Shown piece after piece: positions 1 to 64,000 of a stretch of DNA of 64,000 nt. Source of the stretch: Physcia stellaris (Eukaryota; Ascomycota; Lecanoromycetes; Caliciales; Physciaceae). How positions within the stretch are numbered: position 1 is the stretch's first letter; every line of letters begins with the position of its first letter. The position numbers and the translations under genes were made by a program. Location: assembly GCA_018902385.1 (NCBI GenBank), contig JABSSW010000055.1, positions 1 to 64,000 on the forward strand, written 5' to 3'. The notes beneath the pieces were generated by a model. That model was not told the DNA's origin. It did not search any database and saw only the letters and a list, made by a program, of their open reading frames with translations.

Positions 1-1815
1 TTTCGAAAATTTGCAAACGAAAATTGTGATTTTTCATGTTCGCAAACAAAATTTTTTGATTTTCGTTTGTTACACGCATATCGGCGTATTGTAATCAGAA
101 ATTAGACGATATTTTTGTCAAAAATTTTCGTACAAAATCAAATCGTTATTCATATTAAAAATCAAAACAATCAATAATTGTATAAAATTCATTTTTGTTT
201 CAATTAAATTTAATGAAATTAACGACGTCAACAATTTTATCATTTTTCAATTGCATTTTGTCAAAAAATATTTGTAATTTTAATTTCAACAAATCGACAA
301 TATGTTGAACAATGAAACAATAAAAAACATTCGAATTTGCAAATACAACGACGCGACGTTTTTTTTGCGTTCGCATCGAAACGTAATCACGTTTTCGACA
401 TACGTTTATTAACATTCAAATTGATTAAAAACATCAATTTGTTTTCGATTGTATTTTTGAAATGTACGAATTTTTTCACGAATTTCAAAGTTTCAAAATT
501 TCGACGTTTTATATTTGACATTTTCGAAATCGTGATTGCGATAAACAAAATTTGTTCATTTTCAATTATCAAATCGTTTTTTTGTCGATTTTAAACAATT
601 CATCGCGATTATCGTACAATTCATGCGACGACGATTTCAAACGTTTTTCGAATTTTTGTTTTTGTCACGATTTTTATCGTTTCGACGAAATCGTCGATTT
701 GACGAATCACTTTTGACACGATAAAATTTGAACAAATTGAAAACAAATGATTCGTTTGATTACAATTGTACATTTTTCGCGAAAACATTTATAACGTTTA
801 AATTTTTTTGTTGTTTATTGTTTTGAACGACAAAAATTTGTGTCGATTAATTCGTCGTTAAAATTGTTCGAAAAACACGAAAAACATATTTTTTTGTATT
901 GACATTTTCGTGTTTCGAAACATTCGTCATCATATTGTGCAAATTCATATTCGAATACATTTGATTTTGATTGAAAATGTAATTTCGAATATCGATTTTG
1001 AATTCGTCACGATATTTTTTTTTGATCGCAAATTCAATAACGTGTTCGCGAATGTTTTCGTATATCGACGTGAATTTGTTATTGTAATCGACGATTTTGT
1101 TGTATGCGTCAAATTGAATGATTTCGTTGTATATTTTGAAAAATTTTTGTTGTCAATCGTGCTCGTTTCAACGAACGAAAAAACATTTTTTGAATTCGAA
1201 TCATTTGTCATCAAATTTTTGCAAATGAACAAACAAAAAAATAAATCATTCGACAATTTTGTTTTCGAAATATTGTTCGATGACGATAAAAACGTTGATT
1301 TTGTTAATTAAATGTGAATTGAACACATGAAATTTTTCGTGTTTGAATAAAAAATTTTTGATTTCAACATGATTACGTTCACGTTTTTGAAAAATTGAAA
1401 AACGACGATCGATGATTTAATCATCGAAAATGATTTGCGTTTCAATTTGCGCGTCAAACAAAATAAAATCAAACAAATGATCGTCGTCGTTAAAATTAAC
1501 GATGTTCGCAAAAAATTGATTGTGATTTATGAATAAATTGTTTCGTGATGTACGTTTACGATCGCGACGAAATTGATCGTTTAATTGAACGACGATATTA
1601 ACGACGACATTATTTTCGACGACGACATTATTTTCGACAAAATCGACGTTTTTTTCGTTCGAATTTTCGACGAATTCGTCAACGATTTTATCGAATTGAT
1701 TGTCGAATTTTGTTGCAATGTTCGCAAAATTTGAAAAATCGAAAACAATCGTACGTTGTGAAAAATCATTTGAACGATCACGACGACGTTTTAAATTATC
1801 ATTTTGAATAAACAT
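1..1815 (-). mobile_element. Decayed retroelement fragment with Gag-like protein, partial
   Basis: Minus-strand reading from about 1815 leftwards gives a hydrophilic N-terminal stretch rich in Asn/Asp. Around 950-1150 there is a segment with the spacing of a retrotransposon Gag (an acidic-aromatic block followed by KKKYRDEFK-like residues). Further left lies a stretch that could be the Gag-protease junction. The fragment runs off the left edge of the window, so pol would lie outside. Decay is very heavy, with dozens of breaks. Seen: the pattern of residues. Inferred: family, probably Gypsy-like. An unrelated repeat cannot be ruled out. Confidence 0.35.
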
Positions 1816-2270
1816 GATGATTAATGAATAAAAAACTTTAAAAATTTTGAATTTTCAAATGAATATCAAATGCAACGAAAGCAATTTGAATTGACAAAAA
1901 ACAATGAACACAATCAAATACATTGTAAATGTAAAAAAAATGATATTATCAATGTAAAAATTCAAAATTAATAAAATTAATGTGAGAAATCGTTTGATTT
2001 TATATAATAAATTAATCGCAAAAAACGCATAATTGATTTTGACAAAATTCAAAATCAAAATTAAATTTTGAATTTTAAACGAATATATCGTTTCGATTGT
2101 CGAAATGTTTTCTGTCAAACAATTTGATCATTTACACGTATCAAAACAACGATATTAAAATTAATATTTTTTATTAAAAACAAATCATCGATCAATTAAT
2201 TAAATTTCAAAATTCGTCGCAATAAACAATATATAAAAAATTTGAAAACTAAATATACGATTTTTTTAAA
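1816..2270. other. AT-rich spacer, nothing recognised
   Basis: About 450 bases of CpY-depleted AT-rich DNA between the minus-strand Gag-like fragment and the plus-strand chromovirus. It could hold the 5' LTR of the former or the start of the latter, but no matching LTR copy is visible elsewhere in the window. Confidence 0.4.
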
Positions 2271-3534
2271 AAAACGTATAAAAAATTGTTCGTTTTAATC
2301 TGTTTAAATTGAAAAAAAAATGTCGAAAATGTTGATGAAAAAATTATTAATAAAAAATCATTTTTGACAAATTTTTTGATAATTGAACGACAATTTAATT
2401 AAACAAAAAATGTTTAGTTTAAATCATTTTTTTGATTAACGATAATTTTTCAAATATCGACGACGATAAATAAATTTCGATATTTTAATCACATTCGACG
2501 TTGAATCGAAAAATTAACAATTTTTTTTTCGAAAACGCGAAAAAATTATCAAAATTTGTTTACGAAATTTTCAACATAATATTTTTAACGAATTTTATTG
2601 TAAATTTTTAATTAAAAAAATAAATTTGTTTTCGAACGATAAAAAATCATAATTTATGATTTAATTGATATCGATATTTTTGAATACGTTTTCATTAATG
2701 AAGAAATTGCGCAAAAATATGTCATAAATTAAAATTAATTTCAATTTTTTATCGCGATTCAAAAGAATTTTTAATTTAAAAAAAAAAAAAATCAAATTAT
2801 TATTTATCAAATATTGATCAAATGACAATACAAAATCATTCAAAATTTTTCGTTTCATTGTTTATTATCAAAATAAAACAATATTCGTTAATTTTAAAAA
2901 TTTTTGAATGAACAAATTGAAATAATTTTCAAACAATCAACGACGAATGTTTTTTTATTTCGAATTATTGTGATTACGTTGAATTTTTTTGTTATCACGT
3001 TCGTTTATATTTCAGAAATTATTTAATTCGAACAAATAATCGAATAAAACGTTTTATTTTTCATTTTGAACGATTTTTAACGTCGTTTTCATCGACAAAC
3101 GTTCAAAAATATCAAATATTTCAAAAACGATCAATTTCGACATTTTTCGAATAATTTTTTCGTTTTATTGTGAAAAACTCGAAAAAAAAACGAACAATTA
3201 ATAAAAAAAAAATTCTTGATTTCAAATTTCAAATATGTCATTTTAAAAAATAAAAAAAAAAATTTTTCAAATAAATTTTTCAAAAAAACGAAAATTGAAA
3301 ATCATACGCGAAATTCAAAAAATCGATTTTGATCAACATATCAATAAAAAAATTCGACATAATCAAAAAATTTACACGTTGATTTAATCGACGATTTAAA
3401 ATTACAATTTTCGAAATGAAAAATGACGAACAAAATTTGATTTTGATATATCGTTAAATGTCGTTTTTATTGACGCGACGATTTTTCAATCGTTAATCGA
3501 ATTTAAAAAAAAAATCAAAACATTTTCATTAATC

Positions 3535-3967
3535 ATGAAAAAATTGAACGAAATTATTGACAACGTCAAAGAAAAATTAATTAAAATAGAAATTGATTTT
3601 GATTTGAATTTCAAAAAAAAATTTAAAATTATGAAAACAATCGTCGAAAAATTAAAACGTAAAATTTCTGAATTTTTTAAACGATTCGAAAATGTATTCA
3701 ATTCGAAAAAAATCGACAAATTATTTTTTATAAATTTTACGATTACAAAATCGAATTGACGAAAAATTCGAATCAATTATTTCGAAATCGAATTTATTTT
3801 TTATCGTTTAAAAAATTCGAAATTTTTCAAAAATATTTACACGATATTTTTCAAAAAAAATTATCAATTCAAACAAAACGTTTTATATTTTATTCATTTT
3901 ATTCGTCGTCAAATCGAACGAATTATTTCGTTTGTATGTCGATTATCGAAAATTGAACGTTATAATC
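3535..3967 (+). pseudogene. C1 chromovirus: segment leading into reverse transcriptase
   Basis: Fossil coding segment with the Gypsy pre-RT pattern (a FENVFN...K.DKLFF block, then a ...ELTKNSN.LFR.RIY.LS.KE-like block, then an L.KYL.D stretch). It ends exactly at the target-site duplication of element A (AAACG, 3968-3972) and the same gene resumes at 18829. This shared break point shows that A landed inside C1. Confidence 0.65.
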
Positions 3968-3972
3968 AAACG

Positions 3973-4130
3973 TGTTACGATAAATCTGCACATAGAATTG
4001 AAATCAAAATATTTGATCAGAAAAAACTAACGTCTTGACAATTTATTCATATTTCGCATTTTGTCTTTTAGATAAAAACAATCAAACATATTGTATTATT
4101 CATTCAACATCACGATTTATTTTGATAACA
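3973..4130 (+). repeat. Left LTR of element A
   Basis: Begins TGTTACGATAAAT and ends GATAACA; 158 bp. Direct copy at 18673-18823. It retains several CpT/ApG sites (for example CTGCACATAG and TTGATCAG), unlike flanking pol sequence. Confidence 0.85.
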
Positions 4131-4393
4131 TCATCGAATATACGATTACAACTTTCATGATTGTTTTTGAGAAGTTTTTCTAACAACGATCAACGTCGTT
4201 GAAGTCGTATCAACGTCGTTGAATCAAACATCAAATCGAAAAATATCATCAATTTCGTCGAGAAAATTTATTTATTATTGTATTAAAAAACACATCAACA
4301 TATTTAGTCATTTGACGTCAACAAATTTATCTATTTATTTGTTTATTTATTTTTCGATTTGTTTATCGATCGATCACGAATTCTTTTTTCAAA
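4131..4393 (+). other. Left part of element A interior
   Basis: Short stretch between A's left LTR and the target-site duplication of B. It should contain A's primer-binding site and 5' leader. No tRNA-complementary motif is obvious directly after the LTR. No gene recognised. Confidence 0.5.
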
Positions 4394-4398
4394 TCATG

Positions 4399-4717
4399 TG
4401 TAAAAAATAAAAATTCAGAATTTTCGAAAATGCGATTCGCACTTCGTCAAGCAATTCGATTATCGAAATTCGAATGATTTCGAAAAAATCAATTTCAATC
4501 ATTTTACAATTCGATCAACGATAAACTCAACAAATTCATATTGTCAATCGAAATCGATCGAATTCGTACGATTGAATAAATAAAATGTAAATAAAAAACA
4601 ATTGCAAAACGTAATTTGTTTTGTAACGATTAATAAATCAATATATTACATTTCAAGTTATACATTTCTGATGTCAATAATTCATTAAATTATATTATTT
4701 CTAATACGAATTTTACA
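4399..4717 (+). repeat. 5' LTR of Gypsy element B
   Basis: 319 bp, starts TGTAAAAAATAAAAATTC and ends GAATTTTACA. It matches 16699-17017 almost base for base. Confidence 0.92.
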
Positions 4718-4958
4718 TTTTAATCGTTATCATATTTCAGAATGATGTATTCGTGTATATTTAACAAAACACAATTTTGTTGTTTCGTATACATCATGTC
4801 GAATCTTGATAATGATTTTTTTTTTCAATTTGTCGAAAATGCTGATTTATTTTTTTGATTGATTTATTACAAACAACAAATCGAAAAAAAAATCACGAAA
4901 AAAAAATCAAATTTCAAATTCGAATTGTCGAACGTTCGAAATTTGCAATTTTATTTTA

Positions 4959-5173
4959 TGTGACGAGCGTGCATCGAATTCAACATTTGATCAATCATTA
5001 AAATTAACATTCTTATCTTATCACATCGAATGACAGAATCGGAATTCGTTTTGACGCATTCAGAAAATCAAATTTTTACATATGTTTTCGCAAATTTATT
5101 AGATATTTGCTTTTCATTTCGATATTCTCGTGTAATTATGTATTAATATCATATCAATGCATGACATTTCACA
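4959..5173 (+). repeat. 5' LTR of element C' (C-family LTR)
   Basis: Starts TGTGACGAGCG, ends CATTTCACA; 215 bp. Family members at 10786-10997, 22423-22640 and 59616-59833. This copy retains CT/AG sites. Confidence 0.88.
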
Positions 5174-8100
5174 TTATATCGAAATCATTTTAATTTCTTC
5201 AAGTTGTTCGAAATACGACAATTTATTCAATAAACAAAATTTCAAACAAACGCGAAAATTTAAAACGTCATCAATTAAATTTTAGACGTGCAACGAGAAC
5301 GACGTAATTTTGCAAAAACGTGAAATCGAAAATCTAAACGATTTGAATGAAAACAACGAAATAAAAATTTCATTCAGATCACTCTTCAGGAAACAGCGAT
5401 TTCGAGTGTGAATTTTCACGAAAAAAATCGTTTCGATACTCAGCGAAACGACGAGATAATTGTAAACTGTTATCGAAACGACGATTGTTTGATATTTTCG
5501 AACGTGATAAAATTCATTTAATCAACAAATCATGACGACGATTGAAATCATTTGTGACATCAAAAATCAATAAATCAGATTTAGAAAAGTTCAGAAAACA
5601 TCATATCAGAAATATTCGATAAGAAAAAATCGAATCAGAAATTTCGTTATTCGATCGAATTTTTTGAAAAATTCGTTCTTTTGATCGAATTCGAATCATT
5701 TATCTTTTTCGAAAATTCTTCAGAATCAAATTTACTTTATTAGCAATTGATCATTTTCTTCTAGTTATTCGATTGCAAAATTTGATATTTCAATCAAAAA
5801 ACTGTACGAAAATATTGATATCAAGTCAAGAAATTTTCATATTTCGATTCGACATTTCGTCAACATCGAAATTATTTTCTTTGCTCGAAAATCAATCGAA
5901 AAGTCTATTAAATCAACATTTATTTCAGTTTTTCTTTTTTTATTTCAATGATAACATCAATATTCGAATTGAAAAATCAATCAATTTTTTTACAGAATTT
6001 TCAGTATCGACAGTTTCATATCAGTATTTGAAATATTCTTGTTTTTGAGATATTTCAGAAATCACATTTGTTTGTCAGACAAATATTTTTTGATTTCGAC
6101 TTTTTCAACATCGATGATAAAATTGATAACATTTCGAATTCAAATTTCAAATCAATTTTTCAGATTTTTCATATTTTCGTTCAATATTTCGACAAGAATT
6201 CAATATTGAAATCATTCATCTTTTTCGAGAACATTGTTAAAACATATCTGTTTTTCTTATCGATCGATCAAATTTCTGATTTCAACGATAATTTCAATAT
6301 CAATTCTGAAAATTGTTCAAATTTTCATTCAACGCATTTTGATATTAAAATCATTTTTTAAATTCGAAATTTTTCGATTTCTTATTTATTTATTTAACAA
6401 ATCAACATTTGTTTTCTGTCTCGATGTTAAATTCAATATCAATTTTTCAAAATTTTTTTCGAATATCATTCATCAACATTCAGAATCAAGATCATTTTTT
6501 TTGTTTGAAAATATTCAAAAAACATTTATTTTTTTTATCAATCTTTTTTTTTTTAGTCTCAACGATGACGCTAAAACAACAAAATTTGAAAATTTCAATT
6601 TCAAATCGTTGTCAATGATGTCAATTAGATTACGAAACTTGAAAATTCATAATTTTCAATATTTTTCATGTGTTGTTCGAAATCGAAATTCATACGATTT
6701 CGTCTTGCGATTTCTCGAAGAGCAAACGAGCGAAATCGTCGAAATCATTCAATATTTGTTGCGTTTGTTTGCAAAAACAACAAAAATTGAACATCTTTTG
6801 AAAATCTGAAAACGATCAAAAAAAACTAAGACTAATGTTGTCAAAAATGCAAAACGAATCAAATCAAAAGTTTTTAAAATTCAAGAAATTGCAAAATCAA
6901 CATCGAAATTTCAAAATATCGATATTTTCGATTCAACGTTCACAGCGCGAAAATCGACGATTCAGTGAAATCGCGAATTTCTTGCAACATCTTCAACAAT
7001 TCAATATCTGTATCGAAAATCAGATTTGCTTATGTTGTTGTTCAAATTTGTTTTTGAAATTCTGTTTTCGATATCTGATACGATAAACAAAACATTTTGA
7101 AATCAGCATTTTTAAATGAATGAATTGAAATTTTGCGAGTCGAATTCGTCAACGTTTCGTTTGAAAAAAATTAATTAGTTGTTCGAAAATAATTTGCATG
7201 CGATGCGAAAAAAATTTCAATTTCAAAAACAAGTTTCAATCGTTGTACGCAATCAACATGCGAAAAAATCGATCGACAATTCGAATTTCATGATCAAACA
7301 ATCAAATCAACATGCGAAATCGTCGAAAAGTCAACATTTTTCTGTCTGATTCGATTCGTCTGCTTTGCAAAAAATCGTCGAATCGCAAAATAAAAATTCG
7401 TATCGAAATCTGAAATAGTTGTCGAAACGATTATCGCAAAAACGAATTCGATTTTCACGATTTTGATAAAAATTCAATAATATTTAAAATCAATGAAAAA
7501 TTCAATTCAATATTTTCATGAATTTCATTTTCAACGTTAAAGTCAAAAATCAAAAAAATTCTTGTTCGAAAATTTGCAACATTTAATCAATACGCGAATC
7601 TGCATCAATTTTCGAATCAATCATTTCATCAGAATGTTGTTTTTTCGTCTTTTACACTTGAATACATATTCGAATCGACAGAAATGTATTTATTCGACGT
7701 TTTTTTGATTCGTTGAACTGCATAAATTTCTATTGCAAATAAAGCAAATAGTTCGAAATTGATTTTCGAAAAAGTCATTAAATCGAAAATTTCGCATTTT
7801 AAATCTAATGCATCAAATATTGTATCAAAATTGATGAAAAACAATCAATTCAATGTTCATTTACTTCGTCGAAATTTCATCATTTTCTCAAACGCTCGAA
7901 TCAAAGCATCAAAATTGAATTCGTTATTCAAAAAAAAAAAAAAAAAGCTCGTTTCTCAAGATTTCGTCAGACAAATCAATTGCGAAAACGAAAAAAATTC
8001 AGTTGTCATTAACTCGTCTGTTTCGTCAACATCGAAATCGATCTTAAAAAAATTGTTTTATTTGTCGAATCGTTGTTATCTCAATCAAAAAGCATTATTT

Positions 8101-8300
8101 CGAATATTCTTTGTGTCGAAAAACATTACGTCATAAATTAAAACAACAATTCGTTCGTCGTAAAAATCAACGAAACAAAAAATTCAAAAACAAATCGAAT
8201 TGATCGAGCAAAAATCTCGAAAACGAAATTTGAAAATTTCTCGATCAATGCATCAATTTAATATGCGAAATCAAAAAACGTCATTCGTTCAAAAATAAAT
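5174..8300 (+). pseudogene. Decayed Ser-rich coding region of element C'
   Basis: Several overlapping plus-strand frames (for example 5773-6048, 6068-6361, 6234-6809, 6835-7086, 7759-8136) rich in Ser, Phe, Asn and Ile, with a Cys-rich stretch near 7010-7080. I recognise no enzyme. Position and composition fit the N-terminal, Ser/Pro-rich part of the zinc-finger cargo protein or an additional cargo frame. CpT and ApG are kept more often here than in the pol genes of B, C1 or E. Fossil, many breaks. Confidence 0.4.
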
Positions 8301-8399
8301 TGTTTATTTCATTTGCGAAATTTCAAATTCATATTCGAGTTTGCGATAACGTTCAGAACAATCATTTTATTGAAATTTTCAAATTTTCGTTTCTACATT

Positions 8400-9400
8400 C
8401 GAAACTAAGCTAAAATCAACGAAAAAATCAACAACATGTCGACGATGCAATCAGATTTTCGATTTTAATAACAAGTTTCACGAACATATACGCGAACATC
8501 ATGTTCGAAAATTTGTCAAAAATTTGAATTTTCGAATTTTCACATCGAAATTCACATACAAAATCATTGAAAAATCAACAAACATTCGTTCGTTTGTTTC
8601 GTTTATTTTACAAAAACTTTTTATTTTTTTCGCAACATCACGAAATCAAATATTTTCAACGAAAATTGTTTCGCGATTTGTTTCATCAAATGATTCGAAT
8701 TTTTCGATTGCGACACACAAAATCACATCAAAATTCGTGAAAATTGCATCAATCAATGATTTTTTTATTTCGTTCGCAACATTTTTATCAATGTTTCGAA
8801 AATCGATTTCGAAATTTCATTTTTACAATCGACGACTTGTTAACATGTTTCGTGAAATTTTAAATCATTTGATTTGCGACAACATCATAATCAACGATTT
8901 TTTCGCAAAATTTTGATTTTCGTCAACTCGATCGATCATGTTCAATTTTTTCGAAATTTCATTAAATTATCGAAAATCTGTTCGAGATGTTCGTTGAAAA
9001 ATCAAAAAAAAAAAAATTCATTTCAAAATCAAAACAACGTTTTTTTCGAGAATTTTCGTCAAATCAGTCGCGAATTACGATCTATTTCAAATTTGAATTC
9101 AATCAGAAATCGTCAATTAGTCAAAGTTCAAAAAACTCAAAATCGAAAAGTTTGAATCAACATATGTTCGCGAAATTCATTCGCACTGTTTTCAACAAAA
9201 GTCTTTTTGAGAAATCGATCGATTTATCATACAAATTGTCAAATGTCTTTTGTCGTTTGAAGTTTTCGAATTCGAATAAGATTGCAAAATTTTTTTTCAT
9301 TTCTATATTTTTTTTTTTCGACTTTTCTTTTTGTTTTCGCATTCGTTTCGATCATTTTCGCTGCAAAAATGAATTGTATTAACGTTATCAACAAGATCAT
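8400..9400 (+). pseudogene. Zinc-finger cargo gene of element C', decayed
   Basis: Around 8436-8510 the plus strand encodes a recognisable C2H2 finger (TCRRC...F.FNN.FHEHIR..H), very close to the intact finger of the island protein (CRRCKSKFDSNIKLHEHIR). It is followed by an ATSR...IVSR...S.FSIATHK stretch (8630-8760), matching the island's ATPRKPISWAEIASRP and LPIATPK region. An IDDL motif near 8830 matches YLTVDDLHRMF. The order is the same as in the island protein. Fossil with several breaks. The homology is by eye but rests on three collinear blocks. Confidence 0.68.
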
Positions 9401-9429
9401 TTCGATCATTGATCGTGTCGATATTGAAT

Positions 9430-10785
9430 TTGTCGTTTCGAAACGAAATTGAAAAAAAAAACGAAAATAAATAAAATTTTCGAATATTCAATCACGAAAC
9501 ATTTTCAAAAAGATTTAAAAAAATTTTATTGAATGAATCGTAACATCGATTATCGCATGCGTTTAAATATCGATGCGTTAATCGTTATTACGCGAATTTT
9601 GTTAATACAATGAAATTGTTTGTTTCGTTTATAATCGATAATCATTTTAACGCGTTGTTTGTTTACTAATGATCGTCGAAATTACTCGTAAAAAATTGTA
9701 TGAAATGATCATTTTTCAGAAAATTTATTACATTCATGTTTTGTTAAATGCAAAAATCAATTTTCGCATATGCGTAAATATCGATATTAAAGCGCGTTGT
9801 TGCGAAAATTCTATCAACATAACGAAATTGTTCGTTTCATCGAATATTTCGATTTGATGTTGCAAGAAAAACGTTTACATTAATGTTTTCATTTATTCAA
9901 AAGCTCGAATTTTCGATTTTACATTCTAAACTATTTATTAAATTTTGAAAATCGCAAATTTTCGATCGTTTTGTTTATTTTATCATTTACGTTATTTTGC
10001 ATCTTCGAAAATTGATTTAAATCGTTTTTTCTTTATCATTTTCAATGATTTCGATTTCAGATATTTCGATTTTAAAAACTTGATTTAAAATTTCAAATCA
10101 AATACAAGTATCTTTATTTACATCGAAAATCTGATAGAAGCAAATTTTTATAAAAATTCAGAAATTCAAAACGTTGAAAAATTTTTTGTTTCGATCAATC
10201 AGTTGCTTTACGATTTTTGAATTTCAGATATTTTCAAATGATTTATCATATCATTTACTCGCAAATATCATGATTCATGTTTTCGTAATCGAATTTCGAA
10301 TTGAAATTCGAAAACGTTTTCATCTTTTTTATTTTGTATTTGTATTAATCATTTTGAACAAAATGCATGTTCGAAATTTACAAAAAAAAAAACGTCTTTT
10401 CATCATACGAAATGACGCGATATTTTTGCATATTTTAATTGTTTTAATAATTTTTCACATTTTCGATTCAAACGCAAATTTTTTGAAACGTTTTCATGAA
10501 AAAAAAACGATCGTTTCATCATATTATTTTCGAGATTTTTTGACATTCAACGATTTTCGCAAATACAAAATCGTTTAAATTCAAAAAAATCATTTTCGTC
10601 GTTTTCGTCGTTTTTCGTTTTCGTCAATTTTTCGTCAATTTCATTTCGAATTTTGATTGTCGCATTCATTATGAACTGTAACATTCAAGAACAAGTCATC
10701 AAAATCACGTATTTTGTCGATCGATTTAAAAAAAAAAAACAATAAGTTAATCGTTTCGAAACGAAATTGAAAAAACGAAAAATAA
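9430..10785 (+). other. Chromovirus-type 3' region and polypurine tract of C'
   Basis: The segment 9540-9890 is homologous to C1 22000-22260 and C2 59180-59420. The final stretch GTTTCGAAACGAAATTG plus an A-rich purine tract (about 10750-10785) immediately precedes the 3' LTR and matches C1 22387-22422 and C2 59580-59615. A second copy of the same purine-tract motif sits internally at about 9437-9475, at the junction with the zinc-finger cargo. A frame at 10174-10578 is not recognised. Confidence 0.65.
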
Positions 10786-10997
10786 TGTGACGAACGTGCA
10801 TCGAATTCAACATTGAATCATTAAATTAACATTTTTTATTTTATCATATCGAATGACAGAATCGAAATTCGTCTTGACGCATTCAGAAGATCAAATTTTC
10901 TACATATGTTTTGTCAAATTTATTAGATATTTGATTTCATTTCGATATTCTCGTGTAATTATGTATTAGTATCATATCAATGCATTGACATTTCACA
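10786..10997 (+). repeat. 3' LTR of element C'
   Basis: Starts TGTGACGAACGTGC and ends CATTTCACA; 212 bp, followed by the TSD TTTTA. It differs from the 5' LTR at several positions plus small indels, so the insertion is not recent. Confidence 0.88.
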
Positions 10998-11338
10998 TTT
11001 TATTTATTTTTGCTTTTGATTCTGTTTGAAAATTTTTTGTCATGAAAATTATCGAATTTCAAACATCGAATCAATCGAAAAAAAAAAATTACAAAAAATG
11101 AAAAAATATTGCAAACAAATGAAAAATCAATTCACGCAAAACAACGTGAATCGCATGATTCAATTTTCGAATCTAATCAAAATCGCATATGTTGAAATTT
11201 ATTTTAAATCAAATAACAATGCGAACAAATTTTAAAACGCAAAAATCGATTTTCATTCAAACAAACAATACATTTGAAACGAATTCAAAATTTTTTGAAA
11301 AACGACATTGAACGAACAATCACGTTACAACAAAATTT

Positions 11339-11850
11339 TTGAAAAAATATCGCAAACACAAACAAAATCACAATCAATCGATTAAAAATTACAATGTCGA
11401 ACGAATAAATATGTTTACTGAATTGAAATTCGAATTCAAATTCACGAATGCAATGAAATTCAACGATTTTCGTGACGAATTACGTCTGAAATTTCGTTGC
11501 ATATTTTTCAAAAAAAAAAAAATTTTCACAAAAACGAAATTGCTTGAACGATTCAAACGTATGAAAAATGTTCAAATTTTGAAAAAAAATTCAAAAATTT
11601 CAAAAAACGTAAAATTTCGTTCGATATTGACAGTTCTGAAAAATGAAAACGAAAAATTTAAAATTGCGAAATTCAAAAATAAAAAAATAAAAAATGTTAA
11701 CAAAATCAATTCGAATCACGAATCAATCAAATCGAAAAATATTCGAATGTATCGTTGATTCGCTAACGAATTCAAAAAAAAATTCAAAACAAAAATAATT
11801 GTATAAATTGTGACAAATCAAATCATCAAATTGAAATTTGCACAGACAAA
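11339..11850 (+). pseudogene. Element B gag with zinc knuckle
   Basis: Basic, Lys/Asn-rich frame with a Gag-like middle (EFKFTNAMKFNDFRDELRLKF) and a downstream CCHC zinc knuckle at about 11800-11850 (NCDKSNHQIEIC, preceded by a further Cys). Typical nucleocapsid end of Ty3/Gypsy Gag. Fossil. Confidence 0.6.
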
Positions 11851-11991
11851 AAAAAAAAATCATTTCTGTTGATCAATTTTTGAACAATCAAAAAATTAAT
11901 CGATTTGATGATTTTCGTTCAAATCGTTAAAAAAAAAAAATTTTCGAATTTGATTTCGATACGTCGTTTTTTTCAAACATGAACAAAAATT

Positions 11992-12261
11992 ATGTTAACA
12001 AAAAAAAAATTCAAGAAATTTAAAAAATTTGTTAAAATTCGTAAATGCGTTAAAATCAAAATTGAAACGAATACAAAGACGAAAATTAATTTAATAAATC
12101 ATGTTTATGCGAAAAAATTCGATTTTCGTCGTTTTGAAATTCTAAATTGTGATGCAATAACAATTGACAATCATCGTTTGAAAACATATGACGTTTATTT
12201 CGTACAATTCGAAATGTCAAACGTCAAAAAAATCAATCGTTTTTTCGAAAAATCGTTTTGA
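11992..12261 (+). pseudogene. Element B protease-like segment
   Basis: Frame between gag and RT with residues reminiscent of a retropepsin neighbourhood (an INLINHVYAKKF block and a following ITIDNHRLKTYDVYFV block, common in fungal Gypsy polyproteins). Position between the zinc knuckle and RT supports the call. Fossil. Confidence 0.5.
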
Positions 12262-12659
12262 TCGTGAATTTGAATTGAAATTTAACGTTAAACATGTTTT
12301 GAATACAATTTTCGAAAATCAAAATGAATTGAACGACGACAATATCAAGATTTGACGTTGCAAAAAAAAAATTTCATTTTCATCACGAATCGTATCGAAA
12401 ACATCGAATCAAAACAATTGACAAAAAACGTCATCGATAACGAAATCGAAACGTATTTCATGTTCGTACGAATGTATATTGACAAATAATTCGACATGCA
12501 TAAAATGCACGTTTCAAAACGAATTCAAACAAAATTTGCTTTGACGAAAATGAAAAAAAAAATTCGATATCAAAATCGCGTTTTCGAAATTCTGAAAACG
12601 TATTTGAAAAATTCGATAACGAAAATAAAATTTACGAATTATCGAATCATGATTCAAAC

Positions 12660-13960
12660 GATTATGTTATTGATTTAAAAAAAACAAAAAATCGTCGCAT
12701 GAATCAATTTATTTTTTATTTGAAAATGAATTTCGAATATTTCATTTTTACATCGAAAAACATTTAATTAACGATTTTATTCGATTTTCATAATTTTTTG
12801 CAAAAACGTTTATTTTGTTCGTCAAAAAAAAAAAAACGATAATTTACGATTATGTGTGAATTACAGAAATTTTAATGTTTTCACGATAAAAAATAAATAT
12901 TTTCTATCGTTAATCGATGAAAATCTAAATAAATTCAACAAAATCGTCAAATATATCAATATCGATTTGATTATTGTTTATCATCGATTGCGTATCAAAC
13001 ATGAAAACGAATGAAAAACAATTTTTCGTATTCGATATAATCATTTCGAATATAACGTATTTTTTTTCGATTTCATTAACGTTTCGACGACGTTTCAAAA
13101 TTTCATCAATAAAATTTTAACGATTTGTTTCGATATTAACGTCATTATATATTTGAACGATATAATAATTTATTCGATAAACGTCGAAATTCATGTCGAC
13201 GATGTCAAATGAATTTTTGATCGTTTTAAAAAAATAAATTATATATTGTTTTTGAAAAATGCAAATGATTCGTTGACAAAATAAATTTTTTTGAATTCGT
13301 CGTTTTTTCAAAAAATAAAATGCAAAACAAAAAAATCGAAATTATTCAACAATGATTTGTATTTCGCAACGTTTTCGACATCATGCAATTTTCGATATCG
13401 TTAATTTTTATCGACGATTCATTAAACATTTCAATAAAATTGTTGAATTTTTTGATCGTTATATTAAAAAAATCGCAAAAATTACGAAAAAATATTCGTA
13501 AACGCAAACGAAATCAAAATCGAAATCGCAACAAATTTTCGAATATTCACATTTTTTTGATCAATGAAACGTTGAAAATTTTCAAACGATTTCGCAAAAC
13601 ATTTATCGAAACATCAATTTTACGTCATTTCGATTTCGAACGTGTTATTCGAATCGAAATCGACGTATTCGATAAAAAAATTTCGAAATTATTTTATGTC
13701 AACAAAACGACGAAAATCATTGACATTTTGTTGCGTATTTTTCGCGTAAAATGATTTCGATCGAATGCAATTACGAAATTCATAACAAAAAACTGTTAAT
13801 TATTGTGATTTCGTTCAAACAATGAAAACATTATTTCGAAAACGCAAAAAAACAAATTTTTGTTTTTATTGATTTTCGCAATTTGAAACAATTTATGATT
13901 ACAATTAAATTGTCGTCACGTCAAATTCGATGAATTCAAAATTGAATCGATACAATTTTT
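12660..13960 (+). pseudogene. Element B reverse transcriptase and RNase H
   Basis: RT-like residues run from about 12660 to 13330. These include an I.LNDIIIYS-type active-site neighbourhood near 13150 and a downstream connection segment. The frame 13383-13754 has the Gypsy connection/RNase H pattern (LINETLKIFKRFRKTF, then an ILRHFDFER..RIEIDV block). Fossil with many breaks. Confidence 0.65.
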
Positions 13961-14226
13961 TAATCGATTATCGTTTCGATAACAAAAATTTTGTTAACGA
14001 ATTTTCAAAACGATTTGATCACATGACGATTATTAAAAAAACGTCGAAAACAATCGTCAAATTTTGAAACAATTGCAAAAATCATTGATCGCAAACTCGA
14101 AACGTTTCGAAAAAATGCGAATAAATGCGATCAAAATCATGAATGCGATACATGTCATAAAACGATTCATGAATGCGATACATAACATGAAACGTCGATC
14201 GCATTTAAATGATTTAACAATCGAAT

Positions 14227-14330
14227 CAATCAACGTTGTTTCGAAAATATTTGATTCAAAAAATTCAAAACGAAATCGAATTTCAATCAACGTTGTTTCG
14301 AAAACATTCGATTCAAAAAATTCAAAAAAT
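14227..14330 (+). repeat. Two-copy 57-bp tandem duplication inside element B
   Basis: The motif CAATCAACGTTGTTTCG starts at 14227 and again at 14284, so the period is 57 bp and about 1.8 copies are present. Just upstream (about 14140-14200) a second short duplication centres on CATGAATGCGATACAT. Both lie in the RNase H to integrase linker and probably predate decay. Confidence 0.7.
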
Positions 14331-14403
14331 TCAAAACATTCGATTGAACAAAAATCAAACGTGACATTCATAAAATGAAAAATTTTTGTGTTAAAATCAA
14401 CGA

Positions 14404-15690
14404 TTGTATTTGAATGCGCAATGCATAAAATTCGAATACAAATTGTTTTACGAAAAAAAAACGACATATAACGACGAATCAACATTTTCAAAATTGTTGA
14501 ATTTCGTTCGAAATTTGATCGATAAAAATCAATTCGTTTTTGAAATATGTCGAAAATTAATTATTTCGAAAACAAAAACAAATCATCGACAACACAAAAA
14601 TGAATTTTTGTATTACGACAACGTCGTTTACATTTCAAAAAATTTGCGTGAAAACGTTATTCGTGTCAATCACGATAATTCGTTCGTTGATCATTTCGAC
14701 ATCAAACGAACGTTAAAATTGATATGTCGAAAATATTATGATCGAATTAAAATTTTATCGAAATTTTGAAATGCGACAACAAATCAAAAACATTTACAAA
14801 AACATGCGTCGTTTGCAAACGAAACAAAATTTCACGACACAAATCATACGACGAATTTTTTTTTTCGATTTTTGAATTTAAATGAATTGATTTTTTTCAT
14901 GAATTTCGTGACAAAATTTTTTTCAAATAAAACGTGAAATAAAACGATTTACGATTCGATTTTAATGATTATAAATCGTTTAACGAAAATGATTTATTAC
15001 ATATCAATGATTAAAACGATTTTCGCAAAAAATTTGATCGAAATTTTGTTTCGCGAAATTATTCGATTTTACGATTTTTTTTCGTCAATCGTCATCGACA
15101 AAAATTTCATTTTCATATTCAAATACAACGATGCATTGTGTTACGTTTTGAAAATCAAACGTAAATTGTTAATCGTTTTTTATTTTTAAATCGATAAACA
15201 AATCGAGCAAATGAACAACGTTATAAAACAATTTTTTCGCGTTTTCGTCAATTTCGAACAAAATGATTGAATGAAATTGTTATTCATAATCGAATTCGTT
15301 TATAACAACAATAAATATATATTTACAAACATTTTTTCGTTCGAAATTATGTTTGAATATTCATTTCGCATATTTTTCGAAAAAACATGAAACAAAAAAA
15401 TTTAATTCAAATTCGCAAAAAAACACGTTAAACATTTAGTTGAATTGTTTCGAATATTGAAAAATAATTTATTCGTGACATAACAACAACAAACGAAATA
15501 CAAAAACGAACGCACGAAATCAATGTTATATAACGTCGAAAATTACGTGAATCTGAACGATAAAAACGTCAAAATTAAACGAAAAAAAAAAACTGAAATG
15601 AAATTTTTCGAATCATTCAAAATTTTAAAAATTATAAAAAATAAAATTTATCGTTTAAATTTATTCAAACGTTGACGCATTCACAACGTT
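14404..15690 (+). pseudogene. Element B integrase
   Basis: The frame 14404-14769 has the integrase zinc-binding pattern (LYYDNVVYI.KNLRENVI, then a H-x-DNS..DHFDIKRTL block). The frame 14965-15189 matches the core (IINRLTKM.YYI, FREIIRFYD, SSIVIDK.F and LKIKRKL). Clear Ty3/Gypsy integrase. Fossil. Confidence 0.8.
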
Positions 15691-15789
15691 TTTTATGTTT
15701 TTTTTCTGAAAAATTCAATTTAAAAAAAAAACGCGCAAACGTCACAATTTTTTGAATTTTTGTATTAGATTGAAAATATCGAATTCGAC

Positions 15790-15995
15790 GAAAACATGAA
15801 AATGAAAATCACGAAAAAATTTTATGAAATCGAAATCATTAAAAACAACAAAATTTTCAAAACAAATGAAATTTCAAATAAATTTTACAACGAATTCGAT
15901 TTTTATTATTTAATAAAATAAAAAAATTATGAAAACGCGATTTGAAAATTTGAATCGTTTGTTAAACATTTTCGAGAAATTTTGCGACAATTTCA
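15790..15995 (+). pseudogene. Element B chromodomain-like end
   Basis: The plus strand reads a FYEIEIIK start, then FYNEFDFYYLIK, in the place and with the spacing of the W-x-V-E..IL and YLVKW blocks of a chromodomain fused to integrase. This makes B a chromovirus-type Gypsy element. Fossil; the call rests on position and spacing. Confidence 0.5.
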
Positions 15996-16698
15996 CAACG
16001 AAAATTCAAAAAAATTTGATGTCAATAAAAAAACAAATCATCGAAAATCACGAAAAAAATGAATTGAAATATTTATTGCATATTAACATATTTTCGTTTT
16101 CAAAAATTTTGTGTGTTATTTATTGTTTAGAATTTACGACGCATGAAAAAGTTGAATCGTGTCAAAAAATTTTCAAAAATTGTTGTTCGATTTGATCGAA
16201 CGATAAATCGTTAAATAAAAAATGTAAAATGAAAAAAAAAAAAATTTCGAAATTTGAATATCAAATGCGATCGCGATTAATGAACGTTTGACGCGTTACA
16301 CATTTTTTCATGATATCGATGTCGATATTCGAAATAAAAAAATGAAAAAATAAAAAAATGTTCGAATTCAAAACTTTTTGTCAACAAGTCAATTATCAAT
16401 CATTATATCGAAAATTGTAATTGTACGAAATCAAACATTCGATCATGAAAACAACAAACAATTGATTAAATCAAATTATTTTTTTGAAACATTCAAAAAA
16501 ATGTTTTTTCAGATTTTTAACGCAAATTGATTATTGAATTCGAACAAAAATATTTCGAAATGCGAAAATCACGATTTCATAATGATTTTTCAAATCAATG
16601 CAAAATCAAAACAAACAAAACACGTCAAGACAAACAAAATACGTCAAAATTTCTGTTAACATGTTGATTTCAAAAATTTCGATGTTAAAAAAAACGTA
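15996..16698 (+). other. Element B 3' untranslated region
   Basis: AT-rich stretch after the chromodomain-like end up to the 3' LTR. A purine-rich run directly before the LTR (about 16685-16696) is a candidate polypurine tract. No gene recognised. Confidence 0.45.
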
Positions 16699-17017
16699 TG
16701 TAAAAAATAAAAATTCAGAATTTTCGAAAATGCGATTTGCATTTCGTCAAACAATTCGATTATCGAAATTCGAATGATTTCGAAAAAATCAATTTCAATC
16801 ATTTTACGATTCGATCAACGATAAATTCAACAAATTCATATTTTCAATCGAAATCGATCGAATTCGTACGATTGAATAAATAAAATATAAATAAAAAGCA
16901 ATTGCAAAACGTAATCTGTTTTGTAACGATTAATAAATCAATATATTACATTTCAAATTATACATTTCTGATGTCAATAATTCATTAAATTATATTATTT
17001 CTAGTACGAATTTTACA
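16699..17017 (+). repeat. 3' LTR of Gypsy element B
   Basis: 319 bp, TGTAAAAAATAAAAATTC to GAATTTTACA, followed directly by TSD TCATG at 17018-17022. Confidence 0.92.
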
Positions 17018-17022
17018 TCATG

Positions 17023-18440
17023 TCGCAATTCGACACATTTTATTGCAAAAACTATCAACGACTGTTCGACATTCTTTATTCAAATTTTCTTGCATTTATC
17101 AAATATTTTGAAAAAGATGTCGTTTACAAAAAAAATATAACAATTTATCGCGACGTCAATAGATTTTTAGCGAATTTTGTTTCGACGACGAAACAACATT
17201 CAAAAATCGAATCACATTTTATTGTTCGATATTGTTTTCAAAATTTTGCAAAACAATGATTTTTTGAACAAACGTCATATTTACAAAAATATTGAACGAA
17301 AAAGTTCGATATTTTATGCGAAACACTTTATCAGAAATTCGACTCGCGAACAAAAAAACACAAAACAATATTGCATCAACAAATTCAATTTGTTAAAAAT
17401 ATCGCATTTTCTATTTCATTTCGAATCGAAATCGTCGAATTTGCATCAAAAACGATGTTCAAATGATCGCAATACATACATTTTTTTTACATCAAAACAA
17501 TCATTTGTTTCATTTTGAAACATCAAATGCAATGAAAAATGTTAACATTTTTTGCAACATCGTTATCACGCAATGAATCAACATTGATGTTTTCACATCA
17601 TTTATTATTTTTTCAAAAATGATTTCGAAAAATTCATTTTCAAATATTTTTTTTACGATTTTATCAATTTTATCAATTGCAACATCAAGAAAATTATTAT
17701 TTTGAGTCGAAATAGTTTCACGCTCAATCGTTGCAACAAAGTTTTCGCGTTTTTCAATTTTTACATCAAAACGAATATCAAATATCGTGAAAAATGCATC
17801 ATTTATGTGTTCGTTTACTTCGTCGTCAACATCTTTTCGATTTCGAAAATGAAATCATATTTTATTATCGACGACTTGTTCGAAATGTTTGTTGAAAAAT
17901 TCACGAAATCAAATCGTTTACACATCGAAAAACGCGCATTTTCTTCAAACGTTTTCTTTTTTCATCAAATTCGAATCATTTTTTATTTCAGATTTGCAAT
18001 CAATCAGAACGCATCGATTAATCAAAATTCGAAAATTTCAAATTCGAAAAGTTTTCATCAATTCATGTTTGCGAAATCGATTCGCATCAAATTTTTATCT
18101 TAACGCGAAATCACGTCAAAAAAATCGATCGTTTCGTCATACAAAATGCTTTTCGTTTCAGAAGACATATTTTACACATTTATTTCACGAAAATTTTTTA
18201 TTTTTTATTCAATTAAATGATTCAATCAAGATTGCAAATGAAAAAATTTCAATCAATTCAATCAAAAATCGCGCATCATCAAGAATGCGTCGATTCGAAA
18301 TCGAATCGTATATTTGTTGAACAATATGTTGATCGTCAAATTGCAAAAATCATTTTTCATACATGTCGTCGTTGTTTTCGAATTTTTCGTTTTAACAACG
18401 ATTTGCATGAATATTTCAAAAAAAAAATTTGAAACATCGT
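17023..18440 (+). pseudogene. Zinc-finger cargo gene of element A, decayed
   Basis: Collinear with the intact island protein. A finger-like block (FYC.NYQRLFD...FLAFIK) lies at about 17036-17110. An LSIATSRKLLF..EIVSRSIVA block and an S.FSIFTSK block (about 17670-17790) match LSVATPRKPISWAEIASRPLVA and LPIATPK. A SYFIIDDLFEMFVEK block (about 17850-17900) matches PYLTVDDLHRMFAGK. A further C2H2-like finger (TCRRCFRIFRFNNDLHEYF) occurs at about 18363-18425; I do not see this second finger in the island protein. Fossil with several breaks. Confidence 0.68.
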
Positions 18441-18672
18441 TTCGTCGTCGTTTTATAGAATAGATTTTCAACGCATGAATCGATTCTGAAAAAAATTTAA
18501 ACAATATTTCTCGTTTCGAACGCAATTTTCAAAAATATTTGATCGAAATTCGAAAAATTGAACAGTTTTTTTATTTCTTTTCATGTATTATTAATAGATT
18601 TTTCGAAGAAATTCGCATGTTCTCGTCACGCGACACAACGAAAACGTTGTGATTTTTTTCGTTGATGACATT

Positions 18673-18823
18673 TGTTACGATAAATTTTCACATAGAATTG
18701 AAATCAAAATATTTTGATCAGAAAAAATTAACGTTTTGACAATTTGATTCATATTTCGCATTTTGTTTTTTAGATAAAAACAATCAAACATATTATTCAT
18801 TCACATCACGATTTATCGTAACA
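18673..18823 (+). repeat. Right LTR of element A
   Basis: 151 bp. The ends form a perfect 13-bp inverted repeat, TGTTACGATAAAT to ATTTATCGTAACA, followed by TSD AAACG (18824-18828). Confidence 0.87.
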
Positions 18824-18828
18824 AAACG

Positions 18829-20170
18829 TAATATTTATTTTATTTCGTTAATTGAAAAAATTTTCGTTAAAATTATCGATTGTAAATTTTTGTTCAAATT
18901 GAATATTATATCGATTTTCAATAAATTTCGAATGAATTCATAAAACGAAAATTTTATTATTTTTATATATTTATTAAATATTTACAAATATCATGTGTTG
19001 TTTTTTGATTTTATTAATGATTCAATCAATTGACAACATTATATAAATAATTTGTTGTTTAAATACATTAATGATTTTTGTCAAATATATTTGAACGATA
19101 TTTTCATTTACAATAAAATTCGAAAACAAATACTTAACGAAATTTCATTCAAGTTTTTCAAAAATTGAAAAAAATTAATTTTCAAATCGATATCAAAAAA
19201 TGCGAATTTTTTTCAAACAAAAATTTTATTTTTAAAAATCATATTATCGACAAAAATTTACGCATAAATTTCAAAAAAATGCAAAATATCGTTAATTGAA
19301 TTCGTTCAACATACATCAAAAAAATTTAAACGTTTGTGAATTTTTGCAATTTTTATCGACGTTTTTATTGAAACTTTTTCGAAATTTTTTAAATTTTTAA
19401 TTCGAATGATTAAAAAAATTGATTTCGAATAAATCGATTTCGTTGACGAAACATTCGAAATTTTGAAAAAACAAATAATCGAAATTTCAATTTTTTGACA
19501 TTACGATCGCATTCGTAAAATTTTTTTGAAAATCGATTTTTCAAATTGATATTTAAATAAAATTCTATTTCAATACGACGACGACGAAATTTTTTATTTG
19601 ATGATTTTTTCAATAAAAAAATAATTTTTGTCGAATGCAATTACGAAATATATAACAAAATTTTTTGATTATTATCAAATGTTTAAAATATTGAAAATTC
19701 GAATTCGAAAATATCGACGAATCGATCGAAATTTACATCGATTACAAAAATTTGAAAATTTTTATAACAAACAAAAAATTCATTTTTCGTCAAATGCGTT
19801 GAATCGAAATTTTAACGAATTACAATATCAAAATTTAATATCAATTCGAAATCAAAAACGTCAAAACAAATATTTTAATTAAAATGTTTGAATTTCGTTT
19901 TGTCGAAAATAACGAACGTAAATTTTATAAAAAACAAATTTTATTGTCATTTTTTCGATTGCAATTATGTTCAATTGACGTTTAAAACGATTTATACGAA
20001 CGCGTTATGCAAATCAATCGAAAAAACGAAAATTGTATTAATTATCGTCAAATTTTGATCGATGAACAAATTATTAACGAAAAAATAAATTTGCAAAATT
20101 GTTTCGATCGAAACGAAATTTTTTTAAAAACGAAAATTTATGAATATCAAATCAATTAAATTTTATGATG
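18829..20170 (+). pseudogene. C1 chromovirus RT and RNase H
   Basis: The same gene as 3535-3967 resumes here. The active-site neighbourhood near 19085-19130 (an F.QIYLNDIFIYNKI pattern), the connection segment (about 19300-19420) and the RNase H start (about 19540-19680) are readable. The 19628-19882 frame continues RNase H. A homologous stretch lies in C2 (23140-23540 and from 57118). Fossil, dozens of breaks. Confidence 0.7.
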
Positions 20171-21060
20171 AAAATAATTCGTGACGTTCACGATCAATTT
20201 TTTTGTGCACATTCGAACATGAATCGTATTAAAAAATTCATTAAACGTTATTATTATTGATTTAATATGAAATTATTCATCAAACGTTATATTCGTAATT
20301 GTCACAAATGTTAACGATCGAAATTTTTTCACGATGATTGTCACGAATTATTAATTTCATTGTCGATTTTTAATCAACGATGAATTGATATATCGATAAA
20401 TTTTATAATTGAATTGTTTGATTTCAAAAACAACAATGTTATTTATATTATTATCGATCGTTTAATTAAAAAACGTCATTACGTTTTTTTGTGTAATCGA
20501 TGACGATAATTTAACAATTCAAATTTGCGTCAAAATATTATTACATTACGTATTTCGTATTTACGATTTTTTTTTTATCATTTCAAATCGAAATGATCAA
20601 TTCGTAAATCGCGTTTGAAAAAATTTTTATAAACGATTAAAAATCAAATGTAAATTGTTTATTGTTTTTCAATTTGAAATCGATAATCAAATCGAACGAA
20701 CGAATCAAAATATCGAAATTCGATTGCGTTTGTATTGCAATTATCGTCAAAACGATTGAATTGATTGAATAAATATTATGAAATTCGTTGACAACAACAA
20801 TGTTTCAACGATTATCGAATTCATTTCATTTTTCATTAATAAAAATTATCATTTTCGAATGATTTTTGAATCGAATTTAAATGATTACGAAATCATTAAA
20901 AAACGTTTATTGATTAAACAAAACGAATTCATTGTCGAAAAAATGAATCGTATTATCGAATACGTCAAAATCAATATTGTCGATACAAAACAAAAAATAA
21001 TTGTTCGAATCAACAAATTTCGTTTTTTAATAAATTTTGAAATAAAAAATTACGTTTGAT
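20171..21060 (+). pseudogene. C1 chromovirus integrase
   Basis: Zinc-binding region at about 20190-20310 (H..F.C.H....RI..FI pattern), then core blocks. The frame 20778-21059 is a clear integrase C-terminal segment (MKFVDNNNVSTIIEF, then NDYEIIKKRLLIKQNEF, then EKMNRIIEYVK). The same block recurs in C2 at 58307-58489. Fossil. Confidence 0.75.
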
Positions 21061-21264
21061 TAAATCGTCGTCATATAAAAACGATTCGTTTTTCAAACAA
21101 ATTCGATAACAAAAAATTGAATTTATACAAAATGATCAAAAAAAAATCTCGTTTATGAATTGAAATTGTTGACGATATGCATATTCATTCAATTTTTCAT
21201 TTTTGATTGTTAAAATTTTTTTGAAAATTCGTTGAAAAAACAACATAACGATTTTTCAAAATCA

Positions 21265-21480
21265 ATTATCGCAAACGAAATGTTTGAATAAAAATTCGAT
21301 AATGTATTGCAATTTCGATATTATTATCATCGTTTTCAATATCGTTGCAAATAATCGAATTGAAATTTTCATAATCGAATTTGATATTATGTCGACGACG
21401 ACGAATTTCAAAATATTCAAAACATTGTGAATACGTTTTTCATGAAATTAATTCAAAAACAACGAAATTTGTTTTACGAA
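21265..21480 (+). pseudogene. C1 chromodomain-like end
   Basis: The plus strand shows a FRYYYHRFQYRCK-like block followed by a DDDEFQNIQNIVNTF block, which fits the second half of a chromodomain with its terminal helix. Homologous sequence in C2 at about 58730-58870. Fossil. Confidence 0.5.
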
Positions 21481-22422
21481 ATAATTAAATTGTAAATCGT
21501 TTATGATCGATCAAAAACGTTAACATAAATTCGTTACAATTTATTGTCAAATTGATTCAAATAAATTTTGTTTCGATTTTCAATTTTCATGTTATTTCGC
21601 GTTATTTACAATCAAAATTTACGTCGTATGAAAAATTGAATCATGTCAAAAATATTTTCAAAAATTGTCGTCAAATTTTATGAACAATAAATAATATAAA
21701 AAACGTGTTTTGCAATGACATGAATAAACAACAAATTGTCAAAAATTTCGAATATTTATAAATTCGTTAACAAAATTTTCAATTGTTTATTAATGACACG
21801 CGAAATTATTTGTAAAATTCGTTCAAAATGTTTGTTTTTCAAAAATTTAATACATGCATATTTCGTTGAATGCAATGTACGAATCAATTGTCGTATATGC
21901 AATAATATCAACGTGTTAATTTTAATAACAAAAATTTTATCGACACGATCAAATTGTTCGTTTCGTGATATCAATTTGATATTGCAAAAATTTTCAAAAT
22001 TGTTGACATGCGAAATCGAATTTTCAATTGTTTGTTTATCAATGTTCGTCGAAATTATTTTTGACGAATTGTATAAATTAATTATTTTTCAAAACATTTA
22101 TTATATTCACGATTTATCGCATGCAATATATACATCGATTTTCGCATACGCAAAAATATCAATGCGTTAAACATTGTTACGATGATTTTATTAACATAAT
22201 CAAATTATTTATTTTATCGTAAATCGATTTAATATTTTTACGATTTTTGACGAATCGATTTCGCGAACGAAATCAATTTCATAACATTTCGAATTTATTT
22301 TGTCATTTTATCAATTATTCAATTCAACGTCATTCAACAACGCATTTAAATCGCGCAAAACGTTCGTTCAAAAAAATTCAATTGATCGTTTCGAAACGAA
22401 ATTGAAAAAAAACGAAAAATAA
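21481..22422 (+). other. C1 3' region with polypurine tract
   Basis: Shared with C2 (59100-59615) and C' (9540-10785). It contains a frame at 21736-22170 that belongs to no family I recognise. It has two internally similar halves: a block with an IICKIRSKCLFFKN start and one with an IIFDELYKLIIFQN start, each followed by a NIYYIH- or AYF-like stretch. A purine-rich tract (about 22400-22420) directly precedes the 3' LTR. Confidence 0.55.
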
Positions 22423-22640
22423 TATGACAAACATGCATCGAATTCAACATTTGACAAAATTAATATCGAATTAATATTGTTATTTTATTATATCGAATGT
22501 TAAAGTCGAAATTCGACTTGACGCATTCAACAAATCAAATCTTTTACATATGTTTTTACAGATTTTCATGTATTTGTTTTTCATTTCGATATTTTCGTGT
22601 AATTATATAATAATATTATATTTTTGCATAATATTTTACA
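22423..22640 (+). repeat. 3' LTR of chromovirus C1
   Basis: 218-bp C-family LTR, homologous to 4959-5173, 10786-10997 and 59616-59833. More decayed than the C' copies. Confidence 0.8.
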
Positions 22641-23139
22641 GTTTATTGTTAATACATTTTTATCAATGATGTTATTTATTTAACATAAATTATTTAATAT
22701 TTAAAAATTGTTTGCATAATCAAATATAAAATATTTTTTTGTTATTACGATTGAAATTAAAATTAATCATCGATATCAATTAAAATAAACGTATTTTTAA
22801 AAATAACATGAAAAGAAACAAATATGAACGACAATCAATACGATATTTAAAATTAATTGTTAATTCAAAAAACGAAAATAAACAAATTATGTTTATATAT
22901 GTTTTGATGAAAAATTATGTCGTCGTAACAATCAATGTTTTTCGATATTTCAAAATTTTATTCGAACATCAAATGTTTGAAATCGATTACAATTTTTTGA
23001 TATTATGTTTTATAAATTCGAAATTGATTCGAATATTATGTACAATGATCAAAAAAATTAAAAATTGATTTCAAACGTTTCAAACGTTTTGATTGAAATA
23101 AATTCGATTTCGAATCGATAAACAATGAAATATTTTTTC
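22641..23139 (+). other. AT-rich stretch, no recognised gene
   Basis: Holds an 86-codon plus-strand frame (22808-23068) without recognisable motifs. It lies between the end of C1 and the RNase H-proximal piece of C2. It is not visibly homologous to C1, so an unidentified insertion or older DNA is possible. Confidence 0.35.
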
Positions 23140-23540
23140 GATACGTCAATTAAATTCGTTTAATTTGCATTAAAAAATGCAAACATTTATAAATTTTGCA
23201 ATTTTTATCGTCGTTTTATTAAAATATTTTTCAAATTCGTTAAATTTTTGATTCGAATAATAATAAAAAAATTGATTTCGAATAAATTAATTTCGTCAAC
23301 GAAATGTTCAAAACATTGAAAAAACAAATTATCAAAATTTTTATATTTCGACATTACGATCGTAATCGTAAAATTATATTAAAAATCGATTCGTCGAATT
23401 GATATTTAGATGAAATTTTATCGCAATACGACGACGAAAAATTTTCATTCAATGATTTTTTCAACAAAAAAATGATTTTTGTGAAATGCAATTACGACAT
23501 ATACGACAAAAAATTTTAATTATTATTCGATATTTGAAAC
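23140..23540 (+). mobile_element. Chromovirus C2, left piece (RT end and RNase H start)
   Basis: Aligns by eye with C1 19200-19685 (connection segment and RNase H start, including a YDDDE-like block followed by a F.FFNKKMIF block). The match stops at about 23540 and resumes at about 57118. This is the footprint of the Helitron inserted in between. Fossil. Confidence 0.7.
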
Positions 23541-23553
23541 AAATTTGCTCGTG

Positions 23554-23574
23554 ATTTTTTTTTAAAAAAAAAAT
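23554..23574 (-). repeat. Candidate 3' terminal hairpin of the Helitron
   Basis: A perfect palindrome of A/T tracts (ATTTTTTTTT followed by AAAAAAAAAAT) about 14 bases inside the inferred Helitron 3' end. Helitrons typically have a short hairpin 10-15 bases from their 3' end. A pure A/T palindrome is weak evidence and could be chance in such DNA. Confidence 0.35.
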
Positions 23575-24830
23575 TGTGTAATTTTAAATTTTAAACATTC
23601 GAAAATTTTCACGAAAACGATTTCGACGATTAATATTATTAATTTTACAACGTTCGCAATTATTATTTTTTAAAATTGTTTAATTGTACGATTATAATTA
23701 TGCATATGCGTAAATTTCGCGATCGTAAATCGTTTACGCATAAAAATATATAATACATAAAATAAATGTTTTTCGAAATTTTTAAAATCGAATGTCGAAA
23801 TTTTTTTTTATTGAAATTCGAAATTTCAACAATCGAACAATCAATATTTCGTATTTATACATTTTTTCGAACAATACGTCATTATTTTTTGAAAATTTTA
23901 CAACGTACGAATTGAAACAATTATAAATTTTAATTGCAATCGAGTTCGAAAAATGCGTATAACGATAACATTTAATTCAAATTGTATTTTTCAAAAAAAA
24001 AACGAAAAAACGCATGATTCAATTTCGATTTTGATTCAATTAAACAATAATGTCGCGAAAATCAAATTCGTATGAAAAAATTCATTTGCGAAAATGACAA
24101 AATTTCAAACAAATTCGATTTTATCGACGATAACGACGATCATCACACGTCAATTACAAATTATTTATGACATGTCGAAATTAACGATCACATACATGTA
24201 TTTTTATATAAAAAAATAAATCATACAACAATATTTGAATCAAATAATCGAATTTTCGCAATTTCGTAACAATATCAAATTGTTTCGTCGTTTTTCAATC
24301 ATTTTCAATGTTTGTTTTTTGATTTCGATCGCGCATGTTTGTATATTTGATTTAATTAAACGTAATACGTTCAAAAATTAAAATAATTTCGTAACATTGC
24401 TTTTTGAACATAAATTTCGAAAAACGAAACTTGTCAAAATGAAAATTTTTGAATTTTGTTATAAAAATTCGACGAAACAATTCAAAAAAATTTCAAACGA
24501 ACTAAATTCGTATTCAATTCGTATCGTAATATTGATTAATTGATACGAATTTTCGCGAAATAAATTGAAAAACAAACATTGAAAACGATGAAACAACGAC
24601 GAAACAATTTGAAAATGTTGCGAAAAATTTGAAAAATGCGAAAAATCGATTGAATAAAAAAAATGAATGCAAAAAAACAAAATGCGACATAAAAACGATA
24701 AAAAAATCGAAAATTGAATAAATGAAATGTTGCGAAATAAATAAATAAATGATCAAATTTCGTAAAACGCAATCGATTGACATTAATTTCGAAACATAAC
24801 ATAAATTTTAATCGAATTTAATTTTTTTAA
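23575..24830 (-). other. Helitron 3' non-coding part, nothing recognised
   Basis: About 1.25 kb downstream (minus strand) of the helicase end. Overlapping minus-strand frames at 24459-24802 are Phe-rich and look like composition artefacts rather than a gene. Confidence 0.4.
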
Positions 24831-24839
24831 TAGAATTTT

Positions 24840-24990
24840 TTTCATTGATGATTAATGATTTTTCGCGAAAAATCGTTTAACAAAACATTCAATTCAAATA
24901 TAACAATGTAAAAATTGTGTTTATTCGTGATTTTAAATACGATTACATAAAATTAATCATAAATGAAACAATTTCGTATTTGAATATTGA
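24840..24990 (-). pseudogene. Helitron helicase, C-terminal end
   Basis: The minus strand shows a NTKLFH..LIL.NRI..HE.TQFL pattern that fits the last Pif1-family helicase motif (H/S-G-Q-L-Y-V-A-L-S-R-V-T in intact relatives), with the Leu, Arg and His spacing preserved. It ends at the TSD of element D. Interior stops are present, so it is non-functional. Confidence 0.5.
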
Positions 24991-25219
24991 TGTAACGAAT
25001 TATTGAAATAATAAAAAAATGTCATTGATTTTGTGCAAAAAATACAATATATAAAAAATCACGTTAATTAAATACAGAAAAAATTAATCGATCAACAAAC
25101 AAACAAATTCGTCAACAACAAACAAACAAAAATGCCAACAACAAACAAAGAAATCATTCAACAACAAACAAACAAATAACAAAAATTTTCAAACATCAAT
25201 CAAATCACATATCGTGACA
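24991..25219 (-). repeat. 3' LTR of element D
   Basis: Starts TGTAACGAATTATTG and ends ATATCGTGACA on the plus strand. 229 bp, against 184 bp for the other LTR. The extra length is an expansion of CAACAAACAAACAAA-type repeats at about 25095-25180. Confidence 0.85.
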
Positions 25220-26110
25220 ATTTTTTCGAACAAACAAATTTTGTAAAAAACATTGCATCAAAAATGTATAACAAAAACAATAATATGATTAAATTAATAA
25301 TTGCAAAATTAATTGTTTTGCAAATTTCGCAATATATATTCGTTCGATTTGTTCAATGATACGAATTTTTGAATTTTGCGCATGAATATTTAGTCGATAT
25401 GCGATATGAATGTCGAATAATTAATATAATGAAATTGATCGTTTCGTGAATTGATGTTTCGAATTTTGATTTGAATTTTTGACAATCGAAATTCGATTCG
25501 CACTTTTTGCAAATTTTGAATTTTGAATTTTTTACAAATTTAATAACGTTTTCGTTGTTTTATTTTTCATATTATTGTTGTATTTTGCGAAATTTGTCAA
25601 AACGACGTTTGTCAAATAAATTCGAAATCGATATCGATGTTGATTGAATTGTAATCGAATTATTTCGTCGTTGTTTTTTGTTTGATATCGTAATTTCGAT
25701 TGTAATTTCATATTGATCGATCAAATTTTTGACATTATTCAGATTTTTGATATTAATTCATTTGTCGAATTGAAAATTATAATTTTTTCAACGTGTTAAA
25801 TATTGCGTCGTTACGTTTTTTTTTTTTTTTTTTTGATGACACGTTTGTTGAATAATTTGTTAAATTCGAAAAATTTGTATGTTGCGATGTCATTTTTCAC
25901 AAAAACAAAATCGAATTGATTCAATTTGAAACGACGATAAAAATCGTTGTCAGAAATCGAACAAAATTTCAATTGAATTATAATGAAAATCGAATGTAAA
26001 CGTCAATGATTAAATATTTCAAATTTATAAACGAATCGATCAATACGTTTTAACATTTTAAAAAAATCGACATATTGTAAATTATATTTCTTGATAATGT
26101 CAACGATAAT
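25220..26110 (-). other. Element D 3' untranslated region
   Basis: AT-rich stretch between the integrase end and the 3' LTR, with a T18-like run near 25820. No gene recognised. Confidence 0.4.
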
Positions 26111-26117
26111 TGAAATG

Positions 26118-27700
26118 TTATATTTTTTGTTTAATTGAAATAATGTTCATTCGTCGATAACAAGAAATGTCGATTGATGTCGACGATCGTAATGTCGTTT
26201 TTGAAACATTATGACGAAAAAAATGACGTCGATTGTTTTTGTTTTGACGATATGTTGATCGATAATTGACGCGTTTAAATTGATAAAATTCAATGATAAA
26301 ACACAATCTATAAAAAAATGTCTTTGATTACTCTTATTTGACTTTTTTGTCGAATCAGAAAGTCAATCTTTTCGAATCAGAAACATCAATTTTCATTGCA
26401 TTTTCATTCGCATTCATTCAATAAACACACAAACTCATGAAACAATCAAATTGTAACGTTATTCAAGCGCATTTCAACGAATCAACAATCGCATCAATTC
26501 GAACAATATTGAATTTGTTATGAGATTTGAAAATATCGACGTTTTGAAATTTGTCAAATTTGTTTCGCAAATCAGAATTTTTTTCGTTAAATTCGATGTT
26601 TTCATCAATTGAAAATTCAAATTCTCAATCGAAACATATGTCAAAATCATTTTGAAAAGAATTTTTTTTAAAAAAATTTCGAACAAACTTGTTAATCAAA
26701 TGTAAAATCGTAAATAATGTTGTTAATCGATTTATCGATTATAATTGACAAAACGTTGTTTAATTCGATTTGTAAACGTGATAATATGAACAATCATTTG
26801 TTAAAATTATCGAATGTGACAATAAAATAACGTAAAATTATTTCGATAATCTGATTGATAATTTCATTTTGATCGTCAATTTTGCGTGATAAACGATAAA
26901 ATACAATAATTTGACGTCAAAATTTTTGAAAATTGTAATTCACAATTTAGACAAAAATTTGCGATTTTTATCGAACAAAATGACGTTAAACGTATTTCAA
27001 TTTGTTATGTTCAATCGATCAATGAAAATTATTTTTCATTGAAACGTTAATTAAATGATTTTTTCGATTACGAAAATGACGCGTTTGTTAAATTTACAGA
27101 TTATCGACATTGCGAAATTATATTCGATTTCAATCGTTATAAACGATGTCAAAATAAAATCAATGATAATGATATAAAAAACATTGATGATTTTTCGATA
27201 AATTGTAATGAATGATAAAATTGATGACAACGTGTTTGATAAACGAAACATTTCGAACAATGATGTAAATAAATTCGTAAATATTTGTTCAAATCACGTA
27301 TATATTAATTGATTGACATTTTTTCGAAACATTTGACAAATTTCAAATGATTATTATTGATATGATTAACGTCAAAATTGTTTTTGATGCAATTTTTCGA
27401 TATGCACAAACGATAATGTTTTGTAAATTTGTCGACATAATAAATTAAAAATTAAAAATCAAAATTGTTAATGTCGATTTTGAACGTGATTGAAAAAAAG
27501 TTCGCAAATTCGTCAAATGACGAAAAAAACGACGACATTGTTTATGACGAATTGATTTTGATCAACGCAATAGATTAATTTATTGATAATGATTTTGTTT
27601 GATTAAAATTATTTTTAACGAATTTCATAAATGTTATCGATGTAATTTCACGTTGAAAAAAAAAAAAAATTGAAACGACATTTTCGTCAAGTTTTTCGTT
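26118..27700 (-). pseudogene. Element D integrase
   Basis: A minus-strand frame at 27051-27260 contains an IDFIL..FITIE.EYNFAMSI.CKFNKRV.FVIEKI block, typical of the integrase core in a widespread fungal Gypsy family. The 26118-26306 frame (FYQFKRVNYRSTYRQ, then FFRHNVSKTTLRSSTSI) fits its C-terminal end. Between them, about 26300-26480, is a patch richer in CT/AG that I could not assign. Fossil. Confidence 0.65.
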
Positions 27701-27752
27701 GATTAAAATTTGATTTTTAATTCGTTTTCAAGTTGAATCATTATCGTAATTA

Positions 27753-28091
27753 TTAAGAAATTTGTTGCAAAATTAAATCGTTGAAATGAATCAACGAAAT
27801 TGTTGTTTGATAAATATGTAACACATTAAATTCATTTTTTGATTTGAAATGCGTTTCGAAATTGATATTTAACAAACGTGACAACGCGTTAAACACGACG
27901 TGTTTTTTGTTAAATTTGTGACGAATGTCAAAATCAAATCGATTGAAAAATTTTGATGCACGAACAAGTCGTAAATTTAATTTGTCAATGAATGACGTTG
28001 TCAATGTCGATTGTTTAACAATATTCAATATAATCGCGTGATTTGTATAAATGATTATTTTCATTAAAACGACGTCGTAATTGATGTACAA
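27753..28091 (-). pseudogene. Element D RNase H
   Basis: Clear Gypsy RNase H end: a IIYTNHAIILNIVKQ block, then LNLRLVRASKF, then FDFDIRHKFNKKHVVFNALSRL (the D-x-RHKPGK...DALSR block). Fossil. Confidence 0.8.
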
Positions 28092-28281
28092 AACAATTTT
28101 AATTGACGATTCAATTATGTGTCGATTTTTTAATATTTATACGAATTCGACAATTTTTAATTTCGTAAATCAATATTTGATTTCGACGATTGTTAACAAA
28201 CGATTAAAAAATAAAATAAATTGAATCGACGATCGATTAAAATAATCATCAATTGATACAATGTCGTTTTGAAATAAAATA

Positions 28282-29300
28282 TCATGACGTCAATATCGCG
28301 TTTTTTGATTCGTCAAAATTCACGAAAATAAATCGATTAAAATCGTGATGTACGAAATAATTAAAACGATTCAATAATTTTTGAAAAATATTAAAAACGA
28401 TCAATTTTATCGAAAACGACGTTTTTACAACAATTCGTGTCGAATAAACACGACGTGAATTGTCAAATTTAAACGTCAATTTTAAAAAATTGATTTTTCG
28501 ATTTTGAACGATTTTTTTATTTGAACGTAATACGATACATATTGACGTAATCAATTCGTCATGTCAAAATAAATTTCGAATTCGCGTAACGTACGTGAAA
28601 ATTGTAACATGTTGATGATTTTGAATTTGTTTTCGACAATTAACAAATCGAAAAAATCAACGTGTTGATCAAATAATTCAACATTCGAATAATCAAAAAA
28701 CGTTCTATTTGATTTGATGAATATATTTAATTTGACGAATAAATCGAAAATTGCACGTAAATGTGAAACGTGTTTTTCGAATGTTTTATAAAAAATTACA
28801 ACGTCGTCAACGTAAACGCGAACACAATGACACAATAAACGAAATATTCGATCGATTTGACGTTGTACATAAATCGAATTATTTTTGCAATTTATAACAA
28901 ATACGCAAAACGTTTTTGTTTACGATGAATAACAACGATGAATTTATGTTTGTTATTTGAATGCATTTTTTATTGATTGAAAAAAAACGTTGCGTCAACG
29001 ACGATGATGTATACACATTCACGAATTAAAATTATAATGTCGTTTTGTAATGATATGAAATAAACGTCGAATTTTAATAATCGATTGAACTCACGTATAT
29101 CAACAATTGTTCGATTTTTTTCTCGTCAATAAAAAACGTTTTTCAAATAACAAACATCGAATAATTAAACGACGTTTGTTTGTTTGTTAAACATAAATTT
29201 GTTTTGTTTATGTAATTCGTTAAAAATTTTATCAACGATTTTTTTGTTTTTTTTTTCAATGAATACATTTTAGTTTTGTCGAAAATAATTCATTTTTTTT
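28282..29300 (-). pseudogene. Element D reverse transcriptase
   Basis: The frame 28551-28835 carries the active-site neighbourhood CVRVYVDDVVIFYKTFEKH and a following HVSHLRAIFDLF block. The frame 28282-28554 continues through the connection segment. Upstream RT fingers lie at about 28.84-29.3 kb. Fossil. Confidence 0.82.
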
Positions 29301-29399
29301 TCAACGATATTTTCATTCATTTCTTTCGTGACAAATCGACGAAATCACGATTTCGTCAAAAATTCGAATAATCATCGACAATTCGAATAAGAATTTCGA

Positions 29400-30240
29400 T
29401 TGTTACATTATTTTCAAAAACATTAACGTCGTTAAACAATGTGATTTTAATTTGAACGTTATTTTTACAACAAATATGATTGTTAAAACGATGACAATAT
29501 TGACATTGAATGACGTAATAATCAATATTACGATCGACATAATGACATCGATAATTGTCAATGCAATAACACAGAATTTTTTCATTTAATTTGTTTGATG
29601 TATTGTTTTTGATGATTTAACGATTAAATCGTTATTTTCAATTGTTAAATTGCAACAATTGTCGTAATTTAATTCATTGATAATGTCGAATTTGAATTTT
29701 TTGATAAAAAATCGATTTATCGATTTCGTTACGTGTCAAAATGACGTTTATGATGATATTCACGACGTGAACGTAAAATGACAAATTACATTCGACAAAT
29801 TCAAATAGAAAATCACGATTCGATAAAAAATTTTTATTGAAACGTCGAAAAATATAACAAATTGTGAATGAAATGATATTACGATAATTTTGTTTGTTTG
29901 TATTATTTGTTTGACACGACAATTCGATAATGTTTGTAATTTGATCGAAATTGTGACGTCGTAATTGTCAATGTTAATTTGATTAAACGAAATCATAATG
30001 TTTATTTGTTTCGATTCAATGACGTCGATGTCAATAAACATTTTGATTTTCAATTCGTTAATTACATGAATTTCACGAATGATTTTAATTATTACAAATT
30101 TGTTTTGTTTGTTAAAATCAAACACATGAATTGTAACGACGATATATTCGTTGATTTCGTGTTTGTTGTCGTCGATTTCGATGACGAATATTGACGTTAA
30201 TTTTGTTTTGACGATTGTAATCGATGATTGTTTTGACAAA
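29400..30240 (-). pseudogene. Element D protease and linker region
   Basis: Minus-strand frames at 29403-29585 and 29760-30239. The latter has a long Ile/Val-rich body with IMISFNQINIDNYDVTI-type strands, common between retropepsin and RT in fungal Gypsy elements. No catalytic D-S/T-G could be identified with certainty. Fossil. Confidence 0.45.
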
Positions 30241-32599
30241 AATTAACGATTAACAAAAATAATGTCACAATCGATATTTAAACAAATTGATTCGACAAAA
30301 ACGTTCAAATCGAACATAATTTTGATAATGATGTAATGTCATTGTTTAAAATCATATTTTTGTTTCACGTTGTTTTTAATAAAAATTGATAATCGAAAAT
30401 TTAACGATAATAATAAAATCAAAATCGTTAATATCGATTGATTCGTCATGATACGATGTCGAAATCGAAATGTCAATGAATTTGAACGATTGACATTCAA
30501 TTCGAATGTGTTTTTATAATTGATTATTTAATAAAAAAATCGATTTGCAACGTCGATAAAGATATTTCAATTGCGATGACGTAAAATATTCGTAATTGTC
30601 AATTTTATTGTTCGATTGATTTTGACGATTCGAATTGTAATAATTCAAATCGTCAACGAAATAATTGTTAAATTGTTCGAATTCGTTTTTTATCGACGAC
30701 GAATTGTAATCAATTCGTTTTTTTGTTCGTCATGTTATTTTTCAATTTGATATGCAAATAATCGATTGCGTCAATTGTTGATATTGTAATCGTCACGATT
30801 GTTTGAATCGTTTTTTGATTTGTCGTTTCGTTTGACGTTGTAATTGTCAATTTGTTGACAAACATCGTTTTGTCGTTGATTGTTTTAATTTTGCAAATTT
30901 GACGCGTTTTCGTTTGTGATTTGTAACGATTGACAAACGAAAAATAAAATTGACGTTGATATTGATTTTGATTGATAAACATTAACAAATCGATTTGAAA
31001 AATATTGTTAATATTGATTTCGATTTAATTAATAATTTTAATATAATTGTTTGTCAAATTGATTTCTAAAATATTTGAAAATAAAATTTTGTTGACGATC
31101 AAAAATGTATTGATCGATTGTTTTGTTGAATCGATTGAAATTATCAAAACGTTAATTACGTGTCAATTCAAATCAAATGTTGATTTTATTGTTCAATTGA
31201 TTCAAAAAGTTGAATAATGAAATAATGATTGTAAATTCAAATATGTCACGTCGAAATTTTACATTAATGTTGTTTTCAAACGATTGTCAATTAATTGTAC
31301 ATTGACGTCATTTTAGCGATTTTGACGTAACGTAACATTTTTTGAGCAAAAATACGAAAAAATTTGTCAATTTTGACATTTGCAAAAATGTAACGTTTTT
31401 GTTAAATATATTGAACAACAATGACTGTACGTTTTTTGAAACGTTTAATAAATATTGCATATCATTGTTCACAAATGACAATTCGAAAAAAAATTCGTTT
31501 CATGTCGATAGATTCATTGCAATGTCAAATGAAAATTGTGTTTTTAAACAAACAATGATAATTTTTGCATTTTGTTATTGTCGCGTCGTGCAATCAATTT
31601 TTTGAATTTATCAACAAAAATATAAATATCGATGTAAAAAACGTGACGTTCAACGTTAATTACAAAAACATTCGATTCATTAATTTCGTAATTCGAATCG
31701 AAATAATCAACGTTTTCGATTTTCAAATTATCGTTGTCAATGTTGATGTTGTTATCGTTATTAAAAAAATCATTGATATCGTTGTCGTCGTCATCGTGTA
31801 ATCGATTCATAAATGTTTGTAAAAAATTTTATTGTTGACGAATGAATTCGAATTTTTGATAATTGTTGTTATTGAAATTGACATCGACATTGTCAACATT
31901 GTCAACGTTATTTGACATGTTGTTTCGTTTTATTTTTTTCGTCATTGACGTGTTTTTAATTTGTTGCAAATTGTCGATAAAAAAATTATCGAAAAAAATG
32001 ACATCGATGAATAATAAATCGTCAAAAATATTATTTGATTCAAATATCGTAATCGACGTAAAAATGTTTATTGAAAAAAAAAATTGAATAAAATGTTTGA
32101 ATTGATGTTTCGAATCGCTTGACGATTTTTTGAAAATTGATTTGTCAAAAATTCAATCGTTAAATCAAATACGTGATTTTTTTTTTGTGTGTCAACTGAA
32201 TCGATTCGAAAACGTTCAAATGATTGAATCGATGAAAATCGAAAATGTTGACGACAAATTTCGTACAAAACTTTTTTGATAATAATGAATACGAATGTTT
32301 GATATTTGTAATCGATAACAACGAAATTTTGTAATTAATGAATTAAAATAACAATGTTACGAATAATGTTAATTATTAAAATCAATTCAACAATGTTGTG
32401 ATTAAAATTGACGTGAATCGTGAATGAAATTGCTAAATGAATAATCGAAACATTCTTGACAAAAAAATTACAACATCGAAACAAAAAATCGTTTGTCGAT
32501 TATACAAAACAACATTAATTGATGATTCGAAAAATGAATTTAATACGTTTTTCGACAATTAATGATGTTGTATTGACGTTGATAAATGATGTTATCATT
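30241..32599 (-). pseudogene. Element D gag region
   Basis: Leader and Gag-side coding. An Asp/Asn-rich N-terminal frame at 31544-31810 and a Gln/Thr-rich stretch at 30710-30988 fit the N-terminal and nucleocapsid-side parts. No zinc knuckle was recognised. Fossil. Confidence 0.4.
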
Positions 32600-32783
32600 T
32601 GTAACGAATTATTGCAATGATAAAAAATGATCAATTGATTTTGTGCAAAAAAACACGATATATAAAAAAATCACGTTAATTAAATACAGAAAAAGTTAAT
32701 CGATCAACAAACAAACAAATATCAACAACAAACAAATATATAACAGAAATTTTCAAACATCAATCAAATCAAATATCGTGACA
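32600..32783 (-). repeat. 5' LTR of element D
   Basis: 184 bp. On the plus strand it starts TGTAACGAATTATTG and ends ATATCGTGACA; direct copy of 24991-25219. Confidence 0.85.
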
Positions 32784-32947
32784 ATTAACGTTTATATATC
32801 GTAACGATTAATTTTGAAATTTGTTGATAATCATGCGAAAATCGATTGAATAAAATATTGACGTTTAATAAATTGACAAAACATATTCGTTCGACGATTT
32901 TTATTGTTTTCGTCATTTTTGAATTGCAACGATATGCGAAATATAAT
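32784..32947 (-). pseudogene. Helitron helicase, segment stranded between D and F
   Basis: This 164-bp island between two LTR elements reads on the minus strand as RRTNMFCQFIKRQYFIQSIFA followed by a LSTNFKINRYDI-like stretch. That is the spacing of the Pif1/Helitron block R-R-x-Q-F-P-x-R-x-A-F-A-M-T-I-N-K-S-Q-G-Q. It joins logically to 51009 on one side and 24990 on the other. Small as it is, it fixes the order of insertions. Confidence 0.6.
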
Positions 32948-33087
32948 TGTCAAAAATAAAAAATAAAACGCATTGTATTGTTAAAAATGTTGAAAATTTG
33001 AATTCGTTATATACATATTAAAACGTCAAAATCGTTTAAATCACGTGACAAAAATATAAAATTAATTTCGAAATTTGAATTTTGACA
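32948..33087 (-). repeat. 3' LTR of Copia element F
   Basis: Plus strand TGTCAAAAATAAA to ATTTTGACA; 140 bp, with 8-bp inverted ends (TGTCAAAA/TTTTGACA). Copy at 50870-51008. Confidence 0.87.
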
Positions 33088-34240
33088 TTTTCATTTAAAT
33101 TTATTTTTTCAACATTTTGTATTTTTTAATTTGTTTTCACAATTTTCACAATTTTCACATTTTTTTTGAAATGTGAATGTTAATAAAAAATTGTTTTTTT
33201 TTTTTTTTTTTTTTTGTTATGTTCGAGAAAAAAAAATTTTATGCGACGACGATAAAATCAATATAAAATTCGAAATTAAATTTTTATCAATGATGAAACG
33301 TTTTGTTGAATGCGCAAAAATAAAAATAAAATGTATTTTTTTAACAAAAACGCGATTTTTGAAAATTGTTTTTAAAATTCATTGTATGTTTATTGTTTTG
33401 AATCAAAAATGAATTCAAAAAAATATATGAAAAATATAAATGATTTTATGTAATTTCGTTGTTGAATGAAATTGACGTATAAAAAATGCAAATGATAAAT
33501 TTTCGAAAATACGAAAATAATAAATGTAAATAATAAAAAATATTGAATAATGTTTTCACATGATTCGAAAAAACGAATAAATAATTTTCATATAATTTAA
33601 ACGTTAACAATAAACAATGTGTAATTTTCACAAATGATTGAAATGCGAAAATAAATAATTTTTGTTCGAAATAATGTACGTATTTGATATATAATTCAAA
33701 AATTAAACATTTGAATAATTTGTTCGAATGTCGTTGTTTGATAAATTAAACGTGAAATTATAAAATTTTTTTTTTTTTTTTTTGCTTTAATGTATTTTCG
33801 ATGAATTGTATGAATTTCGTTTTTCGAAAAAATTGATAACGATTTTTTGAATTTAAACATTTGATTCGTAATGCGAATTTTTGATATTTGAATTAAAATT
33901 TGATATTCGTGTTCGTTTTAAATCGATTTGATTTGAATGTTGAAATTTTGAATAAATTTTTATTTTTGATGAAATTATTTGAATGTTGAAATTTTTGATG
34001 AAATTTTGATAAACGTTTAATGTAACAAAAAATTTTTGATACGTTTTTGAATTCGATTTGAACGTTGAAATTTTTGATTTATAAACAAATTCGATTTTGA
34101 AAAATTCATGAAAATCATTGAATGAAAATGATTGTGTTTTAATTAAAATGTGTTAATCATTCAAAAAATAATTTCGATTGAACGAATTTTTATTTAAAAA
34201 AAATTTTTATTTAAATTCGTTAAATAACAACATTTTTCGA
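33088..34240 (-). other. Element F 3' region, no gene recognised
   Basis: About 1.15 kb of AT-rich DNA between the RNase H end and the 3' LTR, longer than usual for Copia. It contains a T-run at 33193-33215 and short frames (33173-33412, 33446-33631) that look fortuitous. Confidence 0.4.
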
Positions 34241-36445
34241 TTACATCAAATCAATGTCGCGACGAAATTTCAAAAACTTGTTTTTGAATCGAAATTTGAT
34301 TAAATCGTCAACAATTTGTTGATCATTAAAAACATGTTGCAAATTCAAAATATCATTTTGCATTTTGTTTTTGACGAAATGTTATTGAATATCGATATGT
34401 TTGTTTCGAACGTGTTGATTGAAATTACGAATTAACGTTTATGTTTTTTGATTGTCGTAATAAATAATGATAACAACAAAACAATAAACAAAAATTTCAT
34501 AAACAATTAAATTGTTTTTGATCGCATTGAAAAATTGCAATTCGTTCAACAAATTCGATAATCAAATAATTTTTTGACAATTTGAATTTGATTCATATAT
34601 TCGATTTCACAAATAAAAAAAAATTACAATGATTTATCGTTTGAATAATCAATTGATAATTTCGTTATCGAAATTGAAAATGTAATCGAAAATTGAACGA
34701 CGAATTTTTTTGTCGTCAATTTAATCGACATCGATATAACTTGTCAAAAAACGAAAAAATTCAAAAAAAAAATAAAAAACAAATCGAAAAATGTCGAAAA
34801 TATTTGAAAATTTTGATAATAATTTTTCAGTAAATTTTCGTGAAATTAAATGCATATCGATTTATTATTGATATTGCATATGCAATATCGAAACGAATTT
34901 CAAACATCGCGTACATAAAAAAATTAACGACGAATTGATAACGAAATTTGTCGAAAACGAAACAAATATAATCAAAATCAATAAATTCAAATTTGATGTT
35001 GACGTTCATAAATATAATTTTATAATTAACATTTCACATTTCATGATTTTTGAAAAAAAAATTCAAATAAATTTTTTGATTGAAACAAAAAATTCGTTGT
35101 TGTTTATTTTTTGTTACGTTCATGTTTAAATAATAAACAAATAATTTTATGTTCGTCATTTGAAAACGTTTATTGAAAATTTTTTTAATTTGTCGAATAA
35201 ATTTTTTGTTGAATTTAATAATAAAAAAATCGTTCACGTAAATAACGATAATAATTTTGTCGTTAAAAAAAACATTTTGATTCGCATTCAAAAAAAAATT
35301 TATATTTTTTAAAAAAATTAATCAAAATATTGAATTAAATTCAAAACGATTGTTTGAATTCATAAAAAATTTTGCGTAAACGACAATACATTTTTCGTTT
35401 AAAATCAATATATTTATAAAAAATTTTCACATAAATTTTTTCATCGATATTTTCATACAAAAAAACGATTTTGATATTTATTTGTTTTATTTTTCAATCA
35501 TTCGCAACAACGATGACGAAAATAATTTTGTAATTCATAAATTTAATTACAATTGAAAACGTTTCGTAATAATCAAAAAAAAATTTGTTCGAAATTTCGA
35601 ACATATTAACGTGTTTTATATTTGATTATTTCATTATTGATTTTTTTTTTGTTTTATAAATTATTTATCAAAAATAATTTTACGATTTTGAAACACGAAA
35701 AACACGAATTTTCAAATATTATTGTTTTTATGAAATTGCATTTTATCGTTTATATTTAATTGTCAATTTATTTTGTGTTGAACGTTCGTCATTGTTTTAT
35801 TGTAAATTTTGAATTCGTGAAAATTTGAAAAAACATATTAAATCAACAAAATCAAAAAATTCATTGAAAAATCACGACGAAAACGCAAATAAAAATATTG
35901 TTTTAACGTTTTTTCGAATTAATTGACAATATTGACGATTTCGAATTGAACGAAATCGAAAATGTTGATAATCAATTCGTCGACATTATTATCAAATAAC
36001 GTAAAAAATAATCGAATTGAATTTTTCAAAATGAAAAACGAAAAAACAAATTGACGTTGTTTTTGTAATTTTTCGAAATCGTTTTTGAAATCGAACGTGT
36101 CAAAAATCGAAAACGTATTGTTTTGAAAAAATTTTGCGATTAAATTTGTGTAAAACGAAAAATGACATCGATGTAATAATTATTATTTTTGAATTTTATA
36201 TTCAAATTGTTTAAAAAATATCGATTTGATTTTTAAATGTTTGCGTAAATGATTTTGTCGTTGAATGAAATCGTTTGTTGTTTAATTATTCGACGTTGAA
36301 AAAACGATAAATATTGTTCGAAATGATGATCATTCGATAAATGATTTTTTTTTATCGTATTTTATCAAAATTTCATGTTAACGATAATTTTGAAATTGTT
36401 TTCAATTAATATTGAATTTGATTATCAAATATTTTTTTAATCGAT
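34241..36445 (-). pseudogene. Element F reverse transcriptase and RNase H
   Basis: The frame 35034-35291 has the Copia RT block IIIVIYVNDFFIIKFNKKFIR followed by KKIFNKRFQMTNIKLFVYYL (the YVDDLLI...F.M.D.G...YFLG block). The frame 34827-35009 has the Copia-specific YQF.V...MYAMF.IRFDIAYAISI block (Y..AVGSLMYAM..TRPDIA). RNase H follows to about 34250. Fossil. Confidence 0.85.
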
Positions 36446-36450
36446 GCGAT

Positions 36451-36840
36451 TGTAAGAACTTAAACGCTGACGTAAAGCAAATTTCTATAATGTATTAATT
36501 TTACGATAGCGCATCGAATTATTGAAAAACGTGAAATTTAATAAATTTCAATTATTAATTATCAGCATCGTATGAGTATTGTAAATGTAAAATTAATCGT
36601 TAAAACTCAACGAGAAAAAAAATGAACAATTTATTTATATTCGTATTTGACGTAATAATTATGACGCTTTGATTAACGTCATGATTATGACATCAATTCA
36701 TGACGTTTTTATTAGACGTGCGTTTATAATTAAATTACATTTGAATTACATTCATTATTAATGTCAAGCATTTGCGTTACGCAAACGCGTATTCAAAATT
36801 AACGCATGAATTAATTGTTCGATAACGCGAACGTATTACA
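36451..36840 (-). repeat. 3' LTR of Gypsy element E
   Basis: Plus strand TGTAAGAACTTAAACGC to GAACGTATTACA. It retains many CT/AG sites, which sets it apart from the element's interior. Confidence 0.93.
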
Positions 36841-37199
36841 ATTGTTTTTTTCTTAATGCGCTGATTTTCAATGCATAAAAACAATATCAATGCAATAAAT
36901 AAAAACAACATGTAAATGTTTTGACTGTAAAGTTTCAAAAAATTCATTGAAATCAATATCAAAAAACTTTCAAAATTTCGAAAACAAACGAAAAAAAAAA
37001 AATTTTCAAGAAATATCATGTGCGATATCACAATGCGTTCATGTATCGCTTGTTCAAAAATTCGTTAAAAATTTTTCAAATTTTTGTTTTGAAAAAAAAA
37101 AATTTTTCATATCATTGCGCAATCGTAAAGCATGTTTTCAATGCAAATTTGAAATCGCAATGATTCAATGTTGATAATCAAAATGTCAATATCAAAATT

Positions 37200-38330
37200 T
37201 GAATGACGAAATTCAAATTCAATTTCATCGAAACGTCGACGCGAATTTTTTTGTTGATAAACATGAAATTTCGTCGATTGCGAAAACAACGTGTCGATAA
37301 TTTCACGATGTTGTTTATCAACAATTTTTTTGTTCGCATTTTTTTTTTTTTTTTTTTCATATTTTTTTTATCACAATTTTTTTCGCGTAAAATATTTTTC
37401 AACGTTTGCGCAACGTTTGTTTATGTATATAATTATCAATACGACAATTTATTTATTTTCAAATCATGATCGATTTTCAAAAAAATCGACGTAAATATCA
37501 TGAAACGCGCGCGTCACGAACGCAAACAACAACAACAAATTAATTTGTCATAATTTGCGAAAATTTCGCATGTATAACGTGTTTTGATCGTCATGCGTGC
37601 GTTCGCGATGTTTTGAAAATTTGCGAAAAATGTCGTTTTCAACATCACGATTCAAATTTTTGTTATTCGATATGTATTTGATTGCGCACGCGATACGACA
37701 ACGTTAACAATTCACAATTTTCAAAACGATTTCGACGACGAATGAAAAAAATCGTGCGCGAATTCGCAAAAATTCAACGACGCGATCAATTCATTTTCGT
37801 TCGCATCGAAAAACGAAAAAAAAATACGATTGTTGATTTGAAACAATGACGTCGCAATCATGAATACATTTCGATTATCGCAAATCGCGCACAATCAACG
37901 ATCAATCGTGTCACGATTTTGACGAATCAATTTGACGAACGATTGACGAAAACGAAAAAACAAATTTTTGATTTGCAAAATGAAATTGAAAAAAAAAAAA
38001 CGAAAAAAATGATGTTGACGAAAAAAATGAAAAAATTGAAAAAAAAAAAAATTGATGAATTTTTTGATGAAAAAAAATGCGCAATTGACGATAAACAAAC
38101 GAAATATTTTTTATTTTCATTTTCGCATTAATTGAATACAAGAATTTCATTCAAAAAATGATGATTCAAAAATCAAAAATTTCGAAAAAATTTTTTTTTG
38201 CGATTTCGATCGACGAAATGAATTTCGATGAAACGAATTTTTCGAACATTTCGAATTTTTCGAATTCGTCGAATTTCGACTCGTTCATTTCGAACGAATT
38301 TGATTTCGATTCGAAATAAATATGCGATAA
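37200..38330 (+). pseudogene. Possible antisense frame of element E, coiled-coil protein
   Basis: On the plus strand, opposite to E's gag-pol, there is an MKFRRLRKQRVDNFT block at about 37262 (reminiscent of a C-x-x-C-x-K-x-x-x-C zinc-cluster start), then low-complexity stretches. A long Lys/Glu/Leu coiled-coil-like region follows at about 37919-38100, ending with a Ser/Asn/Phe-rich tail closing near 38320. Fungal Gypsy elements often carry such an extra frame beside pol, but I cannot name a family. It is decayed and could be a chance reading of poly-A/T tracts. Confidence 0.3.
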
Positions 38331-38691
38331 ATAAACGATTTTTTTTTGTTCATAAATTTTTTTTGTTTGACGTTTGACGTTTGTTTATTTTTTCTTGTTC
38401 GTGATCATATGTTGATATTAAGCGATTTCATCGTTTTTATCGTTTTAAACGATAAAACGAAAAAATCAAATCATTGTTGACATTGAAACAAAATAAATTA
38501 TTTTGAATTGATTAATGACGTCGTTTGCGTTTGCGCGACGCGCGTTCATTGTATTTTTTCATCAAATTTGAAACATTTTTGAATTCATTTTCATGTAATC
38601 ATTGATTATATTTCGAATTTCAATCAAATCATTTGATTTTGTATCAAATATTTTTTTTGTCATTCATTTTGTCAAGAATTTTTTCAATTTT

Positions 38692-40235
38692 TCATTGTTT
38701 TTCGTCATCAATGAATTTTGAAATTTGCATAAATTGTTTCGCATATTTATCGTTTGTTTTATGATGATATTTTTTCAATAACGAAACATGAAAAATATTA
38801 TGAATGCGATAAATATTGAATAAAATAAAACGATACGTTTGCGCATCGATTTTATTTTTCATACGAAAAAATTCAACAAATTTGTGCGACATTTTTTTGT
38901 TAAAACGTCGTTGTTTAAAATTTTTGATATTGAACATTATTAAATCATTCACATTGAATTTTTTTGATTCGTGATTTTGATTGTAATATTTCGTTTGTTT
39001 TGCGACAACGAATTTTAAACGTTTTATCAACGTTTTTTTTATTTTATTCAAATGTTTGATTTTTTTTTTTGCAATGAATATTTTTTTTTCATTGAAATCG
39101 TTTTCGATCACATAATGAATTTTTGAATAATAATCATACATAAAATAAAAAAACGAAACATTTGCAAAAAAATGCGTAACGTTATTATAAACAAATTCAA
39201 TCATTGAAAACATATTTGTTCATTTCGTTTGTTTCGCGTCGACGAATGTACGCAAATACGTTTCAAAAATTTGATTTTGACGTTCGATTAAATTATTCGT
39301 TTGAAAATGAAACGCAATGTTTAATCGTCGTTTAATGCGAACGTGATAACACATCGAAAATCAAAATGTATTCGTGAAAACAAAATTTTTGTCATTCATT
39401 ATATCATTCGAAACGTCAAATCGAAAAACAATTTTTTCATAAAAAATTTTCGTTAATGCAACGACATCGATTTTGATCGTAATCGAAATGTATTTGATTA
39501 TTTTGATACAACGATTCATTATCATTAAAATCGAATCATAAACGACATCGCGACGTTTGTTGAAAAACAAATCGATGATAAAATTCATGATAATTTTTTT
39601 TCAAAAAATATTCGAAACAAATAAAAATTTGAATTTTTCATAAAATTTATGTCGATAAATTTTGATACGTTGACATATGTCACAAATTTTGACATATGAA
39701 CGAATTTGTTTCGCGCAAACGAATCAATAAAATTTTCGTTGAATTAAATTCACAATTTTATCAACATCAAAATGTTTTGTCAAAAAATCATCGTGATTTT
39801 TGTTTATGAATTTTTTTTTATTGTTGCATTTTCAAATACATAAAAACGATTTTTGAATTTAAAAAAATTTTCGAAATTCATTTTTCAATAAAATTTGTTG
39901 CGTCGACGACGAAATAATTTTTTGTTTTTTTCAACAAATTTCTTAATCGTTTTGTCGATAATTTGAAATTTTTTAATCAAAAATTTCATTGATTTTTGCG
40001 ATTTTTCGTAAAATTTTTCAAATAAATTTCGCATTTTTTTTTTAGAAATGACAATTTGTACATCAATTAATTGAAACAATGAATTTAAATTTTTTAACAT
40101 TTCGCGTTTGTTTTTCGTGCGCGCATTGTTTTTGAATAATTGAATATTTGTTGCGATATTCGAAACAAAATTTTGATTTTCAAAATCGATTCGTTTTTTT
40201 GACGATAACGCAAATTTATTTTGCAACGTGAACAA
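38692..40235 (-). pseudogene. Element E integrase
   Basis: The frame 38692-39213 is a long, clear integrase C-terminal segment (MFSMIEFVYNN..HFF..VSFFYFMYDY, then VVAKQTKYYNQNHESKKF, then FNIYRIHNIFHVSLLKKY). The frame 39361-39588 is the core (MNFIIDLFF.KR.DVVYDSILMIM, then KIFYEKIVFRFDV). The 39885-40235 frame lies further upstream and its identity is uncertain. Fossil. Confidence 0.8.
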
Positions 40236-41709
40236 AAATTTGATGTTAAATGACGATGTTTTTCGTAATTCGAACGTTTCGATAATTCATTTGTCGAATT
40301 GATTTTGTTTGCACGATGAAAAATTTCGAAATCATAAACAATTAATTTAAAAATTCATTTGATTTGTTTTGAATTAAATTTTTTTGTTTCATAAATTTTT
40401 TAAATTATTGTGATCAAATCACATTTTCATCGCGTGCGCAACGTTTTCGAAATAATGTCGTTATTGTTGAAAAATCATAATTATAATTAATAATTTTTGA
40501 TTATGAATTTCGTAATTCATTTTCGTCGATATCATTTTTCGCGATCAAAACGCGATCGAACGTCAATGATTTTGTTCATCAAATTGATTAAAAATATTTG
40601 AAATTTCGAAATTCGAAACATCGATTTTCATTTTGATTTTTTTGACAAAATCATAATAATAAAAAATGAAAATCGATGTAAAAATATCGCGCAATTGACG
40701 AAACGTCAATTTCGATTTTTTTTTTCAAACAAAAAATTCAAATTTTTTGTTTTGTTTATTGTTTTTCAATAAATCAATAAATGATGCAATTAATTTTGAA
40801 TAATCATGAATAAAACGACGATAATAATTAACGAATTTTAAAAATATTTGTAATTCGCGATAATTTTTAAATCGCGATTATTTTTCAATGATTCGAATTT
40901 TTTTTGAATTCATTTGTACATTTTCAATGAACACAATGAAATTTAAAAATTCAATTTGATCGATAACAAATTCGTATTTTTTTAAATTGACATACAATTC
41001 ATATTGTTTCAATCGTTGAAACACAAAACGCACATGTCGTCAATGCTGCGCTGAATCGCTATTATATATCAAAATATCGTTCAAGTAAATCACACAAATA
41101 ACGTCGACAAACTTTCGCAAAATCTTATTGATATAAACTTGAAAAATTGTTGAAACATTGATTAATTCAAAAAACATGATTTGATATTCGAAATGCTCGT
41201 ATCGCGTACGAAACGTCGTTTTTCATTCGTCGTTTTGTTTGATGCGAATTCGATGATAAATATTTTTCAAATCGATTTTGATGAATTTTTTAACATCATT
41301 AAAACGATTCAGAATTTTCGTGATTAAAAATAATGAATGACGATTTTTGATTGTCATCGCATTTAAATTTCGATAATTCACACAAAAACGAAAATTTTTA
41401 TTTTTTTGATACAAAAAATATCGACGCGTCAACGAAAAAAATTGAATGTTTAATTCATTTTTTGATCAAAACATTTTCGATATAACGTCGAAATTTCGTT
41501 AATTCATTTTGTGATAAATTATACAGCGACATGAACGACGATTTTTCGTTTTTTTTCAAATCAATAACATGATCATTTTTATTTAATTCGAATAAAATAT
41601 TTGTTTTCGTGTCGTCAAATTGATTTTTTAAATTTTTTAATTGTTTCGACATTTTCGTAATTTTAAATTTTTGTTTTTTCGATTGTTTTTCGATTTTTGC
41701 ACATATCAA
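40236..41709 (-). pseudogene. Element E reverse transcriptase and RNase H
   Basis: The frame 41223-41432 shows NFRFCVNYRNLNAMTIKNRHS followed by LITKILNRFNDVKKFIKID, the start of Gypsy RT. Around 41020-41200 the minus strand shows ILRKFVDVICVIYLNDILIYNS, the active-site neighbourhood. The frame 41455-41709 is the pre-RT segment (SSFMSLYNLSQNELTKFRRYI). RNase H follows below about 40.9 kb. Fossil. Confidence 0.82.
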
Positions 41710-42262
41710 CGCGAATATTTGTTCGTGATTTTTTAAATTTTTAACAAATTGTTTAAACGTATCAATTTGAAATTTTTTGAATTTGATTTTGAAACGTCAA
41801 TTGTTTTTCGTCGAATTCATTAATATATTTTCAACAATTAACATAAACATATTCAAAATAAAATTCGATTCAATATAATCAATTGCATAAAACAAAATTT
41901 TGCATTGACGATGTTGATTTCACGAATTTATTATGTTGTAAATGAATTCATGCGTTTCATGACAATAACGATTTTGTTCATTCAAAAAATTCGATAACGA
42001 TAAAATTGTTTCGTTTATCGATTGCATTTTTCATTGAATGACAAAAATTTGATTGATAAAATTGATTTTGATTTCAAAATTCACGAACGCGCGAACAAAT
42101 CGTTCATCATTCAAAAATTTGATTCAATTTTGAATCACAATAAAATTTCGAATTTTTATTGATTTTTTTTGTTTCGTTTGCGAAACGTTCGCGAAATTTG
42201 ATTTTTTTTTGATTCGAATGTGACATCAACGACAACGATAATATGTTAATTATTCGAATCAT

Positions 42263-43260
42263 TCATATCAATTTTGCAATCAAAAACATAATGATTTTTG
42301 CGATGACATCGATAACACGTTGATTTTGTATTTTGATCGTTTTCATTGCGTTTTCGTTTGTTTTTCGCATGCGTGTTGCGTTCAAAATCGTGAAAAATGT
42401 TTTGATTGAAACGATTTTGCGATTGATTTTGTTGTTGATTTTGTTGTTGAAATTGTTTTTTATTTTTGTTTTTGTTTTTTTTTGTTTGAAAATGTTTTGA
42501 TTATTTTGAACACGCGAATTTGTTCGTCGTTCGCGTTCGAAAATTTTTTTCAACATGACGATTTTCGCAAACAAATTTTTTTTATTCGTCGATATTTTTT
42601 CGATATTTAACAATTTTTTTTTCAACGATGACAATAATTTACAAAAAAAAAAATTGATCGAATGAATTTCATCAAAAAACGACAAATGAATTTCGTATTT
42701 TTCGAATTCATTTTTGAAATTAAACATTTTTTGATTCGCGCGTTGACGAATTCGTTTTCAATTTTCGTAAACGACGAATCGACGATTTATTGAATTTGTT
42801 ATCAAATTCAAAAGAAAAAATTTATAATAATCATAAAAAATATTTTTCAAATTTTTATCGTTATCGATGCGATTGAATCATTGAAATTGAAATTTTTTTC
42901 GCAACGATAACATACATCAAAAAATTTTCGATCGATTATTCATGAAATAATTAAAACACGTCAAAAATTCAAATTCGATTTCGCGAAATTAACGAATATG
43001 TTCATTTTCGTTTTCGTTTTTGTAAAAAAATTGTTTTTTGAATTTTCGTTTTTTAAAATGAACGATAAATACAATTGATATTGATTGCGTTTGCGATGCG
43101 ATAACGAATTGCGTTGCATTTTGATTTGTTCGAATTTGAATTCGCAATTGAACAATTTTATCGTTAAATTTTCGAAAAATAATTGTTATTTGTTTCAAAA
43201 TGCGTTGCGTCGTCGCATTGTCAATAATAAAATCGTTTGATTGAAATTGATTCACGTCGT
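42263..43260 (-). pseudogene. Element E gag with zinc knuckle
   Basis: The frame 42263-42727 covers the Gag C-terminal half. A CCHC knuckle (CYRCHRKNHYVFDC) is readable on the minus strand near 42275-42320. The frame 42989-43255 covers the N-terminal part. Fossil. Confidence 0.65.
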
Positions 43261-43405
43261 TTCAATTCGAAAAAATAATATTATTTGAAATATTTGTAAC
43301 ATCATCAAAATTTTTTATTTTGAAATTTGAAATGTCGATATTGAATTCAATCATAATGTTAATAAATTTCGAATTTTTTTTTTCGAAAAATGAAACGATT
43401 AAAAT

Positions 43406-43796
43406 TGTAAAAATTTAAACGCGTTGACGTAAAACAAATTTCTATAATGTATTAATTTTACGATAACGCATCGAACTATTGAAAAACGTGAAATTTAATA
43501 AATTTCAATTATTAATTATCAGCATCGTATGAATATTGTAAATATAAAATTAATCGTTGAAATTCAACGAGAAAAAAAATGAACAATTTATTTATATTCG
43601 TATTTGACGTAATAATTATGACGCTTTGATTAACGTCATGATTATGACATCAATTCATGACGTTTCTATTAGACGTGCGTTTATAATTATGTTACATCTG
43701 AATTATATTCATTATTAATGTCGGCATTTGCGTTACGCAGACGCGTATTCAGAATTAACGCATAAACTAATTGTTCGATAACGCGAACGTATTACA
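43406..43796 (-). repeat. 5' LTR of Gypsy element E
   Basis: 391 bp, same ends as 36451-36840; followed on the plus strand by TSD GCGAC. Confidence 0.93.
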
Positions 43797-43801
43797 GCGA
43801 C

Positions 43802-43944
43802 GAAATTTTTCGATAAAATAAACATGATCGATAAATTTTTGATAAAAAAATATTGATTTGTCATTGTCGTCGATTACGAAAATGAAAATGAAAACGTTGC
43901 GAATGTGATTGACAACATTAACAAATTCGAATTATCATTTTATG
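43802..43944 (-). pseudogene. Short piece of Copia F pol between E and the island
   Basis: The minus strand reads an IKWYEFVNVVNHIRN block, the Copia integrase W-x-E-A-x-x-x-A-x-H-I-R-N-R-x-P region. It continues the integrase core that ends at 47157 on the far side of the island. It shows that both E and the island sit inside F's pol gene. Fossil. Confidence 0.6.
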
Positions 43945-44143
43945 TATTGAAAGAATCATGGGTGACTATCATTCTATTGCTCTGAATCTCGTTATTCTAG
44001 ATAAGTTACATGCAGATGGGAGCGCAAGAAGTGTGCGGGTGCCAAGGCACTAGTCCCAACAAGGACGCACTAGTCCTTCTTTCGTCAGGTTATACCAACT
44101 GGATCCTGACTGCAGCACATCTGCGGAGGCTGTATTTCCAACA
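43945..44143 (-). repeat. 3' LTR of the island element
   Basis: 199 bp, plus-strand TATTGAAAGAATCATGGG to TATTTCCAACA; preceded by TSD TTATG. Confidence 0.92.
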
Positions 44144-44160
44144 CTCCCCACAGCAACCGC
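44144..44160 (-). promoter_or_regulatory. Polypurine tract of the island element
   Basis: On the minus strand the bases just before the 3' LTR read GCTGTGGGGAG. The purine run GGGGAG abuts the LTR start TGTTGG, as expected for the plus-strand primer of an LTR retrotransposon. Confidence 0.55.
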
Positions 44161-44217
44161 TTGTGCCACCTGCCCTGTATCCTAACGAGCCCGACCAGCC
44201 TGGAGCTTCCGTGCAAG

Positions 44218-44300
44218 CTCCCCAGCGATGTAGCTCCCCCAGCGATGTGGCTCCCCCAGCGAGGTGGCTCCCCCAGCGATGTGACTCCCCCAGCGATGCG
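44218..44300. repeat. 17-bp minisatellite in the island
   Basis: About five imperfect copies of CTCCCCCAGCGATGTGG in tandem. The CTCCCCCAG motif recurs singly near 45160, 45225 and 45328. Confidence 0.8.
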
Positions 44301-45317
44301 TTGCCTGGAGCTTCCGAGCACGCTCCCCCAACGTGGTGAGGTCATGCACCGATGCGAAGACTGCAGAAACGAACGAATCGAGGTCCGATGACCTATTGGC
44401 TTCAGATATGACGTAAGGCCGAATTGTAAGGCGTGCGACCGAGCATCTGAAGGATTGCGACGTTCTGGATCTCCATGAGGTGAAGCATCGATGTGGGATC
44501 TGGTACCTAGGATTGGCTAGAAGGTACACCATGGAGCAAGTACCAATTGCCTGAGTTCTGCGATGTTGAACGAGAGTGCAGGTCACACCATGATCTGGTA
44601 GCATCATTGTGTCTCAGGGTTCTCAGGTACTTCTTGCGACATCAATGGACCGATACCTATGTAATTTGGCTGTAGGAGGTCCATATGGTATGCCAACGAG
44701 CTGGAGATGGCCGAGAAATCGATAAGGAAGGAGTGTACCGATGTAAAGAGTGCAGATTCGGGCTTTTCGGTTCTGACTAAGTCCTGCCAGAGAATCAGGT
44801 CGATTAGTATGCGAAAAGGTCAGATATCTCCAGCACTATTTGTCCTTCTTGATCGAGTTCTTGTCCTTCTTGATCGAGTTCCTGCTCTGCAAGGCCGGGT
44901 ATGTAATATGGCTGCATAGTACGCTCCCCGAAGCTGTACTATCTAGTCTGTTGACTCCTCTTCTAACAACTGTTCGTACAGTACGTCAAGTACGACGACT
45001 GTACTCACTCTCTCCCCCTCGTATTTATCGGGCGACTAAGCCTCAAGGGTAGTAGGGAAAGAGGCGATAATTAGTCGTGTTAGATCAAGACGAAGCCACA
45101 ACAAAGGTAAGTCCCTACATATTCGTTAAACAATAAAACAAAGCATACAAACTTTTAAAGCTCCCCCAGGCCACAGGGCGGGAGGGGCGGGACATCGAAT
45201 CCATTAAAACAACAACAACTTTTAGCTCCCCCAGGCCGATCAACGGTTAATAGGGAGGGCGGGCGGGCAAAACAACAAACAACATGCTAACTCCCCAAAG
45301 TAATGACCCCGAGGAGG
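44301..45317 (-). other. Island 3' untranslated region
   Basis: About 1 kb of GC-normal DNA downstream (minus strand) of the zinc-finger gene. Short frames on both strands show no domain. It contains a two-copy 21-bp repeat (GTCCTTCTTGATCGAGTTC, about 44839-44882) and G-rich minus-strand clusters (about 45165-45345). Confidence 0.5.
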
Positions 45318-46598
45318 TCAATACTCCCCCAAAGTAGGGCGGGGAGGAGCGAAACGCCAATAACGCATCCCCATGGGTATCCCATTGTTCCCAACTCTTG
45401 AGGCATTTGGCATGGCCCAACCGGTAGGCCAATAGGTGGCGGAACGCCCTTGGCAATGCCTGCAAACAGGAGGTGGGCGAGAGACCATTGGGAATCGAAA
45501 AGGAAAAGAGGTAGGTGAGGCCGAGTGCGAGACCGAAAACTGGCGCGGAAGGTTTCCGCGGGCATGTGTTGGCCCAAATGCTTCGGATTTGGCCGATTTG
45601 GAAGCAGGTAAGGCCACCGCATTGAAGTATGACGTAATGCGGCTTTGTATGGGGCCACATTTGCTTGCGGGACTGCATTTGCCAGGGCCGCGCGGAGAGA
45701 ACGAGCGCATTTGGTGCCGCTGCAGGCCAAATGGACTCGGCTTCCCAGCGAACATGCGGTGTAGGTCGTCCACTGTCAAATAAGGCTTCTGGATCCGAAT
45801 GCCTTGGTGTTTCGGTGACGGGGTACGAGGCGGAGTTGGCGGGCAAGCAATGCTTGCATTCTCCAAGGATTTGCACACCGATTTGGGTGTCGCAATCGGG
45901 AGACGAGAGGGCTTCGGTGCAACGAGTGGCCGTGAGGCGATTTCTGCCCAGGATATCGGTTTCCTTGGTGTTGCAACCGACAAGGATTCTGGTGAAGTAG
46001 CTGGTGACTCGGCTACTGATTTCGGTGATACGCTCTCTGAACGCTCGCGTACAACTTCTGGTGTGGGCATCGAGAGAGGTAAGAGTTTCGGTGACGTGGG
46101 AGGTGAGGAGGTTACCGATTCAGGTGACGAGGCAGGAGGAGTAGGAGGTTTCGATTCGGAAGCAGGTGAAACAACAGACTGCTGAGCAGGCTTCGGCTTC
46201 TTCGCATGCCGAGTGCGGATATGCTCATGAAGCTTGATGTTGCTGTCGAATTTGCTCTTGCAACGCCTACAAGTATATCCTTCAGCCCGTTTCCTGACCA
46301 GACGGACTTCTTCCTTTTGCTTTGTCAACTGCTTCATTTCCTCCTTGAGCTTGTTCTTGACCTCCAACTCATGCTTTCGTAGATGATAACTCTCTTGTGC
46401 TCTCTTTGCTTGAGTGAACCAACTGCATCGCAAAGCCTTAGCATCCCCAGTCAGGTGCATGCTATACAGCGTTTTCAGATCTTGCGTCATGGGGTGGCCT
46501 TCAGGTACGTGGTCGCAAAGGGCAGACGAAAAAGGTAAAAAATCAGGTGCGGAGGTGGATGCGGACGCGGATTTGACCGCAGAAATAGGAGTAGTCAT
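45318..46598 (-). CDS. C2H2 zinc-finger, coiled-coil protein of the island element
   Basis: 426 residues from the ATG at 46598 (context CAGAATGAC with A at -3). The frame is open up to 46832, but the extra 78 residues are Tyr/Thr/Leu-rich leader-like sequence, so I prefer the inner start. Residues 62-107 are a charged coiled coil (LRKHELEV...KEEMKQL). Residues 110-131 form one C2H2 finger with ligands C110, C113, H126 and H131. A Ser/Pro-rich stretch follows, then ATPRKPISWAEIASRP, then a YLTVDDLHRMFAGK block, and a Ser/Pro-rich tail. Function is unknown. One possibility is a nucleic-acid-binding Gag substitute; a captured host regulator is another. Decayed homologues lie in elements A (17023-18440) and C' (8400-9400). 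The sense direction agrees with the element's primer-binding site and polypurine tract. Confidence 0.75.
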   Translation of the reverse strand: MTTPISAVKSASASTSAPDFLPFSSALCDHVPEGHPMTQDLKTLYSMHLTGDAKALRCSWFTQAKRAQESYHLRKHELEVKNKLKEEMKQLTKQKEEVRLVRKRAEGYTCRRCKSKFDSNIKLHEHIRTRHAKKPKPAQQSVVSPASESKPPTPPASSPESVTSSPPTSPKLLPLSMPTPEVVRERSESVSPKSVAESPATSPESLSVATPRKPISWAEIASRPLVAPKPSRLPIATPKSVCKSLENASIACPPTPPRTPSPKHQGIRIQKPYLTVDDLHRMFAGKPSPFGLQRHQMRSFSPRGPGKCSPASKCGPIQSRITSYFNAVALPASKSAKSEAFGPTHARGNLPRQFSVSHSASPTSFPFRFPMVSRPPPVCRHCQGRSATYWPTGWAMPNASRVGNNGIPMGMRYWRFAPPRPTLGEY

Positions 46599-46925
46599 TC
46601 TGACTGAGTGATATGTAAGCGAATTCGCGAGGTGGGTTCGAAGGTAGGTAGATGGCGAATTCGTAAGGGATTCGAAAGGGGTTCGTAGATAGGCGAATTC
46701 GCGAAGGATTCGTAAGGTGGGTAGGTAGGTGTTACCGACGTAACTGAGGGTACTGATGTACTGTGTATCAAGATACTGGATGCTGCGAGTGCAACTGAGC
46801 CGTTCTGGTCTGGCCTGACTGGGTACTCCCAATGGAGTTGGTTACTGCCTGTACTGCACAACTGCTGTACTGCCTGGCGGCTAGATACTACGTGCGCTCA
46901 TGCTGTAGCTGGTCTCGAATGTAGC
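46599..46925 (-). promoter_or_regulatory. Island 5' leader with GCGAATTCG repeats
   Basis: Between the primer-binding site and the start codon. It contains several spaced copies of GCGAATTCG or close variants (near 46618, 46650 and 46692) and GGTAGGTAG repeats. This is probably untranslated leader; an alternative upstream ATG (46832) is in frame. Confidence 0.45.
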
Positions 46926-46952
46926 GAAGCTGCTAACCCGGGTCTCATAACC
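46926..46952 (-). promoter_or_regulatory. Primer-binding site, half-tRNA-Met type
   Basis: On the minus strand, directly after the 5' LTR, the sequence reads GGTTATGAGACCCGGG. Its complement contains CTCATAACC, the anticodon loop and 3' stem of a tRNA-Met. Elements of the copia/Ty5 kind prime from an internally cut initiator tRNA and have GGTTATGRGCCC-type sites. The match to the generic anticodon arm is about 9-10 bases by eye. Confidence 0.6.
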
Positions 46953-47151
46953 TATTGAAAGATGTATGGGTGACTACCATTCTATTGCTCTGAATCTCGT
47001 TATTCTAGGAGTAAGATACATGCAGGTGGGAGCACAAGAAGTGTGCGGGTGCCAAGGCACTAGTCTCAACAAGGACGCACTAGTCCTTCTTTCGTCAGGT
47101 TATACCAACTGGATCCTGACTGCAGCACCTGCGGAGGCTGTATTTCCAACA
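46953..47151 (-). repeat. 5' LTR of the island element
   Basis: 199 bp, plus-strand TATTGAAAGATGTATGGG to TATTTCCAACA; followed by TSD TTATG at 47152-47156. Confidence 0.92.
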
Positions 47152-47156
47152 TTATG

Positions 47157-47950
47157 AACAATTTTGAATTTTTCAAAAATGTGTTGATTTTGCGTATGAT
47201 AATTTGATTAAAACGTTCAACGCATTTGTTTATTTGAAAATTTTCAATAATAAAAAATTTCATTATAATGTTGCGTTTTTTTCGATAAATCGTAAAAATA
47301 TTTTCAAAAAATTTATTATCGTTGTCGATTCGTAAACGAATGCAACGAAAATAATCGTGTTCAATAATATTCAAAAAATTTTGAATAAAATCAAAATTTC
47401 GAAAAATGTTTTGTCGTATAAAATGTTTACGTGAAACATTTGAATAAAATCGTTAATTCAAATCATTATTCAATAAACATCATTTTGTTTTTTTGAAAAA
47501 AAATTTATCAAATTATCGTGAATGAAATCGTCAACATGACGTTTTGATTTGATAAATTTTCGATGAAATTTCGTTTTATCATTGATTTTTTCGCAAAAAA
47601 TGCACGAATTCGATGATAATAATTTGAAAAAATCAATATCATGTTGATGAATCATTTGAATAATATTTTGAATATTTAAATAATTCAATCGTTCGTGTTA
47701 CATTTTCAACGTGTTTTGATTGACAATTAAACAAATCACGAATTTGTCGAATTGAAAAACGTAAAAATTTTGTTATTTCAAAACATGAATGTTTTTGTTG
47801 TTCATTGCGAAATCGTTGAATATAATAAATAAAAAACAATCGTTTTGTTGAAATTAAAAAAAAATAAATGCAATTTGAAACGTAAAACATTTGATGAATA
47901 AATAAATAAATAACGATTTTCGTTGAAAATATCGCAAAAAATTGCACAAT
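47157..47950 (-). pseudogene. Element F integrase (Copia), N-terminal and core part
   Basis: The minus strand has R-I-D-N-D-N-K-F-F-E-N-I (the R-x-D-N-G-x-E-F block) followed by FTIYRKKRNI and ENFQINKCVERFNQIIIRK (the PQ-N-G-x-x-E-R-x-N block). Upstream, 47470-47688 fits the Gag-pre-integrase end (C-x-x-C and a KSKRHVDDF block). Fossil. Confidence 0.8.
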
Positions 47951-48282
47951 ATCGTAATCGAAAAATTTAATTTTTCTTTATATTTTCAATTGAAATATCG
48001 AAAATAACAACAAAATTGATAAAAAATCAACAATTATTAATTATATAAAAAAAATTCGTATCGAACAATCAAACAATGTTGAAATTCAAAATTTTAATGA
48101 TAACAAAAATGAAAAAAAAAAATTTGACGACAATGAATTTGTCAAAATTGATTGATTTCGAAAAACAACAATTTCGACGAAAATCGAATGCGTAATTATC
48201 GTTTCGTTTACAAATTTTCAAAAATTTTCGTCGAATTTCGTTTTATTTTTGTTTTGTTTTGTTTTTTTTTTTTTTTTTTTTG

Positions 48283-48319
48283 TTTGATTTTGATTTTGAT
48301 TTTGATTTTGATTTTGATT
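48283..48319. repeat. Simple repeat (TTTGAT)n
   Basis: Six copies of TTTGAT following a T/G-rich run. It creates a spurious LILILI frame on the plus strand. Confidence 0.85.
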
Positions 48320-50849
48320 ATCGTTGCGTTATTAATTTTTGCGTTTACGTCGTTTTTTTTTGTTGTTTTTTCGAATTTGTTTGACAACGACAAAATGAAA
48401 ATGTTTGATGATACATTCGATAATGTCGTGATAAAATTTTTGACAATAATCGTATCATTTAATTTTTTGAATGATAATTTTGATGTGTTCGAAAATGACG
48501 TTTTGTTGAAACGATTTGATGAAATTTGAAACAAAATCGATAATCAAAAAAACAAAATCAATATCGTTGATAATCGCAATTTCAAAAAAATTGATACATT
48601 GAATTTCATATGAATGAATAACGTTCGAAAAAACGTGTTTGAAATTATTTTTTTGATTATTGTCGAAAAATTCATGTTTCGAAATTCAACGATCAATGAA
48701 AAAACGAACGAATTTTGAAAAATTCGCAAAATATTTGTAAATAAATCAATTTTCATTCATTTTTGAATTAAATGAATAAATGACGAATTCGTTAATAATG
48801 TTTCGAAATTTGAATTTATATTTATTGATGTCAATGCAAAATTTTTTTGAAAAATTCAAATTTGTTATAAATAATTATCAACGCATTGAATTTTTTGAAT
48901 TTGCAAATTTTGATGATTTTTTTTCAAACGTTTATGACGACATTCGCATTTTTGATATCATAATACAAATTATCGTTCACAATTGTACGTAAAACAATAT
49001 AACACAATTCATTATTTTTATCGTCAATTGAAAATCGTCGTTGAATATATTTTCATAAACGAATTCATTTGAAAACATTTTTCATTTTTCGATTTCATTT
49101 GAAATATTTTTGAAATTCATTGATTTTGATGATAATTTTAAAAAAAAAACGAAAACGAAAACGATAAAAAAAACGTTTTCGACGTCGAATTGAATTGTTG
49201 AATTAAACATGATAATTTTGAAAATTTAAAAAAAATTCGTGCGATTAAACGAAAAAAATCAAAAAAATTCGATGAATTCGATATTTGAAAATTAAAAAAT
49301 GAATTTATAAATAAAAATTCGACGAATTTGAAAAAAAAATTGATATTCGTAATTTTCAATGTTTTTTTCGTTTGATTCGCGAAAATAATCAATTATAATT
49401 TGTGCAATTTCGTGTACAATATTTGAAAATTTTGTTTCGAAATGTTTTACGTATAAATAGCGAATGATTTTTATTTTGTTGATAAAATTGATTGAAAAAA
49501 TTGATTAATAAACACATTTCAATTGAATTGTTGAAAATTTTCGAAATTAAATTTAAATCGTTTTTAAATGATTGCAAAAAAAACGTAAATATAAATTGTT
49601 AAAAATAAACGTGAATTTCAAATGTCGAAATAATTTTGTAACGTTTTCGTTTTTTGTCAATTTTTCGAAAAGAAATGTTTGATTATATGCATTTGTTTCA
49701 ATGTTGTTTGAAAATTCGATTTTTGTTGCGACAATAATTTCGATTTTCACGATAATTGAAAATTCAATTTTTGATGATACGACAATGATTTCAATTTTCG
49801 TTTTAATATTGTCAATCGTTGTTGAATTTAAATTTGTTTCAAATGTTTGATTTATTGAAATGTCAATTATTTTTTTGATTGAATTTTGAAAAAAACAAAA
49901 AATTGAATTTCGTTTAATAATGAATGATTGAATGATTTCAATTTGATTCGACTTTGCATTAATTGCAACATTGTTCAATACGACACGTTTTTAATTTTCG
50001 AATTTGTTTTTTTTTAATCAATTTATTTGTTTTTTTGACAAATCGAATGATTGAAAAATTATCGAATAAATCAAAATTCGTGATATTGAAATATGCAATT
50101 GTGTTAAAATTTTGATCAAAATCATTTGTCGTTTTAATTCAATTTTGTTTTTGAAATCGTTCAACAATTGATCGATTATTGATTTTGATAAATCAATACG
50201 AAATTATTGTGATCGCAATTGTGATTCGTTTGATTAAAAATAATAAAAAAATTGATTGAATTCGAATTTCGATTGTTCGAAATCAATTATTCGAATTTTT
50301 GTGATGTTGATTTTTGCAATACGATTTCAAATGAATTGAAAAAATTGAAATTGAAAAATTTTTGCATGTTTTTAACGATTCGACATTCGTATTTTGACGA
50401 AATTAAACGCGTTTCAAATTTCGTTAATCAATTGCGATATTAATCGTTTCACATGATTACATGATTGATACATATCGTTTGAATGAATTTATTAATGATT
50501 TGTTTGTTTGCAATTTCATTAATCAATGCGTTTTTTAACGAAAACGACAAATCGCGAATAAAAAATAAACTTAATCGTTTGTTCAATTTTTTCGACATTT
50601 TTGAAATTTGTTTTTGTTCAATTGTGTCGAACGAATTTCGATGACATTTTTGAAATTTGTTTTTTTGTTCAAAATTCATGTTTTTTGAAATTGTATTTTT
50701 TTTCATTGCAATGCAATGAATTTTTGATTTTGAAAAATTTTTAAAAAAGAAATTTCGTAAAAATGTATTGAATTTTGACATAAAAACAATAATAACGTTC
50801 GTTCGTTTAAACGATTAATTTAATACAAAAATTTACAAATAAATTATTC

Positions 50850-50869
50850 GTTTTTTCGAATTCATAATT
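50850..50869 (-). promoter_or_regulatory. Decayed primer-binding site of Copia F
   Basis: On the minus strand the bases after the 5' LTR read AATTATGAATTCG. This agrees with a half-tRNA-Met site (GGTTATGAG-type) at the positions the CpY process leaves alone. It resembles the island's site and supports a Copia identity. Confidence 0.5.
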
Positions 50870-51008
50870 TGTCAAAAATAAAAAATAAAACGCATTGTAT
50901 TGTTAAAAATATTAAAATTTGAATTCGTTATATACATTTTGAAACGTCAAAATCGTCTAAATCACGTGACAAAAATATAAAATTAATTTCGAAATTTGAA
51001 TTTTGACA
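50870..51008 (-). repeat. 5' LTR of Copia element F
   Basis: 139 bp, plus-strand TGTCAAAAATAAA to AATTTTGACA; followed by ATGAC, the probable TSD. Confidence 0.87.
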
Positions 51009-52119
51009 ATGACAATTTTGATATCGTTTCGTTTATCGTCAATGATTTCGATTTCGATAATTCGTTCATTTATACGAATTATTCGAATTTTGATTTCGTT
51101 GCATTTGAAAAAAAATTTCAAATTTCGCAATATCATAACAAACATATCAATTTTCAAACGCAAAATATGAAAAAAAAACGATGTTTCGTTGTAATGATAA
51201 AAACATTCGTCATCGAATTCATTTTTCAATTCAAAATTTACGAAAATATTGAAATTGTGTTTGAAATGCACGTTTTCACGAAATTTATCGACGCAAATTT
51301 CGTTGATTTGTTGAACGTCGATATTGATTATCGCGAAAATAATTCGTTCGTCGAAATATTGATTGATAAAAATGCGAAATTTCAAATCAAAATAAATGAT
51401 ATTAATGAATTTTTGTTGCGAATTCGTTTTCGATAAATATTCATGATGTCACGATGCGAAATTTTTATTTTCGTCGATTTTTATCGCATCGTCGATATTC
51501 AAAACATTTTTAACGAAAACAACGATTTTTTGACGATTTTTTTTTGTGAACATTGAATTTCGAAAACGCATGTTAATGATAAAAAATAAAATATTTATAA
51601 TATTTCAAAAAAAAAGTTTTTGCAAACACATATTGACGATAATATTTCGAAATTTTTTAAAAACAACAAAAAAACATTGTTTGAAATTTTCGCAAAAACA
51701 TACAATTTTTTTTTCGAAAAAAACAATTTCGTCAACATCGCAAAAATAAAAAAAAATACGATTAACGATCATGAAATTTCATTTTCGTTGCATAAAAATT
51801 TCGTTTCAAAAAATCAATTTGACGATTTTAATAAATTCGACACGATCGATATTTTTTTGATCGAACAAATGTTTTCATTTTTCGAATTCAAAAAAATTTT
51901 GAATTTGAAATAAACAATAATATCATTTTTCAAAAACGTGATTGCAATGTTTGAAAAAATTATCGCAAAAACAATAACATTTTTCGATCGTAATTTGATC
52001 ATGACGATGTTTTGAACGAAATTTTTTTTCGTGTTTTCAAAATCGTCAAAAAAAATGATTTTGATTTCACGAATTTTTATTTTTTTAACAATTTCAACGA
52101 TTATATTAATCGTATGCAA
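51009..52119 (-). pseudogene. Helitron helicase, N-terminal and middle part
   Basis: The frame 51814-52119 carries IKIIFFDDFENTKKNFVQNIVM, the position of Walker A (G-G-x-G-T-G-K-T/S in intact relatives; here several Gly are lost), followed by an AIIFSNIAITFL block. The frame running from about 51385 down to the element F boundary carries IINIDVQQINEI, then YNETSFFFHILRLKIDMFVMILRNL (the L.L...M.V...RN motif of Pif1/Helitron helicases). ATPase function cannot survive these losses. Confidence 0.72.
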
Positions 52120-53690
52120 TTAATTCGTATTAAATTTGTTTCAATTCGCGACGACGAAAATTAAAAAATCAATCAACGTTATTTTTCGCGAATCAAACGA
52201 TTTTTAATTTGAACATATTGATCGAAATCAATAAAAAATTTGAACAAATTATAATGAAAAAAATTTGAAATTTCGTCGTCAACAATTTTATCGAACAAAT
52301 TTGACAACAAAAACAATATCAATTGTTTTTTTTGATCGTGCAACGCATTCAAATCGATTTCAATGAAATTTTTCAACGTGAATTTTTGCAATAAAAAATA
52401 ATCGCGAATTATTATATTTTTGCAATTTGAAAAAAATTTGCGATGAAATTAATGAAAAACGAAAATAATGCGATCGCAAAAAATAAAATTAAAAAAAAAA
52501 ACAAAAAACATTTGAAAATGTGCACGTGTTATTTCATTTTCGATCAATAAAAAATTTAAAAAATTCAACATTATTATACAAAATTTTTGTATATTCGAAA
52601 TTATTTCGAACATTTCAAAATTCGAAAAAAAATCGAAATTGATTTATATTTTTTTGTGTTTCGTTTACAATTTCAAAAATTTCGCAAAATCACATTCGAT
52701 CAAAATCGTTACGAATAATTTTTTCAACATCGTCGCAATATCGAATTCGATAATTTCGATTATAATTGCATTTTATTCGTCGTTATCGTCAATTAATTCG
52801 AATTCAACGCAAATTTGTTTGTAATTCAAAAATTGAAAAACGATTTTTTCAACAAACTTTTTTTCAATTTGCACATTCACGATTTTTAAATCGTCAAAAA
52901 ATATGCATTTTTTTTTGTTGACGAATAACAAACGCAAATAAAAAACATCGTTTGATTTGAAATTTATAAAATACATTCGATTTACGCATTTGTTCATTTT
53001 TCGCACGATTCAAATTTTTTTGATTTTATTTCATACGAAAAATTCGAAAATATTTTGATAAAAATGTTTTCGTGAATTCACAACAATATCACGATTTTTT
53101 TTGCGAATAACAAAAAAAAAATTCATTATTGCGTTCGATTTCGTGAATTATGCGATTGAATTCGAAATATTCGATTAATTGAATCGTGCGAAAATTTTCG
53201 TTTTCAATCAATTGATTTGAAATTTTTTTATCGTTGAAATTAATGACAATTCGATTGCGATTTTTCAAATGCAATTGAAATCGAATGATCGCGAATTTAA
53301 TTTCGTCGAAAAAAAAATCGAATATACGTTAAACGATTTCGCAAAATTCTATTCAACGCGTGTCGTGAAAAATTTTGATTTCGTCAATAAATTTTTCGTT
53401 GTTTTGTCGATTCGTACGAAATTCGTTAATTCGACGAATAATAATAATGTTGAAAAATACGTCGAAATAATCGTTTTTTTTGAAAATATATTTGTACAAA
53501 TATTTTACGAATTTCGCATTGATGTAAATTTCAACGTTAATATAAATTTCATATTTTTGCAACAATCAAAAATTGTAAAAAATCATTTATTTGATGTTTC
53601 AATATTTTCTTTTTACAAATTCGCACGAAAAACGACGATATCGCGATAAATTTGAATGATAACACAAATTCGTCATCATTAATTTTTTTT
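52120..53690 (-). pseudogene. Helitron Rep-helicase linker region
   Basis: The frame 52773-53006 (RMYFINFKSNDVFYLRLLFVNKK, then FDDLKIVN) and the frame 53089-53274 (FNDKKI, then LIEYFEFNR) match the conserved region between Rep and helicase in Helitron proteins (R-x-Y-x-V-x-P..GE.FYLRLLL, L-T-E-Y-F). Broken by stops and shifts; the plus-strand frames here (53269-53649) are shadows. Confidence 0.68.
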
Positions 53691-54494
53691 TGAAAAATCA
53701 TTTGATGTATTTATTTTCGAAATTATGACAAAACGTTTTTTCGATTTTTTTGTAATTTTTGTGAATTATTTGTTCAACAATCAATTCGTAAAAAATTTTG
53801 CGTATCGCGTTGAATTCAAATATTTTTTTGAAAAATATGATTGCATGAATCGCGTCGTCAATGTTGTTTTTATCGCATTCATTTCGAAAATTTGTAATGA
53901 AAAAAATATGAACATGCGACAAATTTTTTTTCTGAAATTCGATAACGTAAATGTGCGCGTTTATCATTTTCATGACATAACGTTCGATAAAATCGCGCAA
54001 AAATTTTTTGAATTTCAATTGAAATATTTTAATTATCAAGTCGAAACGATTGACGATATTAACGTTCGAAAAAAATTCGTTCGAATTTTTTTCAATGTGA
54101 ATTGCAAATAAAAATGATGAAAAAATAAATTTATTAAATTTTCGAATCAAAACGAAAACGTTTTGTTTTTGATTTTCATGTATCGAAAAAATTTCGTATA
54201 ATTTGACGACAATATCGTCATTTTTTGATCAATATTATTGAATTCATAATTTTGACTCAATCGATTCATGAAATTTCGATAAAAATCAATTCGCAAAAAC
54301 AATTGATTAAAACGAACGAAATTGAAATTATTGAATTTCACGCAAACAAACGCATTCATCAAAAAATATTGAAACAATCGTTTCGAATGCAATACACGAT
54401 TGAATTTTTTTGACGATTTTGTATATATATAACATAAAAAAAACGTGATTTTGACACCAATACATTGACGAAAACAAAAAAACGAAATTTTCAT
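53691..54494 (-). pseudogene. Helitron Rep (Helitron_like_N, HUH) region
   Basis: The frame 54147-54494 reads SKRLFQYFLMNAFVCVKFNN followed by FVRFNQLFLRIDFYRNFM, typical of Helitron_like_N (L-x-Q-x-x-x-V-D). The frame 53698-54150 reads FIERYVMKMINAHIYVIEFQ followed by KKNLSHVHIFFI; the HVH pair is the HUH metal-binding motif in its usual E-x-Q-x-R-G-x-P-H-x-H setting. Enough is left for a firm family call. Confidence 0.82.
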
Positions 54495-54749
54495 ATTAAT
54501 ACATTGACGAAAATAAAAAAACGAAATTTTTATATTAATACATTGATTTCGCGCAACAAAAAAACAATAAATTTATTGTATTTTTCATGCATCAATCGAT
54601 CGATTCGTGAAACGTATGCAAAATTTACATCGTGATGAAAATTTCAACAACGCGTTGAATCGTGTCAAAAATACGTTGTTAAAATTCAAAACACGAATAA
54701 CAATTTATCGTTATTGAAAATTTCACGATTTGACGTGTGAAAAATTTCA

Positions 54750-56150
54750 TTAATAAAAAAATAATTTTCGCATTTTTTTTTTTTCGATCAAATATGCAAA
54801 AAACGAAACATTTGACAAAACATACGTAAAAAAAAAGTTAATTGAAATAAAAATCGTATTTCGATACGAAAAATGCAAAAAACGACGTATTTGAATGATA
54901 TACGAATAAAATTTTTTTGAATTATTCGTTTCGATTTTTTTCAATTCGAATATCGTTGTCGTCGTTTTTTTCGTTTTGATTACGTGCAAATTTTTCATTT
55001 TCGTTATCGTCGAATTTCAAATCGTGTTTTTGAATAAATCGAAACGTTGTATCGAAAAAAGTTTTGCGAACACGTAAATCACGATTATTTTCGTGATCGA
55101 AAAAAATAATAATAAATATTTAATTTTGTTTTTCGCAAAAAAATCAAAATAAAATATCGAAACGTTATGTAACAAAAATGTCAATAAAACATTCGAATGA
55201 AATTATCGTCGTAAATTTGCATCACGATATTTTTTTCGATTAATTTATTCGAATTAAACATTTCGAACACGTTCAAAACAATAACGATTTTTTCGAAAAT
55301 GAATTTGTTGTGCGTTTTTTTTCACATTCGTTTAAAATCATGTTGTTTCAAAACGATTTTGATTTCAAAATCGTCATCACAATTTTTGAACGATTGAATT
55401 TATAAATTGTATTTGATCATCAAATTTTGTAATTCGTGAAATTTTTTCAAACAATTGTTCATCGTGAATCAAACGTTTCAATAAAATTTTCTGCGAAAAA
55501 TCGAACGAATATATTTGACAAAAACGACGACGATCATTTAAATTAACAAAAAAAACATTCAACATGTGATGAATCGATTTCATGATGCGAAAAATAATTC
55601 AAACGTTGTGTAATTCATCAATTTTCGCGTTTTTATTGATAAACGACAAAACGTTGTTGAAAATAATGATCATTTTTTGAAATTTTTTGTATCGTTTGTT
55701 CAATCGTTTGCGTGAATTGAAATCGTTTGTAAATCGCATTTTATACAAAAATGATTTAAATATTTGAAATCAACGTCACGTTGTAAAATTGCGTTTTTTT
55801 CGAAATCGTCGAACATTTTCGTTACAACGTCAAAATTTGTTTCAAAAATTATCATGTTCGATGAAATTTTGTCGTTGACGCAACAATGTCAATATTTATC
55901 GTCGATGAATTTGCGATAACATTTTTCGAAATATTAATAAACATCGCAAAAAAAACACACGTTGTTGTCGTTTTTGTCATGCAATTTCGACAATACATGT
56001 TTGTCAAATATCACGTTTTTTTGCGAACGATCATATAATCAAAATTCAAATTTTTGTCGTCACGTCGAATTTTGAAATCAATTTTTCGAATTCGAACGCG
56101 TTGTTTGACGATTTTTTTCGCGTATGTTTTTTTATTTTTTTTTATTAAAC
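54750..56150 (-). pseudogene. Helitron N-terminal region
   Basis: Upstream of Rep. At about 55890-55990 the minus strand reads CFFCDVY..FEKCYRKFIDDKY.HCC, the Cys spacing of the C-x-x-C-G-A...C-C block found near the N-terminus of fungal Helitron proteins. The 55377-55583 frame lies in the following segment. Broken by several stops and shifts. Confidence 0.55.
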
Positions 56151-57117
56151 AAACGTGAATTTTTTTTTGTCATCATCGTGATTCGAAACGTGTTCAAATT
56201 TTCGATTTGATTCGTGATCGACGAAATTTGCGTATGATCGTATGAAAAAAAAATCGTCGAAATCGTAATTATCGTTTTTTTCTTGAAAAAAAAATTGAAA
56301 AAAAAAAAGCACGATTCGCGAAACGCGCAAATCGTCGTATTTTTGACGAGAACGTATAACAACAAATTCAAAAAAAATAAAATTGTAAAAAACTCTGAAT
56401 GACAATGATGCAAACGTGACGTTTTTTCGATATTCGATTTTTTTATCGCGTTTTTTGAAAAACACATTGTTAACAATATTGATAACATTATTAAAAAATC
56501 GCTTAAACGTTGTTTTCGTTGAATTTGCAAAATGAAAAAACAAAATAATGATTTCATACGAATTCACAAACATCGCGAATTGCTGTTGACGATTTTGATT
56601 GTTGATTCGATTGATAACATTGTTGAATCGATTTTCAACAACAAAAATAAAACGATCGAAAAAAATCATTTTGACAACAAATAAACGATTGAAATGTAAA
56701 TGTAAATTGAAAAAAAATGAAACGAAAATGCAAAATCAAAACACGAAAAAAAAAATTTGACAAACAAACGTTTGATGAAATCAACAAACAAAAAAAATAA
56801 ACAACGTGATTATTTCACAATCACATGATCAAAACGCGTCATTTCAACGACGTTGAAAAACGCATAACGAATTTCAAAATTTCAATCAACAAAGTATAAA
56901 AAGATTTGTCATGATTGTTGACGATACAACGAAAAAAACAATTGCAAAAATTGAAACATATTTGAAATAATCTTGACGTATGTCTCGATTAAAAACGTGA
57001 ATTAAATATTGATTAAATTTATCGACTTTAAAAAATACGAACGCAAAATTGATCAAAATTTTTCTCGATCGATCATTCTCGTCAAACGAATATATTGAAT
57101 TTTTTTAAAAAAAATAT
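56151..57117 (-). other. Helitron 5' end region
   Basis: Contains a 174-codon minus-strand frame (56145-56669) and an overlapping 141-codon frame without recognisable domains; these may be N-terminal Helitron coding. The last 150 bases before the C2 junction keep more CT/AG than the rest. No TC terminus could be fixed. Confidence 0.4.
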
Positions 57118-59833
57118 TTTATATTGAAAATTCGAATTTGAAAATATCGATAAATTCGTTGAAATTTACATCGATTACAAAAATTTGAAAATTTTCATGA
57201 CAAACAAAAAAATTATTTTTATTAAATACGTTAAATAAAAAACTTGATCGATTATAATATTAAAATTTAATATCAATTCGAAATCAAAAACGTTAAAACA
57301 AACGTTTTAATTCGTATGTTTGATTTTCGTTTTGTCAAAAACGACGAACGAAAATTTTATAAAAAACAAATTTTGTTGTTATTTTCACGATTGCAATTGT
57401 GTTTGATCAACGTTTAAAATGATTTATACGAACGAATCATGCAAATTAATCGAAAAAACGACGATTGCATTAATTATCGTTAAATTTTGATCGATAAACA
57501 AATTATTAACGATAAAATAAATTTACAAAATTGTTTCGATCGAAACGAAATTTTTTCAAAAACGAAAATTTATGAATATCAAATCGATTGAATTTTATAA
57601 TCGAAATAATTCGCGATATTTACAATTAATTTTTTTGTATTCATTCGAACATAAATCGAATTGAAAAATTTATTAAACGTTATTATTATTGATTTAATAT
57701 GAAATTATTTATTAAACGTTACATTCGTAATTGTTACAAATATCAACGATCGAAAATTTCATATAACGATCGTTATGAATTATTAATATCGTTGTCAATT
57801 TTCAATCAACAATAAATCGATATTTCAATGAATTTTATTATTAATTTATTCGATTTCAAAAATAACAACGTTATTTGTATCATTATCAATCGTTTGATTC
57901 AATAACGTTATTACGTTTTTGTGTAATCGATGACGATGATTTAACAATCAAAATTTGCGTCAAAATATTGTTACATTACGTATTTCGCATTTATGATGTG
58001 TTTTTTTCATCGTTTCAAATCGAAATAATCAATTTGTAAATCGTGTTTGAATTTTTTTGTAAACGTTTAAAAATCAAATGTAAATTGTTCACAACGTTTC
58101 AATTCGAAATTGATAATTAAATCGAACGAACGAATTAAAACATCGAAATACGATTACGTCAATATTGTAATTATCGATAAAACGATTAAATTGATTCAAT
58201 CGATATCATAAAATTCGTTAACAATAACGATGTATCGACGATCACAAAATTCATTTCGTTTTTTATTAACAAAAATTATTATTTTCGAATAATTTTTGTT
58301 TCAAATTTGAATGATTACGAAACAATTAAAAAACGTTTGTTAATCAAAAAAAAAAAATTCATAATCGAAAAAATAAATCGTATTATCGAATACGTCAAAA
58401 TTAATGTTGCGAATGTTAAACGAAAAATGATTATTCGAATCAACAAAATTCGTTTTTTAATTAATTTCGAAATAAAAAATTATATGTGATTAAATCGTCA
58501 TCACATAAAAACAATTCGTTTATTCGACAAATTGAATAACAAAAAATTTAATTCGTATAAAAATATTAAAAAACGAAATAATGTTTACGAATTGAAATTG
58601 TTTGACGATATACATATTTATTCAATTTTTCATTCGTAATTGTTAAAAAAAATTCAAAAATTTATTGAAAAAACAACAAAACGATTTTTTTGAATTCGTT
58701 ATTACAAATAAAATGTTCGAATGAAAATTAAACGACATATTACAATTTCGATATTATTATTATCGTTTACAATATCGTTGTAAATAATCAAATTAAAATT
58801 TTCACGATCGTATTTGATATTATGTCGACGATATTGAATTTCAAAATATTTAAAATATTATGAATGTTTTTTACGAAATCAATTTAAAAACAACAAATTT
58901 TGTTTTACGAAATAATTAAACAATAATTTTCAAAATATTATCATCGATTAAAAAACATAATATTGACGTTAAATTCGTCAAACATTTATTTTCGAATTGA
59001 TTTTGATAATTTACAATTTTAACAATTTTTATTGTTTACAATCAAAGTTTAAAACGTTTGAAAAATTGAATCGTGTTAAAAACATTTTCAAAAATTGTCG
59101 TTTGATTTTATTGAACGATAAAAAATAAATGCATATAAACAAACACGTTGTTTAAAATTAAAAAACATACGAATTTGTCAATCAAATTTTCAACAAAATT
59201 TTCAAATATTTATTGATAATCGACGAAATTATTTGTAAAATTTGTTCAAAATTAATTCTTTTCTAAAAAGTTTATCGTATATTTATTTTACAAAATAAAA
59301 TGTACGTATCAAAAAAACGTACGAAATTAAATATCGATGCGTTAATCGTTGTTATATTAATTTTATCAATATTATCAAATTGTTTGTTTCATGATATGAT
59401 CGATTTGATATTTTGAAATTTTTTAACGAATTCATTTCGCGAACGAAATTTATTTTGCAAAATTTATTTTGCAAAATTTCGTATTTGTTTCGTTATTTCA
59501 ACGATTATTTTATTGAACGTTATTCAATAAAATATTTAAAACGCGTCGATTGTTTATTGTTACAAAAAAAAATCTATTAATCATTTCGAAACGAAACAAA
59601 AAAAACGAAAAATAATATAACGAACAAATATTGAATTCAATATTTGACAAAATTAATATCGTGTCAATATTGTTATTTTATCATATCGAATGTTAAAATC
59701 GAAATTCGTTTTGACGCATTCGAAAAATTAAATTTTTTATATATGTTTTTGCAAATTTTCATTTATTTGTTTTTTATTTCAAAATTTTCGTGTAATTATG
59801 TATTAATATTATATCAATGCATAATATTTCACG
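57118..59833 (+). mobile_element. Chromovirus C2, right piece with 3' LTR
   Basis: Aligns with C1 19690-22640 throughout: the rest of RNase H (57120-57400), integrase (57650-58490; the frame 58307-58489 reads MNDYETIKKRLLIKKKKF), a chromodomain-like end (about 58730-58870), the 3' region and the LTR. More decayed than C1. It continues the piece at 23140-23540. Fossil, dozens of breaks. Confidence 0.78.
59616..59833 (+). repeat. 3' LTR of chromovirus C2
   Basis: 218-bp C-family LTR directly after the purine tract at about 59590-59615; the most decayed of the four family members in the window. Confidence 0.78.
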
Positions 59834-60469
59834 ATTTTGACAACAAAATTTTCATATAAAAACGTATATTTCGTCGTAATATCTTTTTATTTCGTTTTGA
59901 TCGTTGACGATGTATTGAAATTTTCGAAATACAACGAAAAATTGTTCGTTGATTTGAAATAAATGATAATAAATATAAAAACGTCGATATCGAAAAAAAT
60001 AATTTTGATTATTGAACAAATAATTGTTTTTGAACGAACAATTATTCAAATTGCGATTGTTTTTTTTTTGTTTTTTTTGTTTTTTGGTTTTCGTAATATT
60101 GTTTGACGTGCTTTTGCAATGATAAACAGATCGAAATTCAAAATAAATTGCATGATAAATGTGAAATGCTTGAATAATGTTTCGGACGTGACTTTGTGAA
60201 CGTGTTTTGAATAATGTAATTGAATTTTCGACAACAATTTCGCGAACAGAATCATTTTTTCAACTCATAACTATTGCGATAATGAATCGATTTCTGTTAT
60301 TGTTACAACATTCGATTGCGCTTAGTTTGCTCTACAACTTTGGCTAGATAAGTAGAAATCATATATGGTTGTTGATTGGTGTGCAAGCTGCAAAGCATTG
60401 CATGGGCGCAACAATTCGATTTTGATGTTTTTGATGTGAATTTTGAAAATTTTGTGCTTTTCGATTTGA
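59834..60469. other. Boundary between AT-rich block and gene-bearing DNA
   Basis: Base composition and CT/AG frequency recover gradually from about 60060, and normal coding composition starts at about 60480. Minus-strand frames at 59852-60049 and 60046-60255 have no recognisable domain. No feature supported. Confidence 0.5.
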
Positions 60470-61740
60470 TTAGCGTAGAACTCCAGGAGGAAACGCAGGA
60501 CATTTTTTTATAGGAAGTGTTCTATAGAACAATTCTTGGCTTTCGTTTATGTATCGATCAACGACCGCAGCGTCACCGTGATGTAGCTCGCCGACGGTTC
60601 CCCTCGGAAGTGGAAGTCGACTTCCAGGGGCACAGATTCTGAGTCGTGCACCCGGCACAACATACCCAACAGGCAAGTTTTCGTATTGAGCTTCGAGCCC
60701 ACTATCCTCGAGCCACATGCTAGCGGCAGGCGTGCCTTCGGTCATACCGTATCGCCCTTGTACTTTTTCCAACCTGAAGCGATTCCTGCACTGAGCGAGA
60801 TGTGCCGGCAAAATCGGAGCTCCCGACAAACACAAGAAGTGCATTGATCGCAAATCCGCGCTTACCAGCGAAGGATGTTCGAGCAGCGCGTGGAGCCTTG
60901 TTGGATTTATTTGCGTATGTGTGCATTGCTCCAGCTGGATCGCTCGAAGAGTTGACTCCGGGTCAAAGTATCCCGCAGGAAGGACCACAGTACCTCCAAC
61001 AGCCCAGCAAGACACGCTATAATTGTTGCCAGCGATGTGACTTAGTGGCAGGTGATTACATACAACAGTGTTCCTATCCATGCTGTTGATCCTCGCACTT
61101 GATTTGGCCGCAGAGATAAGAGTTTTATGAGTGTGGGCACATCCTTTGGAACGTGCGGTTGTTCCACTTGTGAAGATAACGAGCGCAACATCGTTTATGC
61201 CATCGAGATGAGGTTCAGTATCATCTCCCATTGGCGCATCCAGTATATCCTCTAATTTCTGCCATCCTAGTAGGTCGCTCGGACAAGCAATTATCTTCAT
61301 TCGGAGCTGTTCCAGCAAGTCTGGAATATTGCCTTCCAATGCCCTAGCTGTCTGTGTCCCATACTAGTAATATCTTTGCTTGAGCCGCAATCAGCATGTG
61401 CTGAATGAGCTCTCTACTAGTCAGAAAGCGCAAGTCCATGGGTGCGAATGGACATTTCAGCATAGCAGCAGCCCACTAGGCCAAAACCCGTTGTGCTCCG
61501 TTAGGCAAGAAAGTCGCTATGACAGCTCCTGCCCGTATTCCTCTATTCTTTAAGCTTCGTAGCTGATCGTACGACCATCTGAGATAAGACCTTGATTCGT
61601 CACATTCGCCAACGTCGAGCCTATGCCAAGCAGATTCGCTGACTGGTGCAAACACACCAGAGCTGTATGTCTTGCGTTTGACGCTGCAGAAGCCAGTAGT
61701 GTTTGTTGCAAAGTCAATAACGGATTGGTCAAGTCTTCGC
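60470..61740 (-). pseudogene. Adenylate-forming enzyme (AMP-binding), broken and 3'-truncated
   Basis: An AMP-binding protein of the acyl/aryl-CoA ligase or NRPS-like adenylation type. The open part (60470-61339) has the A3 loop FTSGTTARSKG, a downstream HLPLSHIAGN block, a GGTVVLPAGYFDP block and the A5 motif GRYGMTEG. It ends shortly after a GELHHGD-like block, before the A7/A8 hinge and the catalytic C-terminal Lys, right where the AT-rich block begins. N-terminal coding continues to about 61740 (for example HTALVCLHQS, then ISYEA) but in other frames. I see a stop after ISYEA, a TAG in the next block (61488-61480 region), a frame change before the 61339 segment, and no ATG in frame at the start. 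This is a decayed host gene whose 3' end was lost or displaced by the repeats. Substrate unknown. Confidence 0.68.
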
Positions 61741-62353
61741 CGAATACTTTAGATAAGGGCTCTTCCCCTGGTTAACTCGCGGGTCGTGGGTTTCGGGCTT
61801 CGATGCCATGCCAATTTGCTTTCGTTAGACGATCCAAGTGTTCGTCCGCTGTTTTGACAGTTTGTAAGGGCCAATATGTGAGTGAAAGTATAAGCAAAGG
61901 TTTCGTGTTGTTACTAGGAGTATACTTATTGATCAAGTCCATTAGTGGTGCTCCTTTCTATTTCTGCAGAATGACGTTGGTGTCCATTGCCCTAAAGATG
62001 CTCTCGCCTTCGCTTAGTTTGGATTCGGAGATGCTCGCTTGTCAGCAAACATCCTACCATCAGTGAACGTCGAAAAAAAGGCCGTACTTGATGCTGGCCG
62101 AGGTCCGCTAGTTTCGTCAGAGCTCAATGTAGTCGCTACTATTAATGTTATACCACAACGAATTCAAGTCTCGACTTTTCGCCGAGGAGTACTCCTCATC
62201 CTTGTGCGGATATTTCCTGTCATCGTGCAGATTAGACGGAAAACTTGGCCATATTGGGCAGGCGGATCAAGGTACCTATTTGAAAGACCCCAACCTCCAC
62301 CTCCACCGGGGAACAGCCTGGAGAATCGCTTGATCGTCCATTCACGAAACCTC
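61741..62353. promoter_or_regulatory. Divergent intergenic region
   Basis: About 610 bp between the broken AMP-binding gene (minus) and the dioxygenase (plus). Frames on both strands (61803-62066, and the upstream extension of the dioxygenase frame from 62039) show no domain. It probably holds the dioxygenase promoter and 5' leader; no TATA box or regulator site is convincing. A C-rich run CCTCCACCTCCACC lies at about 62290-62305. Confidence 0.45.
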
Positions 62354-63440
62354 ATGGATCCATCAAAGGAGCATACGTCTTTAATGAAGGATCTGAGTAT
62401 TGACAACATCACACAGAATGCTATTCTCGTCAATTCCCTCAGCGGAAATGCTCGATTCACGTTCCTCTTTGAGCGGCTCACCACTCATCTCCATGCTTTT
62501 GCACGGGAGACGCGATTGAGTACGGAAGAATGGAGCGCTGGTCTGAAATTCTTGGAAGAGGTTGGCCAGAAGTGTAAAGAACGGGAGGTGTGCTTCGCGC
62601 ATAGACTTCGTTTTAGGTCAGCACTGACCGCGGCTACAGGAGTTCATCTTACTTTCGGATAGCCTTGGATTAACCCTCCTGGTGGACTTGATCAATCATC
62701 CCAAACCTGCAAACACCACCGAACTCTCGCTCCGTGGCCCCGCCCATACCTACGACGGTCCGCTCATGGAGCATGGAGGGGGCATCTCTCACGATGCCCG
62801 CGGGGAGCCTCTCCTGGTACTCTGCTCAGTCAAAGACTCCAGCAGCAGACCGATCGAGGGCGTGGCTATTGACATCTGGGAGGCCGACGCAGCTGGCAAC
62901 TACGATGTATTCTACCCTGATCGAGAAGGTCCGGAGGGAAGATGTACGATGTACAGCGATGCGAATGGGATCTTCTGGTTCAAAGGTATTGCGCCGGTAA
63001 ATTACCCAGTCCCGCCAGATGGACCGGTTCACAAAATGCTCGAGATGCTCCATCGCCAGCCGTGGCGTCCGGCGCATGTGCACTTCGTATTCACAAAGCA
63101 AGGCTATGACGAACTTACCACGTGAGTCATTGCGCGTCTTGTCATGGACGCTCGTTGCTGACTCTTTAGTGCGATTTACTTGCGTGGTGATCCATTCGAG
63201 ACATCCGATCCTGTGTTCGGCGTCCAGGAATCGCTTTTGACCGAGTATGAACAAGCTGACGATGCTGTTGCTAAGCGGTACGATGTGAAGCCTGGCACCA
63301 AAGTTATAAAGTATGACTTCATTCTTGCGTCGGAAAAGGAAGTCAGCGACTTGCGAGATAAGAGGGCGGAGCAAGCTCTGGCAGACTTGGGCCATAAGAC
63401 CAAGTGGCTCAATGGATTGCCTGTACCAGACGTGGATTAG
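62354..63440 (+). CDS. Intradiol ring-cleavage dioxygenase (hydroxyquinol/catechol 1,2-dioxygenase type), two introns
   Basis: Exons 62354-62587, 62640-63121 and 63170-63440 give 328 residues. Introns are GTGTGC...CTACAG (52 bp, CTGAC branch site) and GTGAGT...TTTAG (48 bp, CTGAC). Residues about 25-110 are the N-terminal dioxygenase helical domain (RFTFLFERLTTHLHAF, EFILLSDSLG). The catalytic beta-sandwich follows, with Fe(III) ligands Tyr166 (GNYDVFY), Tyr200 (NYPVPPDGP), His224 and His226 (RPAHVHF). All four ligands are present. The enzyme opens catechol or hydroxyquinol between the two hydroxyls, feeding the 3-oxoadipate pathway in the cytosol. Length and N-terminal domain favour hydroxyquinol 1,2-dioxygenase, but substrate cannot be fixed by eye. 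The longer upstream frame (from 62039) lacks family similarity, so the ATG at 62354 is preferred. Confidence 0.9.
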
Positions 63441-63783
63441 ACCAAGGAGTATGCGATCGACTCTCTCAAAGTCGTTATGCCTTGCAGGCCATGTACTATT
63501 CTGTTGGAAACGTATACCTGTCCTTTGCCTTATGCCATAGTCCTTGTAGTGTATGAACTAAGGATCCGACGATCGATGAGCAAAAGATCAATCTAAGTGC
63601 CATTCGCTCTTTCTCCATTGGCTCACCTTCCTCAAGTAAAGTAGCGTTGCTCTCGACCGTTGCTTGTTCTACGACGCATCGTCTATTGACATGGCACTCC
63701 ATCTCACAATTGCCCAGCATTCATGTATTTGGTTTAGCGACCCCAATATGTCTAATCTCCTGGGTGGGAATTTGAAGCGAAAA
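63441..63783. other. Intergenic region between convergent genes
   Basis: About 340 bp between the dioxygenase stop and the stop of the minus-strand gene at the window edge. It should hold both 3' ends. A minus-strand frame at 63496-63720 has no domain and is probably fortuitous. Confidence 0.5.
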
Positions 63784-63999
63784 CTATTGGTCAGGAGAAC
63801 TTATCGGTACATCTAGCATAGGTAAATCGATAAATATACTTGTGTCTTCTTCAGGGAATTCATCGGACGAGGGATGTGCCTTCAAAGGAGATACTCTGCC
63901 CAGTGCAATTCGTCCAGGGATGGGCCTTGTGAAGGAATCAGCAATGGTAGCGTGTCGTGGCAGCTTTCTGGCGGGCGAGTACGCGGTTTGTTGTGGCGG
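63784..63999 (-). CDS. C-terminal end of an unidentified protein, partial
   Basis: The minus strand is open from the window edge to a TAG at 63784-63786, giving 71 residues without an internal start. The sequence is Pro/Ser-rich and acidic near the end (TAYSPARKLPRHATIADSF, then IPGRIALGRVSPL, then FPEEDTSIFIDLPMLDVP). Codon use and composition look like host coding DNA. A low-complexity, acidic C-terminus is common in fungal transcription factors, which often sit beside catabolic genes, but no domain is visible here. Confidence 0.5.
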   Translation of the reverse strand, partial: PPQQTAYSPARKLPRHATIADSFTRPIPGRIALGRVSPLKAHPSSDEFPEEDTSIFIDLPMLDVPISSPDQ

Positions 64000-64000
64000 T

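Follow-up and report, generated by a model that had tools for sequence, protein, structure and literature searches.

Near-complete loss of CpC and CpT beside intact CpG in a transposon graveyard of Physcia stellaris: a probable RIP-like process

RIP has so far been defined and surveyed chiefly via CpA. In passages of a survey published in 2025 and covering 1,239 fungi, RIP-like defences are presented as sharing a CpA preference (PMC12543289). CpT also has a record in the available sections of several studies. It predominates in Magnaporthe oryzae and Botrytis T4, with a RID motif proposed for it, in a paper whose main text leaves CpC unmentioned (PMC4352252). The RIPCAL paper places it above CpA in Neurospora Tad1 and short Stagonospora rDNA repeats (PMC2621366), CpT to TpT prevails in control LARD alignments (van Wyk 2021, PMC7882544), and Anisogramma anomala is described with CpA+CpT RIP and a TpA/ApT of 1.14 (PMC10998396). 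For Rhizoctonia solani AG8, a CpG bias is described in the sections available, and CpC is the closest-spaced SNP type in Table 2 of that paper, at 214 bp versus 370 for CpG, values that are not normalised (PMC4014442); CpC mutation thus has a precedent. MIP is reported, in passages of PMC4165359, to methylate with a marked CpG preference, and the AT-rich isochores of Blastomyces are GC-poor tracts of 29.6-31% GC in a paper whose main text does not mention CpA (PMC4595289). In the accessible passages of the open-licence full-text literature, a scope outside which the ascomycete context survey of Clutterbuck 2011 falls, we found no case of CpA-sparing CpC/CpT RIP.

Here, we describe a window of 64,000 nucleotides from P. 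stellaris (contig JABSSW010000055.1, positions 1 to 64,000), for which a preliminary description had reported decay that removes CpT and CpC and spares CpA and CpG. Its main parts are as follows.

1-43944, no strand: decayed AT-rich block A, a transposon graveyard with CpC/CpT and GpG/ApG depletion
4001-11100, no strand: less saturated stretch, with 2 CC/GG left and CT and AG at 0.21-0.46 of expected in 2-kb blocks
43945-47151, minus strand: spared island, an LTR retroelement of normal composition
47152-60085, no strand: decayed AT-rich block B, with the signature of block A, delimited by CC/GG positions
60470-61339, minus strand: host-side control, piece of an AMP-binding (adenylate-forming enzyme) gene (PF00501, 1.8e-41)
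62039-63440, plus strand: host-side control, intradiol (hydroxyquinol/catechol-type) dioxygenase gene, start provisional

The decayed set comprised positions 1-43700 and 47700-60000, leaving out the island (56 kb, 23.9% GC). The control was the window's own DNA (5.6 kb, 50.7% GC), of which the retroelement makes up 2.6 kb, nearly half. The loss proved stronger than first described: 5 CpC/GpG are left where control density would give about 6,868, and 508 CpT/ApG where it would give about 7,337, so that CpC is more heavily depleted than CpT. CpG is unaffected (3,225 versus 3,249 expected), and CpA/TpG stands at 6,444 of 7,667, or 84%, about 16% under control. Densities relative to control were bootstrapped over 55 one-kb blocks, with 95% intervals that do not include the control's own sampling error, and gave 0.0007 (0.0001-0.0016) for CC, 0.069 (0.048-0.093) for CT, 0.84 (0.81-0.86) for CA, 0.99 (0.95-1.03) for CG and 1.42 (1.33-1.51) for TA. 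The CpG loss of CpG-type decay is therefore absent. The CpY/CpR ratio is 0.04 in decayed DNA versus 0.95-1.07 in control. Both strands are equally affected, as had been claimed, with 258 CT and 250 AG among the survivors, and a recount of 13381-13560, said to lack CpT and CpC, found CC, CT, AG and GG all absent. Across blocks, CpA loss showed no significant correlation with CT loss (rho -0.16, p 0.25), and the idea that the one merely tracks the other was rejected on these values. The top enriched tetramers in decayed DNA are AAAA, AAAT, AATT and TTAA.

Over 1-60000 with the island included, observed/expected ratios are 0.19 for CC, 0.17 for CT, 0.17 for AG and 0.26 for GG, and 1.22, 1.23 and 3.55 for CA, TG and CG. 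The same seven dinucleotides lie at 0.84-1.14 in 60500-64000 and at 0.83-1.15 in the island. CpA is thus far from being as low as CpT (0.84 versus 0.069 of control) and the host genes lack the CpY deficit, both being points on which the preliminary description had staked its reading. The sparing of single-copy genes that marks RIP is matched in 60500-64000 by two genes, which may be single-copy; the dioxygenase gene has a 48-nt GT...AG intron at 63122-63169, read by eye. The island had been put forward as a second control, and its normal composition stands; as host DNA it does not, since it is itself an LTR retroelement. Its LTRs (43945-44143 and 46953-47151) are 94% identical, the 5-bp target duplication TTATG flanks it at 43940-43944 and 47152-47156, and it carries one ORF of 504 aa (45318-46832), for which no relatives were found in viral_contigs or genome_contigs. 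Within the window, its self-repeats amount to 199 bp.

The normal composition holds right to the ends of the element, inside the decayed block, and decay restarts immediately past it, fading at about 60.0-60.5 kb. In block A, CC/GG are confined to positions 83, 5041, 5389, 25135 and 43723; after the island's last (47146), one occurs at 54457 and the next from 60086 onward. Residual CT/AG are concentrated at 4-11 kb, with 237 of 505 counted, nearly half.

Target context was examined with a forward model, in which C to T was applied to control DNA on both strands in a stated context and the result was scored as RMSE over 16 dinucleotides. Conversion of CpY to TpY only, to completion, reproduces most of the decayed dinucleotide table (RMSE 0.0074; predicted GC 0.253 versus 0.239 observed), and hand-set rates of 1:0.3:0.017:0 for CC:CT:CA:CG bring the RMSE to 0.0030. 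Eleven non-CpY contexts all fit worse. The best fit is what was originally suggested, a cytosine-mutating activity that prefers a 3' pyrimidine or else an atypical relative of RIP. Pre-existing TCG together with TCG formed by conversion of CCG should amount to 31.5 per kb, and 31.6 per kb are found, versus 19.9 in control (1.6 times); there is no TpCpG loss. Since the second C of CpCpR is retained, the 3' base decides. After products are merged, residual CT is 7.6% with a 5' T and 6.2% with a 5' purine, and there is no visible influence of the 5' neighbour on targeting. In extended 3' context, CTG/CTA are slightly over-represented among surviving CT relative to TTG/TTA.

The best of the eleven other contexts is dipyrimidine (RMSE 0.0216), and CC and CT are both dipyrimidines, as UV-type damage would require. 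Such damage should remove TpC too, yet TCA stands at 1.9 and TCG at 1.6 times control, and predicted CG is 0.021 versus 0.058 found. The survival of TCA and TCG refutes this explanation, to which we give practically no credence. A DNA cytosine deaminase with a 3'-pyrimidine preference, unrelated to RID and acting on transposon DNA, has the merit of a sole assumption, a C-to-T type change before a 3' pyrimidine. To our knowledge, however, known deaminase families, of the APOBEC/AID type, read the 5' neighbour, and models of the 5' context perform poorly (RMSE of 0.041 with TpC and of 0.057 with the 3' C of CpC), the second C of CpCpA being retained; nor do the surviving sites in the decayed set fall into strand tracts (runs test z = -0.44). 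We consider a deaminase improbable.

An AT-rich transposon block beside normal genes is the usual landscape of RIP, so ordinary CpA-type RIP, AT drift and sequencing artefact must also be weighed. CpA and CpG remain at 84% and 99% of control, and the RMSE is 0.064 for a classic CpA model and 0.031 for an any-C model. Composite RIP index values exceed 0 in 0 of 112 windows and the product index reaches its threshold in 0 of 112, while the substrate index alone passes in 6 of 112, which could be taken in favour of ordinary RIP. The expectation that standard CpA-based indices would be blind here accordingly holds, apart from those 6 windows of the substrate index. TpA/ApT is 0.457 in decayed DNA, under the 0.69-0.76 of control, and the CpA target with TpA product that RIP prefers is not found (CA 0.84, TA 1.42 of control). 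An artefact would not end at an LTR boundary or leave genes intact. These ordinary causes are very unlikely; the locus differs from CpA RIP and, with TCG at 1.6 times control, from TpCpG RIP, as the preliminary description had held.

Repeat copies were compared by classifying 12 of 21 listed pairs by difference type, namely every pair of at least 89.9% identity and five older pairs. The following copies are needed here.

4958-5179 and 10785-11003, no strand: probable LTR pair in the less saturated stretch, from repeat comparison
19688-21997, plus strand: old repeat copy, 80.3% identical to 57121-59426
57121-59426, plus strand: old repeat copy, paired with 19688-21997
36449-43796, minus strand: decayed Ty3/Gypsy element, with LTRs 36449-36840 and 43404-43796, 94.4% identical

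In six pairs of sister copies that are about 90% identical or more, with cytosines counted on either strand, differences fall at 31 of 49 CT sites, 13 of 162 CA, 6 of 136 CG and 1 of 1 CC (CT versus CA, Fisher 1e-14). The five older pairs (75-81%) differ at 276 CA, 171 CG and 32 CT positions and are uninformative on CpY because CT is mostly gone and divergence of the copies may predate the decay. C:G to T:A transitions occur on both strands of repeats, their direction being taken from the forward model rather than an outgroup. The Gypsy LTRs, from which CC is gone, differ by 18 transitions and 1 transversion (1 in 391 sites), which suggests bursts of mutation. The LTR pair at 4958-5179/10785-11003 has more transversions (10) than transitions (8), and differences between the island LTRs (CC 3/21, CT 1/30, CA 1/32, CG 1/12) give no clear signal either way.

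These comparisons bear on an account without homology search, in which heterochromatin methylation of CpC and CpT only, MIP- or plant-like, is followed by slow deamination. Saturation over the whole block on both strands agrees with it, and so does the block-variable CpA loss, which does not follow CT loss and shows that there was time for other mutation. Against it, the LTR element at 43945-47151 is normal to its ends despite LTRs 6% apart, and its LTRs have no fewer transversions (3 in 197 sites) than those of the Gypsy element (Fisher 0.11, only suggestive). The 18:1 excess of transitions between the Gypsy LTRs is likewise suggestive of bursts, and CpG, where methylation usually falls, is intact. 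We regard methylation decay as unlikely, if the most serious of the alternatives.

The decayed DNA makes up a transposon graveyard. Of its 23 TGA-as-Trp frames of at least 220 codons, 20 were scanned against Pfam with E up to 1 or 0.01; two lie above Pfam cut-offs, two match transposon families below cut-off and 16 gave no convincing Pfam match. Three transposon frames are listed.

34668-35477, minus strand: fragment of a Copia-type reverse transcriptase, open with TGA as Trp; RVT_2 scores 27.1 bits, under the 31.6 cut-off
38515-39858, minus strand: Ty3/Gypsy integrase H2C2, Tf2-1 SH3 and chromodomain frame, open if TGA is Trp, with 10 TGA and no TAA, TAG or TGG
50960-52084, minus strand: remnant of a Pif1-like helicase, putatively of Helitron origin and open with TGA as Trp; 39.0 bits against a cut-off of 25.9

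In three transposon frames, stops are TGA only (10, 6 and 9), TGG and CAG are absent and CAA is kept (16, 9 and 15), a pattern that CpY decay predicts, since TGG would become TGA and CAA be spared. The frames were selected as open apart from TGA, so the absence of TAA and TAG reflects selection. Independent of that selection are the lengths of the four longest decayed TGA-as-Trp frames (448, 411, 386 and 375 codons, where 20 Markov simulations gave no more than 341) and the TGAs that fall on a Trp in Ty3 and HP1 alignments (5 of 9). No relatives of the Gypsy integrase were found in viral_contigs, and no tRNA genes, nor Rfam families at gathering score, were found in the window.

We conclude that a RIP-like C-to-T process on transposons, with the order CpC > CpT >> CpA > CpG, probably produced this decay, and that a C5 methyltransferase probably carried it out. 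Repeats would be recognised by homology, in the fashion of RIP, and C would be changed to T on both strands wherever the next base is a pyrimidine, the mutator presumably acting over several rounds. Methyltransferases of the RID/DIM-2 kind recognise the base that follows the cytosine, and deaminases of the APOBEC/AID type the one that precedes it, so the activity may be a cytosine-C5 methyltransferase of the former kind whose 3'-base preference has changed. Counting against a RIP-like reading, the CpA preference is absent, CpA/TpG itself is not wholly spared (0.84), and the preference would be nearly the reverse of that in Neurospora, where RIP favours CpC least. More tentatively, the mutator could be homology-directed, with a catalytic subunit that recognises C before a pyrimidine and all but avoids CpA and CpG. 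What may speak for homology dependence is a single spared element, possibly one of few copies. The RID motif proposed for CpT in the available sections of PMC4352252 offers a lead for the enzyme.

If this reading is true, fungal genome-defence mutation would have a second class of target, and a version that nearly saturates CpC/CpT would demonstrate that the choice of target is able to change. Decayed transposons would retain CAA codons, with stops arising mainly at tryptophan codons, and 3'-base recognition would become testable by comparing RID/DIM-2 between CpA and CpY species. Such decay would be overlooked by TpA/ApT-based surveys and easily taken for CpA-type by AT-rich k-mer surveys, the tetramers found here being of the kind that such a screen could misassign; surveys based on TpA/ApT and the composite index would undercount genome defence. 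In practice, reading TGA as Trp and computing the CpY/CpR ratio locates such regions and their buried transposons.

Among known systems, Neurospora-type RIP (Pezizomycotina, RID/DIM-2) shares with this locus C-to-T change on both strands in transposons, spared genes and AT-rich, gene-poor blocks, but it prefers CpA, which here is mostly spared, CpC being the main target. Such RIP also depends on RID (and DIM-2) methyltransferases, takes place before meiosis and is set off by copies that are homologous over several hundred bp. The CpA+CpT RIP of Magnaporthe, Botrytis, Sclerotinia and Anisogramma likewise targets CpT; unlike here, it also targets CpA, and the TpA/ApT of 1.14 given for A. anomala contrasts with 0.457. 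TpCpG/CpG mutation, in Basidiomycota and in Coccidioides and Tuber, is also C-to-T decay linked to repeats, whereas CG (0.99) and TCG (1.6 times control) are untouched in this window. MIP in Ascobolus, which methylates repeats with no mutation attached, resembles it in targeting repeats, through the RID-like methyltransferase Masc1; what is seen here is mutation, and CpG is intact.

The preliminary description held that Cs surviving in the AT-rich 60 kb nearly always precede A or G and that surviving Gs follow C or T, and dinucleotide counts agree. With 1-60000 divided into 30 two-kb blocks, CC is exactly zero in 26; blocks 24001-26000 and 54001-56000 hold one each, and those bearing the island, an LTR element of normal composition inside the decayed DNA, hold 144 (44001-46000) and 37 (46001-48000). 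In the 56 kb outside the island, 5 CC/GG are left against ~6,868 expected at the density of control DNA (5.6 kb: 61000-64000 and 44200-46800) and 508 CT/AG against 7,337, while the counts found and expected are 6,444 and 7,667 for CA/TG, 3,225 and 3,249 for CG, and 3,623 and 2,539 for TA. A block bootstrap over 55 one-kb blocks, which samples the decayed blocks and not the control error, gives densities relative to control of 0.0007 for CC, 0.069 for CT, 0.84 for CA and 0.99 for CG. The observed deficit of CpY (CpC plus CpT) is certain, and by dinucleotide counts it is absent from the host-side DNA (60500-64000) and from the island.

The proposed 3'-pyrimidine preference of the cytosine-mutating activity was also supported: by trinucleotide counts the 3' base decides mutation, and CpY models fit best. 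In decayed DNA, CCA becomes TCA and CCG becomes TCG with the second C retained; TCG is predicted at 19.9+11.6=31.5 per kb and found at 31.6, and TCA is predicted at 34.7 and found at 30.0. As a share of the starting density, by our own arithmetic after adding products (CCT to TCT, GCT to ACT), residual CT is ~7.6% where T lies 5' and 6.2% where a purine does, a comparison that reveals no clear 5' neighbour preference. In forward simulations of thirteen mutation contexts starting from control DNA, CpC>CpT>>CpA ranks first (RMSE 0.0030), a fit that is not independent because its rates were hand-set with the counts in view. The CpY-only model, which has no tuned rate, ranks second (0.0074), and the eleven remaining contexts are far worse (0.0216 to 0.0643). 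The CpY-only model misses TA most (0.045 vs 0.065) and predicts a GC content of 0.253 (found, 0.239); since it explains GC, the AT-richness of the decayed block is essentially due to the CpY process plus a smaller CpA loss.

Sister copies offer a view independent of the control DNA. We compared six decayed pairs of roughly at least 90% identity: the LTRs of the Gypsy element (36449-43796, minus strand), 16691/4391, 10785/4958, 32943/50864, 18673/3973 and 24991/32600 (89.9%). Counting cytosines of both strands, C/T differences fall, by our own sums, at 31/49 CT, 13/162 CA, 6/136 CG and 1/1 CC positions, and are counted without direction in each pair. The island LTR pair stands outside this sum because it is not decayed; the classification covered 12 of the 21 repeat pairs. 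In the five older pairs (75-81%) the differences number 276 at CA, 171 at CG and 32 at CT positions, with only 2 CT positions in common; these differences may predate decay. CpA loss is uneven among one-kb blocks. The least-TpA third, with a near-control TpA share (0.275 vs 0.24-0.25), is already poor in CT/AG (10.3 per kb vs ~131 in control), so CpY loss can proceed without CpA loss; CpG drops little, from 60.7 to 55.6 per kb, between the least and most TpA-rich thirds. That CpC is lost faster than CpT is clearest at 4-11 kb, with only 2 CC/GG left there and CT and AG still at 0.21-0.46 of expected.

As anticipated, standard RIP indices leave the decayed DNA largely unflagged: none of 112 windows (500 bp each) reaches the product threshold or has a composite index above 0, and 6 exceed the substrate threshold alone (means: TpA/ApT 0.457, substrate index 1.40, composite index -0.94).

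The decayed DNA contains no stop-to-stop frame of 220 codons in the standard code. With TGA read as Trp there are 23 of at least 220 codons, four of them longer than 341, the maximum of 20 Markov simulations. Profile matches to H2C2, SH3 and chromodomain identify the longest (448 codons) as a Ty3/Gypsy integrase, and it matches Ty3 structure 7q5b (E 3e-21). Profile searches also found a Pif1 helicase frame; below cut-off they gave a second H2C2 and a reverse transcriptase of Copia type, and 16 of the 20 TGA-as-Trp frames scanned had no convincing match. LTR pairs and internal repeats match the transposon reading. Three transposon frames hold 10, 6 and 9 TGA, 16, 9 and 15 CAA, and no TGG or CAG, as expected of CpY decay, which turns TGG into TGA and spares CAA and CGA; their lack of TAA and TAG results from frame selection. 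LTR-like copies at 22370-22647 and 59564-59838, 78-80% related to 10735-11004, suggest an older wave of that element family.

The spared island comprises:
43945-47151, minus strand: LTR retroelement, 199-bp LTRs 94% identical, 5-bp target duplication TTATG
44220-44298: tandem repeat, 17-bp unit, 4.6 copies (CCCCAGCGATGTGGCTC), just within the island's left LTR

Its LTRs and target duplication led us to reject an origin as host DNA. The single 504-aa ORF is proline/serine-rich with a C2H2-like motif (by eye), matches no Pfam family and presumably resembles gag-like ORFs of Pezizomycotina; the island, in which no polymerase was recognised, is probably a non-autonomous element. Decay ends at both island ends. 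Judged by LTR transversions, the island is no younger than the Gypsy element that has decayed (3/197 vs 1/391, p = 0.11), so sparing because it fell short of a repeat threshold is no less likely than sparing because it is new. Its LTR differences (3/21 CC, 1/30 CT, 1/32 CA and 1/12 CG positions) carry no clear context signal. The island's sparing, the sole evidence here on homology dependence, points weakly towards it.

Together with the chromodomain Gypsy and Pif1 elements, the host-side genes, one for an adenylate-forming enzyme and one for an intradiol dioxygenase with a 48-nt GT-AG intron, indicate a eukaryote, and gene and element content make a filamentous ascomycete the most likely host. 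The adenylate-forming enzyme gene (60470-62000, minus strand) has an in-frame TAG near 61478 and pieces in different frames, and at the C-terminal end it gives out where the AT-rich block begins; it seems broken, the alternative being unrecognised introns. The transition zone 60001-60500 (31% GC, 11 CC/GG, 27 CT/AG) is either mutation leaking past repeats or ordinary AT-rich intergenic DNA.

We take the 3'-base dependence to favour a putative C5-methyltransferase over a deaminase. With moderate confidence, we propose that these transposons are mutated by a RIP-like process whose target preference has changed, RIP being fungal anti-transposon C to T mutation with CpA as textbook target; the putative enzyme could be a RID shifted towards a 3' pyrimidine. 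Such a shift is a plausible route because Amselem and colleagues, in the sections consulted, tie signatures at CpA/CpT to RID and suggest that a motif in RID serves to recognise CpT (PMC4352252).

Searches of open-licence papers found no CpA-sparing, CpC-first mutation, and within that scope, which does not take in Clutterbuck 2011, we provisionally regard the target specificity as unreported. In the excerpts consulted, CpA is dominant in most accounts (PMC2621366, PMC5555474, PMC4014442) and a survey of 1,239 genomes concludes on CpA (PMC12543289). In several species CpT is a target alongside CpA (PMC4352252, PMC10998396), and it leads in alignments of Neurospora Tad1 and of short rDNA repeats from Stagonospora (PMC2621366), as well as in those of control LARD elements (PMC7882544). 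CpC appears elsewhere in two places within these excerpts: the Rhizoctonia AG8 SNP table, where it is the most closely spaced (PMC4014442), and Monilinia, where CpC to TpT double changes occur beside classical CpA (PMC8959702).
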